From: Hydrogenovibrio halophilus DSM 15072
GTDB taxonomy: Bacteria; Pseudomonadota; Gammaproteobacteria; Thiomicrospirales; Thiomicrospiraceae
Reading direction: 5' to 3'
NCBI RefSeq assembly: GCF_000384235.1
Contig: NZ_KB913033.1
Span: 62,001 to 126,000 of the forward strand
Length of the DNA stretch: 64,000 nt
Shown in pieces: positions 1 to 64,000 of this stretch (positions are counted from its first letter, which is position 1; every line of letters starts with the position of its first letter). The notes under the pieces are model-generated. The model was not told the DNA's origin. It ran no database searches and saw only the letters and a program-made list of their open reading frames with translations. The position numbers and the translations under genes were made by a program.

Positions 1-316
1 ACAGGAACAGGTCAAGATTCTGTTTGTCTCGGTTGACCCGGAACGTGATACTCTGGAACGGTTGCAGAATTACAGTGATTATTTCCACAGCGACATCACT
101 GGCATGACCGGAACCCCGCAAACGCTGGCCGAAATCGCACAACGCTACGGCGTGGTCTACCAGTCACACCGTTCCGAAGAGGACGACCAGTACTATGCGG
201 TGGACCATTCGGCGTTCACATACGTGATCAAACCCAATGGCGAACTGGCCGAACAACTGCCTCATGCCACCGCACCACAGACCATTACCCAAACCGTCCG
301 CAAACATCTGGACTGA
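1..316 (+). CDS. SCO1/SenC family copper chaperone, 3' part
   Basis: The reading frame is open from the left edge (frame starting at base 2), so the N-terminus, including the CxxxC copper-binding motif expected in this family, lies outside the window. The visible part has the thioredoxin-fold signature FVSVDPERDT and the downstream DHSAFTYVIKPNG block, whose histidine is the third copper ligand in Sco proteins. Sco proteins are membrane-anchored periplasmic proteins that help assemble the CuA or CuB site of cytochrome c oxidase. A PCu(A)C gene follows 18 bp downstream, a usual partner in the same pathway. The family call is confident; the exact copper target is not visible. Confidence 0.88.
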   Translation, partial: QEQVKILFVSVDPERDTLERLQNYSDYFHSDITGMTGTPQTLAEIAQRYGVVYQSHRSEEDDQYYAVDHSAFTYVIKPNGELAEQLPHATAPQTITQTVRKHLD

Positions 317-334
317 CCAACCCAAGGAGCTTCC

Positions 335-835
335 ATGCAAACCCATCCTTTGAAACAACTTGCCCTTTCCGCCACTCTGGTGCTCAGCAGTGTGATCACT
401 CTGCCTGCGATGGCCAGCGACGCCGATCAGATTACGGTTCAGGATCCGTATGTGCGCGAAGTCCCGCCTGGTGCCATGGCCACCGGCAGCTTCATGCAGT
501 TTCACAACCAGAGCGATCAGGCCATTTCTCTGGTCAAAGCTGAATCGGATACCGCCAACCGGGTCGAGCTGCATACTCACACCCATGACAATGGCGTGAT
601 GAAAATGCGTGAAATCGAACAAATCGAGATCCCTGCCAATGGCACCACGGAACTCAAACCCGGTGGTTTGCACATCATGCTGATCGATCTGCCCCGGATC
701 CTCCAGGCCGGTGAAGACGTCACACTCACACTTCAATTTGCCGACGGCAGTGAGAAAACCATAACGGCCCCGGTCCAGTCCCTTCGCGGCGGCCAGTCAG
801 GTCAGCAAGGCAACATGGATCACTCAATGCACTGA
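335..835 (+). CDS. Periplasmic copper chaperone PCu(A)C family protein
   Basis: This 166-residue protein starts with a signal peptide (hydrophobic stretch ending near AMAS) and an AAGGAG ribosome site eight bases before the ATG. The mature part starts with DPYVREVPPG and carries the family's spaced His/Met copper ligands (HTHTHDNGVMKM and GGLHIMLI). The C-terminal tail ends in further Met/His residues (NMDHSMH), possibly an additional metal site. PCu(A)C proteins deliver Cu(I) to cytochrome oxidase subunit II in the periplasm, commonly together with Sco1, encoded immediately upstream here. The two genes probably form one operon, closed by the hairpin after the stop codon. Confidence 0.9.
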   Translation: MQTHPLKQLALSATLVLSSVITLPAMASDADQITVQDPYVREVPPGAMATGSFMQFHNQSDQAISLVKAESDTANRVELHTHTHDNGVMKMREIEQIEIPANGTTELKPGGLHIMLIDLPRILQAGEDVTLTLQFADGSEKTITAPVQSLRGGQSGQQGNMDHSMH

Positions 836-846
836 TGCCAGAAACG

Positions 847-866
847 GCCCGCCGAATCAGGCGGGC
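847..866 (+). terminator. Hairpin after the copper-chaperone gene
   Basis: A 7-bp GC stem (GCCCGCC / GGCGGGC) with a 6-base loop lies 11 bp after the stop codon. It is followed by a weak T-rich stretch (TTCACACTTTAT), so it is a likely but not textbook intrinsic terminator for the Sco/PCu(A)C operon. Confidence 0.6.
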
Positions 867-998
867 TTCACACTTTATCCACCCTTCATGCTTGAAACCC
901 GCCCGGCAATCCTTATAGTTATGTCAATAACGTCGGTGCACCTCAACAGGTCGCTCTCACATCCCCGGATCCCAATCAAACAAACCAGGTGTATTTGC

Positions 999-1499
999 AT
1001 GATGCCAACATTTGCCAAACTTCGCCCTCTTCTTCTTGCCGCCAGTCTGGGCGCACTGGCTGTGCCCAGTGCCTATGCCAGTGATGGCGCCAGTGACACG
1101 GATTTGAGTCAGGAAAAAACCCTCAAACTGTGCCTGGCCTACAACGGTTTAAGCGACGCAAGCGAAAAAAAGCGGTACCTGAAGGAACTGGATCGCCGGG
1201 CGCAACTGAGCGTGACCGATCACGACAACCTGGACACGGTCAATGTGGAACCCGGAGCCACTGCCTGCGGCATGTACATGGCGCTGGGCAAACCCTTGCA
1301 GGAAGAAGGCCGTCAGCTGCGCCCGATGGTCTACAAGGTGGTGCACGTTTACCCTGACCATTATTATGTGACCCAATCCGGTCTGGTGATGGAAAAACTC
1401 GAACGCATTGAAGGCGAATTGCCGCCCAAACTGACCGAAGAAAAACCCCGTCGTGAAGGCCCGCCGATTCAGTTCAATGCGCCCGGCGGCACACACTGA
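999..1499 (+). CDS. Periplasmic protein of unknown function
   Basis: I do not recognise a named family. The frame is open further upstream, but the ATG chosen here directly precedes a clean signal peptide (basic FAKLRP, hydrophobic LLLAASLGALAVP, cleavage near AYA), so the upstream extension is unlikely to be translated. The mature protein is about 140 residues, charged, with a single pair of cysteines (KLCLAY and ATACGMY) that could form a disulfide in the periplasm. It ends in a Pro/Glu/Arg-rich tail. It stands alone between the copper-chaperone terminator and rpiA. Confidence 0.7.
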   Translation: MMPTFAKLRPLLLAASLGALAVPSAYASDGASDTDLSQEKTLKLCLAYNGLSDASEKKRYLKELDRRAQLSVTDHDNLDTVNVEPGATACGMYMALGKPLQEEGRQLRPMVYKVVHVYPDHYYVTQSGLVMEKLERIEGELPPKLTEEKPRREGPPIQFNAPGGTH

Positions 1500-1539
1500 A
1501 CACCGCACGGCATGCCCTTAATGCCTGATGCAAAAAATT

Positions 1540-1551
1540 ACCAGGCCTGGT
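1540..1551. repeat. 12-bp palindrome ACCAGGCCTGGT, copy 1
   Basis: Exact copy in the gap between the periplasmic-protein gene and rpiA, flanked by AAATT on the left and AAAAC on the right. It belongs to the window-wide palindrome family described in the findings. Confidence 0.9.
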
Positions 1552-1709
1552 AAAACAGGTCGGGGGTTTTCACTCCCGCCTATACTTTTTCCCGCCAAAT
1601 AACTAAAATGTCCGGATATTCCAAGGTTCGCCCACGCATTCATGCGCTTTCGCATGCTTGATGGTGCGCGCAACAAGAACAAACTGATCCAAATTCGTGA
1701 GGGCTGATT

Positions 1710-2375
1710 ATGACACAGAACGAACTCAAACAAGCCGTGGCCAAAGCGGCCATTGACTATGTGGAAGCCGATACCTACATCGGTGTGGGGACCGGTTCCA
1801 CCGCCAATTTTTTCATTGATGCACTGGCTGAAATCAAAGGCAAGATCAAGGGTGCGGTCGCCAGTTCCGAAGCCACCGCAGAGCGCCTGAAAGGCCACGG
1901 CATTCCGGTACTCGACCTCAACAGCGTCGACGAAATGTCGGTCTACATTGATGGCGCGGACGAAGCCAACCCGCATCTGCACCTGATCAAAGGCGGCGGC
2001 GGCGCCCTCACGCGTGAAAAAATCGTACTGGCCGTGGCCAAAAAATTCGTCTGTATTGCCGATGACAGCAAAAAAGTCGACATTCTGGGCAAATTCCCGC
2101 TGCCGGTCGAGGTCATTCCCATGGCGCGCAGCTATGTGGCGCGCGAAATCGTCAAACGTTTTGGCGGCGAGCCGGTGCTGCGGGAAGGCTTCACCACCGA
2201 CAACGGCAATGTGATTCTTGACATTCATGGCCTCCAGATTACCGATCCGGTGGCGATGGAAAACGAACTCAACTCCATTGTCGGCGTGGTCACCAATGGC
2301 TTGTTTGCCGCCCGTCCGGCGGACGTATTCCTTTGCGGCACGGCGGAGGGCGTCGAAACCCTCACCGCTCAGTAA
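1710..2375 (+). CDS. rpiA: Ribose-5-phosphate isomerase A
   Basis: Interconverts ribose 5-phosphate and ribulose 5-phosphate in the non-oxidative pentose phosphate pathway, and in the Calvin cycle if one is present. At 221 residues it matches the normal RpiA length. It shows the family blocks [12 protein letters not shown] (phosphate loop), [10 protein letters not shown], the catalytic DGADEAN motif and [12 protein letters not shown]. The start is the ATG after GTGAGGGCTGATT. It is a cytoplasmic single gene with its own leader, followed 32 bp later by a thioredoxin-like gene on the same strand. Confidence 0.97.
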
Positions 2376-2407
2376 TCATCCATTTCATACGGATAAGGAA
2401 AGGCATT

Positions 2408-2911
2408 ATGCAGCAGCTTGGACGCAAACTTTTTGTCTTCGTGGTCGTGGCCTTGCTGGGGACCTTGATCTATTTGACCCTGTTTTCCCAGGGTCTGGGC
2501 AAAGCCCCCGCGATCACGGTCAAGACCAACAGCGGTGAAGAACTGGCTTTGAACCAGCCTAAAAAGCCGGTGCTGGTCAACTTCTGGGCCACCACCTGCC
2601 CCGGTTGCATTGCCGAAATGCCGCATCTGGCCGAAATCAAACGCGACTTTGGTGACGACTTCGAGCTGGTCGCCATTTCCATGGATTACGACCCGGCCGA
2701 ACAGGTGCAGAAGTTCATCGACAACAACCCTTATCCGTTTTCCTATGTCATGGATTCGGACGGCAAGCTGGCTCAGGCTTTTGGCGAGATCCAACTGACG
2801 CCGACCAGCTTTCTGATCGCGCCCAACGGCAACATCGTCTATCAGAAAATCGGTGAGGTCGACTTTGATCTGGTTCGCAATAAAATCGATCAAATGACCC
2901 CCGACCTGTAA
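2408..2911 (+). CDS. TlpA/ResA-type membrane-anchored thioredoxin
   Basis: This 167-residue protein has one N-terminal membrane anchor (residues ~8-27) and a periplasmic thioredoxin-like domain. The redox motif is CPGC in the context [14 protein letters not shown], typical of the TlpA/ResA/DsbE group that reduces cysteines for cytochrome c maturation or copper-site assembly. The cis-proline block is present (LTPTSFLI). The start chosen is the ATG behind AAGGAAAGG; the longer open frame upstream overlaps the rpiA end and lacks a ribosome site. The substrate cannot be told from sequence, though the Sco1/PCu(A)C genes nearby make cytochrome biogenesis plausible. Confidence 0.88.
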
Positions 2912-2976
2912 CGTACAACGACTGTCATCGGGTTTTGACCATAAAACCCTTCCCTTCTAAACCAACAGGACTCTTT

Positions 2977-4260
2977 ATGAAACGCTCCCACACTCTTTTT
3001 GAAAAAGCTCAGATTCACATCCCCGGCGGCGTTAATTCGCCAGTGCGCGCCTTCAAAGGCGTCGGCGGCGATCCGGTTTTCTTCAAAAAAGCCACGGGAC
3101 CTTACCTGATTGACGAAGACGACCGTCAGTACATTGATTACGTCGGTTCCTGGGGACCGGCCATTGTCGGCCACGCCCACCCGGAAGTGATCAAAGCGGT
3201 GCAGGATCAGGCCGAAAACGGTCTGTCCTTCGGTGCGCCCACCGAAATCGAAACCACCATGGCCGACAAGATGTGTGAACTGGTGCCTTCCATGGACATG
3301 GTGCGCATGGTCAACTCCGGTACCGAAGCCACCATGACCGCCATTCGACTGGCACGCGGTGCCACAGGTCGTGACAAAATCATCAAGTTTGAGGGCGATT
3401 ACCACGGTCATTCCGATTCGCTTCTGGTCAAGGCCGGTTCCGGTGCCTTAACCCTGGGCGAACCGTCTTCGCCGGGGGTGCCCGAATCCCTGGCCAGTCT
3501 GACCCTGACCCTGACCCACAATGACAGCGATCAGCTGCGCCAGGTCTTTGCCGAAATCGGCCATGAAATCGCCTGTGTGATTGTGGAGCCGGTGGCAGGC
3601 AACATGAACTGCATCCCTCCCGAGCAGGGCTTTCTGGAAACCCTGCGAGAAGTTTGTGACGAATCCGGCGCGGTGCTGATTTTTGACGAAGTCATGTGTG
3701 GTTTCCGCGTGGCGCTGGGCGGCGCTCAGGAACGTTACGGCGTGACCCCGGACCTGACCACCTTTGGCAAAGTCATCGGTGGCGGCATGCCCGTGGGCGC
3801 TTTTGGCGGCAAAAAATCGGTCATGCAGCACATTTCGCCTCTGGGCCCGGTGTATCAGGCCGGCACCCTGTCCGGCAATCCCATTGCCATGGCGGCGGGT
3901 CTGAAAACCCTGGAACTGATTTCCGAGCCGGGCTTTTTTGACGATCTGGAAGCCAAAGCCAACCGACTGATGCACGGTTTTGCCGCGGCCGCGCAGGAAA
4001 ACGGCGTGCCTCTGGCCACCAACACCGTGGGCGGCATGTTCGGTTATTTCTTCACCGACGATGCCAATCCGATCCGTCGCTTTGCCCAGGTCAGTCAGTG
4101 TGACCTGGAACGCTTCAAGACTTTTTATCACGGCATGCTGGACGAAGGCGTGTATCTGGCGCCGTCGGCGTTTGAAACCGGGTTTGTTTCCGCCGCCCAC
4201 AGCAACGAAGACATCGACAACACCATCGTGGCGGCACGCAAAGTCATGGCCAATCTGTAA
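2977..4260 (+). CDS. hemL: Glutamate-1-semialdehyde 2,1-aminomutase
   Basis: A PLP enzyme of the C5 heme pathway, converting glutamate-1-semialdehyde to 5-aminolevulinate. At 427 residues it is full length. It has the N-terminal [17 protein letters not shown] block, the substrate-gating loop [33 protein letters not shown], and the PLP-binding lysine at residue 265 in [17 protein letters not shown]. The start is the ATG preceded by CAGGA; an upstream in-frame ATG would give a 14-residue extension not seen in the family. A strong GC hairpin follows the stop. Confidence 0.98.
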
Positions 4261-4272
4261 TCCCTTTCCAAT

Positions 4273-4294
4273 CCGGCCCGGTTTTCCGGGCCGG
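4273..4294 (+). terminator. GC hairpin after hemL
   Basis: Perfect 9-bp stem CCGGCCCGG / CCGGGCCGG around a TTTT loop, 12 bp after the hemL stop. There is no U-tract, so it could also act as a 3'-stabilising or rho-assisted hairpin. Confidence 0.6.
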
Positions 4295-4310
4295 CACTTG
4301 CCTTGATCCC

Positions 4311-4874
4311 ATGTCAGAAACGCATTCAGCCGACGACTTGATCCGTTTGTTCAACCAAACCTTTTCCCTGTCGGAAAACACCCGACTGGTCTGTTGCGAA
4401 CCCGAACCCATTTACCGACCCGCCGATAATGACACACCCTATCATCGCATTGTTTTCGCGCACGGCTTTTTTGCCAGCGCCCTGCATGAGATTGCGCACT
4501 GGTGTGTGGCCGGCAAAGCCCGGCGTCAGCTGGAAGATTTCGGCTATTGGTATCAGCCGGATGGGCGCACGAACGAGCAGCAGGCTTTATTTGAGAAGGT
4601 GGAAGTACGACCTCAGGCGTTTGAATGGATTTTTTCTCAGGCGGCGGGATTTCGGTTTCACTTCAGTGCCGACAATTTGGAAGGCGACGCCGGGCCGTCA
4701 GACGCCTTCAAAGACCATGTCTGGCAAACGGTGCAGCGGATGCTGACCGACGGATTGCCCGCTCGTGCACATCAATGGGCTCAGGTACTGGCGACCACCT
4801 ATTCGCAAGGCCGGTTTCCAGTCACCACGGACTTTGATCGTCCGCTGCACCCTGACAACAACCAGGCCTGGTAA
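4311..4874 (+). CDS. epmC: Elongation factor P hydroxylase (YfcM/EpmC family)
   Basis: EpmC hydroxylates the beta-lysylated lysine of elongation factor P, the last step of EF-P modification. The 187-residue protein has the family core: RIVFAHGFFASALHEIAHW with the metal-binding HExxH-like HEIAH, then GKARRQLEDFGYWYQPDGR, the acidic FEKVEVRPQAFEWIF block and CDNLEG-like ADNLEG. Neither epmA nor epmB is in the window. The last four codons and the first base of the stop codon lie in a copy of the 12-bp palindrome ACCAGGCCTGGT, which gives the C-terminus NQAW. Confidence 0.93.
   Translation: MSETHSADDLIRLFNQTFSLSENTRLVCCEPEPIYRPADNDTPYHRIVFAHGFFASALHEIAHWCVAGKARRQLEDFGYWYQPDGRTNEQQALFEKVEVRPQAFEWIFSQAAGFRFHFSADNLEGDAGPSDAFKDHVWQTVQRMLTDGLPARAHQWAQVLATTYSQGRFPVTTDFDRPLHPDNNQAW
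4861..4872. repeat. 12-bp palindrome ACCAGGCCTGGT, copy 2
   Basis: Exact copy inside the 3' end of epmC. It encodes the final QAW, and its last T is the first base of the TAA stop. It is followed by AAAATC, as at other copies. Confidence 0.9.
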
Positions 4875-4882
4875 AATCTGGG

Positions 4883-4981
4883 TTATTTTCGCTTGGATTG
4901 AGACTTTTTCGGCGGCCTGATCGCCCAGACGATCAGGACGACAATCAGCAGCAAAAGCCCCACTTCAATCAAGGCAAACAC
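4883..4981 (-). CDS. Putative 32-residue single-span membrane protein
   Basis: A tiny open frame starting at GTG directly after the GGDEF-like gene (5-bp gap), with GAGGA about ten bases upstream, so it could be translationally coupled. It encodes a short N-terminus, one hydrophobic span (LIEVGLLLLIVVLIVWAI, residues ~4-21) and a basic tail (RPPKKSQSKRK). This is the typical layout of small bacterial inner-membrane proteins. No homologue is recognised and there is no expression evidence; a chance ORF is possible, but the ribosome site and composition argue for a real gene. Confidence 0.5.
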   Translation of the reverse strand: MFALIEVGLLLLIVVLIVWAIRPPKKSQSKRK

Positions 4982-4986
4982 CCGGT

Positions 4987-6015
4987 TCAGTCCTCCACAG
5001 AATCGATCTGCACCATTTGCAGGTGGTCATCGTCTTTGAGCTTTTGCAGCCCCAGATGGATCTTATCTCCAACGGTACGGCCTTCGTCATACACAAAGAT
5101 CTGCACAATCACCGCGTTCAGTTCGATGTTTTTGATCGCCTGATCGGTGCCCTTGACCATGATTTTTTTCTTTTTGATCGCCGAAATGATGTTTTCAATA
5201 TAGTCGGGTAATTGATGCCCCGGCACACTGGCGGGTGGCAGGACCGCAATGGCGTCTTCTTCGTAGCGCATCATTTGCCAGTCTTTCAGCGTTTTGGCTT
5301 GAATCATCTTCACCACCAGACGGATGATGCTGTCGCCCAGCAGCCAGGAATATTTGTCGTTGTAATAACGGAGTTGCTTGATATCAAACACCACCAGCTG
5401 ACGTTTACTCACCACCCCGGACATGGACTGATCGATCACATCCACCAGGGTCTTTTCAAAATAGTCCTTGTCCGGCAGACCGGTCAAAAAGTCGCGGGTC
5501 AGGCTTTGCTCGATTTCAATCACTTCCTGACGAATGGTTTCCAGGTCTTCCAGGTTCTGTTGCATCCACAGCGTGGTTTCGACCGAATTGTTTTCCACCG
5601 ATTTCAGCTCGCCCACCGCTTCGGCCAGGATGATTTCCACCGATTCCCGGGTACTGGCCAGTGACAGACTCTCACGCATGTCGCCCAGATTGACCTGGTG
5701 TTGCTGAACCAGCTCCACAAAATCGTGAATTTTGCTCTTCAGATCCTTGGCCCGGTCGATGATGCTGGAGGTTTGCTGGTCGATACCCAGGCTCTGATTG
5801 AAATGCGCCTTGAGCACAAAATTTTCATACAGTTTTTCATAAGCCGATTCGGAAATGGGCTGGCCGGTGGACATCAGAGATTTCAGGCGCGCATTCAAAG
5901 GGCCATTGGTCCCGGCAAAATACAGATACCAGATGGTGAGGGTCACATGCGACAGCGTGATCCCCTCCTGTTCAATGGTTTCCATGGCCTTTTGCACAGC
6001 CGCCGCGTTGTTCAT
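4987..6015 (-). CDS. Degenerate GGDEF-domain protein
   Basis: This 342-residue soluble protein has a helical N-terminal region of ~170 residues and a C-terminal GGDEF-type domain beginning at RDFLTGLPDKDYFEK. The GGDEF signature loop itself is replaced by RYEEDAIAVL, so the two glycines that bind GTP are missing and diguanylate cyclase activity is unlikely. Such proteins often act as GTP or c-di-GMP sensors or as scaffolds. The start is taken as the ATG one base after the mpl stop (TGAGATG); a GTG 18 bases further upstream is also in frame. It sits in an operon mpl, this gene, small membrane ORF. Confidence 0.8.
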   Translation of the reverse strand: MNNAAAVQKAMETIEQEGITLSHVTLTIWYLYFAGTNGPLNARLKSLMSTGQPISESAYEKLYENFVLKAHFNQSLGIDQQTSSIIDRAKDLKSKIHDFVELVQQHQVNLGDMRESLSLASTRESVEIILAEAVGELKSVENNSVETTLWMQQNLEDLETIRQEVIEIEQSLTRDFLTGLPDKDYFEKTLVDVIDQSMSGVVSKRQLVVFDIKQLRYYNDKYSWLLGDSIIRLVVKMIQAKTLKDWQMMRYEEDAIAVLPPASVPGHQLPDYIENIISAIKKKKIMVKGTDQAIKNIELNAVIVQIFVYDEGRTVGDKIHLGLQKLKDDDHLQMVQIDSVED

Positions 6016-6016
6016 C

Positions 6017-7426
6017 TCAGACACGGTCTTCACCTTGTTGTTTCAGTTCGTTTAAAAGTTTCTGCGGCAATCCGCCAAAACCGCCGTTGCTCATCAAAAC
6101 CACCTGATCTCCCGGCTGGAGCATGGTTGTGAGCTGAGCCAGCAGCCCTTCGTAACTGTCGGCCACCGAGACGCTTGCCTGAAAGTCGTCCTCAGGCAAT
6201 GACCAGCCCCAATCCGGGTCAATAAAAGCCCATACCGCATCGGCGGCATCAAACGACCTGGGCAGACGCGCTCGGTGCATCCCCAATCGCATGGTGTTGG
6301 AGCGAGGCTCAAACACCGCGACCAGCCGCCCGTTCAGGCCAGACGCCTGCATACGGGCACGCAAGCCTTTCAGGGTGCTTTCGATCGCGGTGGGGTGATG
6401 CGCAAAGTCATCGTACACCCGAATGCCCCGAACCTCACCCAAATCACTGAGCCGACGCTTGACCCCGCCAAATTGATGCAGGGCATCGATGGCGACCTTG
6501 ACCGGGACCCCGCAATGCTGTGCCGCCATCACCGCGGCCATGGCATTGCGCATATTGTGTTGGCCCGTCAGGGACCAGTGCACCGTGCCCAACGACTGCC
6601 CGGCCTGGTGCAAAGCAAAAACGCCGCCATCTTCACGAATTGGCTGATAGGCCCAGGTCGAATCGTTCTCAATGCCATCGTCATTCTGTGCCGAAAACCG
6701 GCTGATTTGAGACCAGCATCCCTGTTCGAGCACGGCGTCCAAAGCGGCCTCATCGGCCGGAGCAATCAGCAAACCGTTGCCCGGCACGGTACGCACCAGG
6801 TGATGAAACTGGGTCTGAATGGCCGCCAGATCGGCAAAAATATCGCCATGATCAAACTCAAGGTTATTGAGAACACAGGTTCTGGGGCGGTAATGCACAA
6901 ACTTGGAGCGTTTATCAAAAAACGCCGTGTCGTATTCGTCTGCCTCAATCACAAAAAACGGCGACTGACCCAATCGGGCCGAGACCCCGAAGTTTTCCGG
7001 CACGCCGCCGATCAGAAACCCGGGGTTCAACCCGGCGTATTCCAGAATCCAGGCAATCATGGCCGAAGTGGTGGTTTTGCCATGGGTGCCGGCCACCGCC
7101 ACCACCCAGCGATCCTGCAAAAGGTGGTCCGACAGCCATTGCGGCCCGGAGGTATAACGCTGTTGCGTGTTGAGCACGGATTCCACCGACGCATGGCCGC
7201 GACTGAGCGCGTTACCGATAATGACCTGATCCGGCTCGGACTGCAAAGGGTCCTGAGCATAGTCGCTGACCTCGATACCGGCCTGCGCCAGCTGGGTACT
7301 CATCGGCGGGTACAGCGCCTGATCTGAGCCGCTGACGTCGTACCCCATGGCTTTGGCCAATTGCGCCAATCCGCCCATAAAGGTGCCGCCCACGCCCAGA
7401 ATATGCAGTTTTGAATGATCGCTCAT
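6017..7426 (-). CDS. mpl: UDP-N-acetylmuramate:L-Ala-gamma-D-Glu-meso-DAP ligase
   Basis: Mpl recycles peptidoglycan by attaching the salvaged tripeptide to UDP-MurNAc in the cytoplasm. The 469-residue Mur-ligase fold shows ILGVGGTFMGGLAQLAKAMG (Rossmann domain), the ATP-binding VAVAGTHGKTTTSAMIAWIL, EADEYDTAFFDKRSKF, and the C-terminal YDDFAHHPTAIE block typical of Mpl. The open frame extends 21 codons upstream through a copy of the palindrome, but the ATG used gives the usual MSDHSKLHILGVGG start. It is divergent from rnd and leads an operon with the GGDEF-like gene. Confidence 0.96.
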   Translation of the reverse strand: MSDHSKLHILGVGGTFMGGLAQLAKAMGYDVSGSDQALYPPMSTQLAQAGIEVSDYAQDPLQSEPDQVIIGNALSRGHASVESVLNTQQRYTSGPQWLSDHLLQDRWVVAVAGTHGKTTTSAMIAWILEYAGLNPGFLIGGVPENFGVSARLGQSPFFVIEADEYDTAFFDKRSKFVHYRPRTCVLNNLEFDHGDIFADLAAIQTQFHHLVRTVPGNGLLIAPADEAALDAVLEQGCWSQISRFSAQNDDGIENDSTWAYQPIREDGGVFALHQAGQSLGTVHWSLTGQHNMRNAMAAVMAAQHCGVPVKVAIDALHQFGGVKRRLSDLGEVRGIRVYDDFAHHPTAIESTLKGLRARMQASGLNGRLVAVFEPRSNTMRLGMHRARLPRSFDAADAVWAFIDPDWGWSLPEDDFQASVSVADSYEGLLAQLTTMLQPGDQVVLMSNGGFGGLPQKLLNELKQQGEDRV

Positions 7427-7458
7427 ACTCGCGGAGTCATGCCTTTGACTGAGTGTTA

Positions 7459-7470
7459 ACCAGGCCTGGT
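7459..7470. repeat. 12-bp palindrome ACCAGGCCTGGT, copy 3
   Basis: Exact copy in the divergent mpl/rnd intergenic region, 33 bp upstream of the mpl start and followed by AAAAAC. Here it lies in a promoter region, so a terminator role alone does not explain the family. Confidence 0.9.
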
Positions 7471-7634
7471 AAAAACAGACCAAGCACAAATTTTATGAAA
7501 TCTTCGGGCTAGAAATTCGCCCAATATAAACGAAAATGCCGCCCTTCGCCAATAAGTTCGCTCTATGAGGCCAGTGGCCTTCCCTGTGACAAGGATGGCT
7601 TGTCAATCCATGCCGGGTCGAATAAACTGCGTTC

Positions 7635-8792
7635 ATGACCCAACCTATCACCACGATTCCTGAGATCACCACCCCCGAGGCGCTCACCGACTTTTGTGCG
7701 AGCTTGCACCAGACCCCATGGATTGCGGTGGACACCGAATTCCTGCGGGTCAACACCTATTATCCCAAACTGTGCCTGATTCAGATCGCCACCCCGGAAG
7801 GAAATGTGGCCCTGATCGACCCACTGGCTTTTGACGACTTAAGCGCGTTGTGGGCGCTTTTCAAGGATCCCGATCTGGTCAAGGTCTTTCACAGCGCCCG
7901 TCAGGACCTGGAGGTGCTGGCACTGCACGGCTGTCTGCCAACGCCGATCTTTGACACCCAGATTGCCGCATTGTTTCTGGGCTACGGTCACCTGGCCGGT
8001 CTGGCCAGAGTGGTGGAAGCCGAACTGAACTGGCCGATGACCAAAGATCAGACCCGGACCGATTGGTCGCAGCGCCCGTTGCAGCCCGACCAATTGCGCT
8101 ACGCGCTCGAAGACGTGACCAGCCTGGCGGAACTTTACCCTCGCATACTGGCGCAGCTGGACCCAGAGCAAAAACAGGCTCTGGAAGAAGATTTTGCGCT
8201 GTTGCTGGACCCGTCCTTATACCAGAGCGCACCGGAAAAAGCCGGTTACCGTTTGAAAGCCCTGTCCAAACTGGGCGCCAAAAATCAGGCGATTGCACTG
8301 AAACTGGCCGACTGGCGCGAACGTTATGCGATCGAGCACGACCGTCCCAGACGCTGGGTACTCGGTGACGACACCCTGATTGCCATCGCCAAGCGACCGC
8401 CCAAAACCGTTCAGGCACTCTACAAGGTGCCACAGATCAAACCCTCCAGTGTTCGTGAATTCGGCGACAGTTGGATCGCATTGATTGACGAGGTGTTTCA
8501 AGCGCCCGACACCTGGCCGGTGAAAGCGCCCAAGCCCCCACCAGCATTGCCACAGGAAGAAGTGGCACTGACCCTGGCTCTGGCCTGGCGCGACCAGGTC
8601 ACCCAGGCCTATGGCCTCAACACAGGCAACTGGGTGGGCAAGGCCGAACTGCTGACGCTTTTGCGCGACCCAACGCCTCCCACCCTGCTCGGCTGGCGGC
8701 GACTGTTGCTGGAAGTGCCCTTGCGCCGGTTTTTCGATCAGAAATCCACGTTCAAGTGGACCGACAAAGGGTTGCAGGAAACCCTCTCCTGA
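7635..8792 (+). CDS. rnd: Ribonuclease D
   Basis: A 3'-5' exoribonuclease that trims tRNA and other stable RNA 3' ends. The 385-residue protein has the DEDD exonuclease domain: VDTEFLRVNTYYPKLCLIQIA (Asp/Glu), HSARQDLEVL, the third motif FDTQIAALFLGYG, and YALEDVTSLAELY with the last Asp. Helical HRDC-like regions follow in the second half. Length matches E. coli RNase D. It is divergent from mpl and is followed by a perfect GACAACGTTGTC palindrome directly after the stop. Confidence 0.95.
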   Translation: MTQPITTIPEITTPEALTDFCASLHQTPWIAVDTEFLRVNTYYPKLCLIQIATPEGNVALIDPLAFDDLSALWALFKDPDLVKVFHSARQDLEVLALHGCLPTPIFDTQIAALFLGYGHLAGLARVVEAELNWPMTKDQTRTDWSQRPLQPDQLRYALEDVTSLAELYPRILAQLDPEQKQALEEDFALLLDPSLYQSAPEKAGYRLKALSKLGAKNQAIALKLADWRERYAIEHDRPRRWVLGDDTLIAIAKRPPKTVQALYKVPQIKPSSVREFGDSWIALIDEVFQAPDTWPVKAPKPPPALPQEEVALTLALAWRDQVTQAYGLNTGNWVGKAELLTLLRDPTPPTLLGWRRLLLEVPLRRFFDQKSTFKWTDKGLQETLS

Positions 8793-8804
8793 GACAACGT
8801 TGTC
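8793..8804. promoter_or_regulatory. Palindrome GACAACGTTGTC between rnd and PFK
   Basis: A perfect 12-bp palindrome immediately after the rnd stop codon and ~100 bp before the phosphofructokinase start. It could be an operator half-site pair for the downstream gene, but only one copy was seen and no regulator can be assigned. Confidence 0.25.
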
Positions 8805-8901
8805 GCTCTTAAAAAATTTGTCATGCACGCGCGCTGCAGGCTTTTTACAATAACGTCACCCATCCGATGAACGGATTTCCATGCACAATAAAAGGTTCAA
8901 A

Positions 8902-10179
8902 ATGACTGATATGCCGCGTAATGTGATTTATGCCCAAGCTGGCGGAGTCTCCGCTGTGATCAACGCCAGTGCCGCGGGCGTGATTGAAATGGCCCGCCGC
9001 CACCCGGAAAAATTCGGCACCATCTATGCGGCCGTCAATGGGGTGGTCGGGGTGCTCGAAGAGTCTCTGATCAACGTTTCGGCCCTTTCCGAAGACGTGC
9101 TGGACCGCCTCAAAACCCAACCCGGTGCCGCGTTTCAGGCCTGCCGCTTTGATCTGGACGGGCTGGAGGAAAATCCGGCGCAATACGAGCGGGTGCTGGC
9201 CGTCTTCAAACATTACGACATTGGTTATTTCTTTTACAACGGGGGCAACGGTTCCATGGTCACCGCGCAGAAAGTGGCCGACTACTGCTCATCCAAAGGA
9301 CATCCGGTGACCTGCATCGGCGTGGCCAAAACCATTGACAACGATCTGGCTCTGTCTCATTGCAGTCCGGGGTTTGGCAGCGCGGCCAAGTATCTGGCCA
9401 CCAGTCTGCTCGAAGCCACGCTGGACCTGTATTCCATGCACAACACCTCCACCCGGTTTTTCTGCCTGGAAGCCATGGGGCGCAATGTTGGCTGGCTGGC
9501 GCTGTCCGGTGGGCTGATCAAAACCATCATGCCGGACGTTCCCCTGATGATTCTGCCCGCAGAGCGCGCCCTTGACCGCCAGCGCTTTCTGGACCGGGTG
9601 GAAAGCCTGATTGAGGAAAAAGGCTATTGCGTGTGCGTGGTCTCCGAGGGGTTGAGAGATGAACAAGGCCAGTACGTTTCCATTGAAAACGTCGAACACA
9701 CCCACAATCACGATTACACTCAGCTCGGCGGCGTCGCTAATACGCTGGCCCATCTGGTGGCCGATACCCTGGGTTACAAAACCCATTTTGCGGTCCCGGA
9801 CTATCTGCAGCGTTCGGCCAGCCACATGGTGTCACAAACCGACTGGGAAATGGCGTACCGTGCCGGAAAAGCCTCGGTTCAAGCGGCACTGGACGGCCGT
9901 CACGGGGTCTTGCCGGTGATCGAAGTCATCGGTCACAACCCGCTGGTCTGGCGCTATCGCAATGTGGACCTGCTGGAAGTCGGCGATCTGGAAAAATGCG
10001 TTCCCGATGAATTCCTGACCGACGACGGCATGGACATCACTCAGGCGGCCATGGATTATCTGCAGCCCCTGATCAAGGGCGAAAGACCCATCCCTTACGA
10101 TCAGGGATTGCCTGCGATACGGCCCTTGGAATTTAGCACAGAGCCCAAAGCGCTGACGCCCTACAAAGTGGTGAAATAA
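8902..10179 (+). CDS. pfp: 6-phosphofructokinase, pyrophosphate-dependent type
   Basis: Phosphorylates fructose 6-phosphate, or the reverse reaction, in glycolysis/gluconeogenesis. The 425-residue protein belongs to the long PFK clade typical of methylotrophs and chemoautotrophs: IYAQAGGVSAVINASAAGVIE at the N-terminus, FFYNGGNGS, AKTIDNDLALSHCSPGFGSA and EAMGRNVGWLALSGG. Lys in AKTIDND is the pyrophosphate-type residue, while the Gly after the first Asn in GGNGS resembles ATP-type enzymes, so the phosphoryl donor is not fully settled. The start is the ATG behind AAAAGG; an ATG seven codons upstream and one three codons downstream are alternatives. Confidence 0.9.
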   Translation: MTDMPRNVIYAQAGGVSAVINASAAGVIEMARRHPEKFGTIYAAVNGVVGVLEESLINVSALSEDVLDRLKTQPGAAFQACRFDLDGLEENPAQYERVLAVFKHYDIGYFFYNGGNGSMVTAQKVADYCSSKGHPVTCIGVAKTIDNDLALSHCSPGFGSAAKYLATSLLEATLDLYSMHNTSTRFFCLEAMGRNVGWLALSGGLIKTIMPDVPLMILPAERALDRQRFLDRVESLIEEKGYCVCVVSEGLRDEQGQYVSIENVEHTHNHDYTQLGGVANTLAHLVADTLGYKTHFAVPDYLQRSASHMVSQTDWEMAYRAGKASVQAALDGRHGVLPVIEVIGHNPLVWRYRNVDLLEVGDLEKCVPDEFLTDDGMDITQAAMDYLQPLIKGERPIPYDQGLPAIRPLEFSTEPKALTPYKVVK

Positions 10180-10185
10180 ACCACA

Positions 10186-10212
10186 GTGCCGCCATGGATT
10201 CAATGGCGGCAC
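10186..10212 (+). terminator. Hairpin after pfp
   Basis: A 10-bp stem (GTGCCGCCAT / ATGGCGGCAC) with a 7-base loop, 6 bp after the pfp stop. No U-tract follows, so termination may be rho-assisted. Confidence 0.5.
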
Positions 10213-10256
10213 AATGTGAAACAACCTGTCAAACCCTTACTTTGATTCGAAAATAT

Positions 10257-10286
10257 TTGCCTCGTTTTTGCCATTTCTGCTATTCT
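10257..10286 (+). promoter_or_regulatory. Candidate sigma70 promoter for mscS
   Basis: TTGCCT and TATTCT separated by 18 bases, ending 57 bp before the mscS ATG in an AT-rich stretch. Judged by eye only. Confidence 0.35.
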
Positions 10287-10342
10287 TTTGGACCGCTTTT
10301 AATTACGCTCAGCAATCTTTTTTTATCAAACAAGGACGTTTC

Positions 10343-11182
10343 ATGAACTGGAGCACCGACCAACTTGACGCACAAACCCTCTGGGAAACCATGATTCTGC
10401 CCTGGGGCACCAACATTCTGTTTGCCATTGGCATCTTTGTGATCGGTCGCTGGGTGGTCAAAGGTTTGAGCGGGCTGCTCACCCGTGCGCTTGACCGAAG
10501 CAAACTCGACCAGATGCTGACCCGGTTTGTGGTCACCATTGCCCGCACGGTGATGACCCTGTTTGTGATCATCGCAGCGCTGTCCCAGCTGGGCATCAAC
10601 ACCACGTCGCTGGTGGCACTGGTCGGTGCCGCCGGGCTGGCCGTCGGGCTGGCGTTAAAAGACTCGCTACAGAACTTTGCCGCCGGGGTGATGCTGCTGA
10701 TCAACAAGCCTTTCAAGGTCGGGGACTATGTCGAAGCCGCAGGCACAGCGGGCATTGTCGAACACATAAGCATTTTCAACACGGTGTTTCGCGCCACCGA
10801 CAACAAGGAAATCCTGATCCCCAACGGCAACATCTATCAGGACAACATCGTCAACCACTCCACGCGTCCGACCCGTCGGGCCGACATGGTGTTTGGCATC
10901 GCCTATGGCGACGACATCCGTGTGGCCAAACAGGTACTGGAAAAACTGGTGGCCGAAGACGAGCGCATTCACAAAGACCCGGCCCCCACCGTCTTTATCA
11001 GCGAACTGGGTGACTCCAGTGTCAATTTTGCGGTGCGCCCCTGGGTGGACACCGACGATCTGTGGCCAGTCAAATGGGACATGAACGAGAAGGTCAAACT
11101 GGCCTTTGATGAAGCCGGGTTGTCGATCCCTTTTCCACAAATGGACTTGCATCTGCACCAGCCTGTGCCGTCCAACGACTGA
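10343..11182 (+). CDS. mscS: Small-conductance mechanosensitive channel, MscS family
   Basis: The 279-residue protein has three N-terminal membrane spans. The pore-lining TM3 carries the Gly/Ala pattern TTSLVALVGAAGLAVGLALKDSL, followed by the cytoplasmic beta domain (FKVGDYVEAAGTAGIVE, NTVFRATDNKEILIPNGNIY) and the C-terminal cage. Length is close to E. coli MscS (286). It acts as a tension valve in the inner membrane during hypo-osmotic shock. The start is the ATG behind AAGGACG; the frame is open upstream but lacks a ribosome site. It appears to be a single-gene unit. Confidence 0.95.
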   Translation: MNWSTDQLDAQTLWETMILPWGTNILFAIGIFVIGRWVVKGLSGLLTRALDRSKLDQMLTRFVVTIARTVMTLFVIIAALSQLGINTTSLVALVGAAGLAVGLALKDSLQNFAAGVMLLINKPFKVGDYVEAAGTAGIVEHISIFNTVFRATDNKEILIPNGNIYQDNIVNHSTRPTRRADMVFGIAYGDDIRVAKQVLEKLVAEDERIHKDPAPTVFISELGDSSVNFAVRPWVDTDDLWPVKWDMNEKVKLAFDEAGLSIPFPQMDLHLHQPVPSND

Positions 11183-11287
11183 TCTCACCCCTTTTTAAAC
11201 GCCGTTGACCGACATGCCATGGCATCCGGCTCACACGGCTTTTTGTCGCTTTTTTACACTTTCCATCGATTCAACATGAGGTATTTC

Positions 11288-12016
11288 ATGAAAAAAACAC
11301 TGCTTTTTTCCAGCCTGTTTGTGGCCACCGGTCTTTCTCCCGTATTGGCCGAAGACGTTGACACTGGCCTGAGCGGGTCGGGCGAAGCCGGTTATTCACA
11401 AACCACCGGCAACACCGAAACCGAATCCATTTATGGCGCCCTGAAGTTGAACTATCTGCAAAAAGCCTATGAGCTCAAAGGCCTGGTGGAAGGGTCCAAC
11501 AAGTCCGAAGACGGTGATACCACCCAAGAGCGCTACCTAGGCGACCTCCAGGCCAACCTGTTTTTCAACAGCCACCCCAAAGCCTATGGCTTCGGTCAGG
11601 TGCGTGCCGAGCAGGACCGCTTTGCGGCGATTGATCTGTCCACCTACTATTTGGCAGGTCTGGGTTACAACTTCTACAAACAGAAACATCTGATTCTGCA
11701 AGCGGAAGTGGGTGCCGGTTACCAAAGTATTGACTACACCTCAGATTCGGGAGAAGAAGACGCCGATCAGACCATCGGCAAATTTTATGGCAACTTTGAA
11801 TACGCCCTCAATGACCGGGTAAGATTTCTGCAGGACCTGTCCATTTTCTCCGGTGGCGAACAGACACTGTATGAAACCCATACCGGGCTCAAGGTGAATC
11901 TGAATGGCAGTCTGAACCTGCGTCTGGCCTACAAATACCGCTACAACGACAGTCCGGCCGGAGATAAGGAAAACGAAGACACGGAAACCGTCATCACCCT
12001 GCTTTATGACTTTTAA
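11288..12016 (+). CDS. DUF481 family outer-membrane beta-barrel protein
   Basis: The 242-residue protein has a signal peptide (MKKTLLFSSLFVATGLSPVLA) and a mature part of alternating beta strands (GSGEAGYSQTTGNTETES, LAGLGYNFYKQKHLILQAEVGAGYQ). It ends in a C-terminal aromatic residue (LLYDF), as outer-membrane barrels do. It resembles the DUF481/YdiY group, whose function is unknown. The ATG follows GAGG at a suitable distance. The gene stands alone and is closed by the palindrome-based terminator. Confidence 0.85.
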   Translation: MKKTLLFSSLFVATGLSPVLAEDVDTGLSGSGEAGYSQTTGNTETESIYGALKLNYLQKAYELKGLVEGSNKSEDGDTTQERYLGDLQANLFFNSHPKAYGFGQVRAEQDRFAAIDLSTYYLAGLGYNFYKQKHLILQAEVGAGYQSIDYTSDSGEEDADQTIGKFYGNFEYALNDRVRFLQDLSIFSGGEQTLYETHTGLKVNLNGSLNLRLAYKYRYNDSPAGDKENEDTETVITLLYDF

Positions 12017-12057
12017 CGGCTAAAGCGGCCTTTCAGCTCAACCATCGCAACGCCCGA

Positions 12058-12096
12058 CCCGATTTTGACCAGGCCTGGTCAAAATCGGGTTTTTTT
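12058..12096. terminator. Perfect 32-bp palindromic terminator built on ACCAGGCCTGGT
   Basis: The 12-mer ACCAGGCCTGGT (12068-12079) is the centre of a perfect palindrome. Each 16-base arm reads CCCGATTTTGACCAGG outward to centre. The palindrome is followed by a run of seven T residues, so it is a good intrinsic terminator for the DUF481 gene. Here the repeat forms the hairpin tip. Confidence 0.85.
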
Positions 12097-12198
12097 ATGG
12101 CCTGAGCCAACTCATCACTTTTATTTATTAGCCAATAAACAGATTTGAGCCATGCCGCAAAACCTGCATAATGGTAGGAACGAAAAAAGGAGTGACCC

Positions 12199-12891
12199 AT
12201 GCAAATTCGACAACTGTTTGACGCCGACACTTGGACTTTCACCTATTTGCTTTGGGACGAACAGAGCAAAGAAGCCGCCGTGATCGATTCGGTATTGGAA
12301 CAGGTAGATCGGGACGAAACCCACATTCGGGAACTGGGGTTAAAGGTAAAATATCTGCTGGAAACCCACATTCACGCCGACCACATTACCGGCGCTGGGC
12401 CATTGCGCAAACGCATTGGCGGTGAACTGGTGGTACACAAAAACTCCGGATCGGAATGCGCCGACATTCTCGCTGTGGACGGCGACGTGTTTTCTCTGGG
12501 CGAACAGAAAATCGAAGTGGTCCACACCCCCGGACACACCGACAACGACATCACCTACAAAATTGATGGGGCCGTCTTTACCGGCGACACGCTGATGGTC
12601 AGGGATTGCGGGCGCACAGACTTTCAACTGGGGTCCAACGAAGCCATGTACCATTCCCTCACCGAAATCCTGTTCAAACTGCCCGAAGACACCATGGTGT
12701 TTCCGGCCCATGACTACAAAGGCTTTACCCAGTCCACCATCGGCGAAGAAAAGTACTTCAATCGACGGGCGGGCGATCGAAAATCCTATCAGGACTTTTC
12801 AACCATCATGGACAGCATGAACCTGCCCAACCCAAAACGGATTGACATTGCCGTGCCCGGCAACCTGAAATGCGGCGATCTGGACGACTGA
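12199..12891 (+). CDS. ETHE1-like persulfide dioxygenase (metallo-beta-lactamase fold)
   Basis: Oxidises glutathione persulfide to sulfite using one Fe(II). The 230-residue MBL-fold protein has THIHADH (metal-binding HxHxDH), HTPGHTDND, GDTLMVRDCGRTDFQLGS and FPAHDYKGF. The GRTDFQ segment and the short C-terminus are features of the ETHE1/SdoA group rather than glyoxalase II. The ATG follows AAAAGGAGTGA, a strong ribosome site. The neighbours are unrelated; a rhodanese elsewhere in the window would fit a sulfide-oxidation context. Confidence 0.88.
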   Translation: MQIRQLFDADTWTFTYLLWDEQSKEAAVIDSVLEQVDRDETHIRELGLKVKYLLETHIHADHITGAGPLRKRIGGELVVHKNSGSECADILAVDGDVFSLGEQKIEVVHTPGHTDNDITYKIDGAVFTGDTLMVRDCGRTDFQLGSNEAMYHSLTEILFKLPEDTMVFPAHDYKGFTQSTIGEEKYFNRRAGDRKSYQDFSTIMDSMNLPNPKRIDIAVPGNLKCGDLDD

Positions 12892-12933
12892 GACCAGTCG
12901 TTTTCAGGGAATAAACCCGCCGCCAGCAGAACA

Positions 12934-12954
12934 CTGACCGGTCCTTCCGGTCAG
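12934..12954. terminator. Hairpin between convergent genes
   Basis: An 8-bp stem CTGACCGG / CCGGTCAG with a TCCTT loop sits between the ends of the convergent persulfide dioxygenase and FKBP genes. It probably serves both directions, although neither side has a long U-tract. Confidence 0.55.
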
Positions 12955-12971
12955 CTTCACACTGTGCACTG

Positions 12972-13397
12972 TCAGGCCACTTCCATGATTTCCACTTTGT
13001 ACTGCAACGACTGATCGGCCAGGGGATGATTGCCATCCAGATAGACCTTATCTTCGTCGATTTCAATGATTCTGAACTGAACCAACTGCCCCTCCGGGTC
13101 TTCGGTTTCCACCACTTCGCCAATTTCCAGGGTCACATTGTCATCAAAATTTTCCGGCGACGCATAGACTACCAGTTCTTCCTGACGCACACCGTAGGCC
13201 TCTTCGGGTGACAGCGTAACCTTGGCTTCGAACCCGGGCTCTTCCCCCTCAAACAAGTTTTCAAGACCGCTGACAATCTCGCCTTCGCCATGCACATAAT
13301 GGACCGGGTCGCCACCGAACGTGGTGTCAACCAGCTCACCCTTGTTGTCTCTGAGTTCGTAATGAAACGTCACCTGACTGCCATTTTTGATTCGCAT
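12972..13397 (-). CDS. FKBP-type peptidyl-prolyl isomerase, SlyD/SlpA-like
   Basis: A 141-residue cytoplasmic prolyl isomerase/chaperone. It begins VTFHYELRDNKGELVDTTFGGDPVHYVHGEGEIVSGLENLFEG (given here in two parts: the FKBP strand-loop region, then the GEGEIVSGLE block). This is followed by the insert-in-flap region (EAYGVRQEEL) and the final FKBP strand. Unlike E. coli SlyD it lacks the His/Cys-rich metal-binding tail, so it is not expected to act in nickel delivery by that route. It is divergent from dnaQ. Confidence 0.85.
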   Translation of the reverse strand: MRIKNGSQVTFHYELRDNKGELVDTTFGGDPVHYVHGEGEIVSGLENLFEGEEPGFEAKVTLSPEEAYGVRQEELVVYASPENFDDNVTLEIGEVVETEDPEGQLVQFRIIEIDEDKVYLDGNHPLADQSLQYKVEIMEVA

Positions 13398-13467
13398 GCG
13401 TTTTCCTTCGTGATTGGTTTAAAATGGTCACAATATTTTACGCGCACGCGACAGGAAAGGACAGCCC

Positions 13468-14163
13468 ATGCGACAGATTATGCTCGACACCGAAACCACC
13501 GGTTTCAACCCGGAAACCGGCGACAAAATCATTGAAATCGGCGCGGTGGAACTGGTCAAACGCAAATTGACCCACAACAACTATCACCAGTATGTTCACC
13601 CGGAAAGGAGCGTGCCGGCCGATGCGATTGCGATCCATGGTATCACCGACGAATTTCTGCAGGACAAACCGGTTTTCGCCGAGATCGCAGACGATTTTAT
13701 GAACTTTGTTCAGGGCGCCGAACTGATCATTCACAATGCCCCGTTTGATCTGGGCTTCATCAATCACGAGCTGTCACAACTGCCCGACAACCGTTGGGGC
13801 AAAATCGAAGACCATTGCCAGATCACAGACACTCTAAGACTCGCCAAAAAACATTACCCCGGCCAACGGGCCTCACTGGACGCCCTGTGCAAGCGACTGG
13901 AAATCGACAATTCCAACCGAACCCTGCACGGCGCCCTGCTCGATTCGGAAATTCTGGCGGATGTGTATTTGAGAATGACCGGTGGGCAGACGGATCTGGG
14001 GTTGAATCAGGACGATGCCAGCGCCAACGCCCGCTCGGAAGAGGTTCGCATCCAGCGTCAGCAACCGCTCAGAGTTGTGCGCGCCAGTGAAGACGAGATG
14101 GCCGCCCACAACAGCAAGCTGGCCGAAATCAGGGAAGCCAGCGGCAAGGATCTGGCGTTTTAA
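13468..14163 (+). CDS. dnaQ: DNA polymerase III epsilon subunit
   Basis: Proofreading 3'-5' exonuclease of the replicative polymerase. The 231-residue protein has DEDDh motifs: MLDTETTGF (Exo I), IHNAPFDLGFIN (Exo II) and the HGALLDSEILADVY segment with the His and last Asp (Exo III). Its C-terminal tail contacts the alpha subunit. It starts at ATG after AGGAAAGGACAGCCC. It converges with rnhA, as in many gammaproteobacteria where the two genes are neighbours. Confidence 0.96.
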   Translation: MRQIMLDTETTGFNPETGDKIIEIGAVELVKRKLTHNNYHQYVHPERSVPADAIAIHGITDEFLQDKPVFAEIADDFMNFVQGAELIIHNAPFDLGFINHELSQLPDNRWGKIEDHCQITDTLRLAKKHYPGQRASLDALCKRLEIDNSNRTLHGALLDSEILADVYLRMTGGQTDLGLNQDDASANARSEEVRIQRQQPLRVVRASEDEMAAHNSKLAEIREASGKDLAF

Positions 14164-14176
14164 CCAAGCTGTTATT

Positions 14177-14629
14177 TTAACCAGGCCTGGTGTGATCGTT
14201 CAACGCGTCCATGGCTTCGTTGGCCAGATCGTCTGCCAGCTCGTTTTGCGGGTGTCCGGCATGGCCTTTGACCCACTCCCAGGTCACCTGATGACGCCCA
14301 ACGGCTTGATCCAGCGCCTGCCAGAGTGACCGATTCTTGACCGGTTTTTTCGCCGCCGTACGCCACTGATTACGCTTCCAGTTGGCCAGCCACTGAGTGA
14401 TGCCGTTTTTGACGTATTGTGAATCGGTGGTCAGCACCACCTCGCAGGGTCGTTTCAGCGCTTCCAGCGCTTCAATCGCTGCGGTCAATTCCATCTGATT
14501 GTTGGTGGTTTCGGGGGCACTGCCTTTGAGGCATTTCCGGTGGCCGTCATACTCCAGCACCGCACCCCAGCCACCCGGCCCGGGATTGCCCCGACAGCCG
14601 CCATCGGTATAAATAAACACTTTTTTCAT
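14177..14629 (-). CDS. rnhA: Ribonuclease HI
   Basis: Degrades the RNA strand of RNA-DNA hybrids. The 150-residue protein has the catalytic carboxylates in [41 protein letters not shown] and, near the end, [11 protein letters not shown]. The handle region [22 protein letters not shown] is present. The gene ends inside a palindrome copy that encodes TRPG just before the stop. It overlaps the upstream methyltransferase by four bases (ATGA), indicating a two-gene operon. Confidence 0.97.
14180..14191. repeat. 12-bp palindrome ACCAGGCCTGGT, copy 5
   Basis: Exact copy forming the last four sense codons of rnhA (TRPG) directly before its TAA stop, and 17 bp after the convergent dnaQ stop. A TTTTAA stretch flanks it on the dnaQ side. 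Confidence 0.9.
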
Positions 14630-15429
14630 TCAAACAGCTTCTTTTTTTGTTCGCATCGGGCACCATCGTAACCTTCCCGACTGGGGTTGGCCGCCACAGG
14701 CCCCGGTCGTTTCAGCCCCAGCCAATCCGTCAATCGCCAGTTCAGCCCCACTGGTGTGGGCGCCGACACGCGCTTTTTGGCGTGCAGACAATACAGATTG
14801 CCCAGACTCTGCCCCGGTTTGCGCTGGCCTTGATCGAGACCTTGCTGCCACGCGGTCACCCGTTTGTCGGACGGCTTGCCGAAACAGGTGACAGGCGTGT
14901 AATTGATCCACTCGATGTCGTAGCCCAGCAAACTCAGCCAATCCACCAATCGATGTGCCCGAATCAGGTTGGCCCGGCCAAACGCCTGACGATGTTCGCC
15001 CAACCGGTGGCGCAGGGTCAGACAGCCCCAGGGGTTGAAACCGGTCACAATCAAGTGCCCTTCCGGAATCAACACCTGATCAATCTGACGCAACAGATGA
15101 TAAGGGTCCAGCACCGATTCCAACGTATGCGGCAGCACCACCGCATCCACACTGTCCGGTTTCAACGGCAGGTAATCGATGTCGGCCTCAATCCCCATCA
15201 GTTTCTGACCGGCATTCCGTGTCAGGGACTGGTCCATCAGAATGTGATGACGCGCCCGATTGCCTTCCAGCATCGAATGCGGGCAAATGCGCCCCAATTG
15301 CACCAGATAAAGGCCGAACACATGCGACAGTGCCTGCGAAAGCAGAATCTGCTCTTGACGCAAAAGCGACCGGTTGTTTTTAAGCTGAAACCAGCGCAGC
15401 AAAAAGCTCTGAAAGGCCGTATTCGTCAT
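14626..15429 (-). CDS. SAM-dependent methyltransferase, class I
   Basis: A 267-residue cytoplasmic protein of the methyltransferase group that usually sits between gloB and rnhA. The core has [39 protein letters not shown] (acidic binding strand and post-motif region, typical of Methyltransf_11), then [16 protein letters not shown]. The N-terminal glycine-rich SAM loop is weak. The substrate is unknown. The start is ATG two codons inside the longest frame, which begins at TTG. It is divergent from gloB across a short promoter region and overlaps rnhA by ATGA. Confidence 0.82.
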
Positions 15430-15441
15430 ACCCAATCGCGA

Positions 15442-15470
15442 TTGTTTTGTTAGAATACAGCCATTATAAC
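15442..15470 (+). promoter_or_regulatory. Candidate sigma70 promoter for gloB
   Basis: TTGTTT and TATAAC with a 17-base spacer in the 59-bp divergent gap. Transcription would start about a dozen bases before the gloB ATG, leaving a very short leader, which agrees with the lack of a clear ribosome site. Confidence 0.6.
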
Positions 15471-15488
15471 AACATCACTTCATCGCGT

Positions 15489-16319
15489 ATGCACATCCAT
15501 CGACTGCCGACACGCTCCGACAATTACACTTGGGTCATCACTCAAGCCGATCCGGCCCGAACGCCACAGACGCACTGTTACGTCGTGGATCCGGGCGAAG
15601 CGGCTCCCGTGCTGGATCATTGCCGCGAACACGGTCTGTCGGTGACCGGCATTCTGATCACCCACCACCATTATGATCACGTCGATGGGGTTGCCGGTTT
15701 GCAACAGGCTTTTGCCAATGCCGCCGTGATCGGCTTCGGCCAGGGACCGTTCGGCGACCGAATTACCCAGCCAGTCAAGGACGGCGAGACCCTTTCCGTT
15801 CTGGGTGAGTCCTTCAAGGTGATCGAAACCCCCGGTCACAGCGATGACCATGTCTGTTTTTACCATCCTCAGGCGCTGTTCAGCGGCGATGTGCTGTTTG
15901 CCGGAGGCTGCGGCAAGATTTGGGATTTTCCGCCGGAAAAAATGCACCGCTCGCTGATGGCACTCAACGCCTTACCGGGGGACTGTCTGGTGTATTGCGG
16001 CCACGAATACACCTACGCCAACCTGATGTTTGCGCACATTGCCGAGCCCGACAACCAGGCCATCAGCGAGCGGCTGGAGCGGGTGCGTACTCTGCGCCAG
16101 AACGACCGATGCACCGTGCCCTCCCTGTTGTGCGAAGAAAAAGCAACCAACCCCTTTCTGCGCTATCTGAACACGCCTCTGGAACGCATTCTGATCGAAC
16201 GATTCCCGGCATTGGCCCACCTGTCCCAGGACGAACCCGAAGCGTTTTTCGCTCAACTGCGCGCCTGGAAGGACCAACTTGATGCCACCGACGAACTGGA
16301 AAAAGGACTGACCCTCTAA
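15489..16319 (+). CDS. gloB: Hydroxyacylglutathione hydrolase (glyoxalase II)
   Basis: Hydrolyses S-D-lactoylglutathione in methylglyoxal detoxification. The 276-residue MBL-fold protein binds two metals through THHHYDHVDGV, ETPGHSDDHVCFY, SGDVLFAGGCGKIWDF and CGHEYT. The C-terminal glutathione-binding domain is present (EKATNPFLRYL). The ATG matches the family start MHIHRLP; the longer open frame begins at a TTG. Its stop abuts the mltD start (TAAATG), so the two are probably co-transcribed. Confidence 0.96.
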   Translation: MHIHRLPTRSDNYTWVITQADPARTPQTHCYVVDPGEAAPVLDHCREHGLSVTGILITHHHYDHVDGVAGLQQAFANAAVIGFGQGPFGDRITQPVKDGETLSVLGESFKVIETPGHSDDHVCFYHPQALFSGDVLFAGGCGKIWDFPPEKMHRSLMALNALPGDCLVYCGHEYTYANLMFAHIAEPDNQAISERLERVRTLRQNDRCTVPSLLCEEKATNPFLRYLNTPLERILIERFPALAHLSQDEPEAFFAQLRAWKDQLDATDELEKGLTL

Positions 16320-17996
16320 ATGAAACGGCGAGTAACTGGCTTTTTGCAATGGATGCCCCGACCCTTGAAATGGTCCGGTCTGGTCGTGGCACTTTCTGCC
16401 ATGACGGGCTGCGCACAACTCTCATCGGTGCAGTCATCCGCCTCGGACAACCCAACCGCCGACGCTTCCGCTGCGTCCGCCACAGGCAAGTTGCCCATTG
16501 AGGATGCGCCCTTTGAAGCGGCTTATCAGACCCTGTCCATCGAAACCCTGGAAACCCTGACCCTTCAGGGGCTTTACCGTTTGCAGTCACTGACGCTGGA
16601 TTCGGACGACACCACCGGCCTTGATCAGCTTTATGTGTTTTCCGACCCCAAGCCGGTGTACGACAACCTCTGGGACACGATTGGCGACCACCTGTTTCTG
16701 ACGCCCGCCAACACCCACAATTATCAGGACTACATTCAGTCCTATCTGAACAAAAAAGCCTATCTGCAACGGGTTTCCAAGCGCGCCAAGCCCTATCTGT
16801 ATTTCATCCTGCAGGAAATCCAGAAACGCCAGATGCCATTTGAAATGGCCCTGCTGCCGATTGTGGAAAGTGGCTATTACCCTTATGCCCGTTCCTACAT
16901 GAGTGCGGCCGGCTTGTGGCAGTTCATGCCGGCCACCGGTTACATGTATGGCCTCAAACGCAACTGGTGGTATGACGGCCGCCACGATGTTTACCGAAGC
17001 ACCCTGGCCGCTCTGGATTACCTTCAGTCGCTGTACAAACAAAACAACTACGACTGGCTGCTGGCACTGGCGTCCTACAATGCCGGTTATGGCAATGTGC
17101 GAAAAGCCACCCGGAAACTGCATCGTGTCCGCCCGGATGCCCCCGTCACTTTCTGGAACCTGCAGCCCTATCTGCCACGGGAAACCCGACACTACGTGCC
17201 CCAGCTTCTGGCCATCTCCCACATCATCGGTCAGCGTGAACGTTATCAGGTACCGCTCGAACCCGTCGCCAACAAGCCTTTTCTGGCTGCGATTGACATC
17301 AGAGGGCAGGTTTCCCTGCAAAAAGTGGCTCAGCAGACCGAGGTGTCGACCAAGTTGTTGAAAAACCTCAACCCCGGTTTTCTGCGTCAGGCCACCCCGC
17401 CGGATGGTCAGCACAAACTGGTGTTGCCTCTGACGGTGGCCGAACGCTTCAATAACGATTACCAGCAGGCCCCGGACAAATACGCGGTCAACTGGCGGCG
17501 TCACCAGATTCGCAACGGCGAAAACCTGGGCGTGATCGCCCAGCGTTATGGCACCCGCGTGGCTTTGATCAAGCAACTCAACAACATGCGCTCCGATTTC
17601 ATCCGCGCCGGAAAAACGCTTCTGATTCCGGTACCGGGCGGCGAAAGCGGCACCCAACTGGCCAGCCGCAGCGGCTCTGACAGCTACCGCCACACCGTAC
17701 GCCGTGGTGAAAGCCTCTGGACCATTGCCCGCACTTACGACACCTCCATCGACCAACTGGCCAGATGGAACGGTCTGTCCCGCAATGACACTCTGCGCCC
17801 CGGACAGAGACTGCGCATCCAAATGGACGGGTCGTCGTCGCGTAAGATCTCCTACACCCTGAAAAAAGGCGAAAGTCTGTGGGTCGTAGCCCGAAAATAT
17901 CAGGTCACCACCGATGATCTGTGCAAATGGAATGGCGTCAGTGCCAACGATGTCCTGCAACCCGGCACCGAACTGCAAGTCTGGATCAAAAGTTAA
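16320..17996 (+). CDS. mltD: Membrane-bound lytic murein transglycosylase D
   Basis: Cleaves peptidoglycan glycan strands to 1,6-anhydro ends. The 558-residue protein carries a lipoprotein-type signal (LSAMTGC, lipidated Cys near residue 31) and a GH23 transglycosylase domain with the catalytic Glu in LLPIVESGYYPYARS, followed by AAGLWQFMPATGYMYGL and ASYNAGYGNV. Three LysM repeats form the C-terminal third (HQIRNGENLGVIAQRYG, HTVRRGESLWTIARTYD, YTLKKGESLWVVARKYQ). It is probably anchored to the outer membrane. It starts immediately after the gloB stop. Confidence 0.96.
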   Translation: MKRRVTGFLQWMPRPLKWSGLVVALSAMTGCAQLSSVQSSASDNPTADASAASATGKLPIEDAPFEAAYQTLSIETLETLTLQGLYRLQSLTLDSDDTTGLDQLYVFSDPKPVYDNLWDTIGDHLFLTPANTHNYQDYIQSYLNKKAYLQRVSKRAKPYLYFILQEIQKRQMPFEMALLPIVESGYYPYARSYMSAAGLWQFMPATGYMYGLKRNWWYDGRHDVYRSTLAALDYLQSLYKQNNYDWLLALASYNAGYGNVRKATRKLHRVRPDAPVTFWNLQPYLPRETRHYVPQLLAISHIIGQRERYQVPLEPVANKPFLAAIDIRGQVSLQKVAQQTEVSTKLLKNLNPGFLRQATPPDGQHKLVLPLTVAERFNNDYQQAPDKYAVNWRRHQIRNGENLGVIAQRYGTRVALIKQLNNMRSDFIRAGKTLLIPVPGGESGTQLASRSGSDSYRHTVRRGESLWTIARTYDTSIDQLARWNGLSRNDTLRPGQRLRIQMDGSSSRKISYTLKKGESLWVVARKYQVTTDDLCKWNGVSANDVLQPGTELQVWIKS

Positions 17997-18025
17997 ACTT
18001 CATGATGCGCAAATGGGCTTTTTTT

Positions 18026-18037
18026 ACCAGGCCTGGT
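18026..18037. repeat. 12-bp palindrome ACCAGGCCTGGT, copy 6
   Basis: Exact copy preceded by seven T residues and ending only four bases before the slt ATG, so it occupies the place of the ribosome-binding site. No better Shine-Dalgarno sequence is visible; the AGG within the palindrome may serve. Confidence 0.9.
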
Positions 18038-18041
18038 TACC

Positions 18042-19988
18042 ATGAGCATTAACGTTCAGCGAATTCTGTCAGCACTGATTCTGAACCTGTTACTCGGCGT
18101 TTCGGCGAACGCGGCCATCGACCGGAGTCAACTGAGCGATCCGCAAAGAGGCTTTCTTGAAGCCTACGAAGCGATCAAAGCCAACGACCGCCCCTTGATC
18201 GCCCGCTACAAACAGTCTTTAAAGGACTATTCCTTATACCCTTATATTGTCTATCTGGATTACAAATACCACCTGTCGGTCACCCCCGATCGCCTGGTCG
18301 AATACTTCATTGAACGTCACTCCCCTCAAAGCCCCTTGCCCCGACGCCTCAAAGACGACTGGCTCAGAAAACTGGGCAAGCAGAAAAACTGGGCGCTGTA
18401 TCTCAAGCACTTTGAGCCGGATGAATACCGGGCCAAGGACCTGCAGTGCTATGCCTTTCAGGCCCGCCTGGCCAAAGGTCAGACCCAAACACTGAATGAC
18501 GATCTGCTCGCATTCTGGCAAGCCAATCTGACCTTGCCACGGTCCTGCCAAAAGCCGCTGACTTACCTCAGACAAAACGACTTGATCACCGGCGCCCGAG
18601 TCTGGGACAAGGTTGCCCGCGCCATGCAGAAGGGCCACACCAAAACGGCCCGTCGCCTCGCCAGAGACCTCTCGGCCGCCGATCAGAAGCAACTGGATTT
18701 CTGGATTGCGGTCTACCGACAGCCGAAAAAGATCGAAAACGCCATGCCGGACCACATCACCCCGGTCATTCGCAAACAGATTTTCAAGCAGGCGCTGCAC
18801 CGCATCAGCTACAGCGATCCGGAAAAGGCTTTGTCCGCGCTTGCCCTGCGCACCGAACAATACGGTCTCGGCCAGAAAGAACACGACACCCTGCACACCC
18901 GCCTGTCACTGCGCCTGGCTTATCGCCATCACCCCAAGGCCAAAGCATTTCTGAAGCAGGTTGACGCGCAGAACAAAAATCTGGATGCGATCCATTGGGA
19001 AATGCGCGTGGCCATTCGTGAAGGCGACTGGGAACACTATCTGTCGTTGTATGAACAACTGCCATTAACAGATCAGAAAGACGCTCGTTGGCAATACTGG
19101 CTGGCCAGAGCACTGGACGTGCTGAACAAAGACCCTGCTGCAACTAGAATCTGGGAAAACCTGGCAAAAACCCGCAGTTATTACGGTTTTTTGTCGGCCG
19201 ACCGACTTAACCTGCCTTACCAGTTCAATCCGGCCGCTTCCACACCGACGCCACTGGCTGACCTGAAACAGAAGTACCCTCAGATCGAAGTCATGCAGGA
19301 GCTCAAGGCCATTGGCTGGCAAAGCAATCTCAAGCGTGAGTGGTACCACCTGCTGGATCAGCTTGACGAAGCCGATTTTGAAGGCGTGGCCAAACTGATG
19401 TCGCAGTGGAACCACCATTCACTGGCCATTCAGACCGTTTCCCGGGTTCAGAAATGGGACGATCTGGCTCTGCGCTTTCCCACGCCCTACAAAAAACCGA
19501 TCCTGCAGGCGGCCAACGACAACCAGATTGATCCCGCCTGGGTGTATGGCGTCATCCGCCGTGAAAGCGCCTTTTCCGCCGACATCAGTTCACCGGCCGG
19601 TGCCATTGGCTTGATGCAACTACTGCCCAGAACCGCGCGTTACATCGGTCGCCAGAATGGCTTCAAAAAACGGGCCTATACCCATCTGACCCAGCCGGAA
19701 TCCAACATCGCACTGGGCAGCGCCTATCTGCGCTATCTGATTGACAAATACCAGGGCAATCGGGTATTGGCCACCGCCGCCTATAACGCCGGCCCCAAAC
19801 GCGTCGATGCCTGGTTACCGCAAGATCGCCCCCTGCCGGCGGATCGCTGGGTGGAAACCATCCCCTTCAATGAAACGCGCAAGTACGTCAAAGCGGTATT
19901 GGAATACACCACCATCTTCAAATCCAGCCTTCAGGATCGTTACGACCGACTTGAAAACGTCATGCCCATCATCCCGCCCAAACAATAA
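18042..19988 (+). CDS. slt: Soluble lytic murein transglycosylase (Slt70 family)
   Basis: The 648-residue periplasmic enzyme has an N-terminal signal peptide (ALILNLLLGVSANA), a long alpha-superhelical U-domain of about 440 residues, a linker, and a C-terminal GH23 domain. Catalytic Glu lies in YGVIRRESAFSADISSPAGAIGLMQLLP, with YLRYLIDKYQGN and ATAAYNAGPKRV following. Size matches E. coli Slt70. It releases anhydromuropeptides for recycling, a pathway that also includes Mpl in this window. It has little or no upstream ribosome site because the palindrome lies there. Confidence 0.96.
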   Translation: MSINVQRILSALILNLLLGVSANAAIDRSQLSDPQRGFLEAYEAIKANDRPLIARYKQSLKDYSLYPYIVYLDYKYHLSVTPDRLVEYFIERHSPQSPLPRRLKDDWLRKLGKQKNWALYLKHFEPDEYRAKDLQCYAFQARLAKGQTQTLNDDLLAFWQANLTLPRSCQKPLTYLRQNDLITGARVWDKVARAMQKGHTKTARRLARDLSAADQKQLDFWIAVYRQPKKIENAMPDHITPVIRKQIFKQALHRISYSDPEKALSALALRTEQYGLGQKEHDTLHTRLSLRLAYRHHPKAKAFLKQVDAQNKNLDAIHWEMRVAIREGDWEHYLSLYEQLPLTDQKDARWQYWLARALDVLNKDPAATRIWENLAKTRSYYGFLSADRLNLPYQFNPAASTPTPLADLKQKYPQIEVMQELKAIGWQSNLKREWYHLLDQLDEADFEGVAKLMSQWNHHSLAIQTVSRVQKWDDLALRFPTPYKKPILQAANDNQIDPAWVYGVIRRESAFSADISSPAGAIGLMQLLPRTARYIGRQNGFKKRAYTHLTQPESNIALGSAYLRYLIDKYQGNRVLATAAYNAGPKRVDAWLPQDRPLPADRWVETIPFNETRKYVKAVLEYTTIFKSSLQDRYDRLENVMPIIPPKQ

Positions 19989-20014
19989 AGACAACCAATT
20001 TCAGACAAAAAAAA

Positions 20015-20034
20015 GCCCCGTTCAAAGACGGGGC
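20015..20034 (-). terminator. Terminator between slt and cysS
   Basis: A 7-bp GC stem (GCCCCGT / ACGGGGC) with a 6-base loop. Read on the minus strand it is followed by eight T residues, so it is a strong terminator for cysS-side transcription; it also lies 26 bp after the slt stop. Confidence 0.8.
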
Positions 20035-20076
20035 GGAACATTACTTCAAATTTGAAATAATCAGAGGAGGATACTC

Positions 20077-20118
20077 ATGAAGAAACATGAATGTCCGTAT
20101 ATTATTAGGAAGACCTAA
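20077..20118 (+). CDS. Possible 13-codon mini-ORF with a strong ribosome site
   Basis: ATG preceded by AGAGGAGG at ideal spacing opens a 13-codon frame (MKKHECPYIIRKT) ending at TAA, in an AT-rich patch of ~150 bp unlike its GC-rich surroundings. There is no same-strand gene downstream for it to lead, since cysS converges on it. It may be the translated start of a decayed or deleted gene, or a genuine micropeptide. Function unknown. Confidence 0.3.
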   Translation: MKKHECPYIIRKT

Positions 20119-20183
20119 TATTGTCAAACCTTAATATAAATAAAATCATTGAGAAAGTCTGCGCTCATTGATTGCTTTTATGG

Positions 20184-21587
20184 CTAAACCCGCCGCCAGC
20201 GGGTGCCTTCCGGCCCATCCAGCAGTTCAATACCCGCCTCCAACAATTGATCCCGCACCGCATCGGCTCGGGCAAAATCCTTGTTTTGACGTGCCTGCGC
20301 CCGTTCCTCAATCAACGACTCAATCCGGGCTTCATCCAGAGCTGAGTCATCAGACTCACACGCTTGCGGCTGCCATTTGAAAAAAGCTTGCGGGTTTTCT
20401 GCCAGCAAGCCCAGCCGGGCACCCAGTTCCCGCAAACAATTCAGCAAAGGGGTACTGGGAGTCTTGTTGAGGGTTTTGGACAAATCAAACAACACCGCCA
20501 GCGCCTGGGGCGTATTGAAATCGTCGTTCATGGCCGCCTCGAATGCCTCGACCCAGTGCTTTCCATTGTCCGGATGGCCTTCTCCAGACTCTGGCTCGGT
20601 GTCAGGCACCGTATCCAGAGCCGTGTACAATCGATCCAGACTGGCTTTGGCCGACTCCAGCGTTTCTTCGGAGTAATTGACCGGACTGCGATAATGGCTG
20701 GCCAACAGAAAATAGCGCACCACTTCAGGATGATAAAGCTTGAGCACTTCGCGGATGGTGAAAAAGTTGCCCAATGATTTGGACATTTTTTCGTCATCAA
20801 TGCGCACAAACCCACAGTGCATCCAGGTGTTGACGTAATGCTCGCCGGTGGCGCATTCGGATTGGGCGATTTCGTTTTCATGATGGGGAAAGCTCAAATC
20901 CAAACCGCCGCCATGAATGTCAAAATGCTTGCCCAGACAGTGCGTGGCCATGGCCGAGCACTCAATGTGCCATCCAGGTCGCCCGTCGCCCCAGGGCGAT
21001 GGCCAGGCGGGTTCTTCCGGCTTGGAGGCCTTCCAGAGCACGAAATCCAGCGGGTCCTGTTTGGCGCTGTTGACTTCCACTCGTGAGCCGGACACCAGTT
21101 CATCCAGCGTTTTGCCAGACAAACGACCGTAATCGGGGTCGGACTTGACGTGAAAATAGACATCGCCATTGTCGGCCGCATAGGCATGCCCCTTCTCAAT
21201 CAGGGTCGCAATCATCTGTTCGATCTGATCCATATACGCCGTGGCTCGGGGTTCCTGATCGGGGCGCAGGACATTGAGCGCGGCTTCGTCTTCGTGCATC
21301 GCCTCAACAAAACGTTCGGTCAGAGCCTGAACCGACTCTTTGTTTTCCAGCGCCCGCTGTATGATCTTGTCATCAATGTCGGTGATGTTGCGCACATAGG
21401 TCACATCATAGCCCTGCGCCCGCAGATGGCGCACCACCGTATCAAAGACCACCATGACCCGGGCATGACCGACATGGCAATAGTCATACACGGTCACGCC
21501 GCACACATACAGTCCGACTTTGCCGGGTTCAATCGGTTCAAATTCGGCTTTTTTCCGGGTTTCGGTATTGTAGATTTTCAGGCTCAT
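20184..21587 (-). CDS. cysS: Cysteinyl-tRNA synthetase
   Basis: Charges tRNA-Cys. The 467-residue class I synthetase has [16 protein letters not shown] (zinc Cys and the HIGH-like HVGH), further zinc ligands ([13 protein letters not shown]) and the [10 protein letters not shown] loop. The C-terminal anticodon-binding region ends in [10 protein letters not shown]. Its ATG overlaps the glnS stop by four bases (ATGA), so glnS-cysS are co-transcribed. It ends before a T-rich terminator. Confidence 0.97.
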
Positions 21588-23269
21588 GCTTTCTGGCTCC
21601 AGGTATCGCGCAATCCCACGGTTTTATTGAACACCAGCGCCTCGCCATTGTGGTTGTCCCGACAGAAATAGCCTTCCCGTTCAAACTGATAAGCCTGCTC
21701 CGGCTTGGCTGAAGCCATGTCCGGCTCCACAAATCCCCGCCGAATGGTCAGAGAATCGGGGTTCAGCACCGTTTTGAAATCGTCCTCTCTGGCCGGTTCC
21801 GGTACCTGAAACAGTCGGTCGTATTCGCGAAATTCCGCCGCCACCGCGCTTGAAGCTTCCACAAAATGAATCACGCCTTTGACCTTGCGCCCGTCCGCCG
21901 GATTCTGGCCCAGGGTTTCCGGGTCATAACTGGCATAAACGGTGGTCACCCGACCGTCTGCGTCGGTGTCCATGCGTTCGGCTTTGACCACATAAGCATT
22001 GCGCAACCGCACCTCTTTGCCCAGTGCCAGACGTTTCCACTTTTTGTTGGGCGCCTGCTCGATAAAGTCGGCACGGTCGATGTACACCTCCCGACCAAAT
22101 TGAATGCGGCGCGTGCCCATGGCGTCATTTTGCGGGTGTATCGGTGCTTCCAGGGTTTCGGTCTGTGCTTCCGGGTAATTTTCAATGACCAGCTTGATCG
22201 GGTCCAGCACCCCCATAGTTCTGGGCGCGACCACATTCAGGTCGTCGCGGATCGCCGCTTCCAGAATCGCCATTTCGGTCAGCGAATCCACTTTGGAAAT
22301 GCCGATCCGCTCGGCAAAGTCACGGATTGCGGCCGGGGTCACGCCCCGACGACGCAGGCCGGACAGGGTCGGCATGCGCGGATCGTCCCACCCGGAAACA
22401 ATTTCTTCATTCACCAGCTGTTGCAACCGGCGTTTGGACATCATGGTATAGGCCAGATTCAGGCGCGAAAATTCATACTGATGCGGCCGGTCGGGACGGT
22501 TGAAAGCGTCCAGATGTTCCAGCACCCAGTCATAGAGGCGTCGGTTGTCCTGAAATTCCAGCGTACACAAGGAATGGGTGACCCCTTCAATCGCATCGGA
22601 AATGCAATGGGCAAAATCGTACATCGGATAGATGCACCATTCATCGCCCGTCTGGTGATGATGGGCAAATCGCACCCGATAAAGCGCCGGATCACGCAGA
22701 CAGATGAAACTGGAAGCCATGTCGATTTTGGCACGCAACACGCACTCGCCTTCAGCGAATTCGCCTTTTCGCATGCGTTCAAACAGCGCCCGGTTTTCTT
22801 CGGGCGAGGTGTCACGGTAAGGGCTGTCCTGACCCGCTTCGGTCAGGGTGCCGCGATAGGCCCGCGTCTGCTCGGCATCCAGAAAACAGACATACGCCAG
22901 TCCCTTGTCAATCAGTTCACAGGCGCTGTCGTAAAATTTCTGGAAATAGTCCGAGGAAAATCGCGGGGCACCGGCCCATTCAAACCCCAGCCACTCTACG
23001 TCCGCTTTGATCGCATCGATGTAATGGGCTTCTTCCTTGATCGGATTGGTGTCATCAAAACGCAAATGGCAGTCGCCCTGATAATCCTCGGCCAGACCGA
23101 AATTCAGACAGATGGATTTGGCGTGACCGATGTGCAGATACCCATTCGGCTCCGGCGGAAAACGGGTCACAACACGCTGGTGCTTGCCCTGCGCCAGATC
23201 CGCGTCAATGATATTGCGAATGAAATTGGTGGTTTTGACCGTCTCGGTGTCAGCCGCTTCTTGTGTCAT
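21584..23269 (-). CDS. glnS: Glutaminyl-tRNA synthetase
   Basis: Charges tRNA-Gln directly, which argues that this organism does not depend solely on the transamidation route for Gln-tRNA. The 561-residue class I enzyme has [18 protein letters not shown] (HIGH), [11 protein letters not shown], the [10 protein letters not shown] loop and the beta-barrel anticodon domains ([25 protein letters not shown]). Length is close to E. coli GlnRS (554). It is first in the glnS-cysS operon and has a good TATAAT -10 element about 80 bp upstream. Confidence 0.98.
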
Positions 23270-23350
23270 GAATGGGTCCTGTGTTGATCGCTCTGTGATT
23301 TGTTCTATGGTTCGTTCCGTGAATCAAAGATCGTGTTTTTGAATGAGCGA

Positions 23351-23378
23351 ATTATAGCACAAAGCGCCGATGGCAAAA
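23351..23378 (-). promoter_or_regulatory. Candidate sigma70 promoter for glnS-cysS
   Basis: On the minus strand, TTTTGC and a perfect TATAAT are separated by 16 bases. The -10 match is strong and the -35 weak. It is correctly placed upstream of glnS. Confidence 0.55.
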
Positions 23379-23446
23379 CCGGCTGGCAGTGATCAACTCG
23401 CCTAGACACGGGAGAGCATGCCTTTGTCACCAGACGAATGCGAACA

Positions 23447-23455
23447 TGCTAAAAT
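23447..23455 (+). promoter_or_regulatory. Candidate extended -10 promoter for the periplasmic cyclophilin
   Basis: TGCTAAAAT matches an extended -10 element (TGnTAnAAT type) 64 bp before the ATG. A TTGTCA lies 20 bases upstream, too far for a normal -35, which is compatible with an extended -10 promoter. Confidence 0.4.
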
Positions 23456-23518
23456 AAGCTTCGTTTCCATGAATCATGGTTGCCACAACCCATGTTTTTC
23501 AATGACCGGGAGAGTCGC

Positions 23519-24091
23519 ATGCGTACCATTTTGACCGTTTTTACCCTATTTCTGACCAGCATCCTGCCCTGGCAGGCCCAGGCTGCGGACAAGCCACAGG
23601 TGTTGATTGAAACCAGCCAGGGCAACATTGTGCTGGAACTCTACCCCGAGAAGGCGCCCAAATCGGTCGAGAATTTTTTGCGCTATGTGAACGAAGGCTT
23701 TTATGACGGCACCATTTTTCACCGCGTGATCTCGGATTTCATGGTTCAGGGCGGTGGTTTCACCCCCAACCTGCAAAAGAAACTGACCCACAGCCCCATT
23801 CAAAACGAAGCCGACAACGGACTGCTTAACCGGGTCGGCACCGTGGCCATGGCACGCACCAATGACCCGCATTCGGCCACCTCGCAGTTTTTCATCAACG
23901 TGGCCAAAAACACCTTTCTCGATTTTCGGGAAAAAACCCCTCGTGCTTACGGTTACGCCGTCTTTGGCCGGGTGATCAAGGGCATGCGCACGGTCAACAA
24001 AATCCGCAGCACCCGCACCGGCTTTAAAAACGGCATGGGCGATGTGCCCCTGGAACCGATCGTGATGGAAAAAGTCGTCCAGATCAAATAA
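23519..24091 (+). CDS. ppiA: Periplasmic cyclophilin-type peptidyl-prolyl isomerase
   Basis: A 190-residue protein with a cleavable signal peptide (LTVFTLFLTSILPWQAQA) and a cyclophilin domain: GNIVLELYPEKAPKSVENF, the active-site block GTIFHRVISDFMVQGGG with catalytic Arg, and MARTNDPHSATSQFFIN. It catalyses proline isomerisation in the periplasm. The start chosen is the ATG just before the signal peptide; an in-frame ATG 13 codons upstream would spoil it. It is followed by a cytoplasmic paralogue, suggesting a tandem pair. Confidence 0.93.
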   Translation: MRTILTVFTLFLTSILPWQAQAADKPQVLIETSQGNIVLELYPEKAPKSVENFLRYVNEGFYDGTIFHRVISDFMVQGGGFTPNLQKKLTHSPIQNEADNGLLNRVGTVAMARTNDPHSATSQFFINVAKNTFLDFREKTPRAYGYAVFGRVIKGMRTVNKIRSTRTGFKNGMGDVPLEPIVMEKVVQIK

Positions 24092-24105
24092 TCTCACCCC
24101 TTTTT

Positions 24106-24134
24106 ACCAGGCCTGGTGATTTCTGCCAGGCCTG
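24106..24134. repeat. 12-bp palindrome ACCAGGCCTGGT, copy 7, with a degenerate neighbour
   Basis: An exact copy (24106-24117) preceded by five T residues lies between the two cyclophilin genes. Eight bases further a degenerate copy GCCAGGCCTGAT (24125-24136) follows, giving a tandem arrangement also seen near 30.6 kb. Confidence 0.85.
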
Positions 24135-24167
24135 ATTGTTTTCTTTACCCAGACGGATGAAACCGCT

Positions 24168-24680
24168 ATGTCAACGATCGTTTTTGAAACCTCAATGGGC
24201 CACATCACCATTGAACTCGACCATGAAAAAGCGCCCATCGGCGCGGCCAACTTTCTGCAGTACGCACAGGACGGTTTTTTCAACGGCACCATTTTTCACC
24301 GGATCATCCCCGGCTTTATGGTGCAAGGCGGCGGCATGCTGCCGGGCATGGAACCCAAACCCACAGGCGATCCGATTGAAAACGAAGCCGACAACGGCCT
24401 CAAAAACGTGCGCGGCAGCCTGTCCTATGCCCGCACCATGGACCCGAATTCCGCCACCACTCAGTTTTTCATGAACCTGGTCGACAACGACTTTCTGGAC
24501 CATCGCAGCAAGGACATGCAGGGTTGGGGCTACGCGGTATTCGGTCGGATCACAGACGGGCTGGACGTGATTGACCGCATGGCACAGGTGGACACCACCA
24601 GCCGTCGCGGTCATCAGGACGTGCCGGTCGAAGACATTGTGATCGAAAACACACGTATCGAAAACGCCGAGGACTCGTGA
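24168..24680 (+). CDS. ppiB: Cytoplasmic cyclophilin-type peptidyl-prolyl isomerase
   Basis: A 170-residue cyclophilin without a signal peptide: GHITIELDHEKAPIGAANF, GTIFHRIIPGFMVQGGG with catalytic Arg, and SYARTMDPNSATTQFFMN. It matches E. coli PpiB (164 residues). Its stop overlaps the lpxH GTG start (GTGA), so ppiB-lpxH form a coupled pair, an order seen widely in gammaproteobacteria. Confidence 0.95.
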   Translation: MSTIVFETSMGHITIELDHEKAPIGAANFLQYAQDGFFNGTIFHRIIPGFMVQGGGMLPGMEPKPTGDPIENEADNGLKNVRGSLSYARTMDPNSATTQFFMNLVDNDFLDHRSKDMQGWGYAVFGRITDGLDVIDRMAQVDTTSRRGHQDVPVEDIVIENTRIENAEDS

Positions 24681-25405
24681 CTCAGGCGCACAGCATCCGC
24701 TTAACCGCCGATGTGCATTTGTTGCCCGAAACCACGGCGATCTCCTCCATCAACCGGTCATTCCACCGGTTTCTGGACGACTGCCGTGATCGGCGCATCG
24801 ACGCCTTGTATGTCTTGGGCGATCTGTTTGAAATGTGGGTGGGCGATGACATCGGCCTGCACGACTACGCCGTCAGCATCGAGAAGCTGCGCCAACTGAG
24901 TGACTCCGGCACCCGGATTTATCTGCTGGAAGGCAATCGTGATTTTCTGATGCGCCGGGCCTTTTATCAGGCCACCGGCATCCGGCAGATCAAGCCGCCA
25001 TACCCTTTGCTTATGAGTGGAAAACACTGGTTATTGCTGCACGGCGACGAACTTTGCACCGACGACCGAGCCTTTCAGCGCATGCGCCGTATTTTGCGCA
25101 ATCCGCTGGTGATGTGGGCGTTTCTGCGTTTGCCGGGGCCCACCCGTCAACGCATCGGACGGGCAATGCGGGACCAATCCCAAAAACAGGGCAGCAACAA
25201 ACCGCAAAACATCATGGACGTCAGCCCGCAAGCGGTCGAACGCCTGTTGCAAACACACCCGCAAACCGATTGGATTCTACACGGCCACACCCACCGGCCC
25301 GGCATTCATGGCCGGCGCTGGGTACTGGGCGACTGGCGTCCCCAGGCCTGGTACGTGGAAGGAAGGACCGATCACGGATCGGCGTCATGGCATTATTGGC
25401 GATAA
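24677..25405 (+). CDS. lpxH: UDP-2,3-diacylglucosamine pyrophosphatase
   Basis: Makes lipid X in lipid A biosynthesis at the inner membrane. The 242-residue calcineurin-like phosphoesterase has LTADVHLLPE, LGDLFEMWVGDD, EGNRDFLM, LHGDELCTDD and LHGHTHRP, all Mn-binding family motifs. It starts at GTG overlapping the ppiB stop. A near-copy of the palindrome (CCCAGGCCTGGT, 25341-25352) encodes PQAW near the C-terminus. Confidence 0.95.
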   Translation: MTQAHSIRLTADVHLLPETTAISSINRSFHRFLDDCRDRRIDALYVLGDLFEMWVGDDIGLHDYAVSIEKLRQLSDSGTRIYLLEGNRDFLMRRAFYQATGIRQIKPPYPLLMSGKHWLLLHGDELCTDDRAFQRMRRILRNPLVMWAFLRLPGPTRQRIGRAMRDQSQKQGSNKPQNIMDVSPQAVERLLQTHPQTDWILHGHTHRPGIHGRRWVLGDWRPQAWYVEGRTDHGSASWHYWR

Positions 25406-25426
25406 GCCTGCCACTGCCGGACGCTT

Positions 25427-25762
25427 TCAATCCAGCTTGAGGGGAAGCAACGCCAACGAGCCTGACACGCAACGAAAGCGCATGGATTCGGTCACCGTCC
25501 CGCTGCCGGTTTCACCGGCACAGTTCCAGTTCAGCGCCCAATCATACTGATACCGCAATTTGAACCGATCCTGCCCCAGAGACGTCACTTCCAGCAGCGT
25601 CAGCCCGCCATCAAACTGGGCAAAGTGGCTGATGTGAGACAAGTCCTGCATCAAGGACGGTTGCAGTGCTGTCTGATACTGGCGCAGCAGGTTCAACAAC
25701 TGGCCGGACTCGGGCGGAGACGCGAGAGCCGATAACTCAGGCCACTCAAACAACGTCTGCAT
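25427..25762 (-). CDS. Hypothetical protein coupled to the symporter gene
   Basis: A 111-residue soluble protein with no recognised motif. The first half is helical ([23 protein letters not shown]) and the second half reads as beta strands ([30 protein letters not shown]). Its ATG shares one base with the stop codon of the upstream symporter gene (TGATG), so the two are translationally coupled. It converges with lpxH. Function unknown. Confidence 0.65.
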
Positions 25763-27024
25763 CAGAAGACCTTGGAGGTCAGCACCGAAGACTCGCCTTC
25801 GGAACGGGCAATGACCACGGCACCGACCGAGTCGCTGAACACATTCACCGTGGTGCGCATCATGTCGAGCAAACGGTCCACCACCAGCAACAGGCCAATG
25901 GCCTCAGCCGGCAGGCCCACGGCCACCAGAATGATGCTGATCGCCACCAGACTGGCCGACGGAATCCCCGCCACCCCAATCGACGTGGTCAGCGCAATCA
26001 CCACGATCAACAGTTGCGTGCTCCAGTCCAGCGGCACCCCGAACAGCTGAGCAATAAAAATGGCCGCCACGCATTCGTACAGGGCCGTGCCGTCCATGTT
26101 GACGGTGGCCCCCAATGGCAGCACAAAACTGGAAACCCGGTTGGAGACCCCGGCCCGCTTTTCCAGCGCATTCAGGGTCACGGGCAAGGTGGACGACGAC
26201 GAACTGGTGGAAAAAGCCGTCAACAGCGCCGGGGCCATGGCCTGATAATGCAGCCAGGGATTTTTGACCCCGCCCAGAAAATACAGAATCAGCGGCATCA
26301 CCACCAGGGCATGCACCAGCAACGCCAGGGTCACGGTCGCAAAAAACAGGGCCAGATTGCCAAACTGATCAAAGCCGGTGTTGGCAATCGAGGCGGCCAC
26401 CAACCCAAACACGCCGATGGGGGCAAACTTCATCACCAGTTGAGTGATCAACATCATTACCTCAAACACCCCTTCCCAGAAACGGGTCAGAGTCTGGCGC
26501 AGCTCGCCCTGCAACCGGGTCATGAAAAAGCCGAAAAGCAGACTGAAAAAGATCAATCCCAGCATTTGTCCCTGGGCGGCGGCATCGACCACATTGACAG
26601 GGATCATACGCAGAAACACCTCCACCACATCGCCCGCGCCCTTGCCTTCCACCGCAGCCATGACTTCGTGGTTGGTTTCCAGCACCGGTGCCGGACCGTC
26701 TGACACCCCCGGCTGCAATGCATTGACAAAAAACAACCCAATCAAAACCGCAATAAAACTGGTCAGCAGATAATACCCCAGCGTCTTACCGCCCAGCCGC
26801 TCAAACCCGCCGGCAGAACCGACCTTGCTGACCCCGGTCACAATCGCCGAAACCACCAATGGCACCACGATCATTTTGAGCGCATTGAGAAACAAGGTGC
26901 CGATGAAGGTCAATACCGCGACCACCGAGATCCCGGCGACCACGGTATCCGGCCCCACTGAGGCACCGACCAGTGCGGCCAGAGCCAATGCGATCAAAAT
27001 TTGCCAATGCAATGCCAGTTTCAT
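25762..27024 (-). CDS. Dicarboxylate/amino acid:cation symporter (DAACS family)
   Basis: A 420-residue inner-membrane transporter of the GltP/DctA/GltPh fold: eight spans and two re-entrant loops. HP1 has the serine-rich [13 protein letters not shown] motif, TM7 has NMDGTALYE and TM8 has [16 protein letters not shown], which bind the substrate and cation. Substrate is probably glutamate, aspartate or a C4-dicarboxylate coupled to Na+ or H+. The ATG used lies 19 codons inside the longest frame, which begins at TTG. Confidence 0.93.
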
Positions 27025-27136
27025 AGGGTTGCCTGCTATCCAGTCAATCAGAAAACGATGGGAGTCCTTTACACGAAACAAAGAACTCGGCGAATAGCCG
27101 GGAAATCCAACACGGCTAAAACGGTTCCATCACAAA

Positions 27137-27430
27137 TCAATCTTCGCATTGATACCAGGCCTGGTAAGGCCCCATGTTGTACACCGCATCGAAGCCCATC
27201 TGATTCAACATCTGCGTCGCCATCTGCGAGCGCGAACCAGAGCGACAGAACACAATCACCGGGCGGTCCTTGCTCAATTCTTTTTCCGCCGTCTGCTGCA
27301 GAGTCTGCAAAGGCAGATTGATCGCGCCCGGCAACCGGCTCATTTCAAATTCCTCTGGGGTGCGCACGTCCACCAGATAGGCGTTGTGGTTTTTAATCAG
27401 CGCTTTGCATTCTTCACAAGGGGTAAACAT
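27137..27430 (-). CDS. Single-domain rhodanese-like sulfurtransferase
   Basis: A 97-residue rhodanese domain with the active-site Cys in FCRSGSRSQMATQML and the family start LVDVRTPEEFEMSRLPGAINLPL. It is probably a cytoplasmic persulfide carrier. Two extra cysteines near the N-terminus (PCEECK) are unusual and may bind metal or form a disulfide. A palindrome copy within the 3' end encodes YQAWY. It is close upstream of the symporter and downstream of pgpA on the same strand. Confidence 0.88.
   Translation of the reverse strand: MFTPCEECKALIKNHNAYLVDVRTPEEFEMSRLPGAINLPLQTLQQTAEKELSKDRPVIVFCRSGSRSQMATQMLNQMGFDAVYNMGPYQAWYQCED
27154..27165. repeat. 12-bp palindrome ACCAGGCCTGGT, copy 8
   Basis: Exact copy within the coding 3' end of the rhodanese gene, translated as QAW, the same reading as in epmC. 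Confidence 0.9.
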
Positions 27431-27455
27431 CTTGATTCCTTTGAATAATCATCCA

Positions 27456-27938
27456 TTAAACGGCGGCGGCCAGCCAGATCACGGCCAGAGCCATCGCGGC
27501 CGCCAGCACATCGTCCAGCATAATGCCGAATCCGCCATGAACCTGTCGATCCACCCAGCGAATGGGCCAGGGTTTGACAATGTCAAAAAAACGAAAGCCG
27601 ACCAACGCCGCCAGCCACCAAATCCAACTTTGTTCCGGCAACGCGATCAGCACCAGCCAGATACCAACGAATTCGTCCCAGACAATGCCGCCATGATCGT
27701 GCACGCCCGCCCAGTCGGCGGCGCGCTGACACAACCAGCTGCCCGCCAACAGTCCCGCCACCAGCAAAGCCATCGCCAGCACAGGATAGGTGAGCCACAA
27801 GGGAATAAACAGCAACCAGCCGACCAGCGTGCCGAACGTGCCAGGCGCTTTGGGGGCCAGTCCGCTGCCAAACCCGAACGCCAGCCACAGATCGGGCCGA
27901 CGGAAAACGGCGCGCGTTGAGGGCAAGGGGTGCGCCAT
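27456..27938 (-). CDS. pgpA: Phosphatidylglycerophosphatase A
   Basis: Dephosphorylates phosphatidylglycerol phosphate in phospholipid synthesis. The 160-residue membrane protein has GSGLAPKAPGTFGTLVGWLL, the catalytic acidic block HDHGGIVWDEFVGIW and FRFFDIVKPWPIRWVDRQVHGGFGIMLDDVLA (the metal-binding acidic segment). The start is ATG four bases after the argG stop; the frame is open much further upstream but that stretch overlaps argG. It is co-transcribed with argG. Confidence 0.95.
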   Translation of the reverse strand: MAHPLPSTRAVFRRPDLWLAFGFGSGLAPKAPGTFGTLVGWLLFIPLWLTYPVLAMALLVAGLLAGSWLCQRAADWAGVHDHGGIVWDEFVGIWLVLIALPEQSWIWWLAALVGFRFFDIVKPWPIRWVDRQVHGGFGIMLDDVLAAAMALAVIWLAAAV

Positions 27939-27942
27939 GGGG

Positions 27943-29151
27943 TTAACGACGTTTTTTCGCAGCGGTGCGCAAACGCAGGGCGTTGAGTTTGATAAAGCCT
28001 TCGGCGTCTTTGTGGTCGTAAGCGCCGCCGTCTTCTTCGAAGGTGGCAATCGCCTCATCAAACAGACTGTTTTCGGACCAGCGACCTACCACGGTCACAT
28101 TGCCCTTATACAGCTTGAGCCTGACCGTGCCGCTGACGTCTTTCTGCGACTGATCAATCAATGCCTGCAGCATTTCCCGTTCCGGGCTGAACCAAAAACC
28201 GTTGTAAATCATTTCGGCGTATTTGGGCATCAGTTCGTCTTTCAGATGCGCCGCGTTGCGATCCAAAGTCAGCGATTCCATCGCCCGATGCGCTCTAAGC
28301 ATGATGGTGCCGCCTGGCGTTTCATAACACCCGCGTGCCTTCATCCCCACAAAGCGGTTTTCTACCAGATCGTCGCGACCGATGCCATTGGCACCGCCCA
28401 CCTTGTTCAAGTGTTCCATGACTGTGGCCGGAGACATGGCCTCACCGTCGATGGCCACAATGTCGCCATGCTCGTAACTCAATTCCATATAGGTCGGCGT
28501 GTCGGGGGCGGCTTCCGGAGCCACACTCCACAACCACATGGCTTCTTCCGGTTCATTGGCCGGGTCTTCGATGATCCCGCCTTCGTAGGAAATGTGCAGC
28601 AGATTGGCGTCCATCGAATACGGCGACTTTTTGCCTTTTTTGTTTTCGATTGGAATATTGTGTTTTTCGGCATAGGCCATCAGCTTTTCGCGGGACAACA
28701 GATCCCATTCCCGCCAAGGCGCGATCACTTTGACGTCCGGCATCAAGGCGTAAGCGTTCAATTCAAAACGCACCTGGTCGTTGCCTTTGCCTGTGGCCCC
28801 GTGCGCGACCGCATCGGCACCGGTTTCCTGAGCAATTTCCACCAGACGCTTGGAAATCAGCGGACGGGCAATGGAAGAGCCCAAACGGTACTCGCCTTCG
28901 TAAATCGCGTTGGCGCGCATCATCGGAAACACGAAGTCGCGGGCAAATTCTTCGCGCAAATCTTCGATGTAGATTTCCTTGATCCCCATGGCCTGCGCTT
29001 TGGCACGGGCCGGTTCGACTTCCTCTCCCTGGCCGATGTCGGCGGTAAAAGTCACCACTTCACAGTCATAGGCGTCCTGCAACCATTTGGCGATGATCGA
29101 GGTATCGAGTCCGCCGGAATAGGCCAGCACCACTTTCTTGATTTGCGACAT
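27943..29151 (-). CDS. argG: Argininosuccinate synthase
   Basis: Joins citrulline and aspartate in arginine biosynthesis. The 402-residue protein has the N-type ATP pyrophosphatase loop [12 protein letters not shown], then [23 protein letters not shown] and [12 protein letters not shown]-like [14 protein letters not shown]. On the minus strand a perfect TATAAT (29189-29194) lies about 40 bp upstream as a possible -10, without a clear -35. It is divergent from psd and followed by pgpA. Confidence 0.97.
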
Positions 29152-29245
29152 TGTTCATCCTTTGCATTCAAAGCTGTAAATCTGCGCGATTATACCTTAA
29201 AATCAACCCACTTTAGAACAACTCTGAGCGTTGAGACCCCTAACC

Positions 29246-30190
29246 ATGCCCTTGAGACTGACCGATCTGATCAAAGTCCTGCCCCAGTACCTGATCCCCA
29301 AACACTGGCTTTCACTGGGCATGCATGCGTTCATGCGCATCCGGGTGCGCTGGGTCAAACTGGCCACCATGAAGTTGATGGTCCGCCTCTATCACATTGA
29401 CCTGAGTGAGGCCGAAGAAACGGTGCTCGACAACTACCCCCACTTCAACGCACTGTTTACCCGTGCGCTCAAGCCCGAAGCCCGACCAGTGGATAGCACT
29501 CCCGACAGCTGGTGCAGCCCGGTCGATGGCGTGGTCAGCCAATCGGCCCGCATTCAGGGCGACACTCTGATTCAGGCCAAATGCCATAACTATCACCTGC
29601 CGGCCCTGCTGGGCGGCGACATTGGCTACGCACAACAGTTTGAAGACGGGGACTACGCCGTCATTTACCTGGCGCCGCGCGACTACCACCGCATCCACAT
29701 GCCCAAGGCCGGACGCCTGGTTTCGATGACGTATGTGCCGGGCGATTTGTTTGCCGTCAACCCCGCGACCGTTCGCCAGATTGAAGGCCTGTTTGCCCGC
29801 AACGAGCGCGTGATTTGCCGGTTTGAAACGTCCGACGGGCCTTTTTGCATGATCTGGGTCGGTGCCATTTTTGTCGGCAGCATGGAAACCGTCTGGCAGG
29901 GCAAAGTCACCCCGCCTTATGGCACAATGATCGAACATTGGAATTACCGCGATCAGAGTCTGAACTTTGAAAAAGGCGAAGAGCTGGGCCGGTTCAACAT
30001 GGGGTCCACGGTGATTCTGCTGTCGCCTGAAGGCCAGTGCCCGGATCTGGGCAAGCAAACGTCAGATCGGCGGGTAAAAATGGGCGAACGCCTGACACAG
30101 TCGGCGGACCCGGCCGAAACCATGTTCCGGCCAGCCTCCGACGATTCGGACAACGGGCAAGCGGACCACAGCCCGAAAATCACATTGTAA
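29246..30190 (+). CDS. psd: Phosphatidylserine decarboxylase proenzyme
   Basis: Makes phosphatidylethanolamine at the inner membrane. The 314-residue precursor self-cleaves between Gly253 and Ser254 in [10 protein letters not shown] to make the pyruvoyl group. Other motifs are SPVDGVVSQ (catalytic Asp) and [13 protein letters not shown] (His). The last ~45 residues after the core form a hydrophilic Asp/Ser-rich tail not needed by the family. The ATG is preferred over a TTG five codons upstream. Confidence 0.95.
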
Positions 30191-30580
<390 letters not shown>

Positions 30581-30592
30581 AGGCCAAAAGGT

Positions 30593-30624
30593 ACTAGGCC
30601 TGGTTAAAACCTGCCAGGCCTGGT
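30593..30624. repeat. Tandem near-copies of the 12-bp palindrome
   Basis: ACTAGGCCTGGT (30593-30604) and GCCAGGCCTGGT (30613-30624), each one base off consensus and each followed by TAAAAC. They lie just after the PII stop codon, spaced by 8 bases, about one helical turn between halves. Confidence 0.8.
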
Positions 30625-30855
30625 TAAAACCGATCTTTTCTGGCCTCTCTCTCCTCCTGCATTTATCTCACGAGCCTCTCCATAAAATGTACCAAAAAGG
30701 TGCTTTCTTAACTCGATCTATTCTAGCTTTTGTGTACCAGGGTGATCAAAAGAAAGACAGACGCAGACGAGACATGAAGCATTGAGGCAAACAGTGAAAA
30801 GCGTGCTAGCCGGATTCAGGAGCAAACGAGATGGAACAGGCTGAGGACGATGGCG

Positions 30856-31266
30856 TCAGTCAAAGACGTTGTCGTTTTCCAGGTGGTCGGCGATTTCCTG
30901 CAACTGAACAAACGTCTTGTCATCGACTTGATTGAGTTCAATGGACAGTGTGATTCTGTCAACATAACCATGCAGTTTCAGATATTTGTCCTGCCGCAAT
31001 AAATAATTTCTGAGGCTGGTTTCCAGCGAATCCAAACCGCGATGGTGCTGATGATCCAGCCAGTGTTCTGGAAGCTGAAAGCTTGCTTCAATATGACGGG
31101 CCAGTTTTTCGCCGATGTTGCGGGTCGGATTTTTACCAATCAGTCGGCTAACCTGCGTTTGCGCACGCTGAATGCGGTGTGCAAATTCGGCCATGGTGCC
31201 GCTGTACTCGCAAAGCAACTGGGCATTGAAACGGCGGATGTCATAAATGCTTTTCATGACGCTCAT
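30856..31266 (-). CDS. Phage-repressor-like HTH transcriptional regulator
   Basis: A 136-residue protein with an N-terminal Cro/C1-type helix-turn-helix (MAEFAHRIQRAQTQVSRLIG, the recognition region). It is followed by NIGEKLARHIEASFQLPEHWLDH, an ending typical of phage c2-like repressors. The C-terminal half is a short helical region without a peptidase, so it is not a LexA-type cleavable repressor. It is divergent from the EAL remnant. The surrounding lower GC suggests acquired DNA. Target unknown. Confidence 0.72.
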   Translation of the reverse strand: MSVMKSIYDIRRFNAQLLCEYSGTMAEFAHRIQRAQTQVSRLIGKNPTRNIGEKLARHIEASFQLPEHWLDHQHHRGLDSLETSLRNYLLRQDKYLKLHGYVDRITLSIELNQVDDKTFVQLQEIADHLENDNVFD

Positions 31267-31282
31267 TCTCGCTGATCAATGA

Positions 31283-31567
31283 AAAAAAATATATACCCAT
31301 TTTGCTACAAATGACTTTAAAAACATCACTTTCCTGGAACTAGGCGGCATTAAAATCGATGGGCAGTTTATCCGCAAACTGGGCGAACACCTATTCGATC
31401 TGTTTGTGATCAAAAGCAGCATCGAGCTGGCCAAGGAAATGGCCATCGAAACCATTACTGAATTTGTCGAAACCCAGCAGATTGCCGACAAACTGAAAGC
31501 ATGGGACAGACTGGCAACAAGGACATCACTGCGATCGGCCCTGCCTAAAAAAACAGACGGTTGTTGA
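31283..31567 (+). pseudogene. Decayed C-terminal fragment of an EAL-domain phosphodiesterase
   Basis: A frame open after the stop at 31280 has no start codon for the conserved part but reads FLELGGIKIDGQFIRKL and MAIETITEFVETQQIADKL. These match the KIDGxFI and TIAEFVE segments of EAL c-di-GMP phosphodiesterases. The catalytic EAL motif and the first two thirds are missing, the DFGxGxSS stretch before KIDG is shortened, and the end is a scrambled tail. I infer an inactivated, truncated gene. The HTH regulator starts just upstream on the other strand. Confidence 0.7.
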
Positions 31568-32341
31568 TCACCAGATAGAGGCACCGACCCGGTGAATGCG
31601 CTCATTATGGGGCGCTTCGGCCGATTCCCCGAAAGGAATCACGGTCCAGCCCCATTCCCTAACGGTGGATGGCAACGCCACATCCCAGGCCGGATCCAAT
31701 TCGTCCACCAGTCTGGCATCGGCGCGGCGTTCTTCCACCCAGCGATCGCAAATCAGGCAGCGCACCCCGGAAAAACGCGACAAATACGCCAGATGCGCTT
31801 CGATCAGTTCTTTCCCCAGTGTTTCCAACTGGGCATCATGGTTTTTCGATGACCGCTTGAGGCGGCTTCGGACCGGCACCATCGGCAACTGGGTAAGCAG
31901 ATTCAGCGACACCACACAATCCACCGGCTGATCCAGCCAGCGCCGGGGCCTGGCCACGTCATCCTGTCCGTTTGCGAGGGGGGTCAGGGATTCGGTGATG
32001 TCGGCCTCAATCAACCGCACATTGGCAAAAGCCGCAGCCCGGCGTCGGGCCTTGCGCAAAAACACCATGTCCACCAACCACACCTGCTCAAAGCGTTCCG
32101 ACGCTTCCGCCAAGGGAATGTCTTCCAGCAAGCCCGCGCCCATAATCAGCAAAACCCGTTGTTGCCCGGCCTGTGCCATGGCCTCGCGAATCACCTGCTG
32201 ACATCGTTGGTAATGAGGCTGCCAGGCGCTTCGGCAGCGCTGAAACCGCGCCTGCATCGCAATGGATTCCTTGAGAAACCCCAAACGCCTGGCCTGAGAT
32301 GTGGCCGGCGTGGTCAGCCACTGCCAGGCTTCGGCGATCAT
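31568..32341 (-). CDS. Methyltransferase-like protein in the ntrBC operon
   Basis: A 257-residue protein with a Rossmann-type SAM-binding pattern: RVLLIMGAGLLEDIPL (glycine-rich loop), VWLVDMVFLRKARRRA (acidic end of the second strand) and VRLIEADITE. The substrate is unknown. Its ATG overlaps the ntrC stop by four bases, so it is expressed with ntrBC, which makes a link to nitrogen control or simply shared transcription possible. It ends beside the EAL remnant. Confidence 0.7.
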   Translation of the reverse strand: MIAEAWQWLTTPATSQARRLGFLKESIAMQARFQRCRSAWQPHYQRCQQVIREAMAQAGQQRVLLIMGAGLLEDIPLAEASERFEQVWLVDMVFLRKARRRAAAFANVRLIEADITESLTPLANGQDDVARPRRWLDQPVDCVVSLNLLTQLPMVPVRSRLKRSSKNHDAQLETLGKELIEAHLAYLSRFSGVRCLICDRWVEERRADARLVDELDPAWDVALPSTVREWGWTVIPFGESAEAPHNERIHRVGASIW

Positions 32342-33819
32342 GGTGCGTCTTTGTCCAGCCCCAGTGCCTGGGTTTTGCGGGTGAGGGTATTGCGCCCCCA
32401 GCCCAGCAAAGCCGCCGCCTTTTGCCGATGATTCAGGCTGTAACGCAATGCCTCTTCGATCAGGACTTTTTCAAACAACGGTTCGGCCTGAGTGTGCAAC
32501 CCTTTCTGACCAGACTGCAGAAACTCGGCGGCCCATTGACGCAATGGTGCCTGCCAGCCGACGCCCTCAGTCGTCTGCTCCGCCATCTGGCCACTGTGCG
32601 CCATGGCTTCCAACATCATCGAATGCTCCTTGCCCTGTTGCAACTCCAGCGGCAGATCGTCCATTTGCACTGTCTTGTCCGGTGCCATAATGGTCAACCA
32701 GGTACACAGACTCCGAATCTGGCGCACATTCCCCGGCCAGGGTTGATGCACCAGGTATTTTTCCACTTCCCGGCTCAGGCGCTTTTCTTCCAGATCATAC
32801 AGTTTGGCTTCTTCGGCCAGGTAGTAGCGGACAATCGGCAAAATGTCTTCGCGTCGTTCACGCAAAGGCGGCACCTTGATCCGAATCACATTCAAACGAT
32901 ACAACAAATCTTCCCGGAAGCGCCCCTGACGAACCAGCTCCGCCATATTCTGGTGGGTCGCGGCGACAATGCGCACATTGGTTTTGATCGGTGTTTTACC
33001 CCCCACCCGATAAAAGGTGCCGTCATTGAGCACCCGCAGCAGCCGCGTCTGCAGGTCCACCGGCATGTCGCCGATTTCGTCCAGAAACAGGGTGCCGCCG
33101 TCTGCTTCTTCAAAGCGCCCCATGCGCTGGGTGTGGGCACCGGTAAACGCCCCTTTTTCGTGCCCGAAAAGCTCGGACTCAAGCAAATCTCGGGGAATGG
33201 CGGCGGTATTGATCGCCACAAAAGGGCCGCTGGCACGCGTGCTTAACTCATACAGGGCCCGCGCCACCAGCTCCTTCCCGGTCCCGGTCTCGCCGGTAAT
33301 GAGCACGGTCACATCCAGTTGCGATACCCGCCCCAGAATCCGAAACACTTCCTGCATGGCCGGTGCCGAGCCGATGATGTTCAAAGGTTGTTTGGTCTGG
33401 CGGCTTTTACGCGGACGTTTGCCACCGGACAGATGCCGTTTGATCGCCCGATCAATCAACGACAGGGCCTCATCGATTTCAAACGGTTTGGGCAGGTACT
33501 CAAACGCCCGGCTCTGAAAGGATTTGACCGCGGTGTCCAGATCGGCGTGGGCGGTCATAATGATCACCGGAATGTGCGGGTCGACGTCGTGAATGGCTTC
33601 CATGAATTCGAGCCCATCCATTTCCGGCATCCTCACATCCGAAATCACCGCCGAAGGCTTGACGCTTTTGAGTTCGCGCAAGGCTTCCAGAGGCGAGTCA
33701 AAATCTTCCACCTCATAGGGGCGGTCATCCAGTGCTTCGCGCAACACCCATCGAATCGAGGCATCGTCGTCGACAATCCAGATCAAAGGAATGTCCGAAG
33801 TTTCAGGGGTTTCATTCAT
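32338..33819 (-). CDS. ntrC: Nitrogen regulation response regulator NtrC
   Basis: The 493-residue sigma54 activator comprises a receiver domain with phosphorylated Asp61 (VISDVRMPEMDG), an AAA+ domain with Walker A GETGTGKE, the GAFTGA sigma54-contact loop and the Walker B FLDEIGDMP, and a C-terminal Fis-type HTH (NHRQKAAALLGWGRNTLTRK). It activates nitrogen-starvation genes when phosphorylated by NtrB. It overlaps ntrB by four bases. Confidence 0.96.
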   Translation of the reverse strand: MNETPETSDIPLIWIVDDDASIRWVLREALDDRPYEVEDFDSPLEALRELKSVKPSAVISDVRMPEMDGLEFMEAIHDVDPHIPVIIMTAHADLDTAVKSFQSRAFEYLPKPFEIDEALSLIDRAIKRHLSGGKRPRKSRQTKQPLNIIGSAPAMQEVFRILGRVSQLDVTVLITGETGTGKELVARALYELSTRASGPFVAINTAAIPRDLLESELFGHEKGAFTGAHTQRMGRFEEADGGTLFLDEIGDMPVDLQTRLLRVLNDGTFYRVGGKTPIKTNVRIVAATHQNMAELVRQGRFREDLLYRLNVIRIKVPPLRERREDILPIVRYYLAEEAKLYDLEEKRLSREVEKYLVHQPWPGNVRQIRSLCTWLTIMAPDKTVQMDDLPLELQQGKEHSMMLEAMAHSGQMAEQTTEGVGWQAPLRQWAAEFLQSGQKGLHTQAEPLFEKVLIEEALRYSLNHRQKAAALLGWGRNTLTRKTQALGLDKDAP

Positions 33820-34973
33820 CGTTTCGCCTTTCCTTGGTGTTGTTTTCGGTAACGTTTGCGCTGACCCGGCTGGCGATTGTGGTCGAACGGCAGATAAATA
33901 TTGAACACCGTCTGCCCCGGTTCGCTTTCCGCCACAATCAAGCCGCCGTGCTGCCGCACGATGTTCTGCGACACCGGCAATCCCAGCCCGGTGCCGGATT
34001 CCTTGCTGGTGACCATCGGGTAAAAAATGGAGTCAAACACATCCGGCGGAATGCCTTCGCCCTCATCGATCACGCTGATCACCGCCACCAGCGGGTAGGT
34101 TTTGGTTCCCAGCGTAAATTTGGATTCCACCCGGGTTTTCAGTGTCAGCAGACCGCCATGCTCGACCATGGCCTCGATCGCATTTTTGACCAGATTCAAC
34201 AGGGCCTGCACCATGGCTTCAAAATCCATGGAAATTTCCGGAATACTGGGGTCGTAATCCAGCTTGATGTAGACGTTCTCCGGCTTTTCCCCGCGCACAA
34301 TGTCCAGCACGTAGGCGATCAGGGCATGAATGTTAAACGGCGATTTTTCGGCACCGCCCTTGGGGCCCAGCATCCGGTCCACCAGATTCTGCAGGCGTTT
34401 GACCTCTTTGGAAATCACCGACAGATAACGATCCGCCTTGTCGCTTTCCTGAAAGCGTTTCTGCAGCAGTTGCGTGGACCCGTAGATGCCGGCCAGCGGG
34501 TTCTTGATTTCATGCGCCAGGGTGCGCACCAGCAGATTGCCCGCCTCATATTGGTGCCAGCGCTCATCTTCTTCCACAATGCGGTGATGGCGCTCGGTGT
34601 CATACAACTCGATCAGCCAGCCGTCGGCCTCGTCCATTTCGTAATAGGAAATGGTACAGGTCACATGCAACTTTTGCGTGTCCGGCAGGCGGATGCTGTA
34701 CTCGTGAATGGTCAGACGACCGGTACCACAGGATCGAATGTCGTCCAGAAGTCGCGGCAGAATGTAACGCCAATTGACCCCGATCACCCGCTGGGCGCTC
34801 AGCTGCAACAGCTCTGCGGCCGACAGATTGATGTAACCGATGTTTTCATTGTGGTCGATCCAGACCACGGCGGTGGTCAAACCGTCCAGAATTTCTTTTT
34901 CGCTGACAAACGGCGTCTGGGTCTTTTTCTGGGTCATGGTCGCTGGCTCATTCGGATTGAAGGTATTACGCAT
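33816..34973 (-). CDS. ntrB: Nitrogen regulation sensor kinase NtrB
   Basis: The 385-residue soluble histidine kinase consists of a PAS domain (residues ~25-135), the H-box TLAHEIKNPLAGI with the phosphorylated His, and an ATPase domain with NLVKNAIEAM (N box), DEGEGIP (G1) and GTGLGLPVSQNIV (G2). In related species PII controls its kinase/phosphatase balance, and a PII gene is close by. The first ATG overlaps the preceding small membrane gene by 8 bases; a second ATG twelve codons in is also possible. Confidence 0.94.
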   Translation of the reverse strand: MRNTFNPNEPATMTQKKTQTPFVSEKEILDGLTTAVVWIDHNENIGYINLSAAELLQLSAQRVIGVNWRYILPRLLDDIRSCGTGRLTIHEYSIRLPDTQKLHVTCTISYYEMDEADGWLIELYDTERHHRIVEEDERWHQYEAGNLLVRTLAHEIKNPLAGIYGSTQLLQKRFQESDKADRYLSVISKEVKRLQNLVDRMLGPKGGAEKSPFNIHALIAYVLDIVRGEKPENVYIKLDYDPSIPEISMDFEAMVQALLNLVKNAIEAMVEHGGLLTLKTRVESKFTLGTKTYPLVAVISVIDEGEGIPPDVFDSIFYPMVTSKESGTGLGLPVSQNIVRQHGGLIVAESEPGQTVFNIYLPFDHNRQPGQRKRYRKQHQGKAKR

Positions 34974-35214
34974 TCATCATTTCACGCACCACATCCGGGT
35001 CGGGAAACGCGAAAACATACAAAATGGCAAACAGGGCCAGAAACACCCCACGGGTCAAGCCTTTGAACGGAATCACCGGATGGCACAGAATCGCAAACGC
35101 AAAGCCGCTGACCATGGCCCCCCACGCCGCCAGCGTGGCAGCCATCAACCCGAGCAGAACGCCCAGAGCCATCGCATAATAATGCCAGCTCATTCTGGTT
35201 AGTTTCTCCGCCAT
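34966..35214 (-). CDS. Small membrane protein upstream of ntrB
   Basis: An 82-residue protein with two hydrophobic spans (residues ~12-34 and ~42-68) and a short acidic C-terminus. Its ATG follows AAAAAGGGGC at good spacing. It overlaps the ntrB start, so it appears to be the first gene of the ntrBC operon. No family is recognised and its role in nitrogen control, if any, is unknown. Confidence 0.7.
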   Translation of the reverse strand: MAEKLTRMSWHYYAMALGVLLGLMAATLAAWGAMVSGFAFAILCHPVIPFKGLTRGVFLALFAILYVFAFPDPDVVREMMNA

Positions 35215-35256
35215 AGTGCCCCTTTTTCTTTGTGTCTTGAGTTCTTTTGCACTATT

Positions 35257-35425
35257 TTAACCCGAATGTTTCATGAATATGTGCTGAGGTCGCGCAGAAA
35301 CTTGTTTTCACAAGCAAACTTTCGAAGAAGTGTCGTATCCATGATTACGACCGACTGAGAAAGTATTGCTTGTGGAATCAAGGGGCAAGCGAGATCAGTG
35401 CACATTTGTGAAATATTCGGGTCAA
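35257..35425 (+). repeat. MITE-like inverted-repeat element, left copy
   Basis: A ~169-bp non-coding unit with imperfect terminal inverted repeats: TTAACCCGAA at one end and TTCGGGTCAA at the other. About 22 of the first 29 bases pair with the other end. The internal 87-bp core (35309-35395) recurs in opposite orientation at 36450-36536 with about 81 of 87 bases identical. No target duplication is evident. Confidence 0.75.
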
Positions 35426-35513
35426 TGCATTAGCGCCATTTTGTTGCATTCTTATTTTTTCAGGCTTTGGTACAATTCTTTTCATTGGTATGAAAAAGAA
35501 AAAGGAAACCATT

Positions 35514-36281
35514 ATGCAACACCCAATCATCGTAATCGGCATGGGCGAACTCGGCAGCGTGTTTGCCAGAGGCTGCCTGAAACTGGGGTACCCGGTACAG
35601 GGCGTGCGTCGTCAGGACTCATTGCAACAGATGGCTCAGGCCATCCCCAACCCCCGGGCCGTGATCGTTGCCGTCGGCGAGGCCGATCTGCATTCGGTGA
35701 TGCAAAACTTTCCCGCCGCCTGGGCCCATGACGTGGTGTTACTGCAAAACGAACTGCTGCCCAGAGACTGGCAGGCGTCACAGATTCCCCGCCCCACCGT
35801 CATCAGCGTCTGGTTTGAGAAAAAACCCGGCATGGACACCAAAGTGGTGGTGCCGTCCCCGGTTTACGGCAAACACAGCAAGCTGATTTTCGATGCCCTG
35901 GCGACACTGGACATTCCTGTGGTGCAACTGGATTCGGCCGAGGAACTGCTTTTCGAACTGGTGCGCAAGAACGTATACATTCTGACCACCAACATTGCCG
36001 GGCTGGAAGTCGGCGGCACCGTGCGCACCCTGGCCGAGGAACATCCGGCGTTGATGAAAAGCGTGGCCAGTGATGTCCTCGACATTCAGGACTGGCTGAC
36101 CGACAACGACAACGATCGCGACCAGCTGACCGACGGCATGCTGGCCTCCTTTGAAGGCGACCCGGAACACAAATGCATGGGACGTTCCGCCCCCGCCCGC
36201 CTCAAACGCGCGCTGAGCTTTGCCGACGAAGCCGGTCTGGCCGTGCCGCAACTGCGTAAGATCGCTCAAGCCCACCTGTAA
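35514..36281 (+). CDS. Rossmann-fold NAD(P)-binding protein, ketopantoate reductase-like
   Basis: A 255-residue protein with an N-terminal nucleotide-binding motif IVIGMGELGSVFARG (GxGxxG type), followed by a beta-alpha domain and a helical C-terminal half (ELVRKNVYILTTNIAGLEVGG). The overall layout resembles 6-phosphogluconate dehydrogenase/ketopantoate reductase-like enzymes, but I cannot assign a substrate. The ATG behind AAAAAGGAAACC is preferred to one eight codons upstream. A TACAAT -10-like box lies ~40 bp upstream. The gene is bracketed by two inverted copies of a MITE-like element. Confidence 0.75.
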   Translation: MQHPIIVIGMGELGSVFARGCLKLGYPVQGVRRQDSLQQMAQAIPNPRAVIVAVGEADLHSVMQNFPAAWAHDVVLLQNELLPRDWQASQIPRPTVISVWFEKKPGMDTKVVVPSPVYGKHSKLIFDALATLDIPVVQLDSAEELLFELVRKNVYILTTNIAGLEVGGTVRTLAEEHPALMKSVASDVLDIQDWLTDNDNDRDQLTDGMLASFEGDPEHKCMGRSAPARLKRALSFADEAGLAVPQLRKIAQAHL

Positions 36282-36419
36282 TCCCCATCGGATCGCTCTG
36301 CCAGACAAGCCGGGCGATCCAACGCCGTCCACATCCCGCACTCACAAAGGCTTCAAAACCGATTCCGCTGCATACGACCTTATCTGGTTCGGTTTGATCG
36401 CTTTCAGAATAAAACAAAC
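36282..36419. other. Gap after the Rossmann gene
   Basis: No gene is seen. It holds one inverted repeat, GGATCGC / GCGATCC (36290-36320), 8 bp after the stop, with a 17-base loop and no U-tract; it may be a weak terminator. Together with the adjoining repeat element this forms the 368-bp stretch up to birA. Confidence 0.5.
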
Positions 36420-36643
36420 TTAACCCGAAAAATTCATAAATGATGCAGCATCTCGCTTGCCCCTTGATTCCACAAGAAATATTTCTTCAGTCAGTCGTAA
36501 TCATGGATACGACACTTCTTAGAAAGTTTGCTTGTGAAACAGAGAACTCGACGCCCGAAGGGGTAAGTCGAGAAAACAAGTGCCTACGCGATATTGGCGC
36601 AAATTTATGAATCGAAGAAACCGAAGGTAAATTTCCGGGTTAA
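36420..36643 (-). repeat. MITE-like inverted-repeat element, right copy
   Basis: A ~224-bp unit with ends TTAACCCG and CGGGTTAA, inverted relative to the left copy. It shares the 87-bp core and the CATAAAT-type sub-terminal repeats. It is longer because of two insertions: ~32 bp with its own CTCGAC / GTCGAG stem (near 36547-36572) and a short CCGAAGG-containing piece near 36616-36630. It ends 6 bp from the birA stop. Confidence 0.75.
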
Positions 36644-36649
36644 AAACGT

Positions 36650-37372
36650 TTATCGCTTACGAATGGCATTCACACCGGATGACAATGGCACAAGGCACTG
36701 CTGGACTTCCAGCTCGGCCTGTCCCAGAGAATTGATTCCGAGATAAGTGGCTGGCTGACTGTCACCGTTGGACAGCCACAGCACGGACTCCCCTTTCTGA
36801 AACCAATCATTGCTTTGCCAGTAAGCCTGCTGATCCGGCTGCCAGGGCAGGGAAAAGTCGAGTGGTTGCAGCCCGGCCATCAGGTCGGCGATGAGGTCAT
36901 GGGTGGAGAAATCCGGCAGGGCACTGGCCTGATACCCACCCGACAACAGTTCAGAAGTGTCTGGGCCCCGATTGATGCCCATTCCGATCACCAAACAGCG
37001 GCTCTGCGGCGACAACGCCTGCTCGATCAGAATGCCAGCCACTTTGCCGTGTGCGTCATAAAGGTCATTGGGCCATTTCAAAAACAAGGGAATCGACAAT
37101 TGTGACTGCAGAGACTGATGCAACAGGCTCGCAAGCTTGAGACTGGCATGACCGGAAAGCGTCAGAGCGCGATCAATCGGATAGGCAATGGAAAAAATCG
37201 CTGATTGGTCATTGCTGTGCCAGACTCGATTCTGCTGACCGTAACCCGCCGTCTGTTCGTGTGTCATGCAGACCAATGGTCGATCGATGGATTGATCCGA
37301 GAGACAACGTTTCAGATATTGACTGGTGGAATCGACCGTTTCCAGTTCGATGAGATCATAGGTTTGAGTCAT
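36650..37372 (-). CDS. birA: Biotin--[acetyl-CoA-carboxylase] ligase, monofunctional
   Basis: Attaches biotin to the carboxylase carrier protein. The 240-residue protein has the catalytic domain only: VDSTSQYLK, the biotinyl-AMP loop in an altered form (TAGYGQQNRVWHS in place of GRGRRGR), FLKWPNDLYDAHGKVAGILIE and VIGMGINRGP. The N-terminal DNA-binding domain of E. coli BirA is absent, so it should not act as a repressor. The ATG is chosen over a TTG 14 codons upstream. Confidence 0.92.
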   Translation of the reverse strand: MTQTYDLIELETVDSTSQYLKRCLSDQSIDRPLVCMTHEQTAGYGQQNRVWHSNDQSAIFSIAYPIDRALTLSGHASLKLASLLHQSLQSQLSIPLFLKWPNDLYDAHGKVAGILIEQALSPQSRCLVIGMGINRGPDTSELLSGGYQASALPDFSTHDLIADLMAGLQPLDFSLPWQPDQQAYWQSNDWFQKGESVLWLSNGDSQPATYLGINSLGQAELEVQQCLVPLSSGVNAIRKR

Positions 37373-37418
37373 CACAATCCATTGACCCAACGTAAGGTGA
37401 AAGGAAACCGACAAAAAA

Positions 37419-37494
37419 TGGTGGGTCGTGCGCGATTCGAACGCGCGACCAATTGGTTAAAAGCCAACTGCTCTACCAGCTGAGCTAACGACCC
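37419..37494 (-). tRNA. tRNA-Lys(TTT), copy A
   Basis: A 76-nt cloverleaf on the minus strand: acceptor GGGTCGT / ACGACCC with discriminator A and encoded CCA. The anticodon loop CTTTTAA reads TTT, and the TTCGAAT T-loop is normal. It is identical to copy B 33 bp upstream and is the distal gene of the pair. Confidence 0.97.
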
Positions 37495-37527
37495 ATAAGA
37501 GAGTTATAACAGGAAAGACATCCAAAA

Positions 37528-37603
37528 TGGTGGGTCGTGCGCGATTCGAACGCGCGACCAATTGGTTAAAAGCCAACTGCTCTACCAGCTGAGCTAACGA
37601 CCC
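37528..37603 (-). tRNA. tRNA-Lys(TTT), copy B
   Basis: Identical 76-nt sequence and fold to copy A, with CCA encoded. It is the promoter-proximal gene. Lysine tRNAs also follow the tol-pal/cpoB region in E. coli, so the location is conserved. Confidence 0.97.
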
Positions 37604-37620
37604 CTTTCGGAATGGGGCGT

Positions 37621-37648
37621 ATTATACAATTTGTGACCGGTTACGCAA
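37621..37648 (-). promoter_or_regulatory. Promoter of the tRNA-Lys pair
   Basis: On the minus strand TTGCGT and a perfect TATAAT have a 16-base spacer, followed by a GC-rich discriminator (ACGCCCC) typical of stringently controlled stable-RNA promoters. It lies 18 bases before the first tRNA. Confidence 0.8.
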
Positions 37649-37665
37649 GCCGTTTTTGGGATTTT

Positions 37666-38370
37666 TTAGGTTTGGGCGCTGACATAAACCGTCGGGTCTG
37701 ACACACCGGCCTGTTCAAACCCGACTTTCCGCAAACGACAGGCATCGCATTGACCACAGGCCGCGCCATCCGAACGGGCCTGATAACAGGAGACGGTTTG
37801 GGCATAATCCACCCCCAGACGGTCTCCAGTCTGAATGATTTCGGACTTGCTCAGGGTCAACAAAGGGGTTTGAATGCGCAAGGGCTGCCCTTCCACCGCA
37901 CGCCTGGTGGCCAGATTGGCCATGGTTTCGTACGCAGCGATGTATTCTGGCCGACAGTCCGGGTAACCGGAATAATCCACGGCATTGACCCCGATAAAGA
38001 TGTCATCGGCCTCCACCACTTCTGCCAATCCCAGCGCATACGACAAAAACACGGTGTTGCGCGCGGGCACATAAGTCACCGGAATTTCGCCTTCCTCGCC
38101 CGCCTGAACCGGCACGGCAATGGCGTCGTCGGTCAGTGCCGACCCGCCAATGGCCTGCATATTCATTTGCATGATCCGGTGACTGGCCACCTGCCGGGCA
38201 TCGGCCAAGCGTTTTGCCGCCAGTAATTCGGCCTTATGCCGCTGACCGTAATCAAAACTGAGGGTGTGACAGTCGTAGCCCTGCGACTGGGCAATGGCCA
38301 ACACTGTGGCCGAATCCAGTCCGCCCGAGAGAAGCACCACCGCCTTGGGTTTTTCAGTGAGTCCTGACAT
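37666..38370 (-). CDS. queC: 7-cyano-7-deazaguanine synthase
   Basis: Makes preQ0 for queuosine. The 234-residue protein has the PP-loop [13 protein letters not shown] and the zinc ligands in [21 protein letters not shown]. Length is normal for QueC. The ATG lies three codons inside the longest frame. It is the last gene of the tol-pal region, following cpoB by 12 bp; queC downstream of this cluster is a common gammaproteobacterial order. Confidence 0.96.
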
Positions 38371-38382
38371 CACGCGCAAACC

Positions 38383-39288
38383 TTATTCCATGGCCTTGAG
38401 ACGGCTCTGCGCCTTTTCGGCTAAGCGGGTGTCGGGATAGACTTCCATCAGGGCTTGGTAGCGCTCCCGGGCCGCCTCTTTCCGATCCAGGTTGTCCAGC
38501 GTATCGCCGGAACGCAGCATGGCATCCGCCGCTTTGCTGGATTCAGGAAAAGTTTCATAGCTGTGTTCAAACGCCTTGAGCGCTTCGGCTTTTTTGCCCA
38601 GGACGGATAACGCCTCGCCTTGCCAGTAGGCCGCATTGGCACTCAAAGGATGGTCAGGGTGATCATCGATAAACGTCTCAAATGCGGTGACCGCCGGTTC
38701 ATACTTGGACTCTCTCAGCAAAGCGAAAGCGTCATCATACGCCTGTTTGAGCTTTTTCTGATCGACGTCCGGTTTGCTTTCTTCGCTCGGCGGTTCGGCC
38801 TTTTCTTTCTTTTTGCCGTTGCTGGATTCGGCAGAGGCGGGTTCGTCACTGGCGTCGTTTGACGAAGCCGATTCGTCATTTGATGAGACCGAGCCGGATG
38901 TCGCTTCTGCGCCAACACCGTTCAGAGCGCCTGCCGGCAGCAGAGACCTGGCCTGTTTTTGCAGTGCCTTGAGCGACGTTTCCAGTTCGCTGATCCGGGC
39001 TTCATTATCCTGATAGCGCAGGGTCTGAGTGTCTTTGAGTTCATTAATGCGGTGTTCCAGCAAATCCAACTGGTTAAAAATTTCCTGAATTTGCGTTTGC
39101 TGCTGACCGAGTTTGCGGCTCATTTGCACCAGGATCGGATTATTGGCCTTGCGCTCCAGCCGTTCCACCCGCTCTTCCAATGTCTGAGCGGATGCCGCGA
39201 CCGGTGACAGCACCAAACCGGCGCTCAACAGCGCAACAGCACACAACTGGCCCTGGCGTTGACTGTGGAACCGAGTCGGCTTACTCAT
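38383..39288 (-). CDS. cpoB: Cell division coordinator CpoB (YbgF)
   Basis: A periplasmic Tol-Pal partner linking outer-membrane constriction to septal peptidoglycan synthesis. The 301-residue protein has a signal peptide, an N-terminal trimerising coiled coil (EERVERLERKAN, LGQQQTQIQEIFNQLDLLEH), a Ser/Glu/Asp-rich low-complexity linker (residues ~130-175), and C-terminal TPR repeats (YDDAFALLRESKYEPAVTAF and two more). It overlaps pal by 8 bases (ATGAGTAA). Confidence 0.94.
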   Translation of the reverse strand: MSKPTRFHSQRQGQLCAVALLSAGLVLSPVAASAQTLEERVERLERKANNPILVQMSRKLGQQQTQIQEIFNQLDLLEHRINELKDTQTLRYQDNEARISELETSLKALQKQARSLLPAGALNGVGAEATSGSVSSNDESASSNDASDEPASAESSNGKKKEKAEPPSEESKPDVDQKKLKQAYDDAFALLRESKYEPAVTAFETFIDDHPDHPLSANAAYWQGEALSVLGKKAEALKAFEHSYETFPESSKAADAMLRSGDTLDNLDRKEAARERYQALMEVYPDTRLAEKAQSRLKAME

Positions 39289-39889
39289 TGTCGGGCTCAA
39301 TTTCAACACGACGATTCAAAGCCCAGGCCTTTTCGGTCTGCCCTTCTGCGGCCGGTTCGGTTTCCCCCATGGAGATGATTTCCATGCGCACATCGCTGAC
39401 CCCGTACAACATAAAGGCCTCGGCTACCGCCTGAGCACGTCGCTCGCCCAAGGCCAGATTGTATTCCTGAGAACCGCGCTCATCGGTATGGCCGATCAAT
39501 TTGATCCGTTCATCGGGATTGTCCACCAGAATGTTGGCAAAATGCTGCACCGTCGCCATTGAGGCCTCATCCAGCTGGGACTGGTCGTAACCAAAGTAGA
39601 TCACCGGGTCATAGGTTTCGCCCATGGCCTGCTCAAACGGCGACAACTCCCCTTTATTCAGCGAATCGGCCTCGGTCAAATCTTCCTCGGCCAGAGCCGA
39701 ATCCGACTCTTCTGCGGACGTTTCCACCGAACTTTCATCCTGTTGCGATTGACGTACCAGATCATCCACATCCCGATAATCGCCTTCCCCTTCCGGAATA
39801 CGCTGATCTTCCGGCACCGTCGGCGCACTGCTGCACCCGCCCAACATGACCATGGCCAGACTCAGGCCGATCCAATTCATCCGCGTCAT
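39281..39889 (-). CDS. pal: Peptidoglycan-associated lipoprotein Pal
   Basis: The outer-membrane lipoprotein of the Tol-Pal system. The 202-residue protein has lipobox MLGGCSS, an unusually long acidic linker (Asp/Glu/Ser-rich, residues ~30-85), and the OmpA-like domain with the DAP-binding residues in LIGHTDERGSQEYNLALGERRA. It ends in NRRVEIEPDNE. It lies 21 bp after tolB and overlaps cpoB. Confidence 0.97.
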   Translation of the reverse strand: MTRMNWIGLSLAMVMLGGCSSAPTVPEDQRIPEGEGDYRDVDDLVRQSQQDESSVETSAEESDSALAEEDLTEADSLNKGELSPFEQAMGETYDPVIYFGYDQSQLDEASMATVQHFANILVDNPDERIKLIGHTDERGSQEYNLALGERRAQAVAEAFMLYGVSDVRMEIISMGETEPAAEGQTEKAWALNRRVEIEPDNE

Positions 39890-39910
39890 AATGCTTCTCC
39901 TGTTGTGTTC

Positions 39911-41227
39911 TTAATCCAGATAAGGGCCCCATGAAGGCGAACGGACTTCCCCTTCCTTGACGCTCAGCACCTGGGTCACATTATTGTCCACCGACACCAC
40001 CGCCAGCTTACCACGCCCGTCCTGGTTCATCGCATACAGCAGCATTTCGCCATTGGGCGCAAAAGTCGGGGATTCATCCAACTGGGTTTGGGTTTTGATG
40101 CTCAACTCATCCTTGATCATGTCCTTGACCGCGATATGAAACCCGCGGTTGGCATGGACCATGGCCAGATAACGCCCATCCGGCGAGATCGCGGGGTTGG
40201 AGTTGTAGCGTCCATCAAACGAAATGCGCCGGGTCTCACCGGTATCCAGAAACAACTGGAAGATTTGCGGCTGACCACGACGGTCGGAATTGAAGTACAG
40301 CGAGCGCCCGTTCGGTGCCCAGACGGCTTCGGTTTCGATGGCCCAGTGACGGGTCAAACGCTCGATTTTTCGGGTCGCCATCTGCATGCGATACAGGTCG
40401 GCCGACCCTTCCTGGGAATTGGTAAACACCAGGGATTCGCCATCCGGGGACCAGGCCGGTGCCCCGTTAATGCCTTTGAAACTGGCAATGATTTCACGAT
40501 TGGAGCCATCCAGGTGCTGCAACGCGATTTCAGAGCGTCCGTTTTCAAAGGTCACATAGGCCAGTTTTTCACCATCCGGTGACCAGGCGGGCGACATAAT
40601 CGGATCAAACGATTTCAGGATCGACTGGGCACCGTACCCGTCCGAGTCTGCCACTTCCAGCGTGAAAACCCTTTCTTTATTCTGATTGCGCTGGGTCACA
40701 TAGGCGATCCGGGTATTGAAGGCGCCGCGCTTGCCGGTCAACTCTTCGTAGATCAGATCGCTCATTTTATGGGCCACCCGGCGCAGGGCCTCTCCGTTGA
40801 CCTTGCGCCAGCGTTTGCCGATGACCTGTTTTTGACGCAACAGGTCCACAAAACGCATTTCCACGGTATAAGTGCCTTCTCCATCTGCTTCAACACGCCC
40901 CATCATCAGATTGTCAACGCCCTCCGCCAGCCACTGGCCATAATCGACCTCTTCCAATGCCTGAGGCCGCGCCGGCAACTGTCTTTCCGGCAAGGCACGG
41001 AATTTGCCACTGCGAAACAGGTTGGCCGCAATGACTTCCGAGGGCCGGTGTGGCAGCACCGTGTCCGCGTCCACTTCCAGCGGCAATATCGCCACCGGAA
41101 TCGCCATGTCCGAACTCTGGTCGATTTCAATGGTCAAATCCGCCAGGGTTGCACTGGCGAAAAGACCGAAGGCCAATGCCATCAGCGTTCGGGTAACGGT
41201 TTGCCACATCATAGTCGTCTGCTTCAT
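39911..41227 (-). CDS. tolB: Tol-Pal system protein TolB
   Basis: The periplasmic beta-propeller that binds Pal. The 438-residue protein has a signal peptide (LMALAFGLFASATLA), an N-terminal alpha/beta domain with PVAILPLEV and a C-terminal six-bladed propeller made of repeating SPDG(R/E) units (MSPAWSPDGEKLAYVTF, GAPAWSPDGESLVF, AISPDGRYLAM). Length matches E. coli TolB (430). Part of tolQRAB-pal. Confidence 0.97.
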   Translation of the reverse strand: MKQTTMMWQTVTRTLMALAFGLFASATLADLTIEIDQSSDMAIPVAILPLEVDADTVLPHRPSEVIAANLFRSGKFRALPERQLPARPQALEEVDYGQWLAEGVDNLMMGRVEADGEGTYTVEMRFVDLLRQKQVIGKRWRKVNGEALRRVAHKMSDLIYEELTGKRGAFNTRIAYVTQRNQNKERVFTLEVADSDGYGAQSILKSFDPIMSPAWSPDGEKLAYVTFENGRSEIALQHLDGSNREIIASFKGINGAPAWSPDGESLVFTNSQEGSADLYRMQMATRKIERLTRHWAIETEAVWAPNGRSLYFNSDRRGQPQIFQLFLDTGETRRISFDGRYNSNPAISPDGRYLAMVHANRGFHIAVKDMIKDELSIKTQTQLDESPTFAPNGEMLLYAMNQDGRGKLAVVSVDNNVTQVLSVKEGEVRSPSWGPYLD

Positions 41228-41248
41228 GGGGTTCCTGTTCGCTTAAAA

Positions 41249-42313
41249 TTAAGGCTTGAAGATGAATTCAATATTGCGTTCAAACAATTCTTCCACTGGC
41301 GGTTGAGGCAACGGCTGTGCGCGCAGCACCGCTCGTTCGGCGTCCTTTTTGAACTGTGCATCCGCCGCATCGTTGCAGCTTTTGACCGACACCTTCGACA
41401 CCATGCCCTTCGGTGTCTGAGTGATCGCGATCACACACTGCGCCTCGTCCGAAACTTGTGCGGCGGTTCGCCAGTTGTCCTTGACCGCAGCGGTAATCGA
41501 AGAAATATAGGTTTCACGCAGATCCTGCATCTCTCTGGCTCTGGCCGCAGCCCGTTGTTGAGATTCCGCTTCAGCCAACTGTTTGGCCAGTTCGGCTTCG
41601 GCCTGTTCCTGCTCACGCTGCAAACGCGCCTGCAACGACTCGGCTTCAATACGCCGCTTGTCGGCTTCGCGCTGTTGAATTTCGGCCTGAAGCGCCAGAC
41701 GCTCGGCTTCCTCTTTTTCCTTGGCCTGCTTGGCCTGTTCCAACAGCTGCTGGGCCTGCTGCTGCTGTTTTTGCGCCTCCTCGGCCGCCTGTCTGGCTTT
41801 TTCTGCGGACTGTCGGGCGACTTGAATCTTTTCGCGTTCGGCCTCGGCTTTCTGACTGGCCTGCTGCGCCAGTTTTCGGGCCTCTTCGGCTTTCTGGCGC
41901 TGTTGTTCGGCCTGGCGCTTGGCTTTTTCGGTCAACACCAAGGCTTCTTTCTGTTCGGCTTTCAGCTTTTCCAGCCGGGCTTTTTCTGTCTGAGTCTGCT
42001 CTTGCAGGCGCTCGGCTTCGCGCTTTTTGGCCGCTTCCTGCTGTTTGATTTTTTCAAGTTGCGCCTGCACCTGTTCGGCGTCCACGGCAAAGGTGCGCAT
42101 GGGTGCCATTTTGGCGGGAGCGGTCTTTGGCGTCTCCGTCTCAGCTTTCGGCTCGGTTTCAGAATCCGTTTCTGCCGTCGGCTCGGCCACCGAAACCGGG
42201 GTCGAACGCTCAAAATCACTGAAACGGTTGGTGGCCATCAGAAAAATCAGAACCGCATGCAACACCACCGCAATGGCAAAGGCAATGGGGTGACGGGCAA
42301 TAAAATGGATCAT
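41249..42313 (-). CDS. tolA: Tol-Pal system protein TolA
   Basis: An inner-membrane protein energised by TolQR. The 354-residue protein has one N-terminal span (AFAIAVVLHAVLIFLMA), a long Lys/Glu/Ala/Gln-rich helical stalk (residues ~80-270), and a C-terminal globular domain (WRTAAQVSDEAQCVIAITQTPKGMV). It overlaps tolR by four bases (ATGA). Confidence 0.96.
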   Translation of the reverse strand: MIHFIARHPIAFAIAVVLHAVLIFLMATNRFSDFERSTPVSVAEPTAETDSETEPKAETETPKTAPAKMAPMRTFAVDAEQVQAQLEKIKQQEAAKKREAERLQEQTQTEKARLEKLKAEQKEALVLTEKAKRQAEQQRQKAEEARKLAQQASQKAEAEREKIQVARQSAEKARQAAEEAQKQQQQAQQLLEQAKQAKEKEEAERLALQAEIQQREADKRRIEAESLQARLQREQEQAEAELAKQLAEAESQQRAAARAREMQDLRETYISSITAAVKDNWRTAAQVSDEAQCVIAITQTPKGMVSKVSVKSCNDAADAQFKKDAERAVLRAQPLPQPPVEELFERNIEFIFKP

Positions 42314-42789
42314 GCGCCCTCCTGATTACGGGGCTGCGCGGCATCCGGTTCGGTCATCAGAGACACCTTTTGCACGCCATTGTTTTTAAACAGGGTAAAC
42401 AAATGCACCACCTTGCCATAGGCCGCCTGGCGATCCCCTTGAATGTAAAATTCCTGATCCGGATGCAACTGGGCTCTGGCCACGACTTCTGCGACCAGTG
42501 TGGCCAGGTCCTTTTGCGAGAGCACCCGATCCGGGTTGGCCGAGGTTTTGTAGAACCCTTCCTGGGTGACCGTCACCACAAACGGCGGCGGGCGGTCTTT
42601 CACTGCCTCACTTGCGTCATCGACCACTTCGGGCGTCTGCGGCAGATCCACCGTCACCGCCTGCTGCACAATCGGGGCGGTGATCATAAAAATGATCAGC
42701 AGAATCAGGGTCACATCAATGTAGGGCACCACATTGATCTCTGCGAGCAGTTTTTTCCGGCCATGGGGGCGAAAGTTACTTTGCATCAT
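42310..42789 (-). CDS. tolR: Tol-Pal system protein TolR
   Basis: An ExbD-like proton-channel component. The 159-residue protein has a short cytoplasmic N-terminus (RKKLLAEINVVPYIDV), a single span with the proton-relay Asp in YIDVTLILLIIFM, and a periplasmic domain (EFYIQGDRQAAYGKVV). It works with TolQ in the inner membrane. It overlaps tolA. Confidence 0.97.
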   Translation of the reverse strand: MMQSNFRPHGRKKLLAEINVVPYIDVTLILLIIFMITAPIVQQAVTVDLPQTPEVVDDASEAVKDRPPPFVVTVTQEGFYKTSANPDRVLSQKDLATLVAEVVARAQLHPDQEFYIQGDRQAAYGKVVHLFTLFKNNGVQKVSLMTEPDAAQPRNQEGA

Positions 42790-42806
42790 AAGCGACCCCT
42801 CTCATC

Positions 42807-43502
42807 CTAGCGCGACAACTGCGATTCTTCCACCGCGTGTGCTTGGCGCTGGATAATGGACAAAAACCCTTCGGCGAAATTTTCATACTCGGAGGTCACC
42901 TGTTCCAGCTTGACCGTCAGGCGGTTGTAGGCAATCACCGCAGGAATCGCGGCAAACAAACCGATCGCGGTCGCGATCAAGGCTTCCGAAATCCCGGGGG
43001 CCACCGCCGCCAGGGTCGCGTTTTTGACATCGCCCAGTGAAGTAAAAGCGTGCATGACCCCCCAGACGGTACCGAACAGGCCGATATACGGTGCAGAGGA
43101 CCCCACCGTCGCCAGCATCGGTATGTGGTTTTCCAGGTGCCCAACCTGTTTGCTGAAGGCCACCTTCATCGCCCGTTGTGTGCCAGAAATCAGATCGGTC
43201 GCCGCATCCACACCCTGCTTTTTCAGGCGCACAAATTCACTGAAGCCGGCATCGAAAATCGCCTGATTGCCCTGGGTCGGCCCTGTTTGCTGGCTGATTT
43301 CATGATAGAGCGAAGTCAGTTCACTCGACTGCCAGAAACGCTGATCAAAATCCTGTGCATCGCGTTTGGCGCGGCGCAGTTGCACACTTTTGGCAATGGT
43401 CACGGTCCAGGCCATGATCGACATAATCAGCAAAAGGATCATCACCGCTTGCACCACCGCACTGGCCGAAAGCACCAGTTGCATCAACGATTCGTTTTCC
43501 AT
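42807..43502 (-). CDS. tolQ: Tol-Pal system protein TolQ
   Basis: An ExbB/MotA-like proton-channel subunit. The 231-residue protein has three spans, including VMILLLIMSIMAWTVTI, and the conserved PYIGLFGTVWGVMHAF and GISEALIATAIGLFAAIPAVIAYN blocks. It is the first gene of tolQRAB-pal-cpoB, with a GAAGGAAA ribosome site. The thioesterase gene ybgC, normally just upstream, is absent. Confidence 0.97.
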   Translation of the reverse strand: MENESLMQLVLSASAVVQAVMILLLIMSIMAWTVTIAKSVQLRRAKRDAQDFDQRFWQSSELTSLYHEISQQTGPTQGNQAIFDAGFSEFVRLKKQGVDAATDLISGTQRAMKVAFSKQVGHLENHIPMLATVGSSAPYIGLFGTVWGVMHAFTSLGDVKNATLAAVAPGISEALIATAIGLFAAIPAVIAYNRLTVKLEQVTSEYENFAEGFLSIIQRQAHAVEESQLSR

Positions 43503-43541
43503 GCGTTTTCCTTCAATTTAAAGCGTTATTATTGGTTTTTG

Positions 43542-43553
43542 ACCAGGCCTGGT
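43542..43553. repeat. 12-bp palindrome ACCAGGCCTGGT, copy 9
   Basis: Exact copy 39 bp upstream of tolQ, preceded by a TTTTTG run, in the expected promoter/leader region of the Tol-Pal operon and 7 bp before the 161-bp palindromic element. Confidence 0.9.
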
Positions 43554-43560
43554 AATCCCT

Positions 43561-43721
43561 GCAGCCTGTCGGGCTTAAATGATCGCAGCGAAAAAAGTCT
43601 GATTTGAGTCAGTTTTTGTCCAATTTTAAGGCGAATAGCCTCGCTATTTAACGAAAAATTGGACAAAAAATGGCCAAACTCAGGATTTTTGCAGCCGATT
43701 GGCTTAAGTCCGACAGGCTGC
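43561..43721. repeat. 161-bp imperfect palindromic (MITE-like) element
   Basis: Both ends carry an 18-bp inverted repeat (GCAGCCTGTCGGGCTTAA and its complement with one mismatch). Inside, a second paired block (TTTTTGTCCAATTTT on the left, AAAATTGGACAAAAA on the right) surrounds a GCGAATAGCC / CGCTATTT centre. The whole unit can fold into one long hairpin. Its right end supplies the last codons (LAACRT) and stop of ruvB. Confidence 0.8.
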
Positions 43722-44705
43722 CAGGTGTTGGTAGGCCATATCGGTGACCACGCGCCCTCTGGGCGTACGCACCAGAAAGCCTTCCTGCACCAGAAACGGC
43801 TCGATCACGTCCTCAATGGTCCCGCGTTCTTCACCCAGCGCCGTGGCAATGCTGTCGATCCCGACCGGACGGTTTTCAAATTTGTGTATCAGCAATTCTA
43901 ATAGACGCCGGTCCATTTTATCCAGTCCGGATGGGTCCACCTCCAGCATGTTCAATGCGGCATCGGCAATGCTGGCGGTGATCACCCCGTCGCCGCGAAC
44001 CTGGGCGTAATCGCGCACCCGGCGCAACAGACGGTTGGCGATGCGCGGTGTCCCGCGTGCGCGCCGGGCAATTTCGGTCGCACCGGCCAATTCGGCTTCC
44101 AACCCCAGAATCAAGGCGGATCGAGTCACGATTTCCGTGAGTTCTTCAATGGTGTAAAACTCCAGCCGCTGAACAATCCCGAAGCGGTCACGCAGTGGCG
44201 AGGTCAGCAACCCCGCCCGGGTCGTGGCTCCCACCAGGGTAAACGGCGGAATGTCGATTTTGACCGTCTGAGCCGCCGGGCCTTCCCCAATGATGATGTC
44301 GATCTGAAAATCTTCCATCGCCGGGTACAGCACTTCTTCGACCACCGGACTCAAGCGGTGAATTTCATCGACAAACAGCACATCATGCGGTTCCAGCCGT
44401 GACAGAATCGCCGCCAGATCGCCCGGTTTTTCAATCACCGGCCCCGATGTCTGGCGCAAAGTCACCCCCATTTCCTGGGCAATGATGTTTGACAGGGTGG
44501 TTTTGCCCAGACCCGGCGGCCCATAGAGCAGCACATGATCCAGATGTTCCTGGCGCTGGCGGGCCGCACGAATCGACAATTCCAGCTGCTCGCGCACCGA
44601 CTGCTGACCGATGTAATCCCGCATCAGGCTCGGACGGATCGACGGCATGACCGCCATGTCCTCTTCGGTTTCCACCCCTCCTACAATGCGGTCGGTTTCG
44701 ATCAT
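43704..44705 (-). CDS. ruvB: Holliday junction branch migration helicase RuvB
   Basis: The AAA+ motor of RuvABC. The 333-residue protein has [13 protein letters not shown] (Walker A), [11 protein letters not shown] (Walker B), VGATTRAG (sensor 1) and the C-terminal winged helix. The final residues and the stop codon lie inside the terminal repeat of the 161-bp palindromic element, so the natural C-terminus has probably been replaced by element sequence; the domains themselves are complete. Confidence 0.97.
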
Positions 44706-44825
44706 ACGTTTCTGCGGTTCCAGTTATTCAAGCATTTTAATCCACTGACCCCGTGATTATAGTGGTCTGAGGTAAGGGCGCAAGCGCGAAACAATGACAA
44801 GACCCTGTCCCTGCCGATCTGCCGC

Positions 44826-45425
44826 TCAGAGTTTGACCGATTTCAGCGCCGCGCGGATGGTCTCTTCCAGCGTCAGGTCGGCCGCAATCGGCTTGAGCAT
44901 TTTCTGCGCCTGAACCGGTTTGTAGCCGAGGGACTCCAGTGCGGCCTGAGCCTGATCCTTGTTGGAACTCGCGTCCACCACCGTCACCGAAGCGGTCGCC
45001 GGTTCGCCATTGACCAACGACCAGTCCTTGAGGCGGTCGCGCATCTCGATCAACAGCCGTTCAGCGGTCTTTTTGCCCACGCCGGGAATCCGGGTCAGCG
45101 ACTGCGCATCATCGCTTTCCACACAACGCACAAATTCGTCGGCCGACATGCTCGACAGAATGCCAATCGCCATGCGGGCACCAATGCCGTTGACCTTGAT
45201 CAATGAACGAAACAGGTTTTTTTCCACACTGGTGGCAAACCCAAACAGCAACATCGCGTCTTCGCGCACATGCAAATAGGTCATCAGGGTCACGGTTTCG
45301 CCCACTTCCCCCAGGGTGTAAAAGGTGGACATGGGCGCTTCCAGCTCATAGCCCACGCCCTGAACATCCAGCTGAATCAGCGGTGGCTGTTTGGCATGCA
45401 ATCGTCCGGTCAGAAACCCGATCAT
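44826..45425 (-). CDS. ruvA: Holliday junction DNA helicase subunit RuvA
   Basis: Binds four-way junctions and loads RuvB. The 199-residue protein has the N-terminal OB domain ([24 protein letters not shown]), two helix-hairpin-helix motifs ([16 protein letters not shown] and [16 protein letters not shown]) and the C-terminal RuvB-binding domain ([11 protein letters not shown]). The start is the family-type MIG ATG; the longer frame runs into ruvC. Confidence 0.97.
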
Positions 45426-45453
45426 AGTGTGTCCTTTAAAAACGGCAACGAAA

Positions 45454-45972
45454 TCAAAAGCGTGTCCCCTTGGCCATGGCCTGCGGGTCCAGCCCCAGGG
45501 AGCTGTACCGATCGTGGCACAAGGCCGCAGCCAAAGCATCGGCGGCGTCTTCCTGCGGCGATTCGGTCAGTTTCAACAGGGTCTGTACCATGTATTGTAT
45601 CTGGTCTTTGTTGGCGTGACCGTGACCGACAATGGTGCTTTTGATCTGGGTGGGGGTGTATTCCATAATGGGGATGTCGCGCAACGCCGCCGCGCAAATG
45701 ATCACGCCCCGGGCCTGACCCAGCTTGATCGCCGAATTGGGATTTTTGTACACAAAGACTTTTTCTATCGCCATCACCGAGGGCTGATATTGATCCAGCA
45801 ACTGGCAGACCGATTCGAAAATGGTTTTCAGCCGTTGTGAGCCGGTCAGCTTTTCAACCCGAATCACGCCACTGACCAGATACACCGGGTGATAACGCCC
45901 GGATTCAATCAGCCCGAACCCCGCCTTGCGCGACCCCGGGTCTATGCCCAGAATACGTTGTTTGATTGGCAT
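45454..45972 (-). CDS. ruvC: Holliday junction resolvase RuvC
   Basis: The 172-residue endonuclease resolves Holliday junctions. It has the catalytic acidic residues in [36 protein letters not shown] and [13 protein letters not shown]. Standard order ruvC-ruvA-ruvB, with a 28-bp gap to ruvA. Confidence 0.97.
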
Positions 45973-46019
45973 TTTTCGCCCTCAGTTGTTCTGGAACAAA
46001 CGTGCTCGACAAGCTTTTG

Positions 46020-46031
46020 ACCAGGCCTGGT
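46020..46031. repeat. 12-bp palindrome ACCAGGCCTGGT, copy 10
   Basis: Exact copy between the nadA stop and the ruvC start, preceded by CTTTTG. Because both genes are on the minus strand it lies after nadA and before ruvC. Confidence 0.9.
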
Positions 46032-46041
46032 AAGTTTTGCC

Positions 46042-47124
46042 TCAGCGGGTTTTCACCAACCCCTTCTTCCGGGAAAATTCAAGCATCCGATTGACCGACG
46101 CCAGGGCCTTCTGGCGCACCGACTCCTCCAGCACGATTTCACCACTGAAATCGCGCAGACACTGGGCCAGATTGTCCAGTCCGTTCATGGCCATCCAGGG
46201 GCAATGGGCGCAACTGACGCAACCGCTTTGACCGGCCCGATGCGAAGTCGGCGCCACGATCAGCTCCTTGTCCGGTGCCGCCTGCTGCATTTTGTAGAAA
46301 ATGCCATAATCGGTGGCCACAATAAAGGTGTGATCGGGCAGAGTCTGCACCGCGTCGATCATCACCCGGGTTGATCCGACCACATCGGCCAGATCGACCA
46401 CTTCGGACGGCGATTCGGGGTGTACCAGCACCTTGGCATCGGGGTGCTCGGCCATCATCTGCCTGAGTCCGTGGCTTTGAAATTCGTCGTGCACAATGCA
46501 GTGCCCCTGCCAGCGAATCATTTCCACGCCGGTTTCCTGTTCAATCCAGTGTCCCAGATGACGGTCCGGTGCCCAGATGATTTTTTTGCCCTGCTCCTTC
46601 AGGTGGCGCACGATTTCCAGCGCATTGCCGGAGGTCACCACCCAATCGGCAATGGCTTTGACTTCGGCCGAGGTATTGGCATACACCACCACCGTGTGAT
46701 CGGGATGTTGGGCACAAAACTCGGCAAATTCTTCGGGTGGACAGCCTTCGTCCAAAGAACAGGTGGCGTCCAGATCGGGCATGAGCACGGTTTTTTCAGG
46801 GCTGAGCATTTTGGCGGTTTCGCCCATAAAGCGCACCCCACAGACTACCAGCACATCGGACTCGCTCTGCGCACCGAAATTGGCCATTTCCAGCGAATCG
46901 GCCACTTTGCCGCCGGTTTCTTCGGCCAGCGCCTGAATGTCGGCGTCCACATAGTAATGGGCAATGATCTGGGCATGATGCTGGCGCAATAACGACGCAA
47001 TCTCGGTCTTTAACGCCTGTTTGCGCGCGTCAGACAAAGGCGGGGCCGGCGGCGCGTTTTCGGCCAGCCGGTCAATGCGCTCAATCAATCCCACAGGAAT
47101 GGTCTGCTCGGGTTTACCGGTCAT
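46042..47124 (-). CDS. nadA: Quinolinate synthase A
   Basis: Condenses iminoaspartate with dihydroxyacetone phosphate to quinolinate in NAD synthesis. The 360-residue protein carries the three [4Fe-4S] cysteines ([27 protein letters not shown] and [11 protein letters not shown] regions) and [14 protein letters not shown]. The ATG chosen gives a normal length; the longer frame runs back into aspS. nadB is not in this window. It follows aspS by 25 bp. Confidence 0.96.
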
Positions 47125-47149
47125 ATAACGTCCTTTTGTGCGCAGCGGT

Positions 47150-48946
47150 TCAGGTGCTTTCACCCGGCTTTTGCCCAAGCGGTTTGCGGAACCGCAAATC
47201 CAGTTCCTTGAGCTGTGCGTTGTCCACCCCGCCAGGGGCATCGGTGAGCATACAGGCCGCCGACTGCGTTTTCGGAAACGCAATCACATCCCGAATGGAA
47301 TCGCGACCGGCCATCAGCATCACCAGCCGGTCCAAACCAAAGGCCATGCCCGCGTGTGGCGGACAGCCGTATTTGAGGGCATTGAGCAAAAAGCCGAATT
47401 TCTCGTCAGCTTCTTCCTGATCAATGCCCAGCAGTTTCAGAACCGCCGACTGCATCTCTGTGTCATGAATCCGCACCGAACCACCGCCGACTTCGATCCC
47501 GTTGATCACCAGGTCGTATGCCCGCGACAGCATCTGATGCGGCGCGTCGTGATTGAGAATTTCTTCCGTGGTGGCTTTGGGCTGAGTAAAGGGATGGTGA
47601 ATCGCGGTCATGCGCGCGGTCTCTTCGTCCATTTCGAACATGGGGAAATCCACCACCCAGACCGGGGCCCAGTCCTTTTCAATCATGCCCAGGTCTTCGC
47701 CCAGCTTGCAGCGCAGTGCGCCCAGTGCTTCGTTGACCACTTTGGCCTTGTCGGCACCGAAAAACACGATGTCGCCATCCTGAGCACCCACACGCTGCAT
47801 GATCTCCATGGCCTGATCCGGAAAGAACTTCACAATCGGAGACTGCAAGCCCTCGAGACCGGCAGAAAGGTCATTGACCTTGATGTAGGCCAGACCTTTG
47901 GCTCCGTAAATGCCGACAAACTTGGTGTACTCATCAATCTCTTTGCGGCTCAGCTTGCCGCCGTTGGGCACACGCAAGGCCGCCACGCGCCCCATCGGAT
48001 CTTTCGCGGGCGCGGCAAACACCTTGAATTCGATGTCCTGCAACAGATCGGCCACATCCACCAGTTCCAGCGGAATGCGCAGATCCGGACGGTCGATGCC
48101 GTATTTTTCAATCGCCTGGGCATAGGTCATGCGCGGAAAGTCGCCGTCAAACTGCACATCCACCGCTTCGCGGAAAATGGTTTTGGCCAGCCCTTCCATC
48201 ACCTGCATCACCTCTTCTTCTTCCATGAACGAGGTTTCGATGTCAAGCTGGGTGAATTCCGGCTGACGATCGGCCCGCAAGTCTTCATCACGAAAGCAGC
48301 GGGTAATCTGATAATAACGGTCAAAGCCCGACATCATCAGCAACTGTTTGAACAGCTGTGGCGATTGCGGCAAGGCAAAAAACCGATTCAGGTGAGTGCG
48401 GCTCGGCACCAGGTAATCACGGGCACCTTCCGGCGTGGATTTGGTCAGAATCGGCGTTTCGATGTCCATAAAACCGTTGTCATCCAGAAAACGGCGCATG
48501 GAACGGGTCACTTTGTAACGGGTGCGCATCGCCAGTTGCATCGGCTCACGGCGCAAATCCAGATAGCGGTAGGTCAGGCGCACTTCCTCGGACACATGCG
48601 GGTCGTCCATTTGAAACGGAATCGGTTCGGAGCGGCTCAGCACTTCCAACTGGCTGGCCACCACTTCGATTTTGCCCGTGGTCATTTTCGGGTTGACGGT
48701 TTCGGGCGTGCGCAAAGTCACCTGACCGCTAATTTTGAGCACAAATTCGGAGCGCACACGCTCGGCAATTTCAAACATGGCCGCATCCGTGGGATTGACC
48801 ACTACTTGCACCAGCCCTTCCCGGTCGCGCAGGTCAATAAAAATGACCCCGCCATGATCCCGTCGGCGGTGAACCCAGCCGGACACGGTGACAGTCTGCG
48901 CTTCCAGCGCTTCGGTTACCTCTCCACAATAGTGCGTGCGCATCAT
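47150..48946 (-). CDS. aspS: Aspartyl-tRNA synthetase
   Basis: Charges tRNA-Asp. The 598-residue class II synthetase has the OB anticodon domain ([26 protein letters not shown]), motif 2 ([25 protein letters not shown]) and motif 3 ([27 protein letters not shown]), plus the bacterial insertion domain. Length matches E. coli AspRS (590). Whether it is discriminating or also charges tRNA-Asn is not settled by these motifs. Confidence 0.97.
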
Positions 48947-48961
48947 CGATCGCTTTCCTTT

Positions 48962-49738
48962 TTATTTCGATTTCGAGTCGTTTCGTTGATCAGTGTCTGA
49001 GGACGTTTCATCCGAGGGCGTTTCAAACACCTCTGCTCTGTTCTCATTCAGACGCTGACTGATTTGTTCAAATTGCTGCTGCATCTGCTGCTGCGTTTCC
49101 CTTTCAGGGTGAATCGGGTGATTCAACCCTCCTTGCGGCCAGGGTGGCACCACTACGCCGCCGGAAATGACCATCTTCAAGGCATCGTCAATGGTCATAT
49201 CCAGCTCGAACACTTCGTCCCGATCCACAATCAGGAAAAACCCGGAGGTCGGGTTGGGGGTGGTGGGCACAAACACATTCACCACTTCCGCAAAGCCGGT
49301 TTTGATCTGGGCCTCGCCAATGGTTTTGCTGGTCTGAAAACCCACGGTCCAGAGTCCCTTGCGCGGATACTCGATCAGATAGGCTTTCTGAAACGTCTGC
49401 GCCCCTTCGCCGAACAAGGCTTCGGAAATCTGTTTCACCGCCAAGTAAATCGAACGCACCAGTGGAATGCGCGAAAGCATTTTTTCCCACCAGCCAAACA
49501 GATACCGGCCAAAAATGTTCGCGACCAGCATCCCGGTGACGAAGATGATCACCAGTGACAAAATGATGCCCAGCCCCGGAATGTCTTGCCCCAGCCACTG
49601 TTCCGGGCGCAAGGACGACGGCAACAGCAATAGACTGCGATCAAACAGATTGATCAGAAAGATCAGGGCCGCAACCGTTATCCCCAGCGGTAACCAGACC
49701 AGCAGCCCGGCGATCATATAGCGTTTGATAAACCCCAT
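48962..49738 (-). CDS. DUF502 family membrane protein
   Basis: A 258-residue inner-membrane protein with two N-terminal spans (MIAGLLVWLPLGITVAALIFL and GIILSLVIIFVTGMLVANI), then the conserved SRIPLVRSIYLAVKQISEALF and VFVPTTPNPTSGFFL blocks of DUF502. The C-terminal 60 residues are Gln/Asp/Ser-rich and probably disordered. DUF502 genes often sit next to aspS, as here. Function unknown. Confidence 0.9.
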   Translation of the reverse strand: MGFIKRYMIAGLLVWLPLGITVAALIFLINLFDRSLLLLPSSLRPEQWLGQDIPGLGIILSLVIIFVTGMLVANIFGRYLFGWWEKMLSRIPLVRSIYLAVKQISEALFGEGAQTFQKAYLIEYPRKGLWTVGFQTSKTIGEAQIKTGFAEVVNVFVPTTPNPTSGFFLIVDRDEVFELDMTIDDALKMVISGGVVVPPWPQGGLNHPIHPERETQQQMQQQFEQISQRLNENRAEVFETPSDETSSDTDQRNDSKSK

Positions 49739-49958
49739 CTCGCCCCTCCAACTCTGCCCCGAACACCCGTTAGACGCCTGTTCGATTCAAACCCGGTATT
49801 ATATCGGATTCCGTTGTATTTGTGGGCGTTTGTGGTCGTGACGCTTTCCTGGCGGGTCGGCCAAAAAGCGATTCAAACAAACCCCGCATTCCATGCCAGG
49901 TCTTTGTTAAAATGCACAAACCGTTACGCCTTAAAACCATCCATTCCAGAGTCCTGAC

Positions 49959-50810
49959 ATGCCCATTGATTCCAAAACCGTTCTCATCACCGGCTGCTCC
50001 AGCGGCATCGGTTACCATGCCGCCGTGACGCTTTCCCGGCAGGGCCACAAGGTGATTGCCACCTGTCGACGTTACCAGGACGTACAGCATCTGGAACAGC
50101 AGGGATTGCGCGCGGTGCTGATGGACCTGTCATCGACCGTCTCCATCCACAACGGCTTTTCCAAAATCCGCGCCATCAGCCAGGGCCGCATTGATCTGCT
50201 GTTCAACAACGCCGCCTTTGCCATTCCCGGCGCGGTGGAAGACCTGAGCCGTGACGCGCTGGGGTATCAATTCGACACCAATGTCTTCGGCACCCAGGAA
50301 CTGACCAATCTGGTCATTCCTCTGATGCGCCAACAGGGACGCGGAAAAATCGTCTACAACAGTTCGGTTCTCGGATTCGCGGCCATGGCCTATCGCGGTG
50401 CCTACAATGCCAGCAAATTTGCGATCGAGGGTCTGGCCGACACGCTGCGTCTGGAACTCAAGCCGGCCAATATCCACGTCAGCCTGATCGAACCGGGGCC
50501 GATCCGCTCACGCTTTCGCGCCAATGCCTACGAGCAATACCTGCGCTGGATCAAGGATCGACCCAGCGCCCACAAACAGAATTATCAGGCCATGGAAGCG
50601 CGCCTGGAAAACGAAGGCGATGCCGCCCCCTTTACTCTGGGGCCGGAAGCCGTAACCAACGTCTTGCTGAAGATCCTCTCCAGCCCCCGCCCCAGTGCCC
50701 GTTACCGAGTGACGTTTCCAACCAAACTGTTTGCCCTGCTCAAACGCCTTCTGCCCACTCGGTGGCTCGACGCCATCTTGCTCAGAGCCGGTGGCAATGG
50801 CCGTCGCTAA
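49959..50810 (+). CDS. Short-chain dehydrogenase/reductase
   Basis: The 283-residue classical SDR has the cofactor motif LITGCSSGIGYHAAV, NNAA, and the catalytic Ser, Tyr and Lys in VYNSSVLGF and YNASKFAIEG. Its length and C-terminal extension resemble the YbbO group. Substrate unknown. The last 14 bases overlap the start of the phospholipase gene, so the two are coupled. Confidence 0.9.
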   Translation: MPIDSKTVLITGCSSGIGYHAAVTLSRQGHKVIATCRRYQDVQHLEQQGLRAVLMDLSSTVSIHNGFSKIRAISQGRIDLLFNNAAFAIPGAVEDLSRDALGYQFDTNVFGTQELTNLVIPLMRQQGRGKIVYNSSVLGFAAMAYRGAYNASKFAIEGLADTLRLELKPANIHVSLIEPGPIRSRFRANAYEQYLRWIKDRPSAHKQNYQAMEARLENEGDAAPFTLGPEAVTNVLLKILSSPRPSARYRVTFPTKLFALLKRLLPTRWLDAILLRAGGNGRR

Positions 50811-51867
50811 AAGATTCCTGATTACAGGCCTGCTCAGCCTGAGCGGTGCGGGCGGCTCGATGCTTTTTCCGGCCAGCCTTCTGGGCGCAGAAGATCGCCC
50901 GGCCAACAGCCCGTGGGATACCGACTGCCTGATTCAACAGATGGAACACGCCGACGACTCAACCAATGTGCAGACCCTGCGCGAACGTTGTCGAAAAACG
51001 GACACGCAAACTTCTGATGCCGAGACCCGGTCGCCTGCCAGTGAGACTCCCGTTGCCCGGCCCGAAGACACCAAACTGGGCCAGCGCCTGGCGGAAGAGG
51101 ACCGGCAAAAACACGACCAGTTTTCAGTGCTGTCGCACCGCCCCAACTATCTGATGGTGGGCGCCTACAACTTTTCCGGCACCTCAGACAAAGCCGGGCT
51201 GGTCAATGACGCGGAACAGCTGGACGACCTCGAAGTCGAAATCCAGCTCAGCTTGAAAGTGGCACTGGGCGAGGACTTGCTGGGACTGAACGACCACCTG
51301 TATGTGGGCTACACCAACCGCTCTTTCTGGCAGGCCTACAACCAGGACATGTCTTCCCCGTTTCGGGAAACCAATCACGAACCGGAAATCTGGATCGGCT
51401 TTGAAAATCGCTGGGACATTCTGGGCTGGCGCAACCGCATGATCGATGTTGGGCTGTCGCACCACTCCAATGGTCGCTCGGACCCCTACTCCCGTTCCTG
51501 GAACCGGGTTTACCTGCGGGCGGTGTTTGAAAAAGAAAATTCGACCATTGCGATCAAACCCTGGCTGCGCCTGCCGGAACGCACCGCTCAGGACGACAAC
51601 CCCGACATCACCCACTACATGGGCCACAGCCAGTTTCGGTTTGTCACCAATCAGGATGACCATCAGTTAAGCGTGATGGCGCGCAACAACTTCCGCTTTG
51701 ACGGCGACAAAAACAAAGGCGCGGTCGAACTCGGTTACAGCTACCCGATTCATCGCAACGTCAATGCCTACGTCAAATGGTTTTACGGGTATGGCGAAAC
51801 CCTGATTGACTACAATGTGCGCAACAACCGATTGAGCTTCGGCATACAACTGGGCGGCTGGCTTTAA
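50797..51867 (+). CDS. pldA: Outer-membrane phospholipase A1
   Basis: Hydrolyses misplaced phospholipids in the outer leaflet. The 356-residue protein has a signal-like N-terminus, a ~75-residue hydrophilic segment, and a 12-strand barrel domain. The catalytic residues are His222 and Ser224 in LSHHSNGRSDPYSRSWNR, with Asn236 completing the triad. The SSPFRETNHEPEIW block is conserved. It ends with an aromatic barrel strand (GIQLGGWL). The ATG inside the SDR gene's end is chosen because it leads directly into the signal sequence. Confidence 0.94.
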   Translation: MAVAKRFLITGLLSLSGAGGSMLFPASLLGAEDRPANSPWDTDCLIQQMEHADDSTNVQTLRERCRKTDTQTSDAETRSPASETPVARPEDTKLGQRLAEEDRQKHDQFSVLSHRPNYLMVGAYNFSGTSDKAGLVNDAEQLDDLEVEIQLSLKVALGEDLLGLNDHLYVGYTNRSFWQAYNQDMSSPFRETNHEPEIWIGFENRWDILGWRNRMIDVGLSHHSNGRSDPYSRSWNRVYLRAVFEKENSTIAIKPWLRLPERTAQDDNPDITHYMGHSQFRFVTNQDDHQLSVMARNNFRFDGDKNKGAVELGYSYPIHRNVNAYVKWFYGYGETLIDYNVRNNRLSFGIQLGGWL

Positions 51868-51877
51868 AACGCCGGTT

Positions 51878-52207
51878 TCATTCAAAGAACAGCGAATATG
51901 GCCGCTCGATGGCCGACAGCACCTCGCCCACACTGAAGGTACGGACCGCTTCAAAGGTTTTCTGCCCACCCACATACACGGCCACCACCGGCAAGCTCAT
52001 TACCCCGGACTGGGCACACAATGCGGTATGAGTCTCACAATCCACATAAACACGGTCCAGCTTGGGAAAATGCTCGGCCAGCGCCTGATCCAGCTTGGGT
52101 TTGAGCACCTGACACACCTGACAGTTCGCACCACCATACAAAACCACCAGGCCTGGTGCATTTTGCATCATGCTTTGCCACTGCTCGTCACTCTCAAGGG
52201 TTTTCAT
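51878..52207 (-). CDS. Thioredoxin-like protein (CxxC)
   Basis: The 109-residue thioredoxin-fold protein has an unusual redox motif CQVC in LYGGANCQVCQVLKP instead of WCGPC. It has the cis-proline SLPVVAVYVGG and extra cysteines (DCETHTALCAQ). It is cytoplasmic, since there is no signal. The ATG follows AAAGGAACAAAT, better than one eight codons upstream. A palindrome copy lies near the 5' end, read as APGLV. Partner unknown. Confidence 0.85.
   Translation of the reverse strand: MKTLESDEQWQSMMQNAPGLVVLYGGANCQVCQVLKPKLDQALAEHFPKLDRVYVDCETHTALCAQSGVMSLPVVAVYVGGQKTFEAVRTFSVGEVLSAIERPYSLFFE
52147..52158. repeat. 12-bp palindrome ACCAGGCCTGGT, copy 11
   Basis: Exact copy inside coding sequence near the 5' end of the thioredoxin-like gene, in a different reading frame (APGLV) from the QAW copies. 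Confidence 0.9.
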
Positions 52208-52242
52208 ATTTGTTCCTTTGGTTATTCCCAAGCGGTTTCAGC

Positions 52243-53178
52243 TTATAGCCAGGCCGCGCCGCGTACGCCACTGGCGTCGCCCCATCTGGGCGGCAACAGC
52301 CGGGTGACCACCTGATCCGAGAACACATAGTCCGACCAGATTTGCGGCACCCGTTCGTACAGATAACGCATCTGCGACAAGCCCCCGCCCAGCACAATGG
52401 CATCGGGGTCCACCACATTGATCACCGTCGCCAGCCCTCTGGCCAGCCAGTGCGCATACGCCTCCAGACAGGTCTTCGCCTTTTCATCGCCCTGACCGGC
52501 CAGAGAAACCAGCTCCGGCGGCGTCAGTGCCCGTCCCAACCGATGACTGGCCCAGCCGGAAAAACCGGGGCCACTGAGGTAGGTTTCCACGCAATGCGTT
52601 TTGCCACAATAACAGGGTCGGTCAAAGTGCTGTTCCGACGGCGTCAGCCAGGGCATGGGGTTGTGTCCCCACTCGCCGGCAATGGCGTTGGCGCCGTTCA
52701 CAATCTGCCCATTGATCACCAACCCGCCACCGCAACCGGTTCCCAGGATCACACCAAACACCACCGCCACATCCCGAGCGGCGCCATCGCTCGCTTCCGA
52801 CAACGCAAAACAGTTGGCATCGTTGGCCAGACGCACCGGGCAGCCCGTCACCGACTGCAAATCCGCCGCCAGATCCTGACCGATCAGACAAGTGGAGTTG
52901 GCGTTTTTAATTCGCCCGGTCAGAGCCGATACCGATCCGGGAATGCCAACGCCCACATGCGAAAAGCCAAGCTGCGAAAAACCAGAGGACGAAAACGGCC
53001 CGGAAATTTGTTCACGGGCCTGATGCACCAGTGTGGCCACCGTGGCCACGGTCTGATCGTAATCGCCTTGCGGGGTCGCCAGACGTTTCTGCCAGTGCAA
53101 ATCTCCGGCGGGCGAAAGCAAAGCAGCCTCGATTTTTGTCCCGCCCAGGTCAATGCCCAACTGCCAGTGCTGCGTCAT
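52243..53178 (-). CDS. ROK-family sugar kinase
   Basis: The 311-residue hexokinase-like kinase has LGIDLGGTKIEAALL (phosphate 1), VLANDANCFALSEA-like PVRLANDANCFAL (catalytic Asp), the GVILGTGCGGGLVI loop, and the ROK zinc block GEWGHNPMPW / CYCGKTHCVETYLSG. The sequence best resembles the fructokinase (Mak) or N-acetylglucosamine kinase (NagK) groups; which sugar is used cannot be decided by eye. It lies just downstream of the DUF455 gene on the same strand. Confidence 0.9.
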   Translation of the reverse strand: MTQHWQLGIDLGGTKIEAALLSPAGDLHWQKRLATPQGDYDQTVATVATLVHQAREQISGPFSSSGFSQLGFSHVGVGIPGSVSALTGRIKNANSTCLIGQDLAADLQSVTGCPVRLANDANCFALSEASDGAARDVAVVFGVILGTGCGGGLVINGQIVNGANAIAGEWGHNPMPWLTPSEQHFDRPCYCGKTHCVETYLSGPGFSGWASHRLGRALTPPELVSLAGQGDEKAKTCLEAYAHWLARGLATVINVVDPDAIVLGGGLSQMRYLYERVPQIWSDYVFSDQVVTRLLPPRWGDASGVRGAAWL

Positions 53179-53181
53179 GGC

Positions 53182-54030
53182 TCACCCACCGTTGGGCACC
53201 GGCTGTTGTGCCGCCTGAGCGTCCACCTGGCGCAGCCAATCGAGTTCTTCGTCACTGAAACCGGCTTCTTTTCGTGCCTCGAAATTAAACGGCCCGCGCA
53301 GGTCGCCATGAAAGTATTCACCGATCAGATCGGTAAAGGTGGTAAACGGGTTCAGTCCGCGTTGCTCGCACAGATAACGGTACCAGCGGGTGCCGACCTC
53401 AACATGACCGATTTCGTCACGCAGCAGAATCTTTAAAATCTCCACCCCGCGCTTATCGCCCATGGAGCGCAGCTTGCGCATCATCGGCGGGGTCACATCC
53501 AGCCCTCTGGCCTCCAGTGTTCGCGGCACCATCGCCATCCGTACCAACGGGTCGTGATCGGTCTCATAGGTCGAAACCCACAAACCATTGTGCGCCGTAA
53601 AATCGCCATAGGCATACCCCAGGTGCGCCAGATGCTCCCGTACAATCTGGAAATGATAGGCCTCCTCCCCGGCCACACCCAGCCAGTCGCGGTAATATTC
53701 ATACGGCATATCCTGAAAACGGTAGATCGCATCCAGTGCCAGATTGACCGCATTGAATTCAATGTGCGCAATCGAATGCATCAGTGCGGCATGACCTTCA
53801 CGCGACCCCAGGCGGCGCTTGGGCAAGTCCTTGGGTGACACCAGTAGCGGCTTGTCCGGTCGGCCTGCGTCGTGCACCTTTTCGATGGTTTCGGTCGGTT
53901 CAAAGGCAAAGCGCCCTTCGCTCCAGTCAATCTGAAGCCGTTGCAACCTGGCCACTTTTTCAGACAGGTCGGCCTCCATCAGACAGTCATACGCCGCTTC
54001 AAACAGATTCATACCATTTTCCTGTGCCAT
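53182..54030 (-). CDS. DUF455 family ferritin-like protein
   Basis: A 282-residue protein of the DUF455 group. It has repeated Glu/His helix motifs suitable for a di-iron site: MHSIAHIEFNAVNLALD, GVAGEEAYHFQIVREHL and LLRDEIGHVEVGTRWY. The role is not established; similar proteins are predicted di-iron enzymes or ferritin-like. It stands 4 bp before the ROK kinase. Start ATG is the first in frame; a second ATG is six codons in. Confidence 0.88.
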   Translation of the reverse strand: MAQENGMNLFEAAYDCLMEADLSEKVARLQRLQIDWSEGRFAFEPTETIEKVHDAGRPDKPLLVSPKDLPKRRLGSREGHAALMHSIAHIEFNAVNLALDAIYRFQDMPYEYYRDWLGVAGEEAYHFQIVREHLAHLGYAYGDFTAHNGLWVSTYETDHDPLVRMAMVPRTLEARGLDVTPPMMRKLRSMGDKRGVEILKILLRDEIGHVEVGTRWYRYLCEQRGLNPFTTFTDLIGEYFHGDLRGPFNFEARKEAGFSDEELDWLRQVDAQAAQQPVPNGG

Positions 54031-54065
54031 TCCTTAAAATTTCCGGCTTGCCCAGTGACCGGATA

Positions 54066-54092
54066 CAAAAAAACCGGCCGAAGCCGGTTTTT
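54066..54092 (-). terminator. Terminator after the small periplasmic-protein gene
   Basis: Stem AAACCGGC / GCCGGTTT with a CGAA tetraloop and U-tracts on both sides. Read on the minus strand it follows the downstream end of the 54.1 kb gene and isolates the DUF455 gene. Confidence 0.85.
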
Positions 54093-54114
54093 CATCCATC
54101 ATGCCAAGTGACCG

Positions 54115-54489
54115 TTATTTGCTGCCGTCGCCAGCGAAATAATAGTTGGCCATCAGATAAGGCGTACCACGGAACTGCTTGGCGTCGATGGCATCAAACA
54201 GGGTAGCCCATTTTTTGCGATCGGCCGCATCCATGACAGAATAAGGGTTCACACCTTTGGTTGCGTCCCCATATTTGGCTTCGATGCCTTTCAACTCAGC
54301 ATAACAATCTTTCAGCGATGTTTTCTGCTCGTAGTCACGACCGGCTGACGTGCCTTGATCCTTGGTCAATTCAACGATGGTGCTGCCATCGGCCACACAC
54401 TGATCATAGACCGAATCCGCGGCCTGAACATTCATCGCCAACGCCAGGGTCGCACCGGCGAACAGAGTTTTAAGTGTTAACTGCTTCAT
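54115..54489 (-). CDS. Small periplasmic protein of unknown function
   Basis: A 124-residue protein with a clean signal peptide (LKTLFAGATLALAMNVQAA) and two cysteines (YDQCVADG and LKDCYAEL) probably disulfide-linked in the periplasm. The mature part is hydrophilic (SAGRDYEQKT, MDAADRKKWATLFDAI). The ATG is preceded by GGAG; the longer frame upstream has no ribosome site. It stands alone, with a terminator at its 3' end. No family is recognised. Confidence 0.75.
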   Translation of the reverse strand: MKQLTLKTLFAGATLALAMNVQAADSVYDQCVADGSTIVELTKDQGTSAGRDYEQKTSLKDCYAELKGIEAKYGDATKGVNPYSVMDAADRKKWATLFDAIDAKQFRGTPYLMANYYFAGDGSK

Positions 54490-54634
54490 TCCATCTACTC
54501 CAAATATTAGGACTTGATTATTTACCCGAGTTATTTTCTGTCTTTTCCGGAAAAATTGCAACCCAAAAAATGGTTCTGCGGGGCTAGAAATCGTTACGAC
54601 GCAATAAATTCTTTTTATTGCCAGCCGCTTTCCA

Positions 54635-55111
54635 TTATGTGGCGCGGGTTAGCCGCATCAGCGAAACGCCCCACCAGGCCACGAAGGCCCAACTGAATAA
54701 AAACAGCAGCTGTGAGACCCCGTGCCAGAATGAAAAATTCATTCCCCAGTAAAGTGCCAGATCCGGCGATTTGAGTTCGGCCATCAAGGGCGAGACCCAG
54801 AGGGCATTCAGAGTCAAAGCCACAAACGCCACCAACAACAGAAAAGGCGAGCGATGACGGCGAATGGTGAGCGAACGCCAACCCAGCGCCCATAAAGCCA
54901 GCAGCCCCAAAAAGGCACCGAAATACGCCACCTGAAGCAGGTGCGCCATAAGCTGCCCCGCCACCTCAGCCGGCAGCAGGGAAAACAGCACACCGCCTGC
55001 AACATAGCCCAGCGCCCAGTGCCAGACCACATAAGCACTGACCAGCCATTGCGCCCAGATCAAGGCGCGGAACGAGGCCGTATTCCGGTCGCTTGCAGAC
55101 ATCGGCATCAC
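54635..55111 (-). CDS. DUF4149-type membrane protein
   Basis: A 158-residue protein with four hydrophobic spans and the motif [20 protein letters not shown] in the middle, with charged loop RRHRSPFL and a final [20 protein letters not shown] span. The layout matches DUF4149/TMEM205-like proteins, which often follow greA. It overlaps the greA stop by four bases, so carB-greA and this gene could be one transcript. Function unknown. Confidence 0.78.
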
Positions 55112-55587
55112 AGGTACTGAATTTCAACGATTTCGTAGTCAATGTTGCCGCTGGGGGCCTTGACCACAATCTCGTCGCCTTCTTCCTTGCCGATCAGAGC
55201 ACGGGCAATCGGTGAATTGACCGAAATTTTATTATGATCGAGATCGGCCTCTTCTTCGCCCACAATCTTGTAAGTCACTTCCTGATCGTTGTCCACATTC
55301 AACACCGTGACGGTCGAACCAAACACCACCTTGCCATTGGGCGTCAGCTTGGTCACATCAATGATCTGCACACTGCCCAGAATCGATTCAACCTGCTTGA
55401 TCCGCGCTTCAATCAGCCCCTGCTGTTCTCGAGCCGCATGGTATTCCGCATTTTCTTTCAAGTCTCCGTGCTCACGTGCTTCGGCAATGGCCTGGGTCAC
55501 GGTCGGACGGTCTTCTTTTTTGAGTTTTTCCAGCTCCTGCTTGAGCTTGTCCGCACCGTCTTTGGTCATCGGATGTCGTTGCATCAT
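55108..55587 (-). CDS. greA: Transcript cleavage factor GreA
   Basis: Rescues backtracked RNA polymerase. The 159-residue protein has the coiled-coil tip acidic block [21 protein letters not shown], the GreA C-terminal domain ([30 protein letters not shown]) and normal length. It follows carB by 61 bp. The order carB-greA is conserved in gammaproteobacteria. Confidence 0.97.
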
Positions 55588-55648
55588 ACATTCCCCTCCG
55601 TGTCTGTTGCGACCGACGGTCGCAATGGTCTCAACCCGAACGCCAGCT

Positions 55649-58600
55649 TCACCCGGAATGGGTGGTCTGCAGACAGGTCACCTTGGTATTGTTGTGATAG
55701 GCCATGGCCGACACCATCGCCAGCGCACCCGCCATGGTCGTGGTGTAGCAGACTTTGTGCATCAGGGCTTCGCGCCGAATGCTGGACGAGTCCTTGATGC
55801 TGACGGAACCGTCGGACGTGTTCACAATCAGGTCCACTTCTTCGTTGACAATCGCGTCCACAATGTTCGGACGCCCTTCTGTCACCTTGTTGACCACTTC
55901 ACACTCAATGCCGTGGCTTTCCAGTGTTTTGGCGGTGCCACGCGTGGCCAGAATGGTAAAGTCTTTTGCCACCAGATCTCTGGCCAGACCGACCACTTTC
56001 TCACGATCGGCCTGACGCACACTCAAAAACGCCTTGCCGGAAGTGGGCAGAACGGTGCCGGCACCCAACTGGGACTTGTGATAGGCCTCGGCAAAGGTAT
56101 CGCCCACGCCCATCACTTCGCCAGTGGATTTCATTTCCGGCCCCAGAATCGGATCGACGCCCAGGAACTTAATGAACGGGAACACCGCTTCCTTGACCGA
56201 ATAGTGCTTGGGGCGCACCTCGGAGGTAAAGCCCTGATCCACCAGCTTCTGCCCCACCATGCAACGCGCCGCGATCTTCGCCAGCGGGTAGCCAATGGCC
56301 TTGGACACAAACGGCACGGTACGCGAGGCCCGAGGATTGACCTCCAGCACATAGATTTCTTCGCCCTTGACCGCGAACTGGGTGTTCATCAACCCCACCA
56401 CATTCAGCGCTCTGGCCATTTTTTCCACCTGCACCCGAATTTCATCCTGGATGTGCATGGGGATACTGTAAGGCGGCAGCGAACAGGCCGAATCACCGGA
56501 GTGAATCCCGGCCTGTTCGATGTGCTCCATCACCCCACCAATGACCACGGTTTCGCCATCGCTGACCGCGTCCACGTCCAGCTCCACCGCGTCGTCCAGA
56601 AAGCGGTCCAGCAACACCGGGGAGTCATGGGAGACCTTGACCGCTTCGGTCATATAACGGTGCAGATCGGTGTCGTTATAGACAATTTCCATGGCCCGGC
56701 CACCCAACACATAGGAAGGGCGCACCACCAGCGGATAACCGATTTCATTGGCCAGCGCCAAAGCCTGATCCTCACTGCGCGCGGTCCGGTTGGGCGGCTG
56801 CTTGAGGCCCAGCTGCGTCAGCATTTTCTGGAAGTGCTCCCGGTCTTCGGCCAGATCAATCGATTCGGGCGAGGTGCCGATAATGGGCACGCCCGCTTCT
56901 TCCAGATCCTGCGCCAGCTTCAATGGGGTTTGACCGCCATACTGCACAATCACGCCACTGGGTTTTTCCAGCTCCACAATTTCCAGCACGTCTTCCAGTG
57001 TCAAAGGCTCGAAATAGAGTCGATCGGAGGTATCGTAATCGGTGGAAACGGTTTCCGGGTTGCAGTTGACCATAATGGTTTCGTAGCCATCGTCCCGCAG
57101 GGACAGCGCCGCATGCACACAGCAATAATCGAACTCAATGCCTTGGCCGATCCGGTTGGGACCGCCGCCCAGCACCATGATTTTCTCTTTGTCTGAAGGT
57201 TCGGCTTCACACACCTCTTCGTAGGTGGAATACATGTACGCGGTCGAAGTTTTAAACTCGGCGGCACAAGTGTCCACGCGCTTGTAGACCGGGCGCACAT
57301 TCAGTGTGTGGCGGAACTTGCGAATAAAGGCCGCGTCCGTGCTCAGCAGTTTGGCCAGACGGTTATCGGAAAAACCTTTGCGCTTCAACTGACGCAACAA
57401 AGGTTCATCCAAAGCATCCAGACCACGCTGTTTCAGGTCGTCTTCGCAATCGATCAATTCCTGAATCTGGGACAGAAACCAGGGATCGATCCGGGAAATC
57501 TCATAAACCGTTTCCAGATCCCAACCGGCACGAAACGCATCGGCCACATACCACAAACGCTCCGGACCGGGAGTTCGCAGTTCGTGACGCAAGGTGTCCT
57601 TGACCTCCTTGTCGTCCATCTGCGCCAGAGGCATGATCTCATCCAGCCCGTCCTTGTCGGTCTCCAGACCGCGCAAGGCTTTCTGCAGCGATTCCTGAAA
57701 GTTACGGCCCATGGCCATGACTTCGCCCACCGACTTCATCTGCGTGGACAGACGGGTATCGGCCTGGGCAAATTTTTCAAAGGTAAAGCGCGGAATTTTG
57801 GTAACCACATAGTCAATCGACGGTTCGAACGACGCCGGAGTCGCCCCATCAGTGATGTCGTTCTGCAACTCGTCCAGGGTATACCCCACGGCGAGCTTGG
57901 CCGCCACCTTGGCAATCGGGAAACCGGTCGCTTTGGAGGCCAATGCCGACGAGCGCGAGACCCGCGGGTTCATTTCAATGATGATCATGCGGCCGCTTTC
58001 GGGGTTGATCGAGAACTGGACATTGGAGCCGCCGGTTTCCACACCAATTTCACGCAGTACCGCCAGCGAGGCGTTACGCATGATCTGATATTCCTTGTCG
58101 GTCAATGTCTGGGCCGGTGCCACCGTAATCGAATCGCCGGTATGCACGCCCATCGGGTCCAGATTTTCAATCGAACAGATGATGATGCTGTTGTCGTTTT
58201 TGTCGCGCACCACCTCCATTTCGTATTCTTTCCAGCCGAGAATCGACTCCTCAATCAGCAGTTCCTTGGTCGGCGACAAATCGAGTCCGAATTTGCAGAT
58301 CTGCTCGAATTCCTCTCGGTTGTAGGCAATGCCACCACCGGAACCACCCAAGGTAAACGAAGGACGGATGATGGTCGGGAAGCCGACCTTCTGCTGAATT
58401 TCCCAGGCCTCGTCCATATTGTGGGCCACAGCGGAAACCGGCATATCCAGACCGATTTTTTCCATCGCCGCGTGGAAACGCTGGCGGTTTTCTGCCTTGT
58501 CAATCGCATCGGCATTGGCCCCGATCAACTCCACACCCAGCTCATCGAGCACACCGTGATTGTGCAGATCCAGCGCACAGTTCAATGCAGTCTGCCCGCC

Positions 58601-58870
58601 CATGGTCGGCAAAATCGCATCGGGCTTTTCCTTTTCCAGAATGCTTTTGACCGTGGGCCATTCAATCGGCTCGATGTAGGTCGCATCCGCCATTTCCGGG
58701 TCGGTCATAATCGTGGCCGGATTGGAGTTGACCAGAATCACCCGATAGCCTTCTTCTCTCAAGGCCTTGCACGCTTGCACGCCCGAGTAATCAAACTCAC
58801 AGGCCTGGCCGATGATAATGGGACCGGCGCCAATGATTAAAATGCTTTGTATGTCCGTTCGTTTTGGCAT
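55649..58870 (-). CDS. carB: Carbamoyl-phosphate synthase large subunit
   Basis: Makes carbamoyl phosphate for arginine and pyrimidine synthesis. The 1073-residue protein has two homologous ATP-grasp halves: first half [17 protein letters not shown] and [16 protein letters not shown], second half [17 protein letters not shown] and [16 protein letters not shown]. They are joined by an oligomerisation region. The C-terminal MGS-like allosteric domain ([16 protein letters not shown]) should bind UMP and ornithine. It lies 16 bp after carA. Confidence 0.98.
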
Positions 58871-58886
58871 CTTGCGTCTCGTCCTT

Positions 58887-60032
58887 TTAAGCGTGTTGGT
58901 GCTGGGTCATGTCATCGATAAAGGCATCAAACAGTGGTGCCACATCATGCGGGCCGGGGCTGGCTTCCGGATGCCCCTGAAAACTGAACGCCGGCTGATC
59001 CTTGAAGCGGATGCCTTGCAGCGAGCCGTCAAACAGCGACACATGCGTCACCGCCACATGATCGGGCAAACTGTCGGATTCGACCGCAAAACCGTGGTTC
59101 TGGGAGGTGATCATGACCTTGCGGTCGGCCAGATTCTGCACCGGATGGTTGGCCCCGTGGTGGCCGAATTTCATTTTGATGCTGCTTGCGCCAGCGGCCA
59201 ATGCCAGCAACTGATGCCCCAGACAGATCCCGAACAGCGGAATCCGTTTTTCCAGCAGCACCTGAATCGCTTCAATCGCATAGTCACACGGCTGCGGATC
59301 GCCTGGCCCGTTGGACAGGAACACCCCGTCCGGGTTCAGCGCCAGAACGTCTTCCACCCGGGTTTTGGCAGGCACCACCGTCAGCTTGCAGCCGCGATCG
59401 GCCAGCATCCGCAAAATATTGTGTTTGATCCCGTAGTCGTACGCCACCACATGAAACCGTTGCGCGTCTGAACGGTCGGCATGACCGCCTTCCAGCGACC
59501 AGGTGCCCTCGGTCCATTCGTACACCCGGTCGGTGGTCACGGCCTGCGCCAGATCCAGACCTTTCAGTCCGCTGAACTCCTGTGCCAGGCGAACAGCGCG
59601 CTGCTCGTCTTCTTCTGTCAACGCCTCTCCGGCCACAATCGCCCCCGACTGTGCGCCCTTGTCGCGCAAAATCCGGGTCAAGGCCCGAGTGTCGATGTCG
59701 GCAATGGCCACCACGTTCTGATCGGCCAGATAATCGGGCAAAGACTGTTGCGCCCGAAAGTTGCTCATGCGTGCCGGACAATCTTTGACAATCAGGCCCT
59801 GCGCCATAATGGATCCCGACTCACGGTCGTCGTCATTGACCCCGACATTGCCAATGTGCGGATAGGTCAATGTCACAAGCTGTTTGTAATAAGAAGGATC
59901 GGTCAAAATTTCCTGATAGCCGGTCATGGAGGTATTGAACACCACCTCGCCCACCGTCTGTCCGGCGACTCCCAGTGAAGTGCCTCGAAAAATCGTGCCG
60001 TCTGCCAACGCGAGAATTGCTGTGTCTGTCAT
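58887..60032 (-). CDS. carA: Carbamoyl-phosphate synthase small subunit
   Basis: The glutaminase subunit. The 381-residue protein has the N-terminal domain ([32 protein letters not shown]) and a class I amidotransferase domain with catalytic Cys in [15 protein letters not shown] and the His in [13 protein letters not shown]. The ATG gives the family start; 16 further codons upstream are open. A T-rich hairpin in the leader may attenuate transcription. Confidence 0.97.
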
Positions 60033-60110
60033 GGATGTGTGCCCTGCTTGCCAAAGTCGCTCTGTCAAACCGGGGGTCAATCGCCCGTGATGCTTTTACC
60101 GCCCCCATAT

Positions 60111-60152
60111 AAAAAAACGGAGCCAATTCCCTCTCAGGAACTCACTCCGTTT
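60111..60152 (-). promoter_or_regulatory. Possible attenuator hairpin in the carAB leader
   Basis: On the minus strand an outer stem AAACGGAG / CTCCGTTT encloses an inner TTCC / GGAA stem and is followed by a run of seven T residues, the shape of an intrinsic terminator. It lies about 80 bases before the carA ATG and after any likely promoter, so it could terminate transcription in the leader. No leader peptide was identified. Confidence 0.5.
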
Positions 60153-60400
60153 CTTACTATGATCTGCGGCGGTATCACAGGCATTTCATCGAACCCCAAT
60201 CAGCGAAAAGCCATAATCGAATTATTGCGCGGATTGTAATGCATTCACCGGGATAAGTCCACCGAAATCATTGTGACCTCATATGGGTTTGTCTGGTTTC
60301 GTGTCCCATACTCTATGGCGATTTAGGGCACTGCACTGGCTTGCCCAATGCCCGTTTAAACGTTACCATTGTGTAACATTTCAAATAGGGGCTTTCATCC
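60153..60400. other. Upstream region between carA and the DUF2798 gene
   Basis: No gene is seen. The region must hold the carA promoter (minus) and the promoter of the small membrane gene (plus). A small inverted repeat GTTAC-N6-GTAAC (60362-60377) lies just before the latter and might be an operator. Nothing else is recognisable. Confidence 0.5.
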
Positions 60401-60631
60401 ATGCTGTCGCAACGCTACCAACGTCTGGTGCAACCACTTTTGATGTCATTGTTTATGACCGTTCTGATGACCTTCGTCATCACCTGGGTCAATACCGGCC
60501 TGGACGCTGGCTTTGCCGCTCGCTGGTGGCAGGCTTTTCTGATTGCCTGGCCGATTGCGTTTGTGGTAATACTGCTCATTATGAAACCGGTCATGCGCCT
60601 GAGCGCCCACATCTGCAGCAAGGAAACGTAA
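60401..60631 (+). CDS. DUF2798 family small membrane protein
   Basis: A 76-residue protein with two spans (LLMSLFMTVLMTFVITWVN and FLIAWPIAFVVILLIM) and the MKPVMRLSAHI ending, the pattern of DUF2798. Its ATG follows AATAGGGGC at suitable distance. The gene stands alone and converges on an efflux pump, with a palindrome copy between. Function unknown. Confidence 0.82.
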   Translation: MLSQRYQRLVQPLLMSLFMTVLMTFVITWVNTGLDAGFAARWWQAFLIAWPIAFVVILLIMKPVMRLSAHICSKET

Positions 60632-60640
60632 GCGGTTTTA

Positions 60641-60652
60641 ACCAGGCCTGGT
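60641..60652. repeat. 12-bp palindrome ACCAGGCCTGGT, copy 12
   Basis: Exact copy between the convergent DUF2798 and efflux-pump genes, preceded by GTTTTA and followed by CAAAAAC. The pairing of T-run and A-run makes a longer hairpin, as at 12.06 kb. Confidence 0.9.
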
Positions 60653-60673
60653 CAAAAACGGGTTGTCAACGTC

Positions 60674-61924
60674 TTACAAAGGTTCATCATTTGAATGGTG
60701 AATGGGCAAGTGGCCTTTCGCCCAGAACACAAACATGCCACCACTGAGCAAAACCATCCACCACAGCCCCAGAAAGGTGGTCGAAAGCTGGCCATCGTGC
60801 ATTTGCCCCATCAGCATGCCCAAACCGCCGCCGAACGCAAACATGGTGGTGCCCATCAGGGCACTGGCACTGCCGGAAACATTGGGGAAAAAGCTCATAA
60901 AGCTGGCCTGCATATTGGGCGTCACCGCCCCCAGTAGACCGATCACAAAAAACAGAAACCCGAGCACAATCAGAAGATTGGGTGTGAACAAAACCCCGTA
61001 GGCCCAGAGCAGACCGGCCAGCACCGCCTGCCATGCCAGCACCCGAACCAATATCTGGCGCGGTTGCAGAAAACGCAACAGAAACAGATTGGCACGATTA
61101 AACACCATCACGCCCAGCACCACCAGCCCGAAATAGAGCGGAAAACGCTCGGATGACAGACCAAACACCTGCATCAGCATAAACGGCGACTGGGTGATGT
61201 AAACAAACAACGCACCACTGGCAAACCCTTGTGCCACCAGAAAACCCAACGCCCTTCGGTGGCGCAGAATCCGGCCATAGCTTGCCAGCGCCTGCGCAAA
61301 GACCGAACCGGAACCGGCCTGCTGATAACGCTGCTGGCGTCGCCGCCAGGCCGGACGCGTTTCGGGCAACTTCTGCCACAGCACCCAGACCAGAAACCCG
61401 GCGTAGGCGGCCAGAAAGCCAAAAATCAACGGCCATTGCCCCACCATCAGCCAGAGCGCGCCAATACCCGGTGCAATCAACGGCGCAACCAGCATCACCA
61501 AAGCGATCATCGAAAACACCCTGGCGCTTTCCTGACCACTGAACAGGTCGCGCACCATGGCCGCCGACACCACCGTGGCAAAACCGCCGCCCAGAGCCTG
61601 CACCACACGCCAGAGATAAAAGACTTCCAAGCTCTCAGTCTGGGAAAGCATCAGCGACGCCAGCACAAAAGTTCCCAGCCCCAAAAAGGCCACCGGCTTG
61701 CGCCCGAACTGATCCGACAGCGGCCCGCCGATCAACTGTCCCAGCCCGAACCCGAGCAGAAACAGCGGCACCGTCAGACTCACCTCATTGACACTGGCGG
61801 ACAGTGCTTCGGCAATGGCGGGCACAGACGGCAGATAGGTGTCCACCGCAAACGGGGTCAGGGCAATCAACACCCCCAACCACAACGCCAACTGACGCGA
61901 CGAAAGTGTCTTGTTTTCAGTCAA
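60674..61924 (-). CDS. Bcr/CflA-type multidrug efflux MFS transporter
   Basis: A 416-residue inner-membrane transporter with 12 predicted spans and the DHA1 signatures TPFAVDTYLPSVPAIAEAL and LGQLIGGPLSDQFGRKPV between TM2 and TM3. It is a probable proton antiporter for drugs. The start is set at TTG because a strong GGGGGAG sits at ideal spacing before it; a GTG 15 codons upstream is open but lacks a ribosome site. Confidence 0.9.
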   Translation of the reverse strand: MTENKTLSSRQLALWLGVLIALTPFAVDTYLPSVPAIAEALSASVNEVSLTVPLFLLGFGLGQLIGGPLSDQFGRKPVAFLGLGTFVLASLMLSQTESLEVFYLWRVVQALGGGFATVVSAAMVRDLFSGQESARVFSMIALVMLVAPLIAPGIGALWLMVGQWPLIFGFLAAYAGFLVWVLWQKLPETRPAWRRRQQRYQQAGSGSVFAQALASYGRILRHRRALGFLVAQGFASGALFVYITQSPFMLMQVFGLSSERFPLYFGLVVLGVMVFNRANLFLLRFLQPRQILVRVLAWQAVLAGLLWAYGVLFTPNLLIVLGFLFFVIGLLGAVTPNMQASFMSFFPNVSGSASALMGTTMFAFGGGLGMLMGQMHDGQLSTTFLGLWWMVLLSGGMFVFWAKGHLPIHHSNDEPL

Positions 61925-62032
61925 ATTTTGCTCCCCCTGGCAGCCTGTTAATAAATTCGTCAAACTCACTCAAAACGCGCCATTACAATAGCACACAAAT
62001 TCGTTCACATCTTCGCATGCAAAGGAATCGCC

Positions 62033-63874
62033 ATGCCGATCGACAACATCATGTTACTGGCCCTGATCATCGGGTTGGTCAGTGCCGTCTCCCTGCCACT
62101 GGGCACTCTGACTACGCTGATCTGGACACCTCAGGACAAGGCCATTGCCTGGTTGATGGCATTCGGGGCCGGAGCCCTGCTCTCTGCGGTCACCATTGAC
62201 CTGTTCGCCCCGAGCCTGAGCAACAACCTTTTTCTGGAAACCGCGCTCGGCGCGCTGGCCGGCAGTGCTTTTTACCTGTCGCTCAACGCCCTTTTGAACC
62301 AACAAGGCGGTTTTTTGCGCAAGACCGCCACCACCATTCAGTATTTCCGGGGCAAACAGACCGAACAGCGTCTGCAGTTTCAGGCCTCGCTCAATCGACT
62401 GCCGTTTTTCAACCGCCTGCCGGACGCCGACAAGCACGTGTTTCTGCAACAGGCCACCCAGCGGCGCTTCAAGCAAGGGCAAATGGTGTTTCACCATGGC
62501 GATTCGCAAAACCGTTTTTTCATCATTCAGCAAGGCACGATCAAACTGCGCGACCCCACCCTGGAACTGAAAACCTTTATGGAGCTGGGCCCCGGCGACA
62601 CCTTTGGGCGCATGGCGTTTTTCACCAACCGCAACAACGCCACCCTGGCTCAGGCCGCCACCGACACGGTGTTATGGGAAATCAGCAAGGACAACCTCAA
62701 TCAGCTGCTGAAAACGCGCTCGCCCCTGAGCGAAAGCCTGTGTCGTTACTACGACGAAGACAGCGAACTGCGCCACTACCTGCGCACCCGCCATGCCATG
62801 ACCGAAGCCGAAACCCAACAACACCTTGCGCAAATCCGGGACGAACTGCAGACGCACCACGCGCTGCCGATTCATCCACCGACCCCCAGAGACCTTTCTT
62901 TGGCGCAAAAGCGCCTGCAACGGGCACGGCGTTTTTCCGTCCTCACCGGTCTGACCGAAGACCTGCAAAGTCTGGTGGCCTCCAAAATGGCTCTGCACAC
63001 CCTGCCCGCCGGACAGGCCATCTTCAAAAACAAAAGCCCAGCTGACCGCTTGTACCTGCTCGAAAGCGGCACAGTGAAACTGGTGGACCCCAAAAAGAAA
63101 CAACAGGATTTTGAACGGCTCCAGCCAGGGGATTTTTTCGGGGTCATGGGGTTTGTGGTCGGCGGTGACCACGCCACCACGGCCATCACCCAAAGCGACT
63201 GTCAGTACTGGGTGATCGAAAAACCGGCGTTTATTCAGTTGCTGCACCAGATTGACCAGCTCAATGCCCGGGTTCGCGACTTTCTGCGCACCGACGACAT
63301 CAGCCATTACCTGACACAGGAACAGCGACTCAAACAACTCCAGGCGCAGAAATGGCTCAATCGTTCGATCAAGCACCTGCTACCGGGACAACTCCCCACG
63401 CTCGCCGACGCTTTTCCACCCGCGCGCCACAATATGCCGAAGGCCGCCTACATGGCCATCTGGCTGGGCATCCTGCTGGATGGAATACCGGAATCACTGA
63501 TGATCGGGGCCCATTTAAGCCAAGGCGAAATGATCTCCATGAGCCTGGTGGCCGGACTGTTTCTGTCCAACTACCCGGAAGCCCTGTCGAGTTCGGCCAG
63601 TATGCGCGAACAGGGCATTCCGTTTTATCGGGTTCTGGGAGCCTGGACCCTGTTGATGCTGCTGACCGGTTTGGGCGCAGCTCTGGGCCAATGGCTGCTC
63701 GCTGACGCCAGTGCCGAAACCGCCGCACTGATCAGTGGCATTGCCGCCGGAGCCATGCTCACGGTCATCGCCGAAACCATGCTGCCCGAAGCTTACTCCA
63801 AAGGCGGGTCCATTATCGGCATGGTCACCCTCATCGGCTTTATCACCGCCATGAGTTTCAAACTGTTTGACTGA
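62033..63874 (+). CDS. ZIP-like transporter split by two cNMP-binding-type domains
   Basis: A 613-residue protein with an unusual layout: three N-terminal spans (residues ~5-90), two cyclic-nucleotide-binding-type beta-roll domains (~118-240 and ~300-425), and four or five C-terminal spans (~469-612). The C-terminal membrane part has paired helix motifs ILLDGIPESLMIG and LFLSNYPEALSSS, resembling ZIP TM4/TM5 metal motifs in altered form. Both sensor domains lack the usual phosphate-cassette Glu and Arg (FGRMAFFTNRNNATL, FGVMGFVVGGDHATT), so a non-cAMP ligand or no ligand is likely. Membrane location is clear; a metal substrate is inferred. Confidence 0.8.
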   Translation: MPIDNIMLLALIIGLVSAVSLPLGTLTTLIWTPQDKAIAWLMAFGAGALLSAVTIDLFAPSLSNNLFLETALGALAGSAFYLSLNALLNQQGGFLRKTATTIQYFRGKQTEQRLQFQASLNRLPFFNRLPDADKHVFLQQATQRRFKQGQMVFHHGDSQNRFFIIQQGTIKLRDPTLELKTFMELGPGDTFGRMAFFTNRNNATLAQAATDTVLWEISKDNLNQLLKTRSPLSESLCRYYDEDSELRHYLRTRHAMTEAETQQHLAQIRDELQTHHALPIHPPTPRDLSLAQKRLQRARRFSVLTGLTEDLQSLVASKMALHTLPAGQAIFKNKSPADRLYLLESGTVKLVDPKKKQQDFERLQPGDFFGVMGFVVGGDHATTAITQSDCQYWVIEKPAFIQLLHQIDQLNARVRDFLRTDDISHYLTQEQRLKQLQAQKWLNRSIKHLLPGQLPTLADAFPPARHNMPKAAYMAIWLGILLDGIPESLMIGAHLSQGEMISMSLVAGLFLSNYPEALSSSASMREQGIPFYRVLGAWTLLMLLTGLGAALGQWLLADASAETAALISGIAAGAMLTVIAETMLPEAYSKGGSIIGMVTLIGFITAMSFKLFD

Positions 63875-63890
63875 ACGCGTTTTACACCCA

Positions 63891-63921
63891 AAAAAAACGC
63901 CCGACGGAAACCCGCCGGGCG
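63891..63921 (-). terminator. Terminator at the right edge
   Basis: A GC-rich stem (CGCCCG / CGGGCG with a further paired CGG / CCG around an AAAC loop and one mismatch). On the minus strand it is followed by seven T residues. It serves the gene entering from the right and may also end the ZIP-like gene. Confidence 0.8.
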
Positions 63922-63951
63922 CTTGATGCTCACAACTCATATTAAAGCAAG

Positions 63952-64000
63952 CTAGCCGCGTCCGTGATCCTCGGCCATCTCATTCTCCATATCATTGAGC
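63952..64000 (-). CDS. 3' end of a gene entering from the right edge
   Basis: On the minus strand a frame reads LNDMENEMAEDHGRG and stops at TAG, 31 bp before the strong terminator. Only about 15 residues are visible, acidic and hydrophilic, so no function can be given. The call rests on the terminator placement and the open frame. Confidence 0.4.
   Translation of the reverse strand, partial: LNDMENEMAEDHGRG

Follow-up and report, generated by a model that had tools for sequence, protein, structure and literature searches.

The DNA analysed here, called the window, is a 64-kb stretch (bases 62001-126000) of G000, a genome that consists of one 2.357-Mb contig. Dispersed among its genes are 12 exact copies of one 12-bp perfect palindrome, ACCAGGCCTGGT, and four near-copies (Table 1), against a mean of 0.01 exact copies in dinucleotide shuffles of the same DNA. 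All 12 copies reported in an initial annotation of the window are present, with 11 of the starts as given and one shifted by a single base (52146, not 52147); the four near-copies are also real, and the annotation was right that chance would leave far less than one exact copy per 64 kb. It had placed eight of the 12 outside genes. Many are, but by the ad hoc hexamer gene caller used below strictly seven are intergenic and five lie in called ORFs, several of which are short or have the copy at one end. A gap between 27 and 43.5 kb, of which the annotation called 30.6-43.5 kb less conserved, is not a foreign island: it contains core genes (argininosuccinate synthase, phosphatidylserine decarboxylase, P-II, queC and tol-pal) and two near-copies at 30.6 kb. 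A 1073-aa protein encoded in the window has its closest named match in a Thiomicrorhabdus MAG (82% identity).

Table 1. Exact and near-copies of ACCAGGCCTGGT in the window (positions are those of the window; G005 is a sister species)
Feature	Position	Context
Exact copy	1540..1551	Intergenic, 40 bp past stop codon; kept in G005
Exact copy	4861..4872	3' end of ORF 4311-4874, convergent gene pair; kept in G005
Exact copy	7459..7470	5' edge of ORF 6017-7483 / divergent spacer; kept in G005
Exact copy	12068..12079	In extended hairpin followed by T-run (terminator-like); kept in G005
Exact copy	14180..14191	3' end of ORF 14177-14629; not kept in G005 (indel)
Exact copy	18026..18037	Intergenic, 29 bp past stop codon, 4 bp before next called ORF; kept in G005
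Exact copy	24106..24117	Intergenic, 14 bp past stop codon; kept in G005
Exact copy	27154..27165	Near 3' end of short ORF 27137-27430, encodes QAW; kept in G005
Exact copy	43542..43553	Intergenic; orthologous G005 spacer without copy
Exact copy	46020..46031	Intergenic; kept in G005
Exact copy	52146..52157	Near 5' end of short ORF 51878-52207; kept in G005, flanks near-identical
Exact copy	60641..60652	42-bp convergent spacer; kept in G005
Near-copy GCCAGGCCTGAT (2 mismatches)	24125..24136	19 bp from the 24106 copy
Near-copy CCCAGGCCTGGT (1 mismatch)	25341..25352	Within ORF 24677-25405
Near-copy ACTAGGCCTGGT (1 mismatch)	30593..30604	12 bp past P-II gene
Near-copy GCCAGGCCTGGT (1 mismatch)	30613..30624	20 bp from the 30593 near-copy

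The observation in the window is real, and the initial annotation understated the case. Pattern searches, the source of all whole-genome word counts given here, found 515 copies of ACCAGGCCTGGT in 2.36 Mb and none of the reversed control. The proposal of a genome-wide motif therefore holds, as the copies are neither near chance in number nor confined to the window. Sequence was read directly for 864 kb of G000 and for samples of 4-540 kb per relative. The 864 kb contain 180 copies, where Markov models of order 1 to order 4 predict 0.05-0.45 (0.45 at order 3), and the runner-up among 12-bp palindromes has only 4. The ACCAGGCCTGGT family supplies the most over-represented 8-, 10- and 12-mer in the DNA tested. 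An extreme genome-wide excess of one short word is a feature of uptake sequences, and a perfect, highly iterated palindrome is a feature of HIP1-type repeats. The word is also sharply defined: one-mismatch variants are scarce in the 864 kb (48 vs 180 exact), resembling the kingDUS of K. oralis, for which allowing one mismatch adds just 21% (PMC3630211).

The copies are distributed unevenly with respect to genes. By the calls of an ad hoc hexamer gene caller, which are approximate, 95 of the 180 copies are intergenic, 10 lie across a gene edge and 75 are genic, in DNA with 12.4% non-coding bases. Convergent spacers have 2.2 copies per kb, divergent spacers 0.46 and genes 0.10. For 79 intergenic copies the stop codon of a neighbouring gene is at most 400 bp away, at a median of 25 bp, and the bias to convergent spacers is repeated for the other dialect in the congener G001. 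Among genic copies the frame ACC-AGG-CCT-GGT is rare (2 of 75); the two remaining frames encode Q-A-W and P-G-L-V. Along the 864 kb the density is uniform and the spacing over-even, with a coefficient of variation of 0.76 vs 0.99 for random placement, and with two pairs less than 500 bp apart where 17.7 are expected. The largest motif gap has the genes for the RNA polymerase beta subunit and elongation factors inside it. Two further stretches are likewise motif-free: one of low GC content, which has an N6 methylase and lies at about 801-814 kb of the genome, and the other a large exoprotein region. We dropped the idea that motif gaps are foreign islands because of these genes in the largest gap and the core genes in the gap of the window, so that gaps are no simple mark of foreign DNA.

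The signal is longer than 12 bp. About four A/T bases stand on each side of the core, in tracts placed some 10 bp, or one helical turn, from the dyad. At positions -3 to -6 on either side, A/T frequencies are 70-95% in intergenic copies and 67-85% in genic copies, and position -2 is mostly T. Genic copies have an A/T fraction of 0.77-0.85 at positions -5 to -3, against a background of 0.44. They thus retain the flanks, with no added base-pairing and with an extended stem in 0% of cases. The presence of the tracts without a longer hairpin indicates that they belong to a signal in double-stranded DNA, not to an RNA structure. The core and these short AT flanks are the only sequence shared between copies.

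Comparison with relatives bears on how the copies arise and how well they are kept. In the sister species G005 (mean protein identity 77%), the 16 copies located in DNA that can be aligned include 14 exact ones, often between strongly diverged flanks. The site is kept in 10 of 12 orthologous spacers; stratification by spacer length and orientation leads one to expect 3.7, and 10 was not reached in any of 20,000 permutations. Genic copies were compared with their orthologues in G001, which lacks ACCAGGCCTGGT: 10 of 11 align without gaps, often with altered residues, which indicates that copies arise by substitution. Origin by substitution and not by insertion is also a property of uptake sequences, and was demonstrated for the USS by an orthologue-alignment type of test (PMC1626085). 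Site sharing between G000 and G001 appeared strong in the raw comparison (odds 18.8, p=2e-4) and showed only a slight excess in orthologous spacers stratified by gene orientation and spacer length (P=0.075); we accordingly do not claim that position is conserved across dialects. The G001 spacer orthologous to the 24106 site has the asymmetric dialect of that genome.

The word itself differs among relatives. ACCAGGCCTGGT occurs in many members of the GTDB family of G000, is absent from several close relatives, and is found 0-1 times in other families of the class. The wider form with a CAGGCCTG core, SCAGGCCTGS, has 198-1,033 copies in 17 family genomes of four genera and 0-29 in the other 18. 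The ends vary, with a GCCAGGCCTGGC variant in G009 and G006, looser RCAGGCCTGY-like ends in G022, and a mixture of CCCAGGCCTGGG, GCCAGGCCTGGC and ACCAGGCCTGGT ends in G002. A genome of another genus (G032) has 1,025 copies of a shorter palindrome, ACCGGCCGGT, which is present 0-14 times elsewhere in the family. Three genomes of the window's own genus (G001, G004 and G011) have an asymmetric consensus, AAAATCTRCCAGGYTGGG, composed of an A-tract plus a core; it is non-palindromic and has no GGCC. The core, CCAGGYTGGG, numbers 403, 331 and 371 in these genomes, respectively, and 1-15 elsewhere in the family. Its copies are split between the two strands (196/207, 143/188 and 169/202), as those of uptake sequences are, and some G001 copies form inverted pairs. 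Polar strand bias relative to replication, of the Chi or KOPS type, is absent, ACCAGGCCTGGT being palindromic and the asymmetric dialect similarly frequent on both strands. None of the known words was found in the rest of the family genomes, namely G007, G008, G012, G013, G015, G017-G019, G021, G024, G025 and G028-G030, and 60 kb sampled from G013 yielded no candidate. The overall picture, dialects among relatives and usually one per genome, is the one known from uptake sequences.

We consider the motif to be probably a DNA uptake signal, unusual in its palindromic form. This reading, made from sequence comparisons, is favoured because the dialects, the origin by substitution, the AT flanks and the even spacing match what is found in Neisseriaceae and Pasteurellaceae. 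The initial annotation had offered an uptake signal, a HIP1-like palindrome, and a chromosome-organising or methylation site; its interpretation is supported, and the first option fits best since relatives have distinct dialects, one of them non-palindromic. The DUS of Neisseriaceae (GCCGTCTGAA and relatives), recognised by ComP, are similar in several ways: each genome has a single short word, repeated hundreds to thousands of times; dialects with a common core extend across the family; copies are genic as well as intergenic; and inverted pairs serve as terminators, such pairs being seen here in the G001 dialect (PMC3630211). They differ in that the commonest dialect here is perfectly palindromic and AT-flanked on either side, and that the present family, with its candidate signal, belongs to a different bacterial class. 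We know of no close precedent for the palindromic form among established uptake signals. The nearest case is S. muelleri, in which two overlapping DUS show dyad symmetry (PMC3630211), and which shows that uptake words may go together with symmetry. The USS of Pasteurellaceae (AAGTGCGGT / ACAAGCGGT) also combine a core with AT-rich flanks at about helical-turn spacing, arise by substitution in coding genes, and form dialects by subclade (PMC1626085); they offer a parallel to the combined features of the motif (PMC1626085; PMC1939737). The USS are, however, asymmetric with one-sided AT tracts, whereas the tracts of the motif are symmetric in the majority of genomes, and an asymmetric A-tract-plus-core form is seen in G001, G004 and G011.

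The competence machinery that uptake calls for is represented in G000 by ComEC (G000:C1:1750540), DprA (862477) and adjacent PilT/PilU (166508, 167575), the ATPase domain of which was checked. Nearly all genomes of the family, motif-less ones included, have ComEC and DprA, which so permit uptake without predicting the motif. No PilT-grade match was found in the motif-rich genomes G002, G010, G016 and G023. A search for PilQ brought no family member to the TIGR02515 cut-off, and a low PilQ score is thus not proof that the secretin is absent. Prepilin-like genes were located, none of them linked to a dialect. The open-licence papers searched contained no mention of the ACCAGGCCTGGT 12-mer, which may have been described earlier in subscription journals, and no report of uptake signals or competence in this family.

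We infer that the recogniser is an uptake receptor, and likewise its identity and the drive that spreads the word. Double-stranded ACCAGGCCTGGT, together with the A/T tracts one turn from the dyad, would be recognised at the cell surface by a receptor that belongs to the type IV pilus or competence system, and DNA with the word would enter more often. Biased uptake and homologous recombination would then spread and maintain the copies, which would settle wherever a base change is tolerated, chiefly just past stop codons. Drift in the specificity of the receptor would lead to the replacement of all copies, giving one dialect per lineage.

The main rival to uptake is a role in organising the chromosome or insulating neighbouring genes, in which a dimeric nucleoid or boundary protein would bind ACCAGGCCTGGT, the half-sites having diverged by lineage. 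Symmetry and tight conservation are natural for such a site: the dyad is perfect, the A/T tracts lie one turn from its centre, spacing is over-even at a uniform density along the 864 kb, the same G005 spacers strongly retain their copies, and gene ends are preferred. We nevertheless hold it to be unlikely, if the most serious of the alternatives. An asymmetric word is used in three congeners and a shorter palindrome in one genome from a different genus, and about 40% of the copies are genic, where they change the encoded residues (QAW or PGLV). The replacement of dialects argues for a drive, since moving a house-keeping DNA-binding protein to a new word at 400-1,000 sites, one at a time within a genus, would be hard without it, and biased uptake would supply it. 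Noc/NBS, MatP/matS and SlmA-type sites are dyad-symmetric and spread over the chromosome, but number tens and are regional; here the sites number 515, their density is uniform in the 864 kb read directly, and dialects differ within a single genus.

An improbable alternative is that the palindrome is HIP1-like and owes its maintenance to a cognate DNA methyltransferase or to a system of repair or restriction. The motif resembles cyanobacterial HIP1 (GCGATCGC) in being a highly iterated palindrome of fixed sequence, with hundreds of copies and a GGCC core, and HIP1 has been linked to orphan methyltransferases (PMC4390886). However, no C5-cytosine methylase (the PF00145 class) was found in G000 or in six motif-bearing relatives (G005, G014, G016, G020, G027 and G032), and the dialect of the three asymmetric congeners is neither palindromic nor GGCC-containing.

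Still less probable is that the copies are primarily terminators or RNA hairpins that end transcripts on both strands. Their location just past stop codons (median 25 bp) and enrichment in convergent spacers would suit this role. A longer hairpin is formed at 21% of intergenic copies vs 0.8% of random intergenic sites, and the 12068 site resembles an intrinsic terminator. The long stem is nevertheless missing from most intergenic copies, and the genic ones (75 of 180) are AT-flanked without any hairpin extension; a run of five T follows 28% of intergenic copies vs 18% of random intergenic sites, and termination needs no single exact 12-mer. Most copies lack the combination of a stable stem and a T-run, and termination was therefore rejected as the main role. 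Use of a subset as terminators would be a secondary role, as it is for DUS. A dispersed small mobile element or REP-like repeat, suggested by dispersal and over-representation between genes, has a negligible chance of being correct: copies have only the core and short AT flanks in common and do not cluster, and an insertion element was rejected because flanks are not shared and genic copies are gap-free against their orthologues.

To our knowledge, and as far as we have found, Neisseriaceae and Pasteurellaceae, two largely host-associated families, are the only ones with established over-represented uptake signals. The nearest named relative of the present family is Thiomicrorhabdus, whose members are sulfur oxidisers. 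The evidence inclines us, by a modest degree, to the view that DNA uptake with self-recognition has a third lineage, independent of the other two, in this Thiomicrorhabdus-related family, and that its signal, a symmetric palindrome in most genomes, has split into palindromic and asymmetric dialects within a single genus. If the motif is not for uptake, it represents a strongly maintained code of 500-1,000 sites across the chromosome that calls for another explanation. A palindromic signal is the same in either orientation, which suggests a dimeric or two-faced receptor. If true, a third case would test whether uptake labels need a host niche, and would open to study the turnover of dialects within one genus and the question of which pilin reads the labels.

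The motif, a 12-bp palindrome and candidate DNA uptake signal, is apparently kept out of genes under strong constraint: the longest stretch without it in the DNA read spans 25.6 kb and contains RNA polymerase and elongation-factor genes. Close pairs of copies are generally avoided, yet the window holds two, spaced 20 bp (pair 1, near-copies) and 19 bp (pair 2, exact and near-copy), about two helical turns in both.

Most relatives compared carry a secretin (~700 aa), ATPase (~500 aa) and pseudopilin cluster, to which no match was found in the H. halophilus genome, in contrast to its sister species G005, the motif-bearing relatives G002 and G014, and others. The missing cluster is probably a type II secretion system, lost in H. 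halophilus. Two genes of a prepilin-like cluster in this genome have very large ectodomains, and the cluster is broken by one gene, at 143482, whose product, judged by eye, resembles a REP-associated transposase.

Coordinates of the features discussed
Feature	Position	Stretches read
Motif pair 1	window 30593, 30613	
Motif pair 2	window 24106, 24125	
Longest motif-free stretch	genome 763-789 kb	L226-L228
Prepilin-like gene cluster	G000:C1:135082-147188	L081-L082

Repeats of very high copy number occur in G014 (L144-L148) and in G004 (L124-L128), which has an asymmetric dialect of the motif; one example, CCGCGGGAGAAA, has 47 counts in 120 kb of G014. They are probably giant repeat proteins. In G032, which has another palindrome dialect, TTTCACGTGAAA/GTTTCACGTGAA is over-represented, with 12 counts on both strands together in 120 kb (G032:C1:1-20000 and 100001-200000; L134-L138, L111). 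The word is similar to the parS consensus, TGTTTCACGTGAAACA, and its copies are perhaps an origin-proximal ParB cluster.
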